A stretch of DNA of 64,000 bases from the NCBI RefSeq assembly GCF_949628265.1, contig NC_088787.1:1292501-1356500 (forward strand), in the 5' to 3' direction. This stretch comes from Cloeon dipterum. Its lineage: Eukaryota; Arthropoda; Insecta; Ephemeroptera; Baetidae. The translations under genes were made by a program, and so were the position numbers. Position 1 is the stretch's first letter. Each line of letters opens with the position of its first letter. Of the stretch, positions 1 through 64,000 are shown one piece after another. A model generated the notes under the pieces. It did not search any database. It was not told where the DNA came from and saw only the letters and a program-made list of their open reading frames with translations.

Positions 1-872
1 GCCGCTAGGATGTGCACACCCGCGACTCGCGAAAGCTGCTTCTCCTTGTGGGGTGCGTGCGGAGCGGCTGCCTGGCGATGCACCTCTCGCGAGTCACATG
101 CACGCAGAAAGTGAGGCACCGCGGCTTCGCTCTCCTCACTATCAGCAATGTGTCAATATGAGGAGAAGAAAGAGCAGCCGCCGCGCACGAAAGTCTAAGA
201 ACCGCTTGGTTAATCTTATCTTATCTGTCACCAGATGGTGAGCATCATTTTACCTTTCAGCTGTTTCTATGCCGAACATTTCGCATTACGGTTTCACGCA
301 CATAAAAAAAGATCCGGTAATTTAGTTGCAATTATCGCCAACAGCTTGATTGTAAAGAATAAAGTTTTAATGTTCCAATTGTAGTGTGTCTCCCCTCGTT
401 CTTAAAAAACAAACGCATGTTTATCATGATCTTTTTGCTCGTTAGTTCAAGCAAACTCTTGTCCCTCTCGAGATTTTTCAGCCTAGTCTTGGTCAAATGT
501 AGTTTCATCTTGTCATCCATGGTGGAAAATGTTCTTATGACTTTGATGAATAACAAACTGACAAAAACATTGCCATCATTGTAAAAATATTATTCTCTTT
601 TTAAGGACCATGTAATTCTTTTTGTTATGCTTCTAACGTCTAAAAGACAATTCAAAGAGCAGATATCACGATTCGATATTTATGTTTCAAATTGTTATAT
701 TTTTTTAGCAAAGATAGGATTCCAGGGTTTCACATTGAAATAAAAAGGTGTTGTTATTGTTACATAGTTTAATCAGTCTTATCTAAAAATTGCATGACTA
801 AAACATGACGATCACAAAAGCAAAAAGCACTCTGTGATCAGGCAGAAATTCATTTTGTTATAAATATTATTA
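1..872. other. Left flank without a recognised gene
   Basis: The first 240 bases are CpG- and GC-richer than the rest and the remainder is AT-rich. I found no open frame with family resemblance and no repeat shared with the rest of the window. It is the 3' flank of the zinc-finger gene that ends at 873. Confidence 0.4.
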
Positions 873-2296
873 TTAAAGTTTCCAAATATGTTCATAAACG
901 ATATGGTTGAAAATGGTTTGAAAATCGGTGAAGGTTCTGAAGCATAAGTCGAAGACGCAAACCGCGAGATTGCTGTGATGACGGATGACATGTCCTGCGA
1001 AATCTAGCTCCTGTGACACTTTGCCTTTGGCGAGACAAACTTTGCAAATCTCTTTGCAAGTTGCACTGTGAGCATCCATCTCTTCCAGTTTGAAGAATTT
1101 CTTGCAATTCCGTGGACATTGCACAACAAAACCAAACTTGTGAATGAATTCTAAATGCACAGAAAGTATTTCTCCGGGAATTTCTCTTTGGCATTCGCTG
1201 CACTGGACCGTATATTTCACGAATCCGACGAACTCGTCAGCATGAAGCCCTAGAGGCATCTGCATTATACATTGACAAATTCCATGCTAAAGAATTCACA
1301 TACCTTCGAACGACTCCATGAATTGTTCACTCGCTTTGATGAATTTCAAAACTCCCCTGCTGTATATCCTAGAAAAATTAATGGTGAAAAGGGTTATAGT
1401 GGCTTTATTTTTAAGAATTTTATATTTACTCTGTTCTCTGGAGGCAATAATGACAAACGTCGGCCGTTTCTTGTTTGCGGTAAATCTTGTTCCATGGGAC
1501 TATCCCAAGTTCCCAATAACACCAGGAACATTGTGGCACATTGTAATAATTATACATGAGACTCATTTCTCGGTCTCGATCCCATGAAGTAGTTTCAGAA
1601 AGCTTAAAATATTGTTGAGGCAGCGGGAAAACAGGTCTGGGAGGAAGCTGGAATCTCATGCGTGGAATTTGTACAAATGAGGGCCGGGGAACTGAAAAAT
1701 TCCGGTCTTTGAATTACAAAAGAAAATGTTTCTATACACGATAAACCTTACCTGGAAAATAATGGAGAAACATTACAGGCATTCCAGGAATTCCCGGGGG
1801 AGCTGAAAAATGCCGATCTTTAAATTAAAAAAAAAAAACGTTTCTATATGCAATAAACGTTACCTGGTAAATAATGGCGCAACATGGCAGGTCTACATCC
1901 GATCGGCATTCCAGGAATTGTCGGGGGAGCTGAAAAATGTGGTTTATTAAAAGATGAACCAAAATGTGTGGCGAAATTTACCTATATTATACCCTTGGAA
2001 ATAAGGATTTTGAGCTTCATTGCCACTGGTAGACGGCAGAGCTGAAAATTAGAATTCCTTATTATTCCAACCTTATTTCTAAATAAAAACTCAATTATTT
2101 ACCTCGAGCTTCCTCAACAGGCTGGCGTGGTGGTTGTTGCGGAGCATTCCTGATAATAAATAAATTGTTAAGTTGAAATCAGGAAATTAACTAAAAATGT
2201 TTACCTAAATATTAACTTATTGCAAGTTGGGCAAACTAACGCGTTCTCCGGAAGATTTGAGAAAACTCCGTGGTCACAAGTGCAAAAGCTTTTCAT
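873..2296 (-). CDS. Cys/His-rich protein with TRAF-like zinc fingers (8 exons, 339 aa)
   Basis: Exons 2296-2205, 2149-2103, 2041-1982, 1929-1864, 1802-1752, 1691-1430, 1368-1304 and 1249-873 join in phase to 339 codons plus stop. Order of parts: an N-terminal knuckle with CTC and CPTC pairs (residues 5-25); four small exons of proline/glycine-rich sequence, two of which share the PPxIPGMP motif and look like duplicates; a tyrosine-rich central block with a CSWC...CHYC zinc knuckle; a short helical exon; and a C-terminal half spaced like TRAF-type fingers (CSEC, H...H, CPRNC, H...C, CKVC, then C...C...H...H). It ends in IWKL. Such fingers usually bind zinc and mediate protein contacts, but the ligand is unknown. 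The two downstream minus-strand genes share the C-terminal half. The start is the first Met of the exon with the N-terminal knuckle and could be wrong if a further 5' exon exists. Confidence 0.7.
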
Positions 2297-2790
2297 TTTT
2301 GGAATTTTATAAGAGAAAGTCGATCGGACTCTGCCTGCGAAGAACTCTGCTTGCGCGTCAAACAGCAACTGGCGTTTGTGCCTTCTGCTTCCTGCGCTGG
2401 AGGGTGATAGTGGGAAATTTCCCCTCCACCTTTGCTAGGCTGCTTACGTGTATGGGAGAGGGAATTGAGGGAGGGAAACTATATTTTTTGCGTCTGGCTG
2501 TGTAAATAGCGGAACTAACCTTTAGTGGCGCTCTGATCACTTCCAGAGCCAATCAGATTTGTTTTTTTGTTAACATGTTTTTAGCTTGACCTTGAAACAC
2601 TGTACAACGCTATCCTTATGCCCAGCGTTGCCATTTTCTTTGAAGTTCAAGCCTTCATGATCCGCCTCCATGGCAACTTCTTTGTCGACGGTGAAAATGT
2701 TAACTCTCTCATAAAAATTGTTGCAATTTACACGGGATTTGCTACAGAATTAATAAAAATACGATCAAGGGATTTTACAAAAATTATTTA
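2297..2790. other. Intergenic, probable promoter of the 339-aa zinc-finger gene
   Basis: A TATAAAA word at 2303-2309 on the minus strand lies too close to the ATG at 2296 to be its TATA box unless translation starts elsewhere. A GGCAGAG(T/C)C stretch upstream of it recurs upstream of the next gene (around 4050-4065). No other coding signal was seen. Confidence 0.35.
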
Positions 2791-3912
2791 TCAGTTCGAC
2801 GCGGATACAAATTTCCAAATGTGGTCGGATTCTTCCAAATGGTTGAGCAGCAAACCGACATCCCTTAAAAATACTGACAAGCAGCCTCTACCTCTACAAA
2901 TGAACACATCTTGAATGATGCCTTTTCCTTTTAAGTCCCTTGCTTTAAACATTTTTCCGGCGAAGGGGCCGTCTATATGTGTGGACGTTACGGAAAAGTT
3001 ATTTGAAATCATTGTGGGCCTGCAACTCAATTGATGGGCAGGCAGTTTGGCGGTCCGGAAGATCTTCTCGCAACCATGAGGGCATTCAGTATACCAAACG
3101 TCCCCACGTTTGTGGTGGTGCTCCACAGCGTGCTGCTCCATTGTCTCGTGGAGGGACACGGGCTTCTGGCATCTATTGCACCTCAATCTTTTGCAAAAAT
3201 ATCCTAGGACTCCGTCAGGCGGGGTGATATTGTCTAGCTCTGAAATAACAGCTTATTTCACCGTCAATTCTTTTCACAATAAATGTATGTACCGTAAATA
3301 AGCTCAAAGTATTGAATAAATTTGTTTAATTGTGCAGAATCTTTCCATTCGTAGCATCCTATCTTTATAGCTATGTTCTGTTTGGTGAGTCTGTAGAAAA
3401 GTAGTTGGAGGTTCAATTTTATTTTATTTGGGAAAATACGTACTTGGTAAAATCAGCGCAGACTTGGCAGATCAAAATATTGCCTTCATCCCTTTTATTG
3501 TACACCAAGGTCGCGTCGGCTGCTGGAAATAGCAAGTGGCAAAACCCACACGTCGTGACGTCAACCAAGAACGGTTCTAAATATGTTAATTTAAATTATA
3601 TATATATTTCAGTTATTTTTAAAACATACGTTCATTAGGTGCTGGACCAAATTCTCTGGCTTGTTCAGGGTCAGAGAGATCAACAAGTATGGCTTGAGAT
3701 CCTGAAATTTAATCGGAAAATTCACTTAATTAATAGATTTGTTATTTGCTGATCTAAAAAGACCTGATTGTCAGGTTCCCAATAAGATGACCAGGATAGG
3801 AGGGAAAATAAGATACCAATTCATTTCCACACAAAACGTGCTTAACTTTAACTGTTTTTAAGAGTCAAAATAACTTTAAAAGGGATCACATACCTTCTCC
3901 TATAAAATTCAT
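2791..3912 (-). CDS. Cys/His-rich protein with TRAF-like zinc fingers (5 exons, 244 aa)
   Basis: Exons 3912-3894, 3701-3630, 3576-3444, 3390-3293 and 3203-2791 join in phase to 244 codons plus stop. Parts: a short acidic N-terminus (residues about 1-30); a zinc knuckle with CGFC and CQVC pairs; a helical stretch matching the penultimate exon of the neighbouring 339-aa gene; then the TRAF-like half with CNRC, H...H, CPHGC and H...C spacing, ending in a C...C...H...H finger and IWKF. Between the two finger groups this copy has a basic insert of about 40 residues missing from its neighbour. It lacks the proline-rich small exons. Function is not known; zinc-dependent protein binding is inferred from cysteine spacing. 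The 19-base first coding exon is the least certain part. Confidence 0.65.
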
Positions 3913-4518
3913 GATTCAGCGAAGATCTCCTCCACAGAGCAATAAAGGAATAAAAATTTCTTTAATCAAAGCCCAGTGTTAGTTTTCGTAATTCTTTGGT
4001 ACAATCGAAGCAGCTTAATCTTCGCTCTTTTTGCAGTAAGATCAAAGAAAAGCTGGATAGGCTCTGCCTCTGCACCTTATACTGTTTACAATCGCACAGC
4101 TGTTTCCCTTCCCTGCTCTCCTGCCACCTTTAGGAGAGTTGAGGAAGGTCGGACGGACAGGTAAGCGGATGAGAACAGCTACTGCCCAAATCGGTTAAAT
4201 ATCGATCCATTTCATTATATCGATTTCACCAGTTGCAAAAGCTGCCAAAAGAAGGCGCCAAGCATACAAATACATATTTAAAATCTTCAATAAAAAATCA
4301 ATTTCAAGAAGAATATTCTAGTTGAAACTGAAATTCAGGGTGCTTCGATTGAAAATCATTATCGGTTTTCATAGTTACACTATATAAGGTTTAAAATTTG
4401 TTTCATGCACGGGATAAATTCTAGTCATTCTTAAAATCATTCCAAATTTTGTTTTAAACCCAAAAATACATTAAAAAGTACGACAAAAAATTCATATATT
4501 TCCGCAGAGGTTTTTTTC
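3913..4518. other. Intergenic, upstream of the 244-aa zinc-finger gene
   Basis: Holds the presumed promoter and 5' leader of the gene that starts at 3912. The rest, to 4518, is AT-rich with no supported open frame. Confidence 0.35.
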
Positions 4519-4879
4519 TCAAGGTTTCCAGACATGTTTTTGCATCAAGTGATCGAACATTTGTTTCGGATCGATGAAACACCTGTTGCAACCGATGATG
4601 GCACAAACCGCGAACTGCCGGTGATTCGACACGACACGTGCTCAACGAATCTTTTCTGCGGCGCCGTGGCGACGTCGCCATTGGCCACGCAGATGACGCA
4701 CGTGACCACGCAGTTTTCGTAGTGCGCTGACATCCGATCGGCTCTGAACAAGTCCTCGCCATTCTGGACACACTTGTTAAAGGGGATTCCTTTATGGACG
4801 TTCCTTAAGTGTTTCTCCACGTCCAATCTCGGGATTTCTTTCCGGCAATTCTCGCATTTCACCATGTCGTTCAGACATC
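4519..4879 (-). pseudogene. Third TRAF-like zinc-finger gene, 5' incomplete and frameshifted
   Basis: The last exon of the same family, from an acceptor before 4879 to a stop at 4519. It keeps the CENC, H...H, CVQN and H...C fingers and CVIC, then after a frame change C...C...H...H and a VWKP end that parallels IWKL/IWKF of its neighbours. The change is caused by a perfect 5-bp tandem duplication (GTGTC GTGTC on the minus strand, about 4628-4637): 361 bases are 5 too many for the phase seen in both intact paralogues. I could not find the N-terminal exons in 4880-5600; only a short open stretch near 4890-4930 resembles the helical exon. Most likely a pseudogene; a sequence error or recent allele is possible because the remainder is well preserved. 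Confidence 0.65.
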
Positions 4880-5613
4880 CTACAAGTTAAAAACTCCTTA
4901 ACATCGTCTTTGACTAAGTTTCTGAGCAGTTTCTGCAGTGCAGTGCCAAAAAACGTAATTAAGAGACCCTTAGGGATGTTGAATCAGGAGTTGTACATCA
5001 TCTACTGATTTTATCCATTATTGGTTCATTATTATTTTAAAAAAACGCTATGCAACCGGCCGTACATTAGTGCAACGCAGGTTGTGTTATTTCTTGATCG
5101 CGCAGGACTTTGAAAAGTGTGAAATGATTACATGCAACCGGCGTGACTTTTTTTCTGCGCAGGTTGCATACATCTGCTCTGTGAGTTCATTCGTTTTTCT
5201 GAAGGCTTTCTAACAGATCACGTCTTCGCTTTCCCAACCCTACCAGCAATGGAAATAATTTATAACCAATTTATTTTAAAAATTAATGTTTTTTGTGTTT
5301 AAGGGATTCAAATAAAACACGGGGATGGTTTTTTTAGAGGTGGAATGTCTTTGTATATTTATTTTTTATGCATAAATTACAGAGTGATTAAAGGCTATAT
5401 TGATTACATTAATTTTCACCTAAAATACGTCAAGGAATGTTTTATGCAAAACATACAACTTCAAATAACGGTGTAATCCAATAATTTCCCTGGCTATAAC
5501 CATAAAAATTATAAAATCATTATTTGCAGGCCAAAACTAAAAGTATATTTTTACAATTAGCTAATAAAAAAGCGCAGAGTTTATGTAAGAGTATAAATAA
5601 AATGGGATATTTC
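4880..5613. repeat. 3' flank of yellow gene A with GCAACCGG/GGTTGC motifs
   Basis: AT-rich flank holding two copies of a motif pair, GCAACCGG followed 20-30 bases later by GCAGGTTG(C) (about 5050-5085 and 5135-5170). The same pair occurs downstream of the short-tail yellow loci at about 16115, 45478 and 50572. No gene recognised. Confidence 0.45.
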
Positions 5614-7588
5614 TCAGAACCTTGGTCGAGTGGGCGGGGCCGTTACGACGCCGTATAAATCATTTTCAATTTCCTCGTGCACAATTTCCGGCGAGACAGG
5701 ATTCGGGAGAACGGGCATTTCCGTTTCCTCGGCGCCTGCGTCGCGCTGCTCGTTGGAATTTAGCAAATTTCTCTTTCTCAGGTAGAGCCAGAGGTTGATA
5801 ATGCAGCTCAAGACCAGGAAGAAGGCGAGCGAGCCGACCAAAGCAGAGTTAGTAGACTCGTCTGCTGACTTTTTTGCAGGGAAATTTCCACCTTTAATAC
5901 AGAATTAAATTTCACATTATCTTCATGGTTAAAAAATTCCGGAAATAGCTATTTTATCAGAGAAATTTACCTGTCTTTTGAAAATTCGTATCGATTGCAG
6001 CCTTTAGAAGCCTGTACCTGTACTTGTTCTCTGCATATCTAAATAAAGTAGTTATCCATAACGTTCCCGACAAGTCCAAGGCAAAACTATAAATCAGTGC
6101 TCCAACCTAAAAAGTGTAACGGACTCTTTATTTTAGCAAAGACCAAGAAATTTTATAATTGAACAAATGAAATAGTACACATTAAAATCATGAAAATGTT
6201 GACGAATAATAAAATATCAATGGGCTATTAGAATTAAAAATTAAATATTTAAATTGGGTAAATTACCTCATGAAAACGCTGCTCCTGAAAAGACTGGGAA
6301 TTGTTCCAAGAAAGTATGTAGTGTTCCCACAAGAATGCGGCAAACATGGTTCCGTGGTTGTCCATCAGCATTCTATGTGGTTTAATTGCAGTCCATTTTC
6401 CAATTATTTTCGGCATTGCACTTAGAGTTCCACTGCGAAGTGCGTCAACGGGAATTGAATACAGTTCAGTGGAGTTGTATTCGCCAAGGAAGAGCTGTCT
6501 CGGTTCCTGATCCTTAGGGGAAAGGGCAAAGGAGTAAACCTTTACTCCTGGCGTGTCCACCACCCAAGATTGGTTTCTTTCCAAACTAAACACGACAATG
6601 TTTTGTACATTCCACCGCGAGATGTAGGCGAAGGTTCCACGTGGCGTTTCGTCGATGGCCAAGTCGTACATCCAGCCGTTAAAAGAAAACCGATGGATCA
6701 GCTTGGTGTCATTATTTTTGCTCAAGTCAGTGGTCCATATTTTTGCTTTGCAGTCGGAGCTACCGCTGTCGAGCACCCACAGCCTTCCAACAGCATCTAC
6801 TTGCATCCCTTTTGCGACTTCAATTTTGTTGCAGTCTCCCTTTCCCTGCAAAAAGCATATTGTTGCGTTTTTGAACAAATTTTCATCGAAATTTCACATT
6901 ATTGCTGTATCAAACTTAAGAGGGCGAAAAACTGAAATTTCAAAATATAACTCGTTGCAGTTTTTCATAAATAAGAGGGGACTTTTGAGAAGGTGAAAAC
7001 CGTCTACTGTAATATATTTCTATTTTATTCAGGTTAATATTTTTCTCAAGAGCCACATACGTGATTAACTTCCATATATATCCTTGGAAGGATATAAGAA
7101 AGAATTTTTAGTAGTCAATACCATGTGAAATGCAGACAATTTAAACACTTTATTAAATATGGCTGCAAATTTCAATTGATTTCATATACATATAGAAGAA
7201 ACAATTATCGACTCAAAGAGCCTGTTTTTGCCTATAGCTATATGTTTTGATTATTAATTCAGACACTTACATGAAAGTCCCACGAGGGGAATGGAGTGAG
7301 CTTCGGACTTTCAGAGGATGTGCTGCTCGTTGGCAAAGTCACCAGAGTCACCGGAATGTCATTAAATTTATTTAGGCTGAGGAAGATCCTTGAACCGAAG
7401 ACGGCCATGAAATGAGGTATAATATTCTCTGGTTTGAAAGTTCCATCGTTCATGGCCTGCGTCCTGCTCGCCTCTGACGGCCACTCGTAGTCCAATCCAT
7501 TGGGCCACTCGAAGACCTGAGTGAAGTTGGCAGCAGTGGCCAGGGATGTAAGGCCGAGCAAAACGATGACAGTGAAGAAATTATTCAT
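5614..7588 (-). CDS. Yellow/MRJP-family protein A, membrane-anchored, short tyrosine tail (436 aa)
   Basis: Exons 7588-7271, 6845-6267, 6106-5971 and 5891-5614 join in phase to 436 codons plus stop. Residues 1-19 are a signal peptide; about 20-340 form the Yellow/MRJP domain (a six-bladed beta-propeller in known members), with RLWVLDSGSSDC, ETPRGTFAYIS, the ALSP turn and PHRMLMDNHGTM as landmarks. Unlike classical secreted Yellow proteins, a phase-1 intron then adds residues 345-436: a short stalk, a hydrophobic span (about 361-382) stopped by RKR, and an acidic tail with EEIENDLYGVV (Tyr424) and a TRPR end. Predicted type I plasma-membrane protein. Known family roles (melanin enzymes, amine binding, nutrition) do not predict the ligand. 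A short noncoding 5' piece is spliced at 7606/7607. It is divergently paired with PREP1. Confidence 0.88.
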
Positions 7589-10031
7589 GACCTGAACGAT
7601 TCCGATCTGAAAAAGTGAGAAAATGTTTATTGAAACGCTCTTATTTGTGAGAAAGCTGCGGAAGATACAGAAAAAATCGACAAGTTATAGAGAAACACAT
7701 TTTTATCCTATACGAGCGTAAAACCATTTGTCTATGTATTACGAATCAATGCAATATTTGTTACAATTAGTTGGAAAAAATGCTTCCAGAAATACGAACC
7801 TTTTCGCTAAACTAAGGCAAAACTACAGCTATGTTGCAGATAGTAGAGTGGCTTATAAAAGCGACGAGCTCGCCTTTTATAGCAGCCTACACGGAACTTT
7901 TTCACCTAGCTCTGTCATCGATTTTGATAAAGGCATTACGCAACAGACCAATTGGGAGTCTGAATAAGCTCCTTCCTGCGCTCCAAATAAGGAAATCTGA
8001 GCAACACAAGCTGGAAATATCACACTTTTTGCTTCAAAGCTTATAAAATGAACTTTATGTCAACGCTTTCACGGTGGCACTTGAAAATCATTATAAAAGC
8101 TTTTTCAATGCTCGGAAAAACGCACTTTTAATCCAAATTTGAGATCTATTTTTTCAGAAAATAATATTTCTCCTAACAAAATTGCGCTGAATCACATGTA
8201 ACAAATTAAAAAACAAGTCTTCTATTTTCAAACATTGTATGCTTTGCGTCAGAGGTCGATAAGAAGTAACTAAAAATAGAAGCCTGCTTTAACCACAGAA
8301 ACATGCGTCAAAATCAGGCCTGAATCTCGGTCGCAAATAACTCAAACCAGGAAGAATTCTCACCACAAATCGATCTACAAGCAGCTTGACCGATCAAAGC
8401 TTTATCGGTTTAGTCGGATTATAATTTTTATAAAAAATTTTAACCCTGAATTTCTATTAGGTCACAGAGTTTTTGCAAGACCTTGGGCCAAATCGTATTT
8501 CCAATTTTCGCCCCCAAAACAAAGAGTAACTTGATTGAAACGCAAAAAATTATTCCAAAAGTCATTGGAAAGACGCGACAACCAATATTTAAGCTGTCCA
8601 TCACTTAATTAACTATCTTTTGCAGCCATATAGTATAAGATCACTTCCATTATTGCGTTGACACTCCGCGGAGAGTGCTTCAAAAACGTGGGCCAACTTT
8701 TAGTTCTACCCCATCCATGAGTCAGTCGCATTTTCAAGCAGGATGCATTTTTGCGTCAGAGTTTTGCTAAGATTCCTAACCACAGAAACAGGCCTGCACC
8801 AATAGGGTGCAACCTATGAAAAGCCAAACCAAAAAGGGATTTTCTCAAATGGGGCAAATTATATGGAGACAGAGGAAGCCTGGAAACCTTATATATCTGT
8901 TGTCTGTGGGCCTAAAATTACTTTAGCATATGAGTTTAACATTTATTTTCAAGCTGCTTAGCCACTGCTCTAGATTGCGTTTAATTTTCAAGTAGGAAAT
9001 TTATTTGCGTCAATCTCGGGAATGATAAGAGTGGCTGCTATCAAACGTCGGCCTAACCGCGCAAACAGGCCTCCGCACCTCGCTTGCTGTACACACGTAC
9101 AAGGAAAAATTGCAGCCGCAATCCAAGCAGCATAGTTCTGACTGGTTTAAATATTTTTCTAACCAAAATATCACTATGGCTAACAGTTTTTGTAGCTAAA
9201 TTTTCGATAAATACACCAGGCCAGGGCTAAATAAAATGCAAAAATGATGGATATACTGCATAATATGGTCGAAAGAGGCCTAAAAAATGTGAAATATGCA
9301 ATACGTTTTGATAAGTTTGATTTTCAGTAGTTTTTACACAGAGCCGCCAGCGAAAACTCACTTAACAGGGGGGAGGGGCGTGCATCTGCGCAGTACATAC
9401 ACTTGGCGAGTGTAAAACGATATTCTTAATCTATGGATAAGCGGAAAAATAATCGCTTTAATATATATTCCGAGCGCCACCTTGTGCGCTTCATGCATTT
9501 TAATTCATTCCCACTGCTCTTTGCAGTTCAATGTCGAGTGTCTGGCCAACTTCCCTCTCTCTCCGTGACGTCACAAAAAGAGTTACCAGCGCCGTGGTTA
9601 AGGCAAATTCTGAACCAACGTTGGCATTGGCTTTGCAATCTCCGCCTCCTCTATTCCGATCATTTCCCCTCCTGCGATTTGCCATTCAAAGTCACATGCC
9701 TGCCACTCTAAAACCATGCTTTCCTGGTCATGTCCAAGGTTAGCTACCAGCGCCGCGTCTGAGGCCCCTGCTGTACTAACGTAAGCCTGTGGGCCCCTTC
9801 TCTTAGCTTCGACTCTGCAAGGTCCGCGTCTATTCTATTTCATCCCCACATTCAATTACACCGTTAATCACCCGTTTTGATTATTTTTACAAAATAACAC
9901 GCCACTTCTTTCTCAGCAAGTTTTTTTAACCGTTTTACCGTCAGTGGATTTTAAATAATAAAAAGTAATTTTGATACGCAGACCGGATGTCTGATTTGCG
10001 TCAACAGAGAGGTTCGATAAGAAACCAGAGT
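7589..10031. repeat. Divergent intergenic region between yellow A and PREP1, repeat-rich
   Basis: From about 7600 to 9990 this stretch is nearly collinear with 29930-32310, the same interval of the third unit. It holds the yellow A leader and promoter (7600-7900) and then dispersed repeats: four copies of the TTTGCGTCA repeat (about 8245, 8751, 9001, 9996) and one CRE-bearing module (TGACGTCA at 9566-9573). No further coding exon was recognised. Confidence 0.6.
7875..7881 (-). promoter_or_regulatory. TATA box of yellow gene A
   Basis: Minus-strand TATAAAA followed by GGCGAGCTCG. The same GGCGAGCT context with a TATA-like word sits upstream of yellow B (30189-30195, TATTAAA), C (48226-48231, TATATA) and D (about 53033-53040, TTTTAAA). 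A noncoding first exon follows and is spliced to 7606. Confidence 0.6.
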
Positions 10032-10093
10032 TAAGGAGAGTAAAGGTAGGAGATGCGAATAAACAGCCAGAGTCACCACCTTTACTCTCCTTA
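10032..10093. mobile_element. Small inverted-repeat insertion in the PREP1 promoter
   Basis: Two perfect 16-base arms, TAAGGAGAGTAAAGGT (10032-10047) and its reverse complement (10078-10093), enclose 30 bases. A longer copy lies at the same place in PREP3 (33274-33360), while PREP2 has an uninterrupted site. On the left, this copy abuts sequence that in PREP3 lies about 930 bases further upstream, so flanking DNA was lost here. Confidence 0.6.
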
Positions 10094-10100
10094 CTGCAGC

Positions 10101-10189
10101 TCAGTGTCAGTCAAAGCGTCTAGCAGTGCACACGTCAGTTCTTTGCTATTCTCACCACATTTTCTCGCAGTTTGCAGCATCAGTTCTCC
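10101..10189 (+). promoter_or_regulatory. Initiator region and noncoding first exon of PREP1
   Basis: TCAGTGTCAGTC resembles the arthropod initiator (TCAGT) and no TATA box precedes it. The exon ends at a GTAAGTC donor (10190) and is spliced to about 10703, just before the ATG. Counterparts end at 18927 (PREP2) and 33456 (PREP3). Confidence 0.55.
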
Positions 10190-10732
10190 GTAAGTCTCCA
10201 AATAAATCTCATTTTAAAAAGCTATTGTAGTGAAATCCAATCAAAAAGTCAGTAAGTAGTATCTCAACCCCCTTTCCACCCCATTAAATCCTCGTTTTAT
10301 TAATCCGAATTGCTTGTATAAAAAGTAGACCTTTCTTACACTCACGCTTTAATTGCGGCATAAATAGTAATCATTCTCTGCGATCTCAACATTCACAACG
10401 CAGCAATAAAAATTTTAATTATTTCTCAAATATTTGGATTTTCTTCCTTTCTTCCTTGCGTGTCTTGTGTACCTGTCAGTTCATTTTTATCTCCCCCGTC
10501 GGCTCCGCTGCTTGATTTGCGAGCGTGTCAGGCACGGACTGGACAAACCAATAAAAAACAGGCACGGACTGGCCAGTTTACATTCTATCGTCAATATGTG
10601 CTTTTTTAATTCCCATTAAAAATATTGGTTTCGTTTAATTAAACAGTTTATTTGAATCATTTTTATTCAAAATTTCTTGACACCCCTTTTTCCCCGCAGC
10701 AGGTGGACAACGTGTAGGATCGTGTTGCGAGT

Positions 10733-13700
10733 ATGGCCTTCAACTACCCGGTTGCCAGGAGGGACGAGAGCGTCGTGGACGATTTCCACGGAACCAAGGT
10801 CACGGACCCCTACCGTTGGCTCGAGGATCCCGAATCGGCCGAGTGCAAGGAGTTCGTAAAAAAGCAGAACGCCATTACCCAGCCGTACCTGGAAAACTTC
10901 TATTACAGGGAGGAAATCAAGAGCCGCCTCACGCAGCTCACGAACTTTCCAAGATACTCGTGTCCCTCGCGCCATGGCGACCGCTACTACTTCTACAAAA
11001 ACTCCGGCCTCCAGAATCAGTAGTAATATTGCTGGTTACCGATAGAAGAGCAGTTGTATATTTTACGAATCAAATATTTTTTCAGCGTGCAGTACGTGCA
11101 GGATGATTTACACGGCGAGGCCTCCGTGTTTTTCGACCCGAACGAGCTGTCCGAGGATGGCACAGTGGCGATGACTCGATCCAAGTTTTCCGAGGACAGC
11201 AAAACCATGAGTTACAGCCTGAGCAAAAGCGGATCAGACTGGACCACCATCCACTTTAGAGACATCGAAAAAGGCAACAAACAAAATACTGGTTAAATAA
11301 TTATATTTATTAATCTTTGAAATTCAGGGTCTGATTATCCGGAGGTGCTGGAAAAGGTCAAGTATTCCTCGCTGACGTGGTCGCATGACAACAAAGGAAT
11401 CTTCTATGCCGTAAAGCTTTTTTCTATTTAAGAAGACCAGTCCTTATTCTCACATTTATTTTTTTAAATCAGATGTATCCGGAAGAGCAGGGAAAAGCAG
11501 ACGGCTCCGAGACGGAGTCGACGTTGAACCAAAAGCTGTGCTACCACAGGCTCAACACCCCACAGTCGGAGGACGTTTTGGTCGTCGAGTTCCCCGACGA
11601 GCCGCGTTTCAGAATGTACGATTAACCGTTTTATTAATTCAAGTAATTAATTCTTTTTAAATCAAACAGAGGTGCTTGTGTGAGCGACTGCGGCAATTAC
11701 CTGATCGTCTTGCCAGCGAAGGAATGCAAGGATAATTTGGTGTTCTTTGCCGAGATCGGCTCTCTGCCTGATGGACCTCAAGGATTGCTGCCTCTCACCC
11801 AAATCGTGCACAAATTGGACTCTGACTATGGGGTAAGTCATCTTTAAAAGATAAATGGCCTCCAGAGGGGGCAACCGTCCGTCGAGGAAGAGAAATTGAC
11901 CAAAAGAGTATATACCTGAGGAAGGAAGATGATAGGCAAGGGTGAAAAATCACCAAATGTGCTCCAAAAAAGCATAAAATATCGGTCAAGCATATCTCAG
12001 GTCGGGGTATTCTGGAACAGGTCGTAAAGGTTCCCAAAATAATATCCAATAAGGGATCGTGGTCGACAATCTTACGAGCAACTGAATTTTAAACAAAATA
12101 AAACCATTTTAGCCTTGGCAAATTACGAGACGCGCAAGGGTTTTCGAATAACATGATAAAAAAATCTGAAAACCAAGTTGACTTTTTTAAGAGTTGTTTA
12201 TATCAAAATTATTTTCCCAGTACGTGACAAACGTGGGGTCCAAGTTCATCTTCCGGACAAACAAGGACGCGCCCAACTACCGTTTGGTCACCATAGACCT
12301 GGAACATCCGAGCAAGGACCAGTGGAGGACCCTGGTGGCTGAGCACCCGAAGGACGTGCTCGACTGGGCCGTCCTCTCGAACAAAGACAAACTCGTCGTT
12401 TGCTACATCCACGACGTCACGGTTCGACCCTTGATTGATTGATTTTAAATTAATATTAATGCCTTTTAATGCAGAGCTTGCTGCAAATCCGAGATTTAGC
12501 CACCGGAAATCTGATCACGCAGCTGCCCCTGGACGTGGGCACGGTGACCGGCGTGTCTGCATATTGGAAGTACCCAGAGTTATTTTTCAGCTTCTCCTCG
12601 TTCCTCACGCCGGGAGTGATTTACATGTGTGACCTGTCAAAGCCTATCATTGAGCCTGTGGTAAGGAGTTATTTCGAGAAAAAAGCATTAAAAAATTATT
12701 CTCCAATTTCAGCCGTACAGAAAAACCGAGCTGAAGGACTTCGACGCCTCGTCCTACATGGCGGAGCAGGTGTTCTTCTCGAGCAAGGACGGCACCAAGG
12801 TGCCCATGTTCATCGTGCGAAAGAAGGACTTGAAGAAGGACGGCAGCAGTCCATGCCTGCTGTATGGATACGGCGGCTTCAACAGCAGCCTAACGCCTGA
12901 CTTCGGCGTCACGAGACTGGTCTTCATGCAGCATTTTGACGGAGTCTTCGTCTCTGCAAACATCAGGGGTGGAGGGTGAGTAATTTTTATACTTTTTTAT
13001 CCTTGTCCGAGGACTGGGAAGGGCACGAATGCTGAAACCCTGGTCTGAATAGCACCGCGAACGGATGACGGTCCAGGCCGCAAGGGGGACATTTAGAAAC
13101 GCTAGACATTCGACCCGTGAAGCCAAATCACGCATACTGGAAAGGTGGAAACCAGCAAGTAGCGAGTTTGTCTAGAGCTATGCGTGGTCACCCGTCCAGC
13201 TACTGACTGCACTCAATGTTGCTTAACTTCGGTGATGGAACGAGGACCGGAGTGTCCAACATGATACACCCTAGACAGATGAATTCGAACAATATTTAAT
13301 CTAAAATCAACAATTGTTTGTTTTCAGAGAATACGGTGAGTCGTGGCACAACGCTGGCCGACTGTTGAACAAGCAGAACGGTCTGGACGACTTCCAGGCC
13401 GCGGCCGAGTACCTGATCTCGGAGGGCTACACGAGCAGCCCCCGTCTGACGATCCAGGGTGGCTCGAACGGCGGCCTGCTGGTGGCGGCGTGCATCAACC
13501 AGCGGCCGGAGCTCTTTGGCGCCGCCATCGCGCAGGTTGGCGTCTTCGACTTGCTTCGCTTCCACAAGTTCACCATCGGCCACGCGTGGCTGTCTGAATA
13601 CGGCAGCCCGGACGACCCTGAACACTTCCCCAACCTGCTGGCCATCTCGCCGCTGCACAACGTCAAGGTGCCGCCGAAAGAAGTAGACGTTCCGAGGCAG

Positions 13701-14513
13701 TATCCGGCCACGCTGCTGCTCACCGCCGACCACGACGACCGCGTCCTGCCCCTCCACTCTCTCAAGTTCATCGCCCAACTGCAGCACACCCTGCGAGATC
13801 ACCCTGCTCAGGTGAGTGTTATTCGGATCCTGAATAGAAATATATAATCGTGGCTATACGAGAATCAGGGTTTTTTTCGGGACATAAATGCCTATCAACA
13901 GTTCCAGGTGATTTGACCTGTTGTATAAACAATCCACTAGTTGTCGCCACCGTATACATTCGTTATAAATTTAGTTTTAAGACACTTCCTCTGCGATTTT
14001 AGACTCAATCCTGCCACTAAGCATTCTTTTCTAAATCCTTTTTTCTTTTGATGTGTTGAAAACCAAAATCTACAGCTTTTATATCGGATGTTTTTCTTTT
14101 GTATCTGTTTCAGACGAATCCGCTGCTCATCAAGGTAGAGACCAAGGCTGGACATGGCGGCGGCAAGCCCACCGCCAAATGGGTGAGACCCAAATCGTCT
14201 TTATAGTTTGAAGCTAATCTGTTTGGGTTTTTACGATGAAAACTTTAAATTTGGCGCCACGGTTTATTTACTATTTTAACTGCTATTTCCGTTTAATTGC
14301 TTCAAAATATTTGAATTGAGTTGTTGAATCTCTTAAATTATTACGTCAATTACAATTTGAAACTTACGTAAAAAGCTTGAAAAATTCTATGATTTCTTAA
14401 TCTGAACACAATTCCAATTTTTTAAAATTGAAAAAATCATGTTTCAGATTGAAGAGGAAACGGACATTCTCTCATTCATCGGGCGTTCTCTGAACATCCA
14501 GTGCGTTTTCTGA
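10733..14513 (+). CDS. PREP: Prolyl oligopeptidase copy 1 (717 aa)
   Basis: Eleven coding exons: 10733-11022, 11086-11291, 11328-11410, 11473-11615, 11670-11832, 12221-12421, 12475-12660, 12713-12975, 13328-13811, 14114-14182 and 14448-14513. They join in phase to 717 codons, close to the 710 of vertebrate PREP. This cytosolic S9A serine peptidase cuts short peptides after proline. A seven-bladed propeller (about 75-435) gates the C-terminal alpha/beta-hydrolase, where Ser558 (GGSNGG), Asp648 (DDRV) and His687 (AGHGGG) form the triad; YGYGGF and the HAW tryptophan of the S1 pocket are kept. No signal peptide. An in-frame TAG just upstream fixes the ATG. A polyadenylation signal AATAAA lies at 14576-14581. 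This copy keeps the canonical residues changed in copies 2 and 3, so it is the best candidate for the ancestral activity. Confidence 0.92.
12990..13276 (-). mobile_element. 5S-rRNA-like SINE in PREP1 intron 9
   Basis: On the minus strand, 13276 down to about 13170 reads like a 5S rRNA gene: GTCTA start, CCGGTCCTCGTTCCATCACC, CGAAGTTAAGCAAC (A-box region) and GGGTGACC (C-box region). It is followed by about 180 bases of unrelated body. That layout fits a SINE3-type element with an internal polymerase III promoter. Copies occupy the same intron of PREP2 and PREP3, so the insertion predates the triplication. Confidence 0.7.
13905..14090 (+). repeat. Solo arm of a foldback element in PREP1 intron 10
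   Basis: The stretch from GTCGCCACCGTA to GTTGAAAACCAAAATC matches one arm of the foldback element at 50038-50459, in the same order (GCGATTT, GACTCAATC, GAAAACCAAAATC blocks). The opposite arm is absent. The same half element is present in PREP2 (about 22670-22805) and PREP3 (about 37245-37375). Confidence 0.5.
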
Positions 14514-16329
14514 GTCAAAAAAGCTTACAGCTACCTTCTATTGTAATTATGTAACATAAAACGTGGAAGGAAAGAAATAAAAATGAATTGAGTTCAATTA
14601 AAACTGCTATGCTGATTTAGCGATTGGCTGCTTCCTTAAAAAACTGATAACGAAGAAAAAATAATCAGGAGTATCAACATGTCGTATAAAATAGAACTAT
14701 TACTATTAAATAACTCTAGCGCAAGTGCAGGATTCTACGGGATCGGGAAAAGCGTTCCTAAATAAATATTCCCAATGCTTGATGTAAACTTCAGAAACGC
14801 CTGCATACAAAATTGGCGACAAGGTGACAAATCATCAATGCCGTATAAAAAAAATTAATGTTTCAAAAATCAAGCAGAGATATAATATTTTTTGTTTTGG
14901 TCCGAACTGGTTCATGTAATAAATATTTCGTTCCAAAAATATATAACTTGAAATAATTTCAACACTTTCTCCGTGGCTCTTGAAAATCATTCAATGGTAT
15001 TTCATTCCACGGGAAAGCATAATCGACATTACACCTAATTTGCGATGCATATTTGAAGAAAATAACGCTTCTCGTAATGAAAGTGCTCTCAAACAGAGAT
15101 GATATATTATGCATTGACCAGGTTTTGAGTTTTTGCGTTTTATTTTCTATTGAATAAATGCTTATATGTTTTGCGTCAGAGGTCGATAAGAAGTAACTGA
15201 AATAGAAGTTGACCTAATCGCAGAAACTTGCGACAAAAACCTCATTCGCAACTCAAACCGAGAAAAATTTTGGCTTTTAACCCACCCATGCATTATTCTT
15301 TTCCTGGATTAATATTTTTAAACAATGCTCAGTACTTGTATTAAGATGAGAACACCGAGAGACGCTGTTCTGAATTGCGGTCGATTTTCAAGCAGGATAT
15401 TTATTTGCGTCAATCGTTTGATAAGAGTGACTGCTATCAAAGTCGGCCTAACCACAGAAAAACAGGCCTGCACCTCGCTTTACGCACTTGTTGACACGTA
15501 AGAGGATAAATTAAAGCAACAGGGCTGACTGATCCAAATATTTATTCTAAATAAAATGCCTTTGATAGCAGAGCAGGCTGACAGTTTCTTCCAAAATTTT
15601 CGATTAATAAACCTGGCCGGTGATAAATAATATATTTAATTGATTGAAATATTGAAAAAAATTATAAGAGTGCTAAAATGCGGAACATCCTATATTATTT
15701 CAAATAATTTTTGATTTTCAGTAGTATTAACATAGAGCCACCAGTGAAAACTCAATTTACAAGATCAGAGGTTTGGGGTTGGACTTGATCAGGGCAAATG
15801 TCTGTTGGTCCACTTGATTTGACTCTTCTCAAAACGGCAGCTTGCTCTTTATTTTATTTCTCAGCGCCACCTTTTGCGCATGATTCATATATTCCATTAT
15901 TTTCCCCGATGCCTCTGGTGGCAACTGTGAAAGGAAAAGGACAACCACTTACGATTACCTGACATTAAAAATCTGTCAGAATTGAAGTGACCAAGTGACA
16001 GAAAATCAGCTTACTCTTTGTCATATTTTATACTTCCTTCATAGACTAAAGAAATTCTTTAACTTAAGGCTATTTTGCTGAATCATTGAGAGGACGTGGA
16101 AAATATTTTTTACTATGCAACCGGTCTGATTTAAATGCTGCGTAGTTTGAAAATGGCTTTTAAATTGGGAATGTTGAGATAAATACAATTTAACATTTTT
16201 TGAGCACACATTGTTTTATTCTAGATTAAATCTTTATTATATTCTAAACACAGTCAATATTTCACTAGTACAATAATTATACAGCACTACCATACTCTGT
16301 AGGATCGGAATGCGGAAGGTTTGGGTTTC
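14514..16329. repeat. PREP1 3' flank with repeats
   Basis: The first 500 bases match the 3' flanks of PREP2 (23233 onward) and PREP3 (37779 onward). Two TTTGCGTCA repeats follow (about 15171 and 15404), then a GCAACCGG motif (16113) in the 3' flank of the next minus-strand locus. No coding exon recognised. Confidence 0.5.
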
Positions 16330-16626
16330 TCAAGGCCTTGGTCGAGTGGGCGGGGCCGGGACGACGCCATATAAATCATTTTCGATTTCCTCGTGCACAA
16401 TTTGCGTTGAGACAGGATTCGGAAGAGTTGGCATTTTCATTCCCAAGTTGCGTTGTTTGTTGGAATTTTGCAGCTTTCTCATCCTCACGGTGAGCCACAG
16501 GTTGATAATGCAGCTCAAGACCAGGAAAAAGGCGAGCGAGCTGATCAAAGCATAATTTGTGGATTCTACCGTTCGCCCCGCTGTCCCATCGCATGATGGA
16601 CACTTACTGTTGGGTTCGGTCGTCAT
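16330..16626 (-). CDS. Yellow-less membrane/tail mini-gene (98 aa)
   Basis: An intact last exon of the short-tail yellow class (acceptor before 16646, stop at 16330) with no Yellow-domain exons upstream. Instead, about 100 bases upstream lies a copy of the yellow 5' leader, whose noncoding exon ends with a donor at 16759; beyond it is the GGCGAGCT promoter context. Splicing the leader straight to this exon would give an ATG at 16626 and a 98-residue protein: a short Cys-containing ectodomain (1-25), a membrane span (26-47), and a tail with HEEIENDLYGVV (Tyr86) and a TRPRP end. It may be an expressed adaptor-like protein or just the remnant of a deleted yellow gene in the PREP2 unit. The open frame, splice sites and tyrosine motif are all preserved. 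Confidence 0.55.
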   Translation of the reverse strand: MTTEPNSKCPSCDGTAGRTVESTNYALISSLAFFLVLSCIINLWLTVRMRKLQNSNKQRNLGMKMPTLPNPVSTQIVHEEIENDLYGVVPAPPTRPRP

Positions 16627-16646
16627 TGAAGCAAAAGTGGAGACAG

Positions 16647-18831
16647 CTAGAAATGAATAATTAACCGCAGATATAAATACAATGTAGCAGCAGAAAACAA
16701 AACATGTGAAAAATTAAAATTCTAAAAGCTACAAAAACTGCTTCCAAAAAAATACGAACCTGCTGATCGCTGCGGGTAAAAACGGAGGCAAAACTGCAGC
16801 AGTGTCGATCGCAGTAAGTTGAGTGGCTTTTAGAAGCAACGAGCTCGCCTTCAAAAGCAGCCTACCAGGAAATTTTCACTTGGCTCAATTAATTTTGATA
16901 AAAGCATAACGCAGAAGGTGCGATAAACCAAATAGCAGACGCAATAGCTTCCTGCGCACCAAGCAAGGAAAACTAAGAGCAGCAAAAAAAATCCATTAAA
17001 TTGGTCCTCTAATCTTAAATATCAAAATAAAATAACTAAAATTATTCCTCCAAGGTTTGTGACTGTCTTTAATTCAATATCAGCTCTTTTAGTGCACGAA
17101 ACACAGCACTTGAAATCAAAATTTGCTAGAAATATTACATTTAATTTATTGAAATATAAATGAAGCAAGAAACTGTTAGATTAACCGCTCATTTTATTTG
17201 CGAGCGGAGGTATATTTCAGCTCTCATTATTCCCTTTGGTTCACCCTCTCAGTTAAGATTAATTTTAATTTTCAAGCAGGATACGTGTTTGCGTCAGAGT
17301 TTGATAAGAATAGCAGCTGGCCTAACCGCAGAAACAAACCTGGAGCTCGCTTTGCTTTGCGCACGATAACACGTTCAAGGAAAAATTGCAGCCACAATTT
17401 AAGCAGCTAGGCCGATTTGTTACAAAAAAAAATCTAAAAAAATTGCCATAGACAACTGCTGAAAGTTCGTTACTTTAATTTTCGATCAATACACTTGGCC
17501 AGTGTTCTTGATTCAATTTCATTCGTTTCCCCCTCCGCACACTTGGCTATGCCATTCGAAGTTGCTTGTCCGCGTGACTGGCCGACTTCCCCCTCCGTCT
17601 ATGACGTCACATCAAGCGCTACCAGCGCCAAGCCTGATTGTGAGGCATCTGCTGAACCAACGTCAGGCCCCTTCTCGTAGCTTCGACTCTGCAAGGTCCG
17701 CGTCTATTCTACTTCATCCCTTCCATTCAATTACACCGTTAATCACCCGTTTTGATTATTTTTACAAAATAACACGCCGATTTTTTCTCAGCAAGTTTTT
17801 TTAACCGTTTTACCATCATGTAAAAACTAAGTAGATTTTAAATACTAAAAAAGTAATTTTGATACGCAGGCCGGATTTGCGTCAACAGAGGTTCGATAAG
17901 AAACCAGAGTTGGCTCGACCGCTGAGAATTAATTGAAAAACTGAATCGCTCACTCGGCTCGATTGTAAATAACTCAGGAAGCTGGCGAACGCAGGAAATC
18001 GCGGTCTGATTGTGAGCCTTTGACGCAGGCTGGCTGATTCAAGTTTAATTTTCAAGGCGCCGAGCCGCACCCTAAGCAACAAATCGAACAGAAATTCAAG
18101 GACGAAGAAGGCAATCAAATCCTTTTTTATTTAACATGATTTCCTTTAGGGGTGCAAGAGAATTAATGTGTCGTCCTTTTTTAATGTTGCGTGATGGCCG
18201 AGCTCCTCTTGTTTTGCTCTCGTCACATCGGTGATTTTGCCGGTTTTCAATATATTATGAAGATGCATGGTCTCATTTATTTCGTGGTTAAACTTCATCT
18301 AGCATTGTCCATGAAAATAAAAAGTGTCAAATGGCGGAGGAATTCACGCTTAAAGTGTAATTATTTTAATAAAAATTTGTAAGCTAAAATATGCGCTGAA
18401 CTACGAATTTATTCTAGAAAAATAGAAGTTGGTGGTGGAGCTGCCACGCGGTGGAAGAGTGGTCAAAGTCTAACAATAAGGCGTTGCTGCAAATCTGAAT
18501 TGTGGCGCCATCGTCTGGCTGTTTGCTCAAATTCAAATTTTCGCTGTCTCATAAGGGAGAATCCTTTAGGGTGGGTAATTCAAGGGAGCTTAGAGAGTTT
18601 GACTTATCGCTGTTTTTTCATGATTATAAATACTTCAAAACAGAAACAAACTGACACAAAATATCTTTTTGTAAGCTTAGATTACGATTTTCCTCCAGAA
18701 ATATTTGTTTCCGGCCAAGAAACACGCAAATAATAATTGTAAGCCGGCTTCTTTCCAAACCACCTATTTGGAATGCAGCCGCCAGGTCATTCACCTTTTT
18801 AACGGTCGCCTGGTGGGTGGTCCTCTGCTCA
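16647..18831. repeat. Intergenic region upstream of PREP2
   Basis: Holds the leader and promoter remnant of the mini-gene (16750-16880), TTTGCGTCA repeats (17288, 17876) and a CRE-bearing module (TGACGTCA at 17602-17609). Sequence from about 17650 to 18830 is nearly identical to 32100-33270 of the third unit. No coding exon recognised. Confidence 0.5.
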
Positions 18832-19469
18832 CTGCAGCTCAGTGTCAGTCAAAGCGTCGAGCAGTGCACACGTCAGTCCTCTCCTATTCTCACCACATTT
18901 TCTCGCCGTGTGCAGCATCAGTTCACGGTAAGTCTCCAAATAAATCTCATTTTAAATGTTGTTGTGAAAGTTAATCAATAAGTCAGTAAGTAGTATCTCA
19001 ACCCCCTTTCCGTCCCATTAAATCCTCGTTTTATTAATCCGAATTGCTTCTATAAAAAGCAGACCATTATTACACTGAAGCTTTAGTTGCGGCATAAATA
19101 GTAATCATTCTCTGCGATCTCAACATTCACAACGCAGCAATAAAATTTTTAATTATTTCTCAAATATTTGGATTTTCTTCCTTCCTTCTTTGCGAAGCTT
19201 GTGTACCTGTCAGTTCATTTTTCTCTCCCCCGTCGGCTCCGCTGCTTTGCATGCGAGCGTCTCAGGCACGGACTGGACAAACAAATTAAAAACAGGCACG
19301 GATTGGCCAGTTTACATTGTATCGTCAATATGTGCTTTGTTAATTCCCATTAAAAATATTTGGTTTCGTCAAAATTAAACAGTTTATTTGATTCATTTTT
19401 TATTCCAAATTTCTTGAAGCCCCTTTCTATCTGCAGCAGGTGGACAACGTGCAGGATCGTGTTGCGAGC

Positions 19470-22400
19470 ATGGCCTTCAACTACCCGGTTGCCAGGAGGG
19501 ACGAGAGCGTCGTGGACGATTTCCACGGCACCAAGGTCACGGACCCCTACCGTTGGCTCGAGGATCCCTACTCGCCGGAGTGCAAGGAGTTCGTGGAAAA
19601 GCAGAACGCCATTACCCAGCCGTACCTGGAAAACTTCAATTACAGAGAGGAAATCAAGAGCCGCCTCACGCAGCTCAAGAACTTTCCAAGATACTGGTGT
19701 CCCTCGCGCCATGGCGACCGCTACTACTTCAACAAAAACTCCGGCCTCCAGAATCAAGAGTAATATTGCTGGTTACCGATGGAAGAGCAGTTGTATATTT
19801 TGCGCATAAATTTTTTTTTCAGCGTGCTGTACGTGCAGGATGATTTACACGGCGAGGCCTCCGTGTTTTTCGACCCGAACGAGCTGTCCGAGGATGGCAC
19901 AGTGGAGCTGACTCGAGCTAATATTTCCGAGGACGGCAAAACCATGAGTTACAGCCTGAGCAAAAGCGGATCAGACTGGAACACCATCCACTTTAGAGAT
20001 GCCGAAACAGGCATTAATTAAAATACAGAGCGTGATTATAATTTATTAATCTTTGAAATTCAGGGTGTGATTATCCGGAGGTGCTGGAAAAGGTCAAGTA
20101 TTCCCCGCTGACGTGGTCGCATGACAACAAAGGAATCTTCTATGCCGTAAAGCTTTTTTCTATTTAAGAAAATTAGTGTATCTCACATTTATTTTTTTAA
20201 ATCAGATGTATCCGGAACAGCAGGGAAAAGCAGACGGCTCGGAGACGGAGTCGACGTTGAACCAAAAGCTGTACTACCACAGGCTCAACACCCCACAGTC
20301 GGAGGACGTTTTGGTCGTCGAGTTCCCGGACGAGCCGCGTTTCTTAATGTATGATTAACCGTTTTATTAATTCAAGTAATTAATTCTTTTTAAATCAAAC
20401 AGAGGTGATTGTGTGAGCGACTGCGGCAATTACCTGATCGTCTTGTTATCGAAGGAATGCAAGGATAATTTGGTGTTCTTTGCCGAGATCGGCTCTCTGC
20501 CCGATGGACCTCAAGGATTGCTGCCCCTCACCCAAATCGTGCACAAATTGGACTCTGACTATAAGGTAAGTCATCTTTAAAAGATAAATGGCCTCCAGAG
20601 GGGGCAACCGTCCGTCGAGGAAGAGAAATTGACCAAAAGAGTATATACCTGAGGAAGGAAGATGATAGGCAAGGGTGAAAAATCACCAAATGTGCTCCAA
20701 AAAAGCATAAAATATCGGTCAAGCATATCTCAGGTCGGGGTATTCTGGAACAGGTCGTAAGGGTCCCCAAAATAATATCCAATAAGGGATCGTGGTCGAC
20801 AATCTTACGAGAAACTGAATTTTAAGCAAAATAAAACCATTTTAGCCTTGACAATAAATTACTAGTTGCGCAAAAGTTTTCTAGGTAAGTGATAAAAAAG
20901 AAAAATACTGGAAATCAAGTTGAATTTTTTAAGAGATGTTTACATCAAAATTATTTTCCCAGTACTTGACAAACGTGGGGTCCAAGTTCATCTTCCGGAC
21001 AAACAAGGACGCGCCCAACTACCGTTTGGTTACCATCGACCTGGAAAATCCGAACATGGACCAGTGGAGGACCCTGGTGGCTGAGCACCCGAAGGACGTG
21101 CTCGACTGGGCCGTCCTCTCGAACAAAGACAAACTCGTCGTTTGCTACATCCACGACGTCACGGTTCAACCCTTGATTGATTGATTTTAAATTAATATTA
21201 ATGCCTTTTAATGCAGAGCTTGCTGCAAATCCGAGATTTAGCCACCGGAAATCTGATCACGCAGCTGCCCCTGGACGTGGGCATGGTGACCAGCGTGTCT
21301 GCATATTGGAAGTACCCAGAGTTATTTTTCAGATTCTCCTCGTTCCTCACGCCGGGAGTGATTTACATGTGTGACATGTCAAAGTCGGTCATCGAGCCTG
21401 TGGTCAGGAGTTATTTCGAGAAAAAAGCATCTAAAAATTATTCTCCAATTTCAGCCGTACAGAAAAACCGAGCTGAGGGACTTCGACGCCTCGTCCTACA
21501 TGGCGGAGCAGGTGTTCTTCTCGAGCAAGGACGGTACCAAGGTGCCCATGTTCATCGTGCGCAAGAAGGACTTGAAGAAGGACGGCAGCAGTCCATGCTT
21601 GATGTATGGATACGGCGGCTTCAACGTCGGTCTGCTGCCCTGCTTCTGCGTCACGAGACTGGTCTTCATGCAGCATTTCGATGGAGTCTTCGTCTATGCC
21701 AACATCAGGGGTGGAGGGTGAGTACATTTTTATTCTTTTTATCCTTGTCCGAGGACCGGGAAGGGCACGAATGCTGAAACCCTGGTCTGAATAGCACCGC
21801 GAACGGATGACGCACCAGGCCGCAAGGGGGACTTTTAGAAACGCTAGACATTCGTCCCGTGAAGCCAAATCACGCATGCTGGAAACCAGCAAGTAGCGAG
21901 TTTGTGTAGAGCTATGCGTGGTCACCCGTCCAGCTGCTGACAGCACTCAATGTTGCTTATTTTTGGTGATGGAACGAGGACCGGAGTGTCCAACATGATA
22001 CACCCTAGACAGATGAATTCGAACAATATTTAATCTTAAACCAACATCTGTTTGTTTCCAGAGAGTACGGTGAGTCGTGGCACAACGCTGGCCGACTGTT
22101 GAACAAGCAGAACGGTCTGGACGACTTCCAGGCCGCGGCCGAGTACCTGATCTCGGAGGGCTACACGAGCAGCCCCCGTCTGACGATCCAGGGTGACTCG
22201 AACGGCGGCCTGCTGGTGGCGGCGTGCATCAACCAGCGGCCGGAGCTCTTCGGCGCTGCCATCGTGGATATCGGCGTCCTCGACTTGCTTCGCTTCCACA
22301 AGTTCACCATCGGCCACGCGTGGGTGTCTGACTACGGCAGCCCGGACGACCCTGAACACTTCCCCAACCTGCTGGCCATTTCGCCGCTGCACAACGTCAA

Positions 22401-23232
22401 GTTGCCGTTGGAAGAAGACGTACCGAGGCAGTATCCGGCCACGCTGCTGCTCACCGCCGACCACGACGACCGCGTCCTGCCCCTCCACTCTCTCAAGTTC
22501 ATCGCCCAGCTGCAGCACACCCTGCGAGATCACCCTGCTCAGGTGAGTGTTATTCGGATCCTGAATAGAAATATATAAGCGTGGCTATACGAGAATCAGG
22601 GTTTTTTTCGGGACATAAATGCCTATCAACAGTTCCAGGTGATTTGACCTGTTGTATAAACAATCCACTAGTTGTCGCCACCGTATACATTCGTTATAAA
22701 TTTAGTTTTAAGAAACTTCCTCTGCGATTTTAGACTCAATCCTGCCACTAACCATTCTTTACTAAATCCTTTTTTCTTTTGATGTGTTGAAAACCAAAAT
22801 CTTCATGTTTTTCTTTTGCATCTGCTTCAGACGAATCCGCTGCTCATCAAGGTAGAGACCAAGGCTGGACATGGCGGCGGCAAGCCCACCGCCAAATGGG
22901 TGAGACCCAAATCGTCTTTATAGTTTGAAGCTAATCTGTTTGGGTTTTTACGATGAAAACTTTAAATTTGGCGCCACGGTTTATTTACTATTTTAACTGT
23001 TATTTCCGTTTAATTGCTTCAAAATATTTGAATTGAGTTGTTGAAATTCTTAAATTATTACGTCAATTACAATTCGAAACTTACGTAAAAAGCTTGAAAA
23101 ATTCTATGATTTCTTAATCTGAACACAATTCCAATTTTTTAAAATTGAAAAAAAAGCATGTTTCAGATTGAAGAGGAAACGGACATTCTCTCATTCATCG
23201 GGCGTTCTCTGAACATCCAGTGCGTTTTCTGA
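19470..23232 (+). CDS. PREP: Prolyl oligopeptidase copy 2 (710 aa if a GC donor is used)
   Basis: Coding exons 19470-19759, 19823-20010, 20064-20146, 20206-20348, 20403-20565, 20963-21163, 21217-21402, 21455-21717, 22062-22542, 22831-22899 and 23167-23232. The usual exon-2 donor of its sisters is altered and an in-frame TAA precedes the next GT. Ending the exon at a GC donor (ACAG/GCATTA, 20010/20011) restores phase, drops six residues and avoids the stop, giving 710 codons; otherwise the gene is truncated after about 160 residues. The triad is kept (Ser552, Asp641, His680), but the nucleophile elbow is GDSNGG instead of GGSNGG and the strand before the S1 pocket reads IVDIGV instead of IAQVGV. 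Its noncoding first exon lacks the inverted-repeat insertion of copies 1 and 3. AATAAA at 23295-23300. Confidence 0.75.
21735..22010 (-). mobile_element. 5S-rRNA-like SINE in PREP2 intron 9
   Basis: Orthologous to the element in PREP1 intron 9. The 5S-like head starts at 22010 and runs down to about 21905. It carries small differences: CTTATTTTTGGTGATGG here, against CTTAACTTCGGTGATGG in the other copies (plus strand). Confidence 0.65.
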
Positions 23233-25171
23233 GTCAAAAAAGCTTACAGCTACCTTCTATTGTAATTATGTAACATAAAACATGGAAGGAAGGAAATAAA
23301 AAGAAATTGAGTTCCATTAAAACTGCTATGCTGATTTAGCGATCGGCTGCTTCCTTAAAAAACTGTTAACGAAGAAAAGTTAATCAGGGTATCAATATGT
23401 CGTATAAAATAGAACTATTAAATGACTCCAGCGCAAGTGCAGCTAGGATTCTACGGGATCGGAAAAAGCGTTCCTAAATTAATATTCCCAATGCTTGATG
23501 TAAACTTCAGAAACGCCTGCATACAAAATTGGCGACAAGGTGACAAATCATCAATGCCGTATAAAAAAATTAATGTTTCAAAAACCAAGCAGAGTAATGA
23601 TATTTTTTGTTTTGATCCGAACTGGTTCATGTAATAAATATATGTCGTTCCATAAATTAATATTCATCCTTTTTATTATGATGAAGAGAAATAAATATTA
23701 CACTAAGGAAGGGCTGTGCACGAAATGCAATTGAATCAGAGATTGTTCTCACACACGAGTCCGGTTTCCCTATCCCCTGTGTTTCTTGTCCGAAATAAAA
23801 AGGCGCAGCCTCTGACGGCGAGCTGCTTTTTCTTGCCATTCCTGCCGTCTGGTGAGTGCTGTTTTTTTACTCTAAAGATAGTTTAAAATTTAACTTCAAG
23901 CTGCTAAGCCACTGCTCTAGATTGCGTTTAAATTTCAAGTAGGAAATTTATTTGCGTCAATCTCGGGAATGATAAGAGTGGCTGCTATCAAACGTCGGCC
24001 TAACCGCAGAAATAGGCCTCCGCACCTCGCTTTCCTTTGCGCACGTACAAGGAAAAATTGCAGCCGCAATCCAAGCTGGTTTAAATATTTTACGAACCAA
24101 AATATAATTATGGTTAGTTTTTGTAATTAAATTTTCGATAAATACACCAGACTAGGGCTAAATAAAATGCTAAAATGATGGATATACTGTCTAATATGGT
24201 CAAAAGAGGCCAGAAATGTAAAAAATGCAATACAGCCAGATAATTTTTATTTTCAGTAATTTTTACGCAGAGCCGCCAGCGAAAACTCGTTTAACAGGGG
24301 GGAGGGGCGTGCATCTGCGCAGGGTAAATGCGCGCCCGTCCGTTTCATCCGTTTGATCAGATCAGACTCTTCTCAAAACGGCAGCTTGCTTTTATTTTAT
24401 TCCCCAGCGCCACCTTTTGTGCACTTGTTTCATTTTCATTCATTTCCCCTGCGCACACTCAGCTATGCCATCCAAAGTCACGTGTTCGCTTGATTGGCAC
24501 ACAAAACGCTTCCAGCGCCGTATCAGAGGCAACAACTGCTGAACTATCGACCGGCCCCTTCTCTTGGCTTTTACTCTGCAAGCTCCGCCTCCTCTACTTC
24601 ATTCGCTCCCCTCCTGCGTTATGCTATTCAGAGTCACGCGCATAAAGTCTTGCTACATTCCATATTCTCCCCGCCCCCTGTGACGTCAATTCAAGTGCCA
24701 CCAGCGGCGTATCTCAGGCAGCTTGGGAACTAACACGGTCGGGCTGTGGCGACAACAGTGCCACTGGTGGCCTCTCTAAGACCTTCGAGTTTAAACTTGG
24801 ACACGGTTTATTCTTGTCGCTGTTCTGTTATGCTGGCCTGCCGCCCCGCCACCGCTGCACGCATGCCGCCAAGGCGTTCGCTCGAATCTTTGCAGCTTTT
24901 TCACAAAGTCCCAACCCTAGTGTCTGGCCAACTTCCCTCTCTCTTCGTGACGTCACAAGAGTTTTAGAGTTGCCAGCGCCGTGATTAAGGCAACTTACTG
25001 CTGAACCAATATCAGGCCCCTTCTCTTATCTCTTGGCATTGGCTTTGCAATCTCCGCCTCCTCTACTAGACATGGCCAAATAAAAATCGATTTTTAATAT
25101 CGATATTTTTTCTGACGATATTTATCGATTTTAATCGATGTTTTTTGTGGCTTAACATAGGTAATATCGTA
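23233..25171. repeat. PREP2 3' flank and repeat cluster
   Basis: The first 400 bases match the other PREP 3' flanks. From 23880 come a TTTGCGTCA repeat (23949) and tandem CRE-bearing modules (TGACGTCA at 24681-24688 and 24948-24955). An ATCGAT-rich stretch (25080-25145) abuts the truncated mini-gene tail. No coding exon recognised. Confidence 0.5.
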
Positions 25172-25426
25172 TCAATCATTTTCGATTTCCTCGTGCACCA
25201 TTTCCGGGGAGACAGGATTCGGGAGAGTTGGCATTTTCTTTCCCAAGTTGCGTTGTTTGTTGGAATTTTGCAAATTTCTCATCCTCAGGGTGAGCCACAG
25301 GTTGATAATGCAGCTCAAGACCAGGAAGAGGGCGAGCGAGCCGATCAAAGCATAGTTTGTGGATTCTTCCGTTCGCCCCGCTGTCCCTTCGCATGATGGA
25401 CACTTACTGTTGGGTTCGGTCGTCAT
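25172..25426 (-). pseudogene. Second yellow-less membrane/tail mini-gene, tail truncated
   Basis: Nearly the same sequence as the 98-residue mini-gene at 16330 and likewise preceded directly by the yellow leader and promoter (25440-25700) with no Yellow-domain exons. The frame opens at ATG 25426, passes MTTEPNSKCPSCEG and the membrane span, and stops after EEIEND. The downstream bases coding LYGVV are replaced by ATCGAT-rich sequence, so the only tyrosine motif is lost. This makes a functional signalling tail unlikely. It may still yield an 84-residue membrane peptide. Confidence 0.5.
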
Positions 25427-27520
25427 GGAAGGAAAAGTGGAGACAGCTGGAAAAGAATAATTATACCCGTAGATATAAATACAATGTAGCAGCAGAAAAC
25501 AAAACATGCATAAAAAATTTAAAATTCTAAAAAGATTCAGAAACTGCTTTAAAAAAATACGAACCTGCTCGCTGGGTATAAACGGAGGCAAAACTGCAGT
25601 AAGTTGATTGGCTTTTAGAAGCAACGAGCTCGCCTTCAAAAGCAGCCTACCAGGAAATTTTCACTTGGCTCAATTAATTTTGATAAAAGCATAACGCAGA
25701 AGGTGCGATAAGCCAAATAGCAGACACAATACGTTCCTGCGCACGAAACATGGAAAACTGAGAGCAGCAAAAAATCCATAAAATCGATCCTATATTTTAA
25801 AATTCAAAATACAATAATTTAAAAGATTTCTCCAAGGTTTTTGACTATCACTAATTTAAAATCGGCTCTTTTAGTGCACAGAAATCAGCATTTTAAAATA
25901 AAATTTGCGATATGGTTTATAGAAATATTTAATTTTACCTATTAAACTATAGATGAAACAAGAAACAATAATTATTAGATTAACCACTCATTTTATTTGC
26001 GAGCGGAGGTATATTTCAGCTCTCATTATTCTCTTTGGTTGACTCTCTCAGTTAAGATTAAGTTTCTTTTTGAAGCAGGATACGTGTTTGCGTCAGGGTT
26101 TGATAAGAATAGCAGCTGGCATAACCGCACAAACAGGCCGGCACCTATATCGCTTTGCTTTGCGCACGTTAACGCACGTACAAGGAAAAATTGCAGCCAC
26201 AATTCAAGCAACAAGACTGACTTATTGTCTAAAAAATTGCCATAGAGAGCTGCTGAAAGTTGATTACTTTAAATTTCAATCAATTCACTTGGCCAGTGCA
26301 AAATAATATTTTTAATCTATGGTTTTCTATGGTTTTCAGTGCCTTTGTAATATGCATAACATGCAATTATTTTTTAATAATTTAGATTTTCACTAGTTTT
26401 AATATAGAGCCACCTGCGAAAACTTATTTAATTAAGGGGGAAGGCTTTGGATCTGCGCAGAGCAAATGCGCGTCGGTCCGCTTGATTCTACTCTTCTCAA
26501 AACGGCAGGTGCCTTTTATTTTATTTCCCAGCGCCACCTTCTGTGCTCTTGATTCAATTTCATTCGTTTCCGCCTCCGCAAGCTTAGCTATGCCATTCAA
26601 AGTCTCTTGTCTGCTTGTTTGGCCGACTTCCCCCTCCTTCTGTGACGTCACACCAAGTGCCTCCAGCGCTGTGTCTGGGCCTAAGATAAATTTATACAGT
26701 TGAAAAATAAGCTGTTTAAAATGTAATACGGATCAAGCTTATGCCGCACTTTTGTATTGCTTTCGATTTTGAAGCAGGAAATTTGTTTGCGTCAATCGGG
26801 GGTGATAAGAGTGGCTGCTATCGATGCCGGGAAAAAACGCAGAAACAGGCCTGCGCACCTCGCCTTGCTTTGCGCACGTACAAGGAAAAATTGCAGCCGC
26901 CACAATTCCAAAATTCAAGCAGTACGGCAGACTAGTTGAAAGATTTTTTTCCGAATATAAAGTACATGTTCAAATGACGGATATACTGAAAAATGAAGGA
27001 GAAAAGAGGCTAAAATTTTTTTATTCTTTGAATCGCCCCAAAAAGGAGCCTCCTCATCGTTTTGAAAGATTTACTTTGTAAAATGTGCCGAAGGATAAAG
27101 CAAGTGAAATCGAGATCAAATTTTCTTATCGCCGCATGACTCATTTCATACCGAGATCAAGGAAAAAATAAAGAAATCGAAAAAGTTGTTGGCTTTTACA
27201 CTGCCTACTTGACTGGTATTTTCTTTTATTATTATAATCGATTATTCTCATCCAAGTCTTAAATACATATAATATAACGTAGAAGGTCAGGTAAATTACA
27301 AAATGAAAAAGGTTACAACGCTAGCAGAAAACCGATAAAATAGACCGTAGGTAAAAAATCAAAATCAACGGATCTTACATTAAAATATAATAAAATACTT
27401 AAAAATATCAAGGTTTTTTCCGAAATAAGTAAAATACGAGATAAAGGAATATACGTCTAATTTCCGCAACCTAATGTGAATTTATTAATATTCATCTTTA
27501 GAACGGAGCACCGATGATGT
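25427..27520. repeat. Intergenic repeats before yellow gene B
   Basis: Leader/promoter remnant of the truncated mini-gene, then TTTGCGTCA repeats (26087, 26785) and a CRE module (TGACGTCA at 26643-26650). From 27080 on, the AT-rich 3' flank of yellow B. No coding exon recognised. Confidence 0.45.
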
Positions 27521-29916
27521 TCATGGCAGAACCTTCAGGTATTGTGCCGACTCGGAAGTAGCAGCGTCATCAAAAGGTGGCATCGTGGAAGGTTCCGGTG
27601 CAACTTCATCGTACAGAGGTTCTGGTTCAGCAGTGCGGACGTAGTCGTACTCGAACTGGAGTGGAGCGCGAGGCGCCTCTCCAAATTCCTCGAAAGTCCT
27701 CGGTCTCTCAGGCATCGCTTTCACTCTTCTCGCTGATCGCGGGCTGAGGCGTATCGGTGGCTCGTAGAGACCAGGAGAGGGGGGCCTGGCAGCGGCCTGG
27801 TCGTATTTTACTTCCTCGTACAGTGGCACTTCCGCGGGGCCGACGTCATCGTACTCGGCCGGATCGTCGGGTAAAACGGACATTTGCTGGGCCTCGTTCG
27901 TGTTTTGCGATAGGGAATTTTTTCTCTTCAGTTTCAAGACGAGCCAAATAATGACAATGCTCAACAAGACGATGCTGAACACGTTGGAGAAGATCAGAAT
28001 GATATTCAACAGCCGATGTTCTTCATCAGGCGTCGAAGATTGTGTTGTGATCGGGATAGACAAGTTGGATCGTTCTGCAATGGTAAAAGGGTGTTTGTTT
28101 GGTCTTTTGGGTAGAGATAGTGGTGATTGGAATGTCTGGCTTAATTGAATAAAGAATAAATCAACATAAAATCGTTTATTGTAGCATAATGTAGTTAAGA
28201 AAAAAATTGAAAAGCTGGCCTAGACTGCGGTTGACTGCACCGAATTCATTTTAATTCGTCGATTTATTTTAGCACAACTGAATGAATGAGAATTTCTTAT
28301 TTGTTGGCTTTAAATAGGATGGAAAGTTAGATTTTTCATACCATTTGTAATATTGAAAAGTTTTCAGTGCATAAAAAGCAAACATATATACCTGTCACCG
28401 TAGAATCAGTGATGTGGTATGGCTTCACACCGACTGCAGTCTTTATTAGGCTGCACCGTGGCTTGGTCCCTTTATCATTAAATACAGTAAGCCAAAAGGT
28501 TGCCGACGAGTCCAAGGCAAAAGTGAACGGCAAAATAGTGTTCATATTTTGAACCTGAAAAGTACAACGGGCTGTTAAAATTGACGGAAATTAATTGTTC
28601 ACTCAACTCTTCCGATTTAAAATAGTGAACATAGAAAGGTTCACTCATAATTTAAATCAATGTCTAATAGAATCGCAAATTTACTATTGAACACGGTAAA
28701 TATACCTCATGAAAACGTTGCTCCTGAAATGGCCAGGAAGTGTTCCATGATTGTATGTAATTCGTCCCCCAAAAGGTGGCATACATGGTCCCGCGGGTAT
28801 CCATCAGCATTCTATACGAATTTATTGCAGTCCATTTCCCGATTAGTTTCGGATTTGCAGTCCCAGTTCCGTTGCGAAGAATGGCAACGGAAATTGAATA
28901 CACTTCATAGGAGTAGGATTTGCTCAAGTAGAGCTGTCTCGGTTCCTGATCCTTTATAGGGGACAGGGCAATGGAGAAAAACTTCATTCCTGGCGTGTAC
29001 ACCAACCAAGACAGGTTTCTTTCCAAACTAAACACAACAATATGTTGTTCATTCCTCCGCGTGATGTAGGCAAAGGTTCCGTTGGGTGTTTCATCAATCA
29101 CCATGTCGTGCATCATCAAGCCGTGAAAAGGAAACTGATGAATTAGTTTGGTTTGATCATTTTTGGACAAGTCAATGGTCCATATTTTTGCATTGCAATT
29201 GTCGCTACCGTCATCGAGCACCCACAGCCTTCCAACGGAATCAATTTCCAGCCCTCTTGCTTCTTCAATTTTGTCGCAGTTTCCATATTTCTGCAAAAAA
29301 GAATATTGATCCGATTTTAAATAATTTTCACTTTTGACACAATCATTTAATCTTTTTAAGAGAAAAATATTTATCCTACTTTAATTCGTTTTCTGTTTTT
29401 TTCTTATATAAATATATTTTGTAATAGTCCTGACAACGTGAAAACAAATAAATACACCTTTCTATACGTGGCTGCAAATAATATCAAGCTGATCGAAAAT
29501 GGGAAATATCAATAAAAATAAAAAAGTGACTGTATTTGCTGACAATGAGTGCATTTGACTTGATTGTTCTCTCTACCACACCACTCCATACTTACATGCA
29601 TGTCCCACGAAGGGACTGGAGTGAGCTTCGGGGACGCAGAGGACGCGCTACTGGTCGTCGGCAAAGACACCAAATTCGCCGGAATGCCTTCGTCTTTATA
29701 CAAACTGAGGAAGATTCTTGTTCCGTAGACAGCCATGTAACGAGGTATGATATTCTCTGGTTTGAAAGTTTTATCTTTCAAGGCCTGTGTCCTGTTCGCC
29801 TCCGACGGCCACTCGTAGTCCAATTCATCGGGCCATTCGTAGACTAGGGAGAAGTTGGCGGTGAAAGCCAGGGATAAAAAACCGAGCAAAACGGTGACAG
29901 TGAAGAAATGATTCAT
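27521..29916 (-). CDS. Yellow/MRJP-family protein B, membrane-anchored, long multi-tyrosine tail (540 aa)
   Basis: Exons 29916-29596, 29290-28706, 28554-28392 and 28074-27521 join in phase to 540 codons plus stop. A signal peptide (1-19) and Yellow domain (to about 355) closely match gene A, with RLWVLDDGSDNC and YRMLMDTRGTM landmarks. The last exon differs completely: a 28-residue membrane span (about 378-405) closed by KLKRK, then a 135-residue cytoplasmic tail with tyrosines in YDDV (431), YEEV (442), YDQA (447), YEPP (460), YDYV (499), YDEV (511) and YLKV (535). These acidic pYxxV patterns resemble SH2 docking and ITIM/ITAM-like sites; RPPSPG and EPPIRLSP add proline-rich stretches. Predicted type I signalling receptor, upstream of and divergent from PREP3. 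The kinase and ligand are unknown. Confidence 0.87.
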
Positions 29917-32900
29917 GACTAAATCGTTTCCGATCTGAAAAAGTGAGAAAATGTTTATTAAAACGCTCTTATTTGTGAGAGAGCTGCGGAAGATACAGAA
30001 AAAAATTGACAAGTTAGAGAGAGAAACACATTTTTATCCTATACGAGTTTATGTATTACGATTTAATGCAAAATCTTTTAAGTATGGTAAAAATGCTTCC
30101 AAGAAATACGAACCTGCTCGCTAAACTAAGGGAAAACTGCAGCTTTGTTGCAGATAGTAGAGTGGCTTATAAAAGCGACGAGCTCGCCTTTAATAGCAGC
30201 CAACCCGGAACTTTTTCACCTAGCTCTGTCATCGATTTTGATAAAGGCATTTCGCAGAAGGCGACAGACCAAAAGGAAGTCTGAATAAGCGCCTTCCTGC
30301 GCACCAAATAAGGAAATCTGAGCAACACAAACTGGAAATATCAAATTTGTTGCTTTAAAATTTCTAAAATCAACTTAATTTAAACGCTTTCACGGTGGCA
30401 CTTGAAAATCAATATAAATGCTATTTCAAAGCTCGGAAAACGCACTTTTAATCCGAATTTGTGATATATTTTTTCAGAAATTAATATTTCTCCTAAAGAA
30501 AATGCGCTGAATCACAGGTAACAAATTAAAAAACAAGACTTCTATCTTCAAACAGGATGTATGCACATTGTATGCTTTGCGTCAGAGGTCGATAAGAAGT
30601 AACTAAAATAGAAGCCTGCCTAACCGCAAAAACAGGCTTGAAACTCGGTCGCAAATAACACAAAGCAGGAAGAATTCTCACCACAAATCGATCTACAAGC
30701 AGCTCAACCGATTAGAGCTTTATATTTTTTCTCGGATTATAATTTTTTGTAAAAAATATCAACCCTAAATTCCTATGAGCGCACAGAGTTTTTACAAGAG
30801 CTTGGGCCCAATCGTATTTCCAATTTTCGCCCCCAAAACAAAGAGTAATTTGATTGAAACGCAAAAAATTATTCCAAAAGTCATTGGAAAGACGCGACAA
30901 CCAACATTTAAGCTGTCCATCACTTAATTAACTATCTTTTGCAGCCATATAGTATAAGATAACTTCCATTATTGCGTTGACACTCCGCGGAGAATGCTTC
31001 AAAAACGTGGGCCAACTTTTAGTTCTACCCCATCGCCATGAGTCAGTCGCATTTTCAAGCAGGATGCATTTTTGCGTCAGAGTTTTGCTAAGATTCCTAA
31101 CCACAGAAACAGGCCTGCACCTATAGGGTGCAACCTATATGAAAAGCCAAACCAAAAAGGGATTTTCTCAAATGGAGCAAATTATATGGAGAAAGGGGAA
31201 CCCTGCAAACCCTATATTTATGCTATCTGTTGGCCTAAAATTAATTTAGCATATGAGTTTAAAATTTATTTTCAAGCTGCTAAGCCACTGCTCAAGATTG
31301 CGTTTAATTTTCAAGTAGGAAATTTATTTGCGTCAATCGGGAATGATAAGAGTGGCTGCGATATCAAAGTCGACCTAACCGCATAAACAGGCCTCCGCAC
31401 CTCGGTTTGCTTTGCACACGTACAAGGAAAAATTGCAGCCGCAATCCAAGCTGGTTTAATTATTTTTCTAGCCAAAATACCATTAAGAGCATTGGCTGAT
31501 AGTTTTTGTATCTAAATTTTCGATAAATACACCAGGCCAGGGCTGGATAAAATGCAAAAATGATGGATATACTGCATAATATGGATGAAAGAGGCCTAAA
31601 AAATGTGAAATATGCAATACATTTTGATAAGTTTGATTTTCAGTAGTTTTTACACAGAGCCGCCAGCGAAAACTCATTTAACAGGGGGGAGGGGCGTGCA
31701 TCTGCGCAGTACATACACTTGGCGAGTGTAAAACGATATTTTTAATCTATGGATAAGCGGAAAAATAATCGCTTTAATATATATTCCGAGCGCCACCTTG
31801 TGCGCTTCATGCATTTTAATTCATTCCCACTGCTCTTTGCAGTTCAATGTCGAGTGTCTGGGCAAATTCCCTCTCTCACTCCGTGACGTCACAAAAAGAG
31901 TTACCAGCGCCGTGGTTAAGGCAAATTCTGAACCAACGTTGGCATTGACTTTGCAATCTCCGCCTCCTCTATTCCGATCGTTTCCCCTCCTGCGATTTGC
32001 CATTCAAAGTCACATGCCTGCCACTCTAAAACCATGCTTTCCTGCGGTCATGTCCAAGGTTAGCTACCAGCGCCGCGTCTGAGGCCCCTGCTGTACTAAC
32101 GTAGGCCTGTGGGCCCCTTCTCTTAGCTTCGACTCTGCAAGGTCCGCGTCTATTCTATTTCATCCCCACATTCAATTACACCGTTAATCACCCGTTTTGA
32201 TTATTTTTACAAAATAACACGCCACTTCTTTCTCAGCAAGTTTTTTTAACCGTTTTACCGTCAGTGGATTTTAAATAATAAAAAGTAATTTTGATACGCA
32301 GACCGGATGTCTGATTTGCGTCAACAGAAGTTCGATAAGAAACCAGAGTTGGCTCGACCGCTGAATTAATTGAAAAACTCAATCGCTCACTCGGCTCGAT
32401 TGGAAATAACTCGCAATCTGGCGAACGCAGGAAATTGCGGTCTGATTGTCAGCCTTTGACGCACGCTGGCTGATTCGAGCTCAATTTTCAAGGCGCCGAG
32501 CCGCACCCTAAGCAACAAATCGAACAGGAATTCAAGGACGAAGAATGCAATCAAGTCCTTTTTTATTTAACATGATTTCCCTTAGGGGTGCAAGAGAATT
32601 AATGTGTCGTCCTTTTTTAATGTTGCGTGATGGCCGAGCGCCTCTTGTTTTGCTCTCGTCACGTCGGTGATTTTGCCGGTTTTCCATATATTATGAAGAT
32701 GCAGGGTCTCATTTATTTCGTGGTTAAACTTCATCTAGCATTGTCCATGAAAATAAAAAATGTCAAATGGTGGAGGAATTCACGCTTAAAGTGTAATTAT
32801 TTTAATAAAAATTTGTAAGCTAAAATATGCGCTGAACTACGAATTTATTCTAAAAAGAAGAAGTTGGTGGGGGAGCTGCCACGCGGTGGAAGAGTGGTCA

Positions 32901-33273
32901 AAGTCTAACAATAAGGCGTTGCTAAAATCTGAATCGTGGCGCCATCGTCTGGCTGTTTGCTCAAATTCAAATTTTCGCTGTCTCATAAGGGAGAATCCTT
33001 TAGGGTGGGTAATTCAAGGGAGCTTAGAGAGTTTGACTTATCGCTGTTTTTTCATGATTATAAATACTTTAAAACAGAAACAAACTGACACAAAATATCT
33101 TTTTGTAAGCTTAGATTACGATTTTCCTCCACAAATATTTGTTTCCGGCCAAGAAACACGCAAATAATAATTGTAAGCCGGCTTCTTTCCAAACCACCTG
33201 TTTGGAATGCAGCCGCCAGGTCATTCACCTTTTTAACGGTCGCCTGGTGGGTGGTCCTCTGCTCGCTGCAGCT
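29917..33273. repeat. Divergent intergenic region between yellow B and PREP3
   Basis: Collinear with 7600-9990 over its first 2.4 kb and with 17650-18830 near its end. It holds the yellow B leader and TATTAAA promoter (30189-30195), TTTGCGTCA repeats (30577, 31071, 31326, 32317) and a CRE module (TGACGTCA at 31884-31891). No coding exon recognised. Confidence 0.55.
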
Positions 33274-33360
33274 TAAGGAGAGTAAAGGTAGGAGATGCGA
33301 ATAAACAGCCAGAGTCACCAAAAGAGGGGAAGGAGTGGGGGTGAACCTTTACTCTCCTTA
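33274..33360. mobile_element. Inverted-repeat MITE-like insertion with 8-bp target duplication, PREP3 promoter
   Basis: The same 16-base inverted arms as in PREP1 (33274-33289 and 33345-33360) enclose 55 bases. The element is flanked by an 8-bp direct repeat CTGCAGCT (33266-33273 and 33361-33368), present once at the uninterrupted PREP2 site (18832-18839). Eight-base duplications are typical of hAT-type transposition. It lies directly upstream of the TCAGTGTCAGTC initiator. Confidence 0.75.
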
Positions 33361-33995
33361 CTGCAGCTCAGTGTCAGTCAAAGCGTCGAGCAGTGCACAC
33401 GTCAGTTCTTTGCTATTCTCACCACATTTTCTCGCAGTTTGCAGCATCAGTTCTCCGTAAGTCTCTTATTAAATCAAATTTTAAATAATTATTGTTGTGA
33501 AATCCAATCAAAAAGTCAGTAAGTGGTATCTCAACCCCCTTTCCGTCCCACTAAATCCTCGTTTTATTAATCCGAATTGCTTGTATAAAAAGTAGACCTT
33601 TCTTACACTCACGCTTTAATTGCGGCATAAATAATAATCATTCTCTGCGATCTCAACATTCTCAACGCAGCAATAAAAATTTTAACTATTTCTCAGACAT
33701 TTGGATTTTCTTCCTTCCTTGCGAAGCTTGTGTACCTGTAAATTTTTTTTTATCTCCCCCATCGGCTCCGCTGCTTGACTTGCGAGCGTGTCAGGCACGG
33801 ACTGGACAAACCAATAAAAAACAGGCACGGACTGGCCAGTTTACATTCTATCGTCAATATGTGCTTTTTTAATTCCCATTAAAAATATTGATTTCGTCAA
33901 AATAAAAGTTTATTTGATTCATTTTTTATTCAAAATATCTTGACACCCCTTTTTCCCTGCAGCAGGTGGACAACGTGTAGGATCGTGTTGCGAGC

Positions 33996-36900
33996 ATGGC
34001 CTTCAACTACCCGGTTGCCAGGAGGAACGAGAGCGTCGTGGACGATTTCCACGGCACCAAGGTCAAGGACCCCTACCGTTGGCTCGAGGCTCCCTACTCG
34101 CCGGAGTGCAAGGAGTTCGTGAAAAAGCAGAACGCCATTACCCAGCCGTACCTGGAAAATTTTAAATACAGAGAGGAAATCAAGAGCCGCTTCACGCAGC
34201 TCATGAACTTTCCAAGATACTCGTGTCCCTCGCACCATGGCGACCGCTACTACTTCATCAAAAACTCCGGCCTCCAGAATCAAGAGTAATATTGCTGGTT
34301 ACCGATGGAAGAGCAGTTGTATATTTTGCGCATAAAATTTTTTTTCAGCGTTCTGTACGTGCAGGATGATTTACACGGCGAGGCCTCCATGTTTTTCGAC
34401 CCGAACGAGCTGTCCGAGGATGGCACAGTGGCGATGACTCTATTTAATATTTCCGAGGACGGCAAAACCATGAGTTACAGCCTGAGCAAAAGTGGATCAG
34501 ACTGGACCACCATCCATTTTAGAGACATCGAAACAGGCAACAAACAAAATACTGGTTAAATAATTATATTTATTAATCTTTGAAATTCAGGGTCTGATTA
34601 TCCGGAGGTGCTGGAAAAGGTCAAGCATTCCCCGCTGACGTGGTCGCATGACAACAAAGGAATCTTCTATGCCGTAAAGCTTTTTTCTATTTATTTAAGA
34701 AGACCAGTCCTTCTCACATTTATTTTTTAAATCAGATGTATCCGGAAGAGCAGGGAAAAGCAGACGGCTCCGAGACGGAGTCGACGGGCTCCGAGACGGA
34801 GTCGACGGGCTCCGAGACGGAGTCGACGTTGAACCAAAAGCTGTACTACCACAGGCTCAACACCCCACAGTCGGAGGACGTTTTGGTCGTCGAGTTCCCC
34901 GACGAGCCGCGTTTCTTAATGTATGATTAACCGTTTTATTAATTCAAGTTAATTATTCTTTTAAAATCAAACAGAGGTGCTTGTGTGAGCCACTGCGGCA
35001 ATTTCCTGATCGTCTTGCCAGCGAAGGAATGCAAGGATAATTTGGTGTTCTTTGCCGAGATCGGCTCTCTGCCTGATGGACCTCAAGGATTGCTGCCTCT
35101 CACCCAAATCGTGCACAAATTGGACTCTGACTATAAGGTAAGTCATCTTTAAAAGATAAATGGCCTCCAGAGGGGGCAACCGTCCGTCGAGGAAGAGAAA
35201 TTGACCAAAAGAGTATATACCTGAGGAAGGAAGATGATAGGCAAGGGTGAAAAATCACCAAATGTGCTCCAAAAAAGCATAAAATATCGGTCAAGCATAT
35301 CTCAGGTCGGGGTATTCTGGAACAGGTCGTAAGGGTCCCCAAAATGATATCCAATAAGGGATCGTGGTCGACAATCTTACGAGAAACTGAATTTTAATCA
35401 AAATAAAACCATTTTAGCCTTGACAATAAATTACTAGTTGCGCAAAAGTTTTCTAGTTAAGTGGTAAAAAAGAAAAATGCTGGAAATCAAGTTGACTTTT
35501 TTAAGAGATGTTTACATCAAAATTATTTTCCCAGTACTTGACAAACGTGGGGTCCAAGTTCATCTTCCGGACAAACAAGGACGCACCCAACTACCGTTTG
35601 GTTACCATCGACCTGGAAAATCCGAACATGGACCAGTGGAGGACCCTGGTGGCTGAGCACCCGAAGGACGTGCTCGACTGGGCCGTCCTCTCGAACAAAG
35701 ACAAACTCGTCGTTTTCTACATCCACGACGTCACGGTTCCACCCTTGATTGATTGATTTTAAATTAATATTAATGCCTTTTAATGCAGAGCTTGCTGCAA
35801 ATCCGAGATTTAGCCACCGGAAATCTGATCACGCAGCTGCCCCTGGACGTGGGCATGGTGACCAGCGTGTGTGCATATTGGAAGTACCCAGAGTTATTTT
35901 TCAGCTTCTCCTCGTTCCTCACGCCGGGAGTGATTTACATGTGTGACCTGTCAAAGCCTATCATTGAGCCTGTGGTAAGGAGTTATTTCGAGAAAAATGC
36001 ATTAAAAAATTATACTCCAATTTCAGCCGTACAGAAAAATCGAGCTGAAGGACTTCGACGCCTCGTCCTACATGGCGGAGCAGGTGTTCTTCTCGAGCAA
36101 GGATGGTACCAAGGTGCCCATGTTCATCGTGCGCAAGAAGGACTTGAAGAAGGACGGCAGCAGTCCATGCCTGCTGTATGGATACGGCGGCTTCAACAGC
36201 AGCCTAACGCCTGACTTCTGCGTCACGAGACTGGTCTTCATGCAGCATTTCGACGGAGTCTTCGTCTCTGCAAACATCAGGGGTGGAGGGTGAGTAATTT
36301 TTATACTTTTTTATCCTTGTCCGAGGACCGGGAAGGGCACGAATGCTGAAACCCTGGTCTGAATAGCACCGCGAACGGATGACGCACCAGGCTCAAGGGG
36401 GACTTTTAGAAACGCTAGACATTCGTCCCGTGAAGCCAAATCACGCATGCTGGAAAAGTAGCGAGTTTGTGTAGAGCTATGCGTGGTCACCCGTCCAGCT
36501 ACTGACTGCACTCGTGCACTCAATGTTGCTTAACTTCGGTGATGGAACGAGGACCGGAGTGTCCAACATGATACACCCTAGACAGATGAATTTTAACAAT
36601 ATTTAATCTAAAACCAACAACTGTTTGTTTCCAGAGAGTACGGTGAGTCGTGGCACAACGCTGGCCGACTGTTGAACATGCAGAACGGTCTGGACGATTT
36701 CCAGGCCTTGGCCGAGTACCTGATCTCGGAGGGGTACACGAGCAGCCCCCGTCTGACGATCCAGGGTGACTCGAACGGCGGCCTGCTGGTGGCGGCGTGC
36801 ATCAACCAGCGGCCGGAGCTCTTCGGCGCCGCCATCGTGGATATCGGCGTCCTCGACTTGCTTCGCTTCCACAAGTTCACCATCGGCCACGCGTGGGTGT

Positions 36901-37778
36901 CTGACTTTGGCAGCCCTGACGACCCTGAACACTTCCCCAACCTGCTGGCCATCTCGCCGCTGCACAACGTCAAGTTGCCGTTGGAAGAAGACGTACCGAG
37001 GCAGTATCCGGCCACGCTGCTGCTCACCGCCGACTACGACGACCGCGTCCTGCCCCTCCACTCTCTCAAGTTCATCGCCCAGCTGCAGCACACCCTGCGC
37101 AACCACCCTGCCCAGGTGAGTGTTATTCGGATCCTGAATAGAAATATAAGCGTGGCTATACGAGAATCAGGTGTTTTTTCGGGACATAAATGCCTATCAA
37201 CAGTTCCAGGTGATTTGTTCTGTTGTATAAACAATCCACTAGTTGTCGCCACCGTATACATTCGTTATAAATTTAGTTTTAAGACACTTCCTCTGCGATT
37301 TTAGACTCAATCCTGCCACTAAGCATTCTTTTCTAAATCCTTTTTTCTTTTGATGTGTTGAAAACCAAAATCTTCATGTTTTTCTTTTGCATCTGCTTCA
37401 GACGAATCCGCTGCTCATCAAGGTAGAGACCAAGGCTGGACATGGCAGCGGCAAGCCCATTACCAAATGGGTGAGATCCAAATCGTCTTTATAGTTTGAA
37501 GCTAATCCGTTTGGGTTTTTACGATGAAAACATTTGGCGCCACGGTTTATTTACTATTTTAACTGCTATTTCAGTTAATTGAGTTGTTGAATTTCTTAAA
37601 TTATTACGTCAATCACAAATGGAAACTTACGTAAAAAGCTTGAAAAATTCTATGATTTCTTAATCTGAACACAATTCCAATTTTTTTAAATAGAAAAAAA
37701 ATCCTGTTTCAGATTGAAGAGCAAACGGACATTCTCTCATTCATCGAGCGTTCTCTGAACATCCAGTGCGTTTTCTGA
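33996..37778 (+). CDS. PREP: Prolyl oligopeptidase copy 3 (730 aa)
   Basis: Coding exons 33996-34285, 34349-34554, 34591-34673, 34736-34920, 34975-35137, 35535-35735, 35789-35974, 36027-36289, 36635-37115, 37402-37470 and 37713-37778 join in phase to 730 codons plus stop. The extra length comes from two added copies of a 21-base unit in the propeller (GSETEST three times). The triad is kept (Ser572 in GDSNGG, Asp661, His700). Like copy 2 it has GDSNGG and IVDIGV; uniquely it has TADYDDRV where the others have TADHDDRV, and HAWVSDFG, a phenylalanine at the position of the S1-pocket tyrosine. An altered substrate preference is plausible but untested. Noncoding first exon ends at 33456; AATAAA at 37841-37846. 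Confidence 0.9.
34766..34828 (+). repeat. 21-bp coding minisatellite in PREP3
   Basis: Three perfect tandem copies of a 21-base unit, starting at 34766, 34787 and 34808, each coding GSETEST. PREP1 and PREP2 have one copy. Confidence 0.9.
36297..36583 (-). mobile_element. 5S-rRNA-like SINE in PREP3 intron 9
   Basis: Orthologous to the elements in PREP1 and PREP2. The 5S-like head runs from 36583 downward. It includes a small duplicated GTGCACTC stretch near 36510-36520. Confidence 0.65.
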
Positions 37779-38221
37779 GTCAAAAAAGCTTACAGCTACC
37801 TTCTATTGTAATTATGTAACATAAAACATGGAAGGAAAGAAATAAAAATGAATTGAGTTCAATCAAAACTGCTATGCTGATTTAGCGATCGGCTGCTTCC
37901 TTAAAAAACTGATAACGAAGAAAATTTAATCAGGGTATCAATATGTCGTATAAAATAGAACTATTAAATAACTCTAGCGCAAGTGCAGCTAGGATTCTAC
38001 GGGATCGGAAAAAGCGTTCCTAAATTAATATTCCCAATGCTTGATGTAAACTTCAGAAACGCTTGCATACAAAATTGGCGACAAGGTGACAAATCATGTG
38101 TGAAAATTCAAATATTCTTAGTAAAAGAAATGAAAATGACTTTCAGCTTCTTAGTTTTCACTCATGTATCTGGTTATATTTTTTTGATGTAAAAATTGTA
38201 TAAAAATTGATGATAAATACA
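37779..38221. other. PREP3 3' flank, end of the triplicated unit
   Basis: Matches the flanks of PREP1 and PREP2 up to about 38095 and then diverges, marking the right end of the third duplication unit. Confidence 0.5.
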
Positions 38222-38816
38222 TCAATCGGTTATGACTTCCTGAGCATGTGCTCCTGTCGCCTTGCTTTCTTCCAGTTTGGACTGTTTATATACGAGGATT
38301 TCAAACTCGGGTAGCTCGAGTATGCTGCCTTCCGGTGTAAGAATATAAATATTGCCATTGTTGCGAACCTAAAATAATAAATTATTTACAATGTCAATCA
38401 ATTATAAATGGATCGAAATATATTTCTCATACCGGTACATAATAATATATGCCGTTCAATTTGCACCGCCCAAAGTACAAATTTTCGTCCATAAATATAA
38501 GTTCCGTTTATCCTGACTCTGCCGACGAACAAAGGTTCGTTTTGCACCGTCTGAAACCGACCTGAAAAGCCTTCGAGTGCAAATACTGGCCCCTCCTGTG
38601 GAGCCTCCAAACAATGTGCGGGCCACCATTGAAAATCTCGAACTCTGACTGCTTTTCCAGAACTTGTCCTTCGTGGGCCAAGTGGCCGACCCTTCCGTTT
38701 GAACTGACGTACCCTGGCAGACGGTTTCCCTCGTGCCACGCCCTGGCCAGCAGAGTTGATTCCTCTCCAAAATCGATTTTGGAGACGTCCTGAATGAAAA
38801 GCCACTCGGCAGACAT
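38222..38816 (-). pseudogene. DM9-domain (DUF3421) gene, frame broken between the two motifs
   Basis: The first exon starts at ATG 38816 and reads through a DM9 motif (ARAWHEGNRLPGYV, then EFEIFNGG) to AFQVG. From there the homologous continuation (TVQNEPLFVGRV, GTYIYG) is in another frame because of two extra bases near 38551-38560. A second exon (38368-38222) is open and phase-compatible with a weak GTAC donor at 38478: it codes NNGNIYILTPEGSILELPE and stops at 38222. DM9 proteins are about 145-residue two-repeat proteins; some bind mannose-type sugars in molluscs and some are infection-responsive in mosquitoes. The break suggests a pseudogene, although both halves are otherwise well preserved. 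Confidence 0.65.
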
Positions 38817-39903
38817 GTTTTTGCTCGACTTTTAAAGGAAGAGTGGCGTTTTTAAATATGTCAGAAATTTATAAAATCCCGCCGGGAATTCCAAAAGTCT
38901 GAAATTTCTATTAAGTGTTTATGGCATCACCAGATGGCGTTATTATTTTTTAATAATTAATTCCCTTGCAGCAAAAGTAAAATACACGCTCATTATTTTT
39001 TTAAATTTCTCAGGGTATTAAAAGCATCTAAACAACCAAATCTACCCACCGTTTGATTCGTCTCGACCTGTCATTTAAGCAACTGAAAACTGAAGGGTTT
39101 AGGAGGTGCATAAACCCTTCCCCCATTTCTCCCCCTTTGCTACAATTATGATAAAAAAAAACGATCATCGTTCCTGGCGCCGCTACTTTCGCATGTTAGC
39201 GTTGTTTGTCACAGTAAATTTGTTTAGACGAAGAAAACAAACAAACAAACAAAGCAAACAGTAGCTCTGCGACCGTCGTTCAAATATTGAACTCTGGACT
39301 TTCTGTCCAAAGTCCAAAGACATTGTCTTAAATTTAAGATATATTGCAATTCTAAAAATGTATCATCCTAATTTTTCGTTAAAAATAATATCTTTAGATT
39401 TATTTAAAGGGAGAATTCTGTGGTGAAATTAAGTATAAATTCAATTTATTTTAATTTAACCTTTTAAAGATAAAAGTTAAATTTTAAGATTTCTTTATAT
39501 TTAATTTATTTTATTCTGAATTTTAAAACAAATTTTCGAATATTTTCCATCGCAAATCAAGTAAAATATTAAATTAAACTGCTGTTTATTTTTAATTAAT
39601 AAATAAAATTGGTTTTATTTTGTTCAAAGAATAATTATTTAATTAGAAATGGTTTTCTCTCATTTAATATGTAAATTTTTCATACATACTTGTATTAAAG
39701 ATAATAAGAACAACAAAATATAAACGATATGAACAAATCGGCTTCTTTCTTCAGATGAATTATGGCCTTGTCTGTTGGAACAAACGACTTCTCCGTCTCC
39801 AGCACGCACCTGTTGATTAGAAAAATAGAAAAAACCCTTAAAATAATCCTCTGGTACCTTACTCTTGATTATCTCGTGCTCCTTCTAATTTTCTTTCAAC
39901 CAC
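38817..39903. other. Intergenic, AT-rich
   Basis: No coding exon recognised. It holds an AACA microsatellite (about 39233-39255), and 39330-39700 is very AT-rich. Confidence 0.4.
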
Positions 39904-40435
39904 TTATTCGTCTGTCTGGCCACGAGGAGCTTCGACGAGAATGAAAAACGTCTTCGCCACTAAAATTATATCCTTGGTGGCGATGAAACACGATCCGTCT
40001 TGTTGTACCTTTATAATTTAGAATAAAAATATATTAAAAATGTACTAAAAATGACCTTTTCATACCTTTCCGTATACCGTGGCTCCGTCCAAACTCACAC
40101 ATCCGACGTATGTACAAAGGTTCGTTTCTGCTAGTTCTACCGATCTGGATAGCATTTTCGGGCAGGGCCTCTCCTTCTTGGTGCATTTTCCAAATATTCC
40201 TGTTTCCGCTGATGATCTGCAGTTCTGTCAATTCCGCTTTTACGATCAGGCAGTTCTGCTCGTCAACAAAATATCCGGCGTTTTGTCCGAGCAGCGCGTA
40301 CCCTGGCAGGAGGTTCCCTTCGTGCCACGTCCTGGCCAACACGGCCTCTTGCACGTTTACAAACTTGGAAGGATCAAATTCCGCGATCGGGATTACGCGG
40401 TGGCTCGAAAAACGCAGCCACTGAAACTGGACCAT
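39904..40435 (-). pseudogene. DM9-domain gene with a 4-base duplication
   Basis: Exon 1 (40435-40066) codes an N-terminus, LARTWHEGNLLPGYA, and runs to AIQIGRTSRNEPLY. A 4-base repeat (TAC ATAC, about 40106-40114) then shifts the frame. Removing one repeat would restore the family pattern PLYVG...ATVYGK up to the donor at 40065. Exon 2 (40008-39904) is open in the expected phase, codes VQQDGSCFIATKDIIL and stops at 39904. The intron position (after YGK) is shared with the other intron-bearing copies. Probable recent pseudogene; an assembly or allelic error cannot be excluded. Confidence 0.65.
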
Positions 40436-40918
40436 TTTGACGTCTTACTCGTTTGCCGGTGAGGATGGAAATGACGAATTTAATTCTTTTGGACACAACT
40501 TTATTTACAAATTCAATATTTAAACTGGATATTTGACATATCCAAATATTATGAAATAGCAAATAGAGAAAATTTGTTTGTTAAAAACAAACAAATGCTA
40601 AATTTCTTGCTAATGGCCGTTTTGTCGTATTAAATCATGAATTTGGTTCCTCTTGAATCACAAATTACCTTCAATCCAAGCAAGAAAAATGTCGCTTTTT
40701 CTTTGTCGTAATTTAATTTAATAAATCCTGGGATTTTCATGTTTTATTTAAAGAAACGGCTAATTTTTAGATTGTAGAATTTCATTAAAACCTTTATTTT
40801 TTTCGTAAAGTACTCAAAGCATATATAGTGGTTAAAACTACTTTTATTCGCGTTGCAGAATTTAAGAGGTGAAAAAATATCAAATGCATTTTTGCTAGAA
40901 AATAAATTCAATTTGTCC
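40436..40918. other. Intergenic, AT-rich
   Basis: Between the second and third DM9 loci. No coding signal seen. Confidence 0.4.
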
Positions 40919-41297
40919 TCATTGTTTGCGAACCAGAAGGTCGATCGTTTGCAGCTCTAAAATCCTCTCATTGTTGGAAATAATGTGGACATCACTTCCA
41001 CGGACCTGAAAACATAAAAATTTCCTCTGTAAATGCGACGAAATTCCAATTAAAATAAATCGCCTCACCTGTCCGTAAATATAAGTTCCGTTGTTGCTGA
41101 CTCTGCAGGCGTATAAAGGTAGGTTGTCCGCCGTCTTTTACCGACCTGATAAGCCTTCGCGTTGAAACATTGGCCGATGCTTTTGGGCATCCACAAAATT
41201 TGGCTGCCACCTTTGAAAATCTCGAACTCGGACTGTTTTTTCAGAGTCTGTCCTTCATGGGTGAAGAAGCCGACCCTTCCGTTTGAACTGACGTAAA
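40919..41297 (-). pseudogene. DM9-domain gene fragment, 5' truncated
   Basis: Homology begins abruptly at 41297 with YVSSNGRVGFFTHEG, so the start and first third of the gene are missing. It runs to AYQVG and then shows the same two-base excess as the 38.5 kb copy (about 41133-41142), followed in that frame by a TAA, then NLPLYACRVSNNGTYIYGQ up to a good donor at 41068. Exon 2 (41005-40919) codes VRGSDVHIISNNERILEL and stops. Truncation plus a broken frame make this a clear pseudogene. Confidence 0.7.
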
Positions 41298-42554
41298 TTC
41301 TGCTGTGTAGTATGTTATTTAATGTATGTTTAAAACCAAAATTATAATACCTTCTTACTCGTTCTGACCTGCACTAACCAACCACATTGTTCAGGGGGTG
41401 CTTACCCTCATCACCTTTTGACCCTAGCTATAATTTTGATAGTATTATTTAACATGTTCCATTTGTTTTTAAATTTTCCTAAAATCCTCTCCCAAATTAC
41501 GAGCCCGTCCATTTCATCAAACCCAACACAAAAAATATTTTTAAAATAATTGTAAATTGACATAAAAATTCAGAGATATAAAATAAATGCTTTTTTCGAG
41601 GGGTTTGAAGTAAAGCAACTTGGGGTGGAGGGTTGTTAGCACCCCCTGAAACATCTAGCAGGTCAGGGAAGGTTGAGACTAGTCCAATGGTGGGTAGTTT
41701 AAGAAATTCTAATGGTTAGAACCAAAGATATGGAGATGCGAAAATTACGAAATGTTAAAATTTAAAAATCGCATTAAAAAAGAAAACTGGTTTATTAATT
41801 ATTCTAAATAATTTGAATCTTCCATTTTGGCACATTGTCAAAGTTTGAGGAATTATCTCTGTATAATTGGTAATTAATTTATTTCCCCTTTATATTAACA
41901 CTTAACCGGTAAAAGATATGCTCCTCCATTAGCTTTAATATCCATGCAAATTATTATAATTTCGGATAATGCATGCGAAAGTGCTGTTTAAAAAATATAT
42001 ATTTTTGTTGACGGTTGCGATCGTAAATAAAAAAAACCGGGAATGTTATGCGTAACAAATAAACTTGTTCACTTTATTACGGTGTTATTTGTTCTTACAA
42101 AAATAACACTAAACTCAACAATTATTTAATTATTGTCAAATTTATACATCTTTAGAACTAAAAATTTAAACGTTTTTAAGTACAAAACAATGAAGAATGG
42201 TTTACAATCAATTAAAAACTCAGCTCACAATAAGAAAATAATACATATTTTTTTATCCAGAAAGTTATCTTTTTTTTCTCCAAAAACATTCTGAAATGTG
42301 TGAATATAGAGGATCATCTGTTTTGGGTGCTGGAGCCTCTCGCAACTATAAACTGCAGTGCAACTGAACGGTGAAATTATATTGCGCTTTAACAAAAACC
42401 TTCAATAATAATAAAAGTTAACAAAAACATAAAAAACCAATATACAGCAGATGCCGAAACGCTAATGGAAATAAATAAATTCCATTGCTACAACCAGTTC
42501 TTCTCTCAATATTCAAAGCTCCATCAGCAGATTTTGCCTCGTCGCGGTCAGATT
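41298..42554. other. Intergenic, AT-rich
   Basis: No coding exon or repeat shared with the rest of the window was recognised. Local poly-A/T runs only. Confidence 0.4.
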
Positions 42555-42989
42555 TCAGTCGATAATCGCCAGGACCAAAAATGTTGTCCTCTCGATGACG
42601 CCCGAGTCGGTCGCAACGTAACAAACGTTTCCCTGCACCTTTCCGTACATCACGACGCCTTCCACCTCGACACTTCCGATGAACAAAGGCTCGTTCTGGG
42701 CAGACCTGCCGACCTGAAGGGCCTCGAAGGGAAAAGGATCGCCCTTCTCGTATTCCAACCACTCGAGATTTCCGTTGATGAAGAGTTGGAATTGGTTTTG
42801 CTTGACAACCTGGCCTTCGTTGACAAAGTAGGCGACGTGGCTGCTGAGCCTCACGTACCCTGGCACGAGGCTGCTGCCGATCCACGCCCTGGCCATGCCA
42901 ATCGGCTCCTCTCCGTTGACCCGAAATTCAGGTGGGATTTTCGACGCGTCCAACTCTCTGTCCGCTCGAATGTTCAACCACGAAGCCAT
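42555..42989 (-). CDS. DM9-domain (DUF3421) protein, intronless (144 aa)
   Basis: One uninterrupted frame of 144 codons, the usual length of a two-repeat DM9 protein. Landmarks in order: MARAWIGSSLVPGYV (first motif), YFVNEGQVVKQNQF, PFEALQVGRSAQNEPLF, VMYGKVQGNVCYVAT (second motif) and a hydrophobic LVLAIID end. No signal peptide, so probably cytosolic, as for other DM9 proteins. Its three neighbours have an intron after the codon equivalent to YGK; here the coding sequence runs through it, so this copy has lost the intron, possibly by retroposition, and it is the only one with an intact frame. By family precedent it may act as a carbohydrate-binding or stress/immune protein. Confidence 0.8.
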   Translation of the reverse strand: MASWLNIRADRELDASKIPPEFRVNGEEPIGMARAWIGSSLVPGYVRLSSHVAYFVNEGQVVKQNQFQLFINGNLEWLEYEKGDPFPFEALQVGRSAQNEPLFIGSVEVEGVVMYGKVQGNVCYVATDSGVIERTTFLVLAIID

Positions 42990-45689
42990 GATATAGTTGC
43001 GTGTGGCTCGGTTTGTGGTGAATTGGTGCGAATGAAGGAAGGAGATTCGAGTTTGTGTATAGATTTTTGTTTCTGGGGCAAAGGTCCAGCAGGTAAACAT
43101 TTCCTTTTATTATGCCATCCTGCAGCACTGCGCTTGTTACAAAAAAACAGTACATAATACATATTTGTTTAAATTAAGAAAACAAACAAAACAGCTAACA
43201 ATATCTCTATCTGCTACTGTTATTTAAATGTTAAAGAGGAATGATACTGCAAAAGCCTGGAAAATGCTAGTTGCCAATGCATTAACTCGTCCCTTAGGAT
43301 TCAGTTAAAGCCTAAATTGACCTAAGGAGCGCTGTAATTTTTTGAGAAAATTGGCTGGAAAGTTAGCGTGCTTTTCAAATGGCAATGGCTGTCTCCTTAC
43401 TTGAAATCCGATTTAATTTCAAAACCAAGAGTTTCCCCAAAAAGTGGCATACATTTATTATAGTACGAGTATCTTTTTTTATTTGAGATACATATTATTA
43501 ATTTTGAATTTCAGTAGTTTTGACAAAGAGCCGCCAGCGAAAGCGCATTTAACAAGGGGGTAGAGGTTGATCAGCGCAGGGAAAATGCGCTTTGGTCCGC
43601 TTGATTCGACACTTCACAAACTTGCTTTTATTTTATTTCTGAGCACCACCTTGCGCACTCGAATCATTTTCATTCTTTCCGCCTCCTGCTGTATGCCATT
43701 CAAGTCGCATGCATGTTCTCCCCGCCCCCACTGACCACTGACGTCACGCCAAGTTCCACCAGCACCGAGTCTGAGGTGACTTCTGAAATAGCACCATCAG
43801 GACATGGCGACAACGCTGCCTCTGGCGGCAACGGTAAAACTTTGGAGGGAAATCCACGGTTTTGTGTTATTAAACGAACAATATTTAAATTTGGAATAAT
43901 CTATGGCATTTTTATTAATTGTTGCAAATTTTCTTGCTGCAAACAGTGTAAGTGACTTTTCATAACTCGCGATAAAAAACGCCACTGCACGCGCATTTGA
44001 ATTAATCTGATCACCGCGCAGATGTTTTTTTGGGAAATGAAAGGGTTGGCCCTTGATTGGCACTGCTCAACGTTCTTCCTACCTGAGGGCCTAAAATAAA
44101 GTCATCAAATAGTGAATAATTCTAAAATACAAGGCTTATAATTTAACACGGATCAAAGCTACGAAGCCACAGTATTTTATTGCGTTCGATTTTCAAGCAG
44201 GAAATTTGCTTGCGTCAAGCGGGGGTGATAAGAGCGGCTGCTATCAACTATCAACGTCGGCCTAACCGCAGAAAAACAGGCCAGCACCTCGCTTTGCTTT
44301 GCACACGTAGACATACGTACAAGGAAAAATTGCAGCCACTATTCAAGCAGCAGGGCTCACTGGCTGAAATGTTTTTTCTTAATTAAATGCCACTATGAGC
44401 ATAGGCTGACAGTTTTTACCTAAATTTTCAATAATGACACCTGGGCAGTGCTAAATAAAATGTTAAAATGATGGATACACTGAGAAATACCTGTAAAAGA
44501 GGGCTAAAAATGTGAATTATAAAATTATATTTTAATAATTTTTAATTTCAGTAGTTTTGACACAGTCTGCCAGCGAAAACTCATTTAACAAGGGGAAAGG
44601 GGGTTGGACCTGCGCAGGGAAAATTTGTGTTGGTCCGAATGATCGGATTTTACTTAAGACGGCAGCTTCAATTTTATTTCCCAGCGCCACCTTTCATGCA
44701 CTTGATTCATTTCATTCATTTCCCCTCCGCACTCTCAGCTATGCCATTCAATGTCACGTGTCCGTTGATTGGCCGACTTCCCCCTCCGTTTATGACGTCA
44801 CACAAAACGCTACCAGCGCCGTATCAGAGGCAACTGTTGAACTATCGACCGGCCCCCTCTCTCGGCTTTGACTTTACAAGCTCCGCCTCCTCTACTTCTA
44901 TCATTATTCCCCCTCCTGCGATTTGCCATTCAAAGTCGCATGCCTGTTATCCCCTTTCCAAATGACGTCACTCCAAGTGCCAGCAGCTCCGTGTCTGAAG
45001 CGGCTTTTGAACTACAATCAGGTTGTGGCGACAATGTTGCCTCTGGTGGCCACTCTAAAACCATGGTTTCCTGATCAAGGTCTAGGTAAGCTACCAGCGC
45101 CGCAACTGAGGCCCCTGCTGTACTAACGTAGACCCTTCTCTCGGCTTTGACTCTGCAAACTCCGCCTTTTCTACTTCATTCGTTCCCCCTCCTCCGTGGC
45201 ATGCCATTCGCCTGGCTGATTTTCTCCCCATCCCCAACTGACGCCGAGTGCCACCAGCGCCGAGCTTGAGGTTGCTTCTGAACTAACACGATCAGGCTGC
45301 GGCGACAACGCTGCCTCTGGCGGCCACTGTAAAAGACTTCTGGTGGCAGAAAATCAGTTTAATATATTATTATCATATTTTTAACTTCCTTTATAAATGA
45401 CAGAAATTATTTAATTCCGACTATTTTTATTTTTACTGAAGCATTGACTGACTTTGGAAAATATTTATTATTTTTCAACCGGTATGGCATAAATGCTACG
45501 CAGGTTGCATGGTTTTAAAATTAATCTTGAAACTAGGAGCGATGATACATAAATAAATCTTCAATATTCTCAGCATAACACATTAATTTATTCGTGATTG
45601 AATTAAAGTAAAAATCTTTTTTATTAAATAGATGAAATTATTAAAACAGCACACTCAGCAGGAAATAAAGGCGGAAGGTTTGGCTTTTC
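42990..45689. repeat. Repeat cluster between DM9 and yellow C
   Basis: From about 43490 onward there are CRE-bearing modules (TGACGTCA at 43739-43746, 44793-44800, 44963-44970), a TTTGCGTCA-family repeat (44207) and GC-box-like CTCCGCCT words. Units of about 190 bp recur in tandem between 44690 and 45310. At 45400-45540 lies a stretch almost identical to 50500-50640, including the CAACCGG...GCAGGTTGC motif. No coding exon recognised. Confidence 0.55.
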
Positions 45690-47923
45690 TCACAGCCTTG
45701 GTCGAGGGGGCAGGGCCGTGACGACGCCGTATAAATCATTTTCGATTTCCTCGTGCACAATTTCCGGTGAGACAGGATTCGGGAGAGTGGGAATTTCCAT
45801 TTCCATGGCGCCTGCGTTGCACTGATCGTTGGAATTTCGAATTTTTCTTATCCTCAGGGTGAGCCACAGGTTGAAAATGCAGCTCAAGACCAAGAAGAAT
45901 GCGAGCGAGCCGATCAAAGCTGAGTTTTTAGATTCTTCTGTTTTCCCAGTTTGCACTTTTTTCACACATCCGCACGTGGAGTTGGGTGGAACACTTGTAG
46001 GAGAAGTGGAGTCTGGAACTGAATATTAAATCATATAGAAACAATATTTCACATGCCTTGCGATGGTTGAAAAGCTTACAACTAGTTTACAAAGGTAAAT
46101 TAGGTTATTTCATTTTTGGTATTAATTTTTTTCAAGGGGAACTGTGTTCAGGTGAAACTTACCTGGCGTCGTATCGAAGATGTATGGCACAGTGAGGGAT
46201 GGAAATGTGGAGTCATCTGGCGATGAATATTTAACCACATCTATAAATAATAATTTACATATGTTGAAACTTAAAAGAGCTCCCTGAAATAGCTATTTTG
46301 TCAGAGAAAAGTACCTGTCGCCGGAGAATCAGTGATGTAGTATGGCTGCGCACCGACTTCAACCTTTAGTAGCTTGCACCTTGGTTTGGTCCATTTATTT
46401 TCAGTCAGCCAAAAGGTACCCGACGAGTCCAAGGCAAAAGTAAACGGCCAATAAGTATTCAGATTTTCAACCTAAAAGATGTAACAGGCTGTTGTAATTA
46501 TAGCTAAAACCGAAGGATATAATTGAAGGAATGTAACCGTACACACAACTCCCGAATTCGAAATGTTGACCGATATTAAAATTAAACTTGAAGAGAAAAA
46601 ATCTTATTCTAATTTTTGTCCTACCTTATGAAAATGTTGCTCTTCAAATGGTTGGGAAGAGTTCCAAGAGCGTATGTAGTTTTTCGACAGAAAGGCAGCA
46701 TACATTGTCCCGTGGTTGTCCATCAGCATTCTATACGAATTAATTGCATTCCATTGTCCAATTAGTTTCGGATTTGCAGTTCGAGTTCCGTTGCGGAGTG
46801 CGTCAACGGAAATTGAATATAGTTCATTGGAGTCGTATTTGCCAAGGTAGAGCTGTCTCGGTTCTACCTTAGGGGACAGGGTGATGGACAAAACCTTGAT
46901 TCCTGATGTGTCTACTATCCACGACTGGTTTCTTTCCAAATTAAACACAATAATGTTTTGTGCACCCCACCGCGAGATGTATGCGAAGGTTTCTTTGGGT
47001 TTTTCGTCAATCACCAAATCGTGCAGGTATGAGCGAAATGATAACTGGTGAATTAGTCTGATGCGATCGTTGTTGATTAAATTGATGATCCATATTTTTG
47101 AACTGCAATTGTAGCTACCCTCATCAAGCACCCACAGCGTTCCAACGGAATCGACTTGCAATCCTTTTGCTTTTTGAATTTTGTTGCAGTCTCCCTTTCC
47201 CTGTTAAAAGCATAAATTTTCGTTTTTGATAAAATCTTAATATGAATTTTTTCTTTTGACATCATCATTAATTAAAAAGTGAATAACAACGAATATTCTA
47301 TGCATAATTCATAAACTGTTTTTTCTTATGTAAGTGAATTCTTGTTTACATTTATATTTAATTTAGATTGCAAATTATCAAAAGCTAAAAGTGATTCAAC
47401 TCTCTTCTTCTTGTAAAGAAATTATAATATATATAATTGTGTTTAACCTCTTGACCTAATGTAAATAATTTTGTTAATGAAGCTGAATATTTCTAGACGA
47501 TTCTAAGAAAATTAATAGAATGCATAAAATTCTACTTAAAATTACTGTTTTTGTTGATATTGAGCGCATATGGTTTGATTGTTAACTCTTTTCTATGTAT
47601 TCACTTACATGCATGCTCCACGAAGGAAAAGGAGTGAGCTTCGGGGGCTCAGAAGACTCGCTGCTCGTTTGCAAAGTTACCAGAGTCATCGGAATTCCAT
47701 CAAATTTTTCAAGGCTTAGGAAAATCCTATCTCCGTGGACAGCCATGTAACGAGGTATGATAATCTCTTTTTTGATAGTTCCGTAACTGAGGGCTTTTGT
47801 CCTGCTTGCCTCCGACAGCCACTCGTAGTCGAATTCATTCCACTGGTAAACTTGAGTAAAGTTGGCTGCGGCGGCCAAGGATGAAAGTCCGAGCAAGAAA
47901 ATGACACAGAAGAATGGATTCAT
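45690..47923 (-). CDS. Yellow/MRJP-family protein C, membrane-anchored, short tail (484 aa)
   Basis: Exons 47923-47609, 47200-46625, 46471-46315, 46240-46163 and 46018-45690 join in phase to 484 codons plus stop. Signal peptide 1-19, Yellow domain to about 350 (TLWVLDEGSYNC and YRMLMDNHGTM landmarks), then an extra 78-base exon that lengthens the extracellular stalk and a last exon with Cys-rich STCGCVKK. The membrane span is about 409-430 and the tail has HEEIENDLYGVV (Tyr472). In gene D the sequence equivalent to the extra exon starts the last exon, so an intron was gained or lost here. The TATATA promoter word (48226-48231) is in the GGCGAGCT context shared with the other yellow genes. Predicted type I membrane protein; ligand unknown. 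Confidence 0.86.
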
Positions 47924-50037
47924 GTCTCGAACTTTTCCAAGCTGACAAAAAGAGCAAATGATTTGATGAAACTAATATTTTGTGTTCCTAATCAGATATT
48001 TGATAAAGAAAAGTATAATTTTAGCCTAAACTAGATGAGCGATTTGCATAAAAAATTAATAAAAAATATTCACAATCAACTGCTTGATTTAAGACAAAAC
48101 GTGCAAAAGCTGCTTAATGAATCCAAAAAGTACGAACCTGCTCACTGGTTAAAAACGGAGGCGATCGAATAAACTGCAGCTCTGGCGCAGAAAATTGAGT
48201 GGCTTTGGAAAGCAACAAGCTCGCCTATATAAAAACAGTCTACCCGGAAATTTAGCACCTTGCGCTTATCCGATTTCGATATAAGCACAACGCACAAGGC
48301 GATAAAACATCAAGCAGTCGCAATAATCACCTGCACACTCCACAAGGAAAACTGAGCAACACAAACTGGAAATTCCAAAATATCAGTACTCTAATTTTTG
48401 TATGAATTTATTTAATTTTTTTAATTATATCTCTAAGGATTTTGAAAATTGATAATTTAATGTCAGCTCTTTTAGTGCACGGAAAACAGATCAAAATTTG
48501 CGATGTGGTCTATAAAGATAAAACATTTTTCCTATTGAAATATAGCTTAAGCAAGCAAGAAAGAATAATTAGAAGATTATTCACGCTGTTTTTTTTAGTT
48601 TTTGCGTTTTATGTTCAAGAAGTGTGAAACATTCACTAGCTAGCTGAAAAAAATGAGAATTAATAATGTTCTGGGGTGACCATTGCGAGCGGAGGTATAT
48701 TTCAACTCTCATTATTCCCTTTGTTTGACCCTGTCAGTGATTAAGTTTCCTTTACAAGCAGAATACGTGTTTGCATCAGAGTTTGATAAGAATAGCAGCT
48801 GGCCTAACAGCAGAAACAAACCTGCACCTCGGTCGAAACCTGAAAATATGAACAACCACAATAAAGAAAACATTTTTTACCTAAAAAGGGGCATTTCTAT
48901 TGAGGAGGAAGGATTGAAATCCTATTTCTGTTTTTGCAGGCCTAAAAATTATTACGACGAAAATGACACACTGTGAAATACAGTTAAAATTTTCATACGG
49001 ATCGAGCTACCAAGCCACAGTATTTTATTGCGTTTCATATTCAAGCAGGAAATTTGTTTGCGTCAATCGGGCGCGATAAGAGCAGCTGCTATCAACTATC
49101 AACGTCGGCCTAACCGCAGAAAAACAGGCCGGCACCTATATCGCTTTGCTTTGCGCACGTAGACACGTACAAGGAAAAATTGCAGCCGCAATTCAAGCAG
49201 CACGGTTGACTGGTTTAAATATTATTTTTTAAAGCAGGAGCAGGCTGATGGGATTTTTACCTGAAATTTCTATTAATACACTTGGCTAGGGATAAATAAT
49301 ATATTAAAATGATGGAATTACTGAATAGTTAACTGGGGTAAAGAGGACTAAAAAAATGTGAAACATGCGATTATATATTATTACGGCTAAAATCAACAAT
49401 AAAATCGAGAAACATCCCTTACTATACTACGAGCATCTTTTTTTATTTGAGATACATATTATTAATTTAGAATTTCAGTAGTTTTGACAAAGAGCCGCCA
49501 GCGAAAGCGCATTTAACAAGGGGGTAGAGGTTGATCAGCGCCGCGTCTGAGGTCTGGGTCAACTGCTGAACCAACAAAGCCTCTTCGCTCTTGGCTTGAA
49601 TTTACAAGCTCCGCCTTTTCTAATTCGTTCGTTCTCCCTCCAGCGATATGCCATTCAAGTCGCGTGCCTGCTTGCCTGGCCCACTACCCCCTCCTATGAC
49701 GTCACACCAAGCGCTACCGTGTTTAAAGCAACTTACTGCTGAACCAATATCAGGCCCCTTCTCTTGGCTTTTATTCTGCAAGCTCCGCCTCCTCTACTTC
49801 ATTCTTTCCCCCTCCTGCGGTATGCTATTGAAAGACGTGTGCCTGCTCAAGCTCATCTGGCTGATCTCCCTCTCCGCCCCCGATGACGTCACGCCAAGTG
49901 CCAGTAGCGCCTTGTCTGAGGCGGCTTCTTCAAAAGTAGCAGGATTAGGCTGTGGCGACGACACTGCCTCTGGCGGCCACTGTAAAAGGCTTCTGTCAGA
50001 AATCAGAATTGAAGTGACAGATAATCAGTTCAATTCA
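47924..50037. repeat. Yellow C upstream region and repeat cluster
   Basis: Contains the yellow C leader and promoter (to 48300), TTTGCGTCA-family repeats (48770, 49059) and CRE modules (TGACGTCA at 49697-49704 and 49884-49891). Positions 49420-49540 duplicate 43459-43570. No coding exon recognised. Confidence 0.5.
48226..48231 (-). promoter_or_regulatory. TATA-like box of yellow gene C
   Basis: TATATA word followed by GGCGAGC on the minus strand, the shared promoter context of the yellow genes in this window. Confidence 0.5.
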
Positions 50038-50459
50038 CCAGTTGCATAAACCTTAAGTGTTTGAAGCCGCCAACAGATGGCGCCACCGTAGACTTTCGAT
50101 TTTAAGGCACTTCCGCTGCGATTTCAGATTCAATCTAGCTACTGTGCATTCTTCAATTAATTTGCTAATTTTTGACGTGCTGAAAACCAAAATCGGTTCA
50201 GCCAATCGCCGTAGAATCGTGAAAAACTATTTTTTGAAATAAAAAAATCTTTTCCAACGTTTCTACGGCGAATGGCTGAACCGATTTTGGTTTTCAGCGC
50301 GTCAAAAAAAAGCAAATTAATTAAAAAAAGCAAAACAGCTAGATTGAGACTGAAATCGCAGCGGAAATGCCTTAAAATTGCTTAAAACAAAATTTATAAG
50401 AAAGTCTGTGGTTGCGCCATCTGTTGGCGGCTTCAATAACTAAGGGTTTATGCAACTGG
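50038..50459. mobile_element. Foldback element (422 bp) with near-8-bp target duplication
   Basis: An almost complete palindrome: the ends are CCAGTTGCATAAACC and its inverse, with arms of about 195 bases around a short A/T-rich loop. Each arm carries AACAGATGGCGC and GAAAACCAAAATCGGTTC. The flanks TCAATTCA (50030-50037) and TCAATTTA (50460-50467) look like an 8-bp target duplication with one mismatch. Related sequences near 45350 and 16000 lack the element, giving empty sites. Confidence 0.75.
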
Positions 50460-50769
50460 TCAATTTATCATATTTTTAGCTTCCTTTATATGTGACAGAA
50501 ATTATTTAATTCCGACTATTTTTATTTTTACTGAAGCATTGACTGACTTTGGAAAATATTTATTATTTTTCAACCGGTATGGCATAAATGCTACGCAGGT
50601 TGCATGGTTTTAAAATTAATCTTGAAGTTAAGGAGCGAATATATTAAAAAATAAATATTTATTTGAACGTAACATTTTATTCGTGGTTAAATTTAAGAAT
50701 AAATATTTTTTTATTAAATTATTAAAACAGCACACTCAGCAAGAAAGAAAGGTGGATGGTTTTGCTTTC

Positions 50770-52718
50770 TCACATCCTTGGTCGAGAAGCCAGGGCCGTG
50801 AGGACGCCGTATAAATCATTTTCTATTTCCTCGTGCACCATTTCCGGAGAGACAGGATTCTGGAGGGCGGGCATTTCCAATTCCACGGCGCCTGCGTAGT
50901 ACTGCTCGTTGGAATTTTGCAATTTTCTCGTCCTCAGGGTGAGCCACAGGTTGAAGATGCAGCTCAAGACCAGGAAGAGGGCGAGCGATCCGATCAATGC
51001 AGAGTTTGTAGATTCTTTTGTTTTCCGATCTGCACATGTACAGTTGAGTGTAACAGGGGAAGAGGGAACAGTGGAGACATCTGTTGATGAGTATTTAACC
51101 ACATCTAAAAATATTGAAGGTTAAAAGAGCTTCCAGGAAAAAGTTATTTTGTCAGAGAAAAGTACCTGTCGTCCGAGAATCACTGATGTGGTATGGCTTC
51201 GCACCGACTGCAGCCTTTAGAAGGAAGTACTTGTACTTGGTTCCTGCCGAACTAAATTGAGTCATCCAAAAGGTGCCTCTAGAGTCCAATGCAAAACTAG
51301 AAATAATGTGTCCAGCCTAAAAATTGTAATGGACTGTTGTCAATTTAACAAAATAAGACAAAAGAGTTAAATTAAAGAATTGGAACCATAAACACAAAAC
51401 TCTAAAATTAAAAATATAGACCAATAGCGAAAAATATCTCAAATAAGTCATAAACCTTTTTTTAAATTGGTGACCTACCTCATAAAAACGTTGCTCATGG
51501 AATGGCTGGGAAGCGTCAAACGAGGATATGTACCTTTCCCCTGAAAAGGCGGCATACATGGTCCCGCGGTTGTCCATCAGCATTCTATGCGGCTTATTGG
51601 CTGTCCATTTTCCGATTAGTTTCCGGTATTCAGTTCCAACTCCGTTTCGAAGTGTGGCGACGGAAATTGAATACAGTTCATTCGAGTCGTATTTGCTAAG
51701 GTAGAGCTGTCTCGGTTCCTGATTCTTAGGGGACAGAGCAATGGATAAAACTTTGACTGCTTTCGTGTCCAAAACCCAAGATTGATTTTTCTCCAAACTA
51801 AACACGACAATGTTTTGTTCACCCATGCGCGAGATGAAGGCGAAGGTTCCATTGGGTGTTTCATCAATGACCATGTCGTGCATCAAATAGTGGAAAGGAA
51901 ACCGATGAATTAGTTTGGTGTGATCTTTGTTGGACAAGTCGATAGTCCATATTTTTGAATTGCAATGATCGCTACCGCTGTCCAGCACCCACAGCTTTCC
52001 GACTACATCTACTTCCAGCCCTTTTGCTTTTTCAATTTTGTCGCAGTTTCCATATTTCTGCAAAAGGCATAAAGTTGCGTTTTCGGTCAAATCTTCGTCT
52101 CGAAATTTCCATTTTCAGATAATTATTAACTCTTAATAGATTAATTTAATTTTAAAACATAACTAACATGTCATTTTTTCATACGAAATATTTTAATATG
52201 CTTAATGGAGCAGTTAAATTCCTTAAAGCTAGACGCACATTTACTATAATAACATTGCTCCGTGGAAAAAATATTTTGTGACAACGTAAAATCGAGAAAA
52301 TTCAAATACTTTTGCGCAGATATGGCTACATAAAATTAGAAAAAAATCAATAAAATTGTATCTTAAAAGTTTGTTTTGCTGATTTGATTATTTATCATAT
52401 ACTCACATGTGTGTCCCACGAAGGAAATGGAGTGAGCTTCGTGGGTGCAGAAGACGCACTGCTCGTCGGCAAAGACACCAAAGTCACCGGAATGCCAATA
52501 TGTTTTTCAAGGCTGAGGAAGATCCTCGTTCCGTAGACAGCCATGTAAAGAGGTTCAATATTCTCCGGTTTGAAAGTCCCATCATTCAAGGCCTGTACCC
52601 TTTTTCCTTCCAACGGCCACTCGTAATCCAATTCATTCCACTTGTAGACTTGAGTGAAGTTGACGGCGGTGGCCACGGAAAGGCGGAGCAGAATGATGAC
52701 ACACAAGAAAGGATTCAT
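50770..52718 (-). CDS. Yellow/MRJP-family protein D, membrane-anchored, short tail (458 aa)
   Basis: Exons 52718-52407, 52057-51479, 51316-51166 and 51104-50770 join in phase to 458 codons plus stop. Signal peptide 1-18 and Yellow domain to about 345, with KLWVLDSGSDHC, ETPNGTFAFIS and PHRMLMDNRGTM landmarks. The last exon adds a Ser/Thr-rich stalk with a CTC pair, a membrane span (about 383-404) and a tail with HEEIENDLYGVL (Tyr446) and an arginine-rich end. It is nearest to gene C in the stalk and tail, and both have a CAACCGG...GGTTGC motif about 200 bases past the stop. Predicted type I membrane protein. Confidence 0.86.
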
Positions 52719-55103
52719 GACTCGAACTTTTCTAAACTGAAAAAAGTAATAAATGATTTGATGAAAAGTAAAATTTATGTTTGATGCGTTCGTCCCTAAG
52801 ATATTTAATACAGAAATAATAATAAAATTTCAGCCTAAACAAAAAGAGCGATTTGCTTATTATAAATTAATAAAAATTCTTCACAATCAACTGGCTTGAA
52901 ATATATGGCAAAAGCTACTTAATGAAACCAAAAAGTACGAACCTGCTAGCTGGGTAAAAACGGAGGCAAAACTGCAGCAGTGTTGCAGGAAGTTGAGTGA
53001 CTTTTAAAAGCAACTAGCTCGCCTTTAAAAGCAGTCTACCCGGAAATTTTTCACCTCTCGCTCAATCGATTTTGATAAAAGGCACTACGCAGAAGGCGCG
53101 ATAAATCGATAGCAGAATACGTCACAAAAATTCTCCTGCACACCAAATAAGGAAAACTGAGCAACACACTGGGAATTCCCAAATATCGGAACTCAAATTT
53201 TTTAAAATAATTTCAATGATACCTCCATGGCTTTTGAAAATCTATAATTCAATAGCAGCTCATTTAGTGCCCTGGAAAACGCACTTTAAATCTAAATTTG
53301 CGATGTGGTTTATTGAAATAATACATTTTTCCAATTGAAATAAAACTGAAGCTAGAAACAATAATTATTAAATTAACCTCGCAGTATATTTTTTTAGTAT
53401 TTGCGTTTTATGTTCAAGTACGAAACATGCACTGGCTGGCTGAACCAAAATAAAAGAAGAATTAATCATGTTCTGCGATGATTATTTCGATTGGAAGTAT
53501 CGAAACTCATTATTTTAAGCTTTTTTCTCTTTGTTTTACACTCTCCGTGAGTGAGTTGCGTTTTGAAGCAGGTGTTTGATAAGAATAGAAGCCGAACTAA
53601 TCGTAGAAACGGGCCTGCACCTTGGGAGCGACCTGAATGTAGCCAACCACACTGAGGAAAAAAGTATTTTTTTTTTCTTAAAATGAGGAATTTCTGGAGA
53701 GGGGGAGCAATGAAATCCAATTTCTCTTTCTTCGGACCCAAAATTACTTCACTAATTTAATAAGTGAGAAATACAATTTAAAATTTTATACAGATGAACA
53801 ACACCAATCCGCAGCTCTGTACTGCGTTCGATTTTCAAGCAGGATATTTGTTTGCGTCAATCGGGGGTGATAAGAGCGACTGCTATCGACGTCGGCCTAA
53901 CCGCAGAAACAGGCCGGCACCTATATTTTGCTTTGCGCACGTAGACACGTACAAGGAAAAATTGCAGCCACAATTCGAGCAGCACGGTTGACTGGTTTAA
54001 ATATATTTTTTTAAAACAGGAGCAGGCTGATGGGATTTTTACCTAAAATTTATATTAATGCACTTGGCTAGGGATAAATAATATATATTAAAACGATGGA
54101 ATTACTGAATAGTTAACTGGGGTAAAGAGGACTAGAAAAATGCAAAACATGCGATTATATATTAATAATTTAGCATTTCAGTAGTTTTGACAAAGAGCCG
54201 CCAGCGAAAGCGCATTTAACAAGGGGGTAGGGGGTGATCTGTGCAGGGCAAATGCGCGTCGGTCCGCTTGATCGGATTTTAAAAACACGGCAGCTTGTTC
54301 TTTTTTATTCCCCAGCGCCACTTTCTGTACTTCGTTCATTTGCCATGCGCACATTTCGCTATGCATTCAAAGTTGCTTGACTGGCTTACTTCTCCCTCCG
54401 TCTTTGACGTCACACAAAGCGCTACCGCAGCGCCGCGTCTGAGTGAGGTTTGGGTCAACTGCTGAACCAACAAAGCCTCTGCTCTTGGCTTTGAATTACA
54501 AGCTCCGCCTTTTCTAATTCGTTCGTTCTCCCTCCAGCGATATGCCATTCGAAGTCGTGTGCCTGCTTGCCTGGCCCACTACCCCCTCCTATGACGTCAC
54601 ACAAAGCGCTACCAGCGCCGTGTTTAACGCAACTTACTGCTGAACCAATATCAGGCCCCTTCTCTTGGCTTTTATTCTGCAAGCTCCGCCTCATCTACTT
54701 CATTCTTCCCCTCCTGCGCAGTATGCTGCCATTCGGTCTGGCTTTTTTCTTCCCGCCTCAAGTGACGTCACGCCAAGTGCATCTAGCGCCGTCTCTGAAG
54801 CGGCTTCTGAACTAACACATCCAGGCTGTAGCGACAACGCTGCCTCTGGCGGCCACAGTGAAACCATTGAATGAAAGCACCAAGTATTTAAATTTTGAAT
54901 ATCCAAAGGGTCGAACAGAAATTTATTCCAACTAATGTGTAAAACAAGTTAAAAGTCTAATGATTTTTCCTCAGTTCCCTGAAATTAATTGAAATAAGAG
55001 TACGAGGCAGCCGGAAATAAATACGTTCACCTTTAGTTTTTGTTTAATTTTATTTTTACAAGAACAATTAGGAAATAAAAGGCATATTAATATATTTAAA
55101 ATG
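52719..55103. repeat. Yellow D upstream region and repeat cluster
   Basis: Yellow D leader and TTTTAAAG promoter word (about 53033-53040) lie near the left end. A TTTGCGTCA repeat (53850) and three CRE modules in series (TGACGTCA at 54405-54412, 54592-54599, 54763-54770) follow. No coding exon recognised. Confidence 0.5.
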
Positions 55104-58100
55104 TTAAAGCTGAACTTCATCGTCGCTGGGTAAGACTTGAAGATAGAGCTCCGAAGCAGGAAGCTCCGATTTATCAACATATTGCGCGGATGTGCTAGGT
55201 TCCGGTCCGACGTCATCGTAAATGTGTTCCGACTCTGCATCATTTAGCTCGACTGCAGTTTCGGGTCCAACGTCGTCATACTGCGCAGAATCGTAGAAAT
55301 GAGTGTCCAGCTCTCCTTTCAACTGATCTCTCAGGATTTTTTGATTCTGCCTCGCAACCAGGATGCACCAAAAAATAATTGTGCAGCACAAGACCAAGCT
55401 GAGTGCGTTTGAACAGATCAGAATGAGGATTACAATTCTCATTTGGTGCAGGGTATTCGAATCTCCAATCATTGTCGCAGGGAAACGTTGAGAATTTTGA
55501 AGACCTGGAATTGTTTTAAAAAATATCAGTCCCCCAGCGAGCAGAGGGGTAACCGCGGTCACTTTTCGGTCACCTGACGAAAGTTGAACAAAGTGTGGTT
55601 TTGCATTTAAGGAATGATCCTGATTCATGTTTCATTGGATTTTTTTTTTAAATTTAGCTTGGATCATGCAAATTTTGAGTGCCCAGTCTTGGGCACCCGA
55701 TGGGCACCTTTCGGTTACCCGGAGCGGGCAGAGGGTCACTTGCGGTCTCCTAACAAAATTAAAACTAAGGGTGATTTTGCATTTCAGGCATGATCCTGAA
55801 TCATGTTTCATTAAATTTTTGTCGAAATTTTGCTTGGATCACCGAAATTGCCAGTGCCCAGTCTTGGACACCCATCGGGCACCATTCGGATACTCGGAGC
55901 GGGCAGGCGGTTAACTATGGTCACTTGCGGTCACCTAACAAAATTAAAGTTATGGATGGTTTTGCATTTCAGGCATGACCTTCAATCATTTTTTGCTGGA
56001 ATTTTTTGAAATTTTGCTTAGATCATGTTGAATTGCCAGTGCCCGGTCTTGGGCACCGAATGGGCACCTTTCGGATAACCAGAGCGGGCAGGAGGTCACT
56101 TTTGCGGTCATCCAACAAAATTTAAACTAAGAGTGATTTTGAATTTCATGCATGACCCTGAATCATTTTTCACTGCAATGTTTTTGAAATTTTGCTTGTA
56201 TCATGTCGAAATGCCAGTGCCCAGTCTTGGGCACCGAACGGGCACCTTTCGGATAGCCGGAGCGGGCAGGGTGGTAACCGTGGTCACCTAGCAAAAGTTG
56301 AGTTAAGGGGGGTCTTGCAATTCAGGCATGATCTTGAATTATGTTTCATTTATTTATTTTTTAATTTGGTTTTGATCATCCAAAATACCAGTGCGTAGTC
56401 GTGGGCACCAAAAGGGCACCTTTCGGGCAACTCGGATGGGATAACTGCGGTGTGACCGATTCATGAACTGTTTGGGTCAATTTTTGGGCACAGATAAAAG
56501 ATGGTATTTAATTAGCGGAAATTAAATTTTTTATGCATTTTAAAATAACCACCCAATGTGTACCTTTTGGTCACCAAATGGTTAGCCCATGCGCGGGCAC
56601 CATATTTTTTTAACTCCTTTTAATTCTAAAATTTTTCAGATTTTTTCAATTCAGGTTTAAATTTATTTATTTAGTAAAATACACAAGTAACTTAAAAAAT
56701 TAACTATGATAACCAAAAGGGGTTACCCAATGGTTAACCAATGGGCAACCTCATAACCACAATTAATTATTTATTCCGTGTAACGTTAAAAAGTATTTAT
56801 TAAAAATATATTTATTGAGTTTTAATATACCCTTAGTAGCATTTTAAACTCTTTTAATTTAATCGTTTTGAGCACAATTCACTCAAGCAGCTTTCGCGCG
56901 CGTTTCATTGTTACACTCGTCAGGCCGCGCGTGGCGCCACTGTCGGCAGTAGCATAAGCTGCCGCCGTGCTGGTTGTTTGTGTTTGAGAACGAACAACAA
57001 ACAGGACGGCTGGCTGGATTATTGCATCATAATTTTCGTCAGAGATTTTCGCCGTGTTTTTGGACGTGTTTTGAGAAATCAACTTAATCAACGAATCCTT
57101 GGACGAATGACGGATGGTTTGCAAGGTAAGGGCATATTGAATTTACTTAGATTTTAGCAGGGAGGGCTTACAAAAATACGCGCGCGTAAAACTGATTGTT
57201 CATTGTATGTGATTGTATGTAAACACCAAAATTGTCATTTCAAATTGTTTATTGTCATCCTTGTGTCAGCAGGCTTGAACCGTGTCCCACCCTAATCTGT
57301 CTGCACATGTACAGGAAGGGATTCCAAGCTTGGACAACCGGGACAACCGAACTGAACCTTTGCCGCGCAGCATGCAGGTATGCATTTAAACGCATGGCGA
57401 ATTTATTGAGTAGAAAAAGTAATAAATTGCATTTTATTTTGTAGCGTGATGTCTTTTTGTGCTATTTTTCGCTGACATGGAATGGAAGAGACGGCTGGAT
57501 GCGACTCCGGGGAGACGTAAAACAACAATTTGACAGGAACAAGTGGAAATGCTTAAAACTGCGGACCACACGAAGGAAGAATGAGTGTGGTAACTTGTGT
57601 GTTTGATAGCTATTTTGTTGTTATATTTGTGTGCCTAAATTGAGACTTAATTTAAGACTCAAATGTAAGATTTCACTGATTTTAACCAGATCTTTAAGCC
57701 AGGCGAGTGAATGCCAGCATTTGTTTGCAAGCGTTAACATGGCTCTTTTTAGTCATTTTCAATTTATGGCTATATAATAGCTCGAGAGTGTTTATATATG
57801 TACTAATGAAACACTTAAGTTTTTTAATTTTTGAAGTTGGATTTTAAATTTTAAAATTGAACGTTCTTCAAATTTTAAGTGGAAGAAATGTGTTTTAATA
57901 CACTTCAATAATTTTCCTTTGTTACTTTAATTATTTTCGTCAATTCAGCCAGCTAAAACCGGCTTTTGGTCGAATTAATTTTAAAAAACGTCATTTTTAA
58001 GCGCTGAAATTTGCACCACACATTCTTTGTGTTGATGTTTGCAACAATTTAAATTCCCAAAATAGTTTTATTAAATCATATTTAGTTGATGTTGGCAATC

Positions 58101-61100
58101 TCTACGCAGGTTATATTTTGAATTTAATATTCTCTGATAGTCATTGCTAGGCATTTGCGAATGGCTTATTATTTGTTCGAAGTCTCGACAATTAACAGCA
58201 ACTTTCGATGTTATTTACTTTCAAATGTGGTTTTGGACTCAATCCTGCTGCTGTGCATTCTGGACTTCAAATAATTGATTTTAATATGCTGAAAACCAAA
58301 ATCAGTTCAGCCAGTCACCGTGGAAACGTAAAGATAATTTTTTTATCAATTTACTGACGTTTCAACGGTGATTGGCTAGACTGATTTTTGGTTCCAGCTC
58401 ATCAAATAAAATCATTTTAAGGGTTGTTTACACAGCAGCAGGATTGTGTCCTAAATCTTAGTTAAATCGCATTAAAATAATACTACGTAACAGCTGTACC
58501 CATTTATATTGGGAGACCAAAAGGGCCATTCGCAACTGGTGAATTTGTGCAGAATCATGCAATTTTCCAAAATTATTTAACATGTTGCTGCATTATTATT
58601 ATTAAAAATTATTATTATTATTGCCTTTCAAAAAAAATTTGTAATTACAATTTTGGCGATTATGTCATCAATTTATAAGATTGCAGTTTTCCGTGGTGAA
58701 TCTGACGCGGTATTTTGGCGACGAAAATCTAAAATACAATTATATTTGCTTATCCTGTTCATGGAAGGTGGACTGAAACTTTTACTGCGTTGATAATACC
58801 TTGAAATCTTCACTAATAAACCTAGTTTTCGACCCACAACTTTTTATTTAACAAAAAATTCGCAGGTTGTAGGTCAAGGTCACCTTTCGCGACCTTTTTC
58901 GAAAATTCATAATTAAGGGAAGATAGATCCCTTAGATTTTTTTGGGGTTCAGGGCTGAAATGTAGCCCTTGAAATTCTGCACAAGCTCACCAAGTTTCAA
59001 CAATGTGCAACAATAGTTTTGCTTTAATTTGAATAAATTAAAAACCGACTCGAGGCCGCTCGATCGAGCATGGCATTAAGTCGGCGAGTTCGCCGATCAT
59101 TCGTCCATAATATTTTTACCCATTGCATTGGATAATCCACAACAAGAGGGCCCAGTGTAGACATATTAAGGTCGAAATCGACCTTCAGGGTCTGTACCTG
59201 ACGAGACCCTGAAGGTCGATTTTGACCTTACTATGTCAATCATGGGTCCTCTTGTTGTATCTAATCAAATGGAATGGGTAAAAGTATTATCGAAGAATGA
59301 TCGGCGAACTCGCCGACTTAATGCCATGCTCGATCGAGCGGCCTCGAGTCGGTTTTTAATTTATTCAAATTAAAGCAAAACTATTGTTGCACATTGTTGA
59401 AACTTGGTGAGCTTGTGCAGAATTTCAAGGGCTACATTTCAGCCCTGAACCCCCAAAAAATCTAAGGGATCTATCTTCCCTTAATTAAGAATTTTCGAAA
59501 AAGGTTGCGAAATGTGACCTTGACCTACAACCTGCGAATATTTTGTAAACTGAAAATTTGTTCAGGATCGAAAACAAGGTTGGACAGTAAATATTTCAAG
59601 GTGATACCACAACGCAGTCAAGAGTTACACTCCGCCTCTCAATTTCTGAATTTCATGTTCCGGGGATTTTTAAGAAATTGTAATTTTAGGGAATGGATGG
59701 TCATCGATTTATAAAATGTTTAATTTTGTGATTTTTACTTTGCTGTATTGAAATAACAAATAAAAGTGCTGCCCATCTGGCTGCTCACTGAGGGTGACCC
59801 CAAGCGGGCACCCAATGGTTACCTTTTGGCTACCTCTTACCTAGGGCTGTCATTTTGCGCTATACTCAAATTTAACTTTTTTAACGAACAGAGTCAATCG
59901 ACCTGCCACCTGACAGCCCTAGATAAAAGGTGGCCAAAAGGTAACCATTGGCTGCCCACTGGTGGTAACCTCAGCCGGGCACCCAATGGTTAGCTTTAGG
60001 TCAACGAACATTCTCGGCCTCTCATTTATTACGCTCCCTGAATTCAGGTATACTTTAAATGTACATAAAAGGTGATTCTATGAAAGGTCATAATAAGGGT
60101 GCCCATTTGGTGACCGAATTCTGGGCATGACCACTCGCGGGTGCCCGAAGGGTTGGACATGCGGTATAACCAATGGGTGCCCATCTGGGTGCCCACGGGG
60201 GGTAGCCGGGTGACCGAATGCGGGCACCCAATGGGCACCTTTTGGTTGACTTTTTTCTCGGTGGGCCATTGATTAATGGCGCCAAATTATTTCCAAAAGG
60301 TTTACCTGCGCAGGCGCCGATCGCAGCTTTCTCCAGAATGAATCTCGGGATGTTATTAGATCCATGGTCTACAATTATCCAAAGGAATCCACATTTTTTA
60401 TCCAAGGCCAAAGTGAATGGCCTGATGGAACTCAGATTTTCCACCTAAATTGGGCAAAACAGTAAATTACTTGATCAAATTCATGAAAATTTACCTCGTA
60501 AATAATTTGACCCTGAAATGGCTCGGTAACCTTCCACTTTTTGATGTAATTCTTGTCTTTGAAAACGGCGTACAAGTTCCCATTTGCATCCAAAAGCATT
60601 CTGTAGGGCGCGTCAGCCCAAGAGCCGATCAGACTCATTTCCACGTTTTTATTTCCGGCTTCCAGCTCGGAAGCGGAAACTGAAAGCAAATCACTGGCGT
60701 CGAATATCCTGAAGTAGAGCAACTTGTTTTTGGACTCGATTCCAGGGGAAATAGCGAGAGCATAGAATTTATTTCCCTGCGTCTTCACCGCCCAGGACGA
60801 GTTTGATTTCATGCTGAACGCGATGAGGTGGTCGGCCTTCGAGTCTGCGATGAAGGAAAGGCAGTCGTCTTTCGTCTCGTCCAGGACCAAATCATGCGGC
60901 CACCTTTGTTCAAAATCATGGGAAACCACCGAGCTGGGGAATGTGTGGACAAGCTCTGTCGAATCGTTGTTTAAAAGGTTAAAAATCCAGAGCTTTGAAA
61001 GACAATAAGGACTTCCGACGTCTAGAACCCAAAGCCGGCCTGCAGAGTCTACGTCAAGCCCGGTTGAGCTCTGAATTGTCTCACAGTTTTCCTTCACCTA

Positions 61101-61705
61101 AAAATTTATCAAAAATTAGCAATTTTGTGGTAAAAACGTCTTAGACGAAGTTTCGGAGCACACCGATCGATTCTTGAGGGTTAAATTAGGTATAGAAGAT
61201 GGTTTTCCCGACCAAAAAGTCAAGCGTAATGTGTAACTTTTTTTCCCGCCAAAAAATATGAATGCGAGAACTGCGCATGCGTGAGAGCTAGTTTGAGCAC
61301 TTGCAGAGAGATGACTTCTTTGTCTCACGCATGCGCAGTTCCTGGATATACTTTCAAATTGTTTTGGTGGGAAAAAATAAACCTCGTTAAAGACGGTCTG
61401 TAAAATTTCAAAGGAATAATTCTCACGTGCATGCGTCGGGATGGAAAGGGAACAAGTTTAGGAGCGGAAGAAGATCCGCCATTTTGGGTCGAGAGTGAAA
61501 CCAAAGTGACGGGAGTGTTGTCCTGGTGGGCAAGGCTGAGGAAGACTCTTTCCTCGAACACTGCCATGTACAGAGGATAAATAGGTGCAGGCCGTGAATG
61601 CGTTTTATCGTATTCAAGGTGGTTCCACTTGGAGACGGTGGTGAAGTTCAAGCCGTTTGCCATCCACGGCCTGATTAAAAAGGCTAGAAATAAAATTGGA
61701 GGCAT
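55104..61705 (-). CDS. Yellow/MRJP-family protein E, membrane-anchored, long tyrosine tail (473 aa)
   Basis: Exons 61705-61427, 61097-60495, 60444-60306 and 55504-55104 join in phase to 473 codons plus stop; the last intron is 4.8 kb and full of repeats. The ectodomain is divergent (RLWVLDVGSPYC, PYRMLLDANGNL) and its N-terminus is shorter. The last exon gives a membrane span (about 363-390) and a tail with YDSA (411), YDDV (416), YDDV (436), YVDK (449) and YLQV (461), clearly of the long-tail class of gene B. The long-intron joining is inferred from matching phase, strand order and the absence of any other yellow exons between 55.5 and 60.3 kb; the ectodomain exons are certain as a gene, their link to this tail somewhat less so. 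Confidence 0.75.
55550..56460. repeat. Tandem array of a ~180-bp unit in the last intron of yellow E
   Basis: About five degenerate units. The word GCCCAGTCTTGGGCACC or close variants recurs near 55680, 55856, 56038, 56219 and 56393, with spacings of 174-182. Each unit also has GAGCGGGCAG, GGTCACTTGCGGTC and TTTTGCATTTCAGGCATGA. The array begins just upstream of the acceptor of the tail exon. Confidence 0.8.
57114..57606 (+). CDS. Possible small three-exon gene inside yellow E intron (78 aa)
   Basis: Downstream of a CpG-rich stretch (56890-57000), an ATG at 57114 leads into a GTAAGG donor (57126). Open segments with good splice sites follow (57315-57377 and 57445-57606), all in phase 0 and ending in TGA. 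The predicted product is basic in its last exon (KCLKLRTTRRK) and has no family resemblance I recognise. Opposite strand to the host gene. The frame is short, so this may be a noncoding transcript or chance. Confidence 0.25.
58190..58545. mobile_element. Diverged foldback element in yellow E intron
   Basis: Two inverted arms with GCTGAAAACCAAAATCAGTT on one side and CTGATTTTTGGTTCCAGC on the other, meeting in an A/T-rich loop. Same family as the element at 50038-50459 but with more mismatches. Confidence 0.55.
58790..59620. repeat. Long palindrome of about 830 bp
   Basis: Arms of about 400 bases mirror each other around 59198-59204. The inner 300 bases of each arm are close to identical (for example CGACTCGAGGCCGCTCGATC near 59046 and its inverse near 59340); similarity falls outward to ACTGCGTTG and its inverse at the ends. 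No open frame of note. Probably a foldback transposon. Confidence 0.8.
59770..60245. repeat. GGGCACC/GGTTACC-rich repeats with an inner inverted-repeat element
   Basis: Repeated words such as GGGCACCCAATGG and GGTTACCTTTTGG in both orientations. Between about 59800 and 59970 two arms (CCTAGGGCTGTCA and TGACAGCCCTAG at the inner edges) form an inverted repeat. The related words in 55650-56760 suggest one element family seeded both blocks. Confidence 0.55.
61269..61340. repeat. Perfect 18-bp inverted repeat in yellow E intron 1
   Basis: AACTGCGCATGCGTGAGA (61269-61286) and its exact reverse complement (61323-61340) are separated by 36 bases. The core resembles the NRF-1 consensus GCGCATGCGC; the arms could equally be the ends of a tiny MITE. 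Confidence 0.6.
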
Positions 61706-61996
61706 CGCTCCCCCAAAAAATGAACTGGACAGACGATGCGTGTAGTCCTGAATAAGTGTTGAGCAGGAAAAACTGCGTTTTATCTTGAAGCAGGAAGAAT
61801 TGAAAAGAAAACTCTATTTTTGTGATTTTTAATGATATTTATTTTGCGATTAAGTTCTGATTGGCAATAAGAATTCCTTGCTTGATGCAAACCACAATAT
61901 TCCAGTATAGATAAAAGCACAGGAAGCAGGTTGATTCGACCATAAATAATAACAATTAATGTGTTCAGATTTAACAACTAAAACTCAACAATTTAA
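61706..61996. other. Intergenic between yellow E start and orphan tail
   Basis: AT-rich; presumably contains the yellow E promoter. No clear TATA box and no coding exon recognised. Confidence 0.35.
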
Positions 61997-62491
61997 TTAA
62001 ATTGTCAGATTCGGAGAGCTCAAGCTCAAAGGTTTGAATTTGTCATTCAAAGGTGCCGATCCATCGTCACCTTGGGGTTCATTTTCCTGCTCTTTAGTCT
62101 CCTCATCCTCGGTGGGAATGGGAGGAGGCGGTCCCATTCTGTCAAAGAATTCCGATTTGGTCAGAACAGGCCGGGAACGAATTTCTACTCCTGGAATAGG
62201 CGGGAGCGGTCTTTCATAAAAGCTCTTAGGAAGAGTATCAGGGGTGACGTAGCCGTAATCCGCTGAGGTCGAAGGTTCAGGGTAGATTTCCTCGTAAACC
62301 ACATCAGATTGTCTGGCGGGTTCAAAGAGGACCAGCGTGGAGGAGTCGTGGAGGATTTCTTCGGGAATAACAGCGGGAACCTCTTGCCGTTTCTGCCTCT
62401 TGACGAACCACAGAAATGCCAAGCCACACAGGACCAAGGTGGACAGGTTGGTCAGGATCAATATCACGTTCAGCACTCGACAAGCGGACAT
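61997..62491 (-). CDS. Orphan long-tail membrane exon, adaptor-like (164 aa)
   Basis: An intact exon of the long-tail class: possible acceptor before 62517, phase compatible with a phase-1 yellow intron, stop at 61997. No yellow ectodomain exons lie upstream on this strand within the window; the next yellow exon (63710) is on the other strand. If translated from the ATG at 62491 it is a 164-residue protein: a membrane span at about 8-30 followed by KRQKRQ, then a tail with YEEI (Tyr66, the classical Src-family SH2 preference), YGYV (79), YERP (92), LPPIPG and PPPPIP proline clusters. That plan resembles transmembrane adaptors such as LAT. It may instead be a remnant of a deleted gene, or have exons beyond the right edge. 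Confidence 0.5.
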   Translation of the reverse strand: MSACRVLNVILILTNLSTLVLCGLAFLWFVKRQKRQEVPAVIPEEILHDSSTLVLFEPARQSDVVYEEIYPEPSTSADYGYVTPDTLPKSFYERPLPPIPGVEIRSRPVLTKSEFFDRMGPPPPIPTEDEETKEQENEPQGDDGSAPLNDKFKPLSLSSPNLTI

Positions 62492-63284
62492 GGCCGGAAG
62501 CTTGCCAGAATTTATTTCTTAAGGAAATAAATAACAAGCTGAGTTTGGCTGGATCTGCATGCGGAGCTGAAATTGTTTTGAATAATTTCTTAGCAAAAGG
62601 GATGGAAAATGGGACGAAAGTAATCATAAGAGTTATGAAAATTTTATCAGATTTGATTGCTAAAGAGGTGACAAATTAGGTCCGTCTTGTATAGCGTCAA
62701 ATATATCGATAGAAAAAAATAAATTTAACTCTTAGCAATAGCAAAACGAATTTATTCCACGTGAATTCAAGGAAGCATGGATGATGAGCAAATACTCTAA
62801 TAAAATTCTCAAAAATTATCCTAGAAACCAACATATTGTTTAGGGACAGCTACGATTCTATAGACAATTCAGTAAGAGAACGTGAAAGTTATTTTTTAAC
62901 ATAAATTTAGAAGATAAAAAGGTATCAATGATAAGACTTACCTAGAGAGAAAAAATAAGCAGAGTTGAGGACAAGAGCCTTTGCTTGAATAATGTTGTGT
63001 ATTTTTCTCACTCTCTGAGCCTCTGCGCTCGCTATTTCTATAATAAACCAACACGGAAGTTAATCGCACATGTTATCGTTGTGATTAATAAAATATTAAT
63101 AAGAAATCATATCGTCTGACTATAAAAGGCAATTTAAAAAATATAACACCTCCTAGCTGTCGTGTATACATTTTTTATCTTATCATTAAAACAGTTTTAA
63201 TAAATCTGGAAATAAAATATCGTGTTTTTAATGTTGAACAAATATTAATATTTATTTATAATAACGCTTAATTAATAGGACCAA
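62492..63284. other. Intergenic, AT-rich
   Basis: Beyond the possible acceptor of the orphan tail, no yellow exon, repeat family member or other coding exon is recognisable. Confidence 0.4.
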
Positions 63285-63441
63285 TTCTGTCTTCATTTGG
63301 TAAGACTTGCAGATTATTAGATGACCGATTCAGGATCGAGCCTCATTTCTACGTACTTGTCCGGAGTGCGAGGTCCCAAACCGACGTTTTCGTACGGAAC
63401 TCCCGGATTTGCAATGCCGACGTCGTCCTACTCGGCCGGAG
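63285..63441 (-). pseudogene. Decayed long-tail exon relic
   Basis: On the minus strand the sequence reads APAE, stop, DDVG, then VPYENVGLGP and DKYVEM before a stop. The TAG (63428-63430) stands exactly where genes B and E have the tyrosine codon of YDDVG. The family C-terminus (LQVLPNED, compare LQVLPSDD in gene E) follows in a shifted frame at about 63285-63312. There is no membrane span. A clear remnant of a long cytoplasmic tail. Confidence 0.7.
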
Positions 63442-63662
63442 CGGAAGGCGCATGTTCCATATGATAGATCTGGTTAGCTGCTTTTGTGGTTAAAAGTTCT
63501 TCCTTATACAAGAGTTTTTGCCAACAGCAGTTATTCTCGTCTCAGTTTTTCCGGTTTTGTTTCGGCCTCACATTATCAAGTGATTAATCGATTTTTAGGA
63601 TATCCTCTGCTTATCGATAATGACGCAGAGCTTATTCTTGTCGAAACTTCCTTATATGTCGG

Positions 63663-63669
63663 TATAAAA
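63663..63669 (+). promoter_or_regulatory. TATA box of yellow gene G
   Basis: TATAAAA 41 bases before the ATG at 63710, which leaves a very short leader. Consistent with the start chosen for the partial gene at the right edge. Confidence 0.7.
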
Positions 63670-63709
63670 GACCCGTCCAAGAGAACAAATAAGCATTCGA
63701 CAATCCGTT

Positions 63710-63988
63710 ATGAGCATGCTGACTCCAATCATCGTGGTGACCTTCTCCCTCGGCCTTATTTTCGCGAACGCCGTCGACTTCACAACAGTCTTCGAGTGGG
63801 ACAAATTCGAATACGAGGGAAGCGACGTCCAAGCTAACTACCCTCTCTACATGGCCGTGTTTGGAAAGAGGGTGTTTCTCAGCCTTCATCAGAACGAGGG
63901 CAGTCCCCTGACTTTGGTCTCTCTGCCCATTTCGAATGCGTCTGCTCCGCCTCCGAAACTTACTCCTTTTCCATCCTTGCAATTCCAC
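63710..63988 (+). CDS. Yellow/MRJP-family protein G, first exon only (partial)
   Basis: ATG 63710 to a GTAATG donor at 63989, 93 codons. A signal peptide (residues 1-22) is followed by FTTVFEWDKFEYEG, YPLYMAVFGKRVFLSL, PLTLVSLP and PKLTPFPS, matching the first exon of the minus-strand yellow genes, with the phase-0 donor in the same place. It is nearest to gene E in lacking the extra N-terminal segment of genes A-D. It runs off the window, so whether it has a membrane tail is unknown. It is transcribed away from the tail relic and the orphan tail. Confidence 0.85.
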
Positions 63989-64000
63989 GTAATGATTTTA

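Follow-up and report, generated by a model that had tools for sequence, protein, structure and literature searches.

In the mayfly Cloeon dipterum, members of the Yellow/MRJP family continue beyond the propeller with a membrane span and then a tail that carries conserved tyrosines, an architecture that both the DNA and the signature of selection bear out. It is present in all five complete yellow genes of the window, the 64,000-nucleotide stretch analysed here (C2:1292501-1356500 in the 190 Mb assembly). The original prediction holds: each of the five lies on the minus strand at the positions it gave and runs in frame, through GT-AG introns, into a span, a basic flank and a tyrosine-bearing tail, and in none of them does the protein end in soluble form after the propeller. 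In the spliced models, exons 1-3 encode the propeller, and the last exon, joined in phase 1, encodes the span, basic flank and tail. We consider it probable that the products are type I surface proteins with a Yellow propeller and a tail acting through its tyrosines. Taken separately, membrane anchoring, as read from the encoded sequences, is nearly certain, and a tyrosine-dependent function of the tails is very likely.

Yellow genes of the window

Four kinds of last exon are distinguished: class A (short, with LYGVV), class B (long, with YDxV/YEEV), class C (short and basic) and GPI-like. The Yellow genes of the window are as follows.

5614..7588, minus strand: gene 1, class A tail; exons 7588-7271, 6845-6267, 6106-5971 and 5891-5614; 436 aa; hand model
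5614..5891, minus strand: last exon of gene 1, class A, with membrane span, RKR flank and ..EEIENDLYGVV
27521..29916, minus strand: gene 2, class B tail; exons 29916-29596, 29290-28706, 28554-28392 and 28074-27521; 540 aa
27521..28074, minus strand: last exon of gene 2, class B, with membrane span, KLKRK, then YDDV, YEEV, YEPP, YDYV, YDEV and YLKVLP
45690..47923, minus strand: gene 3, class A tail; exons 47923-47609, 47200-46625, 46471-46315 and 46018-45690
50770..52718, minus strand: gene 4, class A tail; exons 52718-52407, 52057-51479, 51316-51166 and 51104-50770; 458 aa
55104..61705, minus strand: gene 5, divergent B-like tail; exons 61705-61427, 61097-60495, 60444-60306 and 55504-55104; hand model
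63710..64000, plus strand: match to the first exon of another Yellow gene, which leaves the window

Gene 1 was modelled by hand because the automatic model inserted a spurious mini-exon, and for gene 3 a second model replaces the last exon with 46240-46163 and 45955-45690. The NCBI protein P0002 shows zero differences from gene 4 over 458 residues, span and tail included, and the NCBI model of gene 1, P0001 (387 aa), keeps the span and tail and lacks part of the propeller. Gene 5 is the weakest of the five, given that 4.8 kb separate its exon 3 from its tail exon, which reaches only 31% identity to a class B tail. The join between the two exons is in phase and open, and 3 of 4 conserved tyrosine columns are kept, against 35 of 98 other columns. 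The gene 5 tail is shorter, with two YDDV motifs and no YxxV pair at ITAM-like spacing.

Ectodomain fold

A Pfam match and a predicted fold both support the claim that the putative extracellular part is a true Yellow propeller. The MRJP profile (PF03022) scores 69.1 bits in gene 1 and 78.3 bits in gene 2 against a cut-off of 19.8, these two genes being the ones compared, and gene 4 is predicted to form a six-bladed Yellow propeller with a long helix. By eye, the N-termini appear hydrophobic. PknD of Mycobacterium tuberculosis also has a sensor propeller, with a kinase inside, and this propeller is no nearer to the gene 4 model than designed or unrelated propellers are.

The known roles of Yellow and MRJP proteins are extracellular: they serve as enzymes of pigment formation, bind amines or feed bees. 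The insect Yellow/dopachrome conversion enzyme, MRJP1 and sand-fly LJM11 have the domain and the six-bladed propeller in common with the mayfly genes, which add a membrane span and a selected tail after the propeller. The typical Yellow protein is described as a signal peptide followed by one MRJP domain and is thought to be extracellular, with two-domain MRJP forms reported in some bivalves and insects (PMC6678240).

Tail classes across the locus

At least 199 MRJP exon matches were found genome-wide, and most of those listed lie on C2, so that the family is large and clustered chiefly on this one contig. On another contig, at C1:18972715-18990218, equal-score MRJP matches repeat about 10.4 kb apart, which reflects either a tandem duplication of recent date or a duplicate created in the assembly. 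A region of 244 kb around the window contains 37 Yellow anchors, of which two shorter than 300 bases were left out and 35 were modelled; nine of the modelled anchors were dropped as low-scoring, stop-bearing or degenerate. The 26 genes kept comprise 25 automatic models, with that of gene 1 swapped for the hand model, and the hand-built gene 5. By end type, they include 11 of class A, 6 of class B (gene 5 included), 3 of class C, 5 GPI-like and 1 without an anchor.

Genome-wide, last-exon matches numbered 41 for class A, 100 for class B, 37 for class C and 6 for GPI-like ends, figures that differ from gene counts because the classes overlap and some matches contain stops. All class A and B tail matches listed map to C2, and these two classes merge to 124 places from 128 of 141 matches, 13 class B matches being left out.

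Gene 5 apart, the clean genes of classes A and B in the 244 kb number 16, and in every one of them exon 3 joins the last exon in phase 1 and the frame stays open through the tail. The phase-1 junction is also found in the class C genes and in four of the five GPI-like ones, the exception being model 30 (phase 2). The predicted type I topology, with a single C-terminal span, agrees with the flanking charges, the tail side being the more positive in 20/20 genes.

Class A tails are short and carry a single YGV[VLF], with EEIENDLYGV in 11/11 of them in the 244 kb. In the five clean class B genes, the cytoplasmic part would comprise 134-140 residues, with the order YDDV (YNDV in one), YEEV, YEPP, YDYV/YDDV, YDEV/YDQV and a C-terminal YL[KQ][VIL]L. 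YDxV occurs two to three times per tail in all six class B genes of the 244 kb, and from zero to three times in 8 further B-like tails. Class C tails are short, basic and devoid of tyrosine, and in the GPI-like members the hydrophobic stretch forms the C-terminal end, with no tail.

Public annotation and literature

The best 120 of 126 public protein relatives are all from C. dipterum. By a crude hydropathy scan, 45 of these 120 have a hydrophobic span in the C-terminal half and 75, some of them partial models, have none; the claim that all carry a span and tail therefore stands for the five window genes and fails for the wider family. A similarly crude scan for a hydrophobic N-terminus was passed by 13 of the 45 span-bearing proteins. 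Public annotation frequently ends before the tail, and P0003, P0005 and P0009 (GenBank, other contigs) include both span and tail. Searches with the tails retrieved six class A and four class B matches among public proteins, only from C. dipterum, in a search that depends on shared 5-residue words, so that absence in other species does not follow.

A set of 34 proteins taken as an older C. dipterum annotation, P0003, P0005 and P0009 among them, have a best whole match of at most 87% to an incomplete reference set, a comparison made without a control gene. This suggests fast turnover or cryptic species, and we make no claim on either.

The main text of the C. dipterum genome paper (PMC7250882) makes no mention of royal jelly, yellow or MRJP. 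In keeping with the statement that no described system matches, titles and abstracts of the open-licence literature on mayflies and Yellow/MRJP proteins revealed no receptor-type Yellow.

Orphan tail exons

Three tail exons of the window stand apart from any complete gene.

16330..16646, minus strand: tail exon of class A whose acceptor fits phase 1; no ectodomain exon found nearby on the same strand
25172..25446, minus strand: tail exon of class A whose acceptor likewise fits phase 1, with a stop immediately ahead of LYGVV and no ectodomain exon
61997..62518, minus strand: B-like span and tail (..VVYEEIYPEPSTSADYGYV..) directly 5' of gene 5, wrongly absorbed by the automatic model

Of the conserved tyrosine columns, the last of these has retained 1 of 6, and of the other columns 38 of 134. 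That tail exons might belong to separate genes is excluded only in part: 6 of the 23 tail matches in the 244 kb are orphans, of which five lie outside any gene model and one (C2 1354563) is the wrongly absorbed one. The orphan at C2 1423444 has Yellow fragments nearby, and two orphan B tails, C2 1393193 and 1419292, sit within a recent duplication. A further tail match, at C2 1454626 inside model 19, is degenerate.

Compared with in-gene tails, the two orphan A tails of the window give pooled dN/dS values of 0.36 and 0.37 and look constrained. With their fitting acceptors and this constraint, these two exons downstream of gene 2 might be alternative last exons of that gene or might stem from partial duplication; one of them ends before LYGVV.

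Selection on tails and ectodomains

The tail exons are under purifying selection, which bears out the conserved tyrosine tail of the original prediction. Pooled over gene pairs that have common ancestry, dN/dS of the span and tail is 0.49 (0.33-0.75) for the 11 class A genes and 0.40 (0.28-0.59) for five class B genes, with both intervals excluding 1. The 11 codons of EEIENDLYGVV, a stretch chosen after its conservation was seen, reach a dN/dS of 0.056 at a dS of 0.33. In class B, the tyrosine, +1 and +3 codons have a dN/dS of 0.20, compared with 0.45 for the rest, with overlapping intervals.

A dN/dS below 1 in the tails indicates that their frame is translated in at least some transcripts, though selection does not specify the tissue or isoform. 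These values, together with the frame that stays open in each of the 16 clean tails of classes A and B and the span and tail contained in P0002, P0003, P0005 and P0009, argue against an ordinary secreted Yellow protein that ends after the propeller, its last exon being mostly skipped or a relic. The public relatives that lack a span in the simple scan and the existence of orphan tail exons speak for such a protein, which we nevertheless regard as very unlikely.

Diversifying selection on the ectodomain was also considered and was not found on average: pooled dN/dS is 0.46 and 0.48, and nine close pairs range from 0.37 to 0.62. Given that ectodomain selection is purifying on average, these values lend no support to an arms race.

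Exchange of tails between genes

Silent divergence is lower in the tails than in the ectodomains, with medians of 0.205 against 0.551 in class A (pooled, 0.213 against 0.599) and of 0.250 against 0.738 in class B (pooled, 0.250 against 0.558). In the ectodomain tree, a 100/100 clade combines B10, B11 and B15 with A16 and A18, and exchange is the best explanation for one strong clade carrying both A and B tails. On well-supported branches of this tree, the tail class changes at least twice for class A and at least three times for class B. Moreover, a block of 5.3 kb beginning within the tail exon is 98.8% identical between genes 11 and 15, the matching upstream block being 90% identical. The low silent divergence of the tails, the mixed clade and this block indicate that tails have been homogenised and swapped between genes, possibly by gene conversion or unequal exchange.

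A dispersed repeat lies at 17480-17760, with copies near 9792, 24533, 26543, 32112, 44701, 49647 and 54541. It gives eight matches in the window, itself counted, and 26 in the 244 kb, and could act as a seed of unequal exchange.

Possible functions of the tailed Yellow proteins

In the explanation that we favour, a six-bladed Yellow propeller would stand outside the cell on a short stalk, followed by one span and a cytoplasmic tail used via its tyrosines, with the propeller as the variable recognition part and the last exon as an exchangeable anchor. We infer surface location, ligand binding, phosphorylation, adaptors and a physiological role. Phosphotyrosine signalling is plausible, with a chance that we place near even for class B and lower for class A.

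The class A tail (..EEIENDLYGVV) would most likely be a tyrosine sorting or docking signal. LYGVV suits an endocytic YxxΦ signal just as well as a phosphotyrosine one, and the proteins might be endocytic or scavenger surface proteins, whose propeller would bind a small molecule, a sterol or a microbe product and whose YGVV would be read as YxxΦ by AP-2 purely for sorting and uptake. On this account class A, at any rate, would not signal through phosphotyrosine. The single YGV[VLF] of each short class A tail is consistent with this, as is the reported binding of small ligands by Yellow relatives, serotonin by LJM11, whose amine pocket includes Thr327, Asn342 and Phe344 (PMC5094789), and 24-methylenecholesterol by MRJP1 (PMC6105727). 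However, the conserved EEIEND ahead of the tyrosine exceeds what YxxΦ needs, and acidic tyrosine sites are numerous in class B tails; we consider an endocytic role a serious but lesser possibility.

In sequence terms, the YDxV/YEEV repeats of class B fit phosphotyrosine docking better than the LYGVV of class A does. An ITAM has the form YxxI/L-x6-8-YxxI/L, and none of the six class B tails contains a strict one. Five of the six do when V is allowed at +3, and two YxxV pairs at ITAM-like spacing occur in each of the five clean tails. Class B resembles ITAM receptors in its tandem YxxV, with V replacing I/L at +3 and an unrelated fold. Nephrin-type docking of Nck relies on the YDxV motif (PMC12203975), and its repetition is common to class B tails, whereas nephrin has an Ig-like ectodomain instead of a Yellow propeller and phosphorylation of the mayfly tails is putative. 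Under tyrosine signalling, the YDDV/YEEV and YDxV/YDEV pairs would most likely be phosphorylated, and the tails may then engage SH2 adaptors, of the Nck/Dock or the Src/Syk type, in the way known for the YDxV motifs of nephrin. Class C, which has no tail tyrosine, and the GPI-like members could serve as non-signalling partners or decoys of the same fold.

These plain ends also bear on whether the proteins are membrane-tethered enzymes or cuticle proteins, with the usual dopachrome-converting or structural function of Yellow proteins exerted at the surface of the epidermis. Plain anchors are already available in the class C and GPI-like ends, and a large family mainly on one contig with constrained tail motifs exceeds the needs of a tether, which makes this account improbable.

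Paired immune receptors (KIR, LILR and CEACAM) resemble the mayfly set in placing similar ectodomains on different last exons, some of them GPI-like, but their fold is unrelated and an immune role of the mayfly set is putative. We tentatively suggest, as a doubtful extension of the receptor reading, that the Yellow propeller serves a large recognition-receptor system similar to paired receptors, in which diversified ectodomains are placed by exon exchange onto a few common anchors (YGVV, multi-YDxV, plain short and GPI-like), perhaps in defence or self/non-self recognition. Clustered Yellow proteins with membrane spans and selected tyrosine tails would represent a receptor family new to insects and a novel role for the Yellow propeller, and they offer a testable case of receptor evolution by last-exon swapping in an order at the base of the winged insects.

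Neighbouring genes

Three cysteine/histidine-rich ORFs occupy 873-4886 on the minus strand; two are weakly zinc-finger-like (zf_UBZ and zf-TRAF, below cut-off) and the third has no match. Three DM9-repeat exons above the Pfam cut-off (PF11901) lie at 38508-43106 on the minus strand. Among the Yellow genes, the plus strand carries prolyl oligopeptidase units (PF02897/PF00326) at 10601-14000, 19335-22731 and 33864-37302, the three being about 94% identical.
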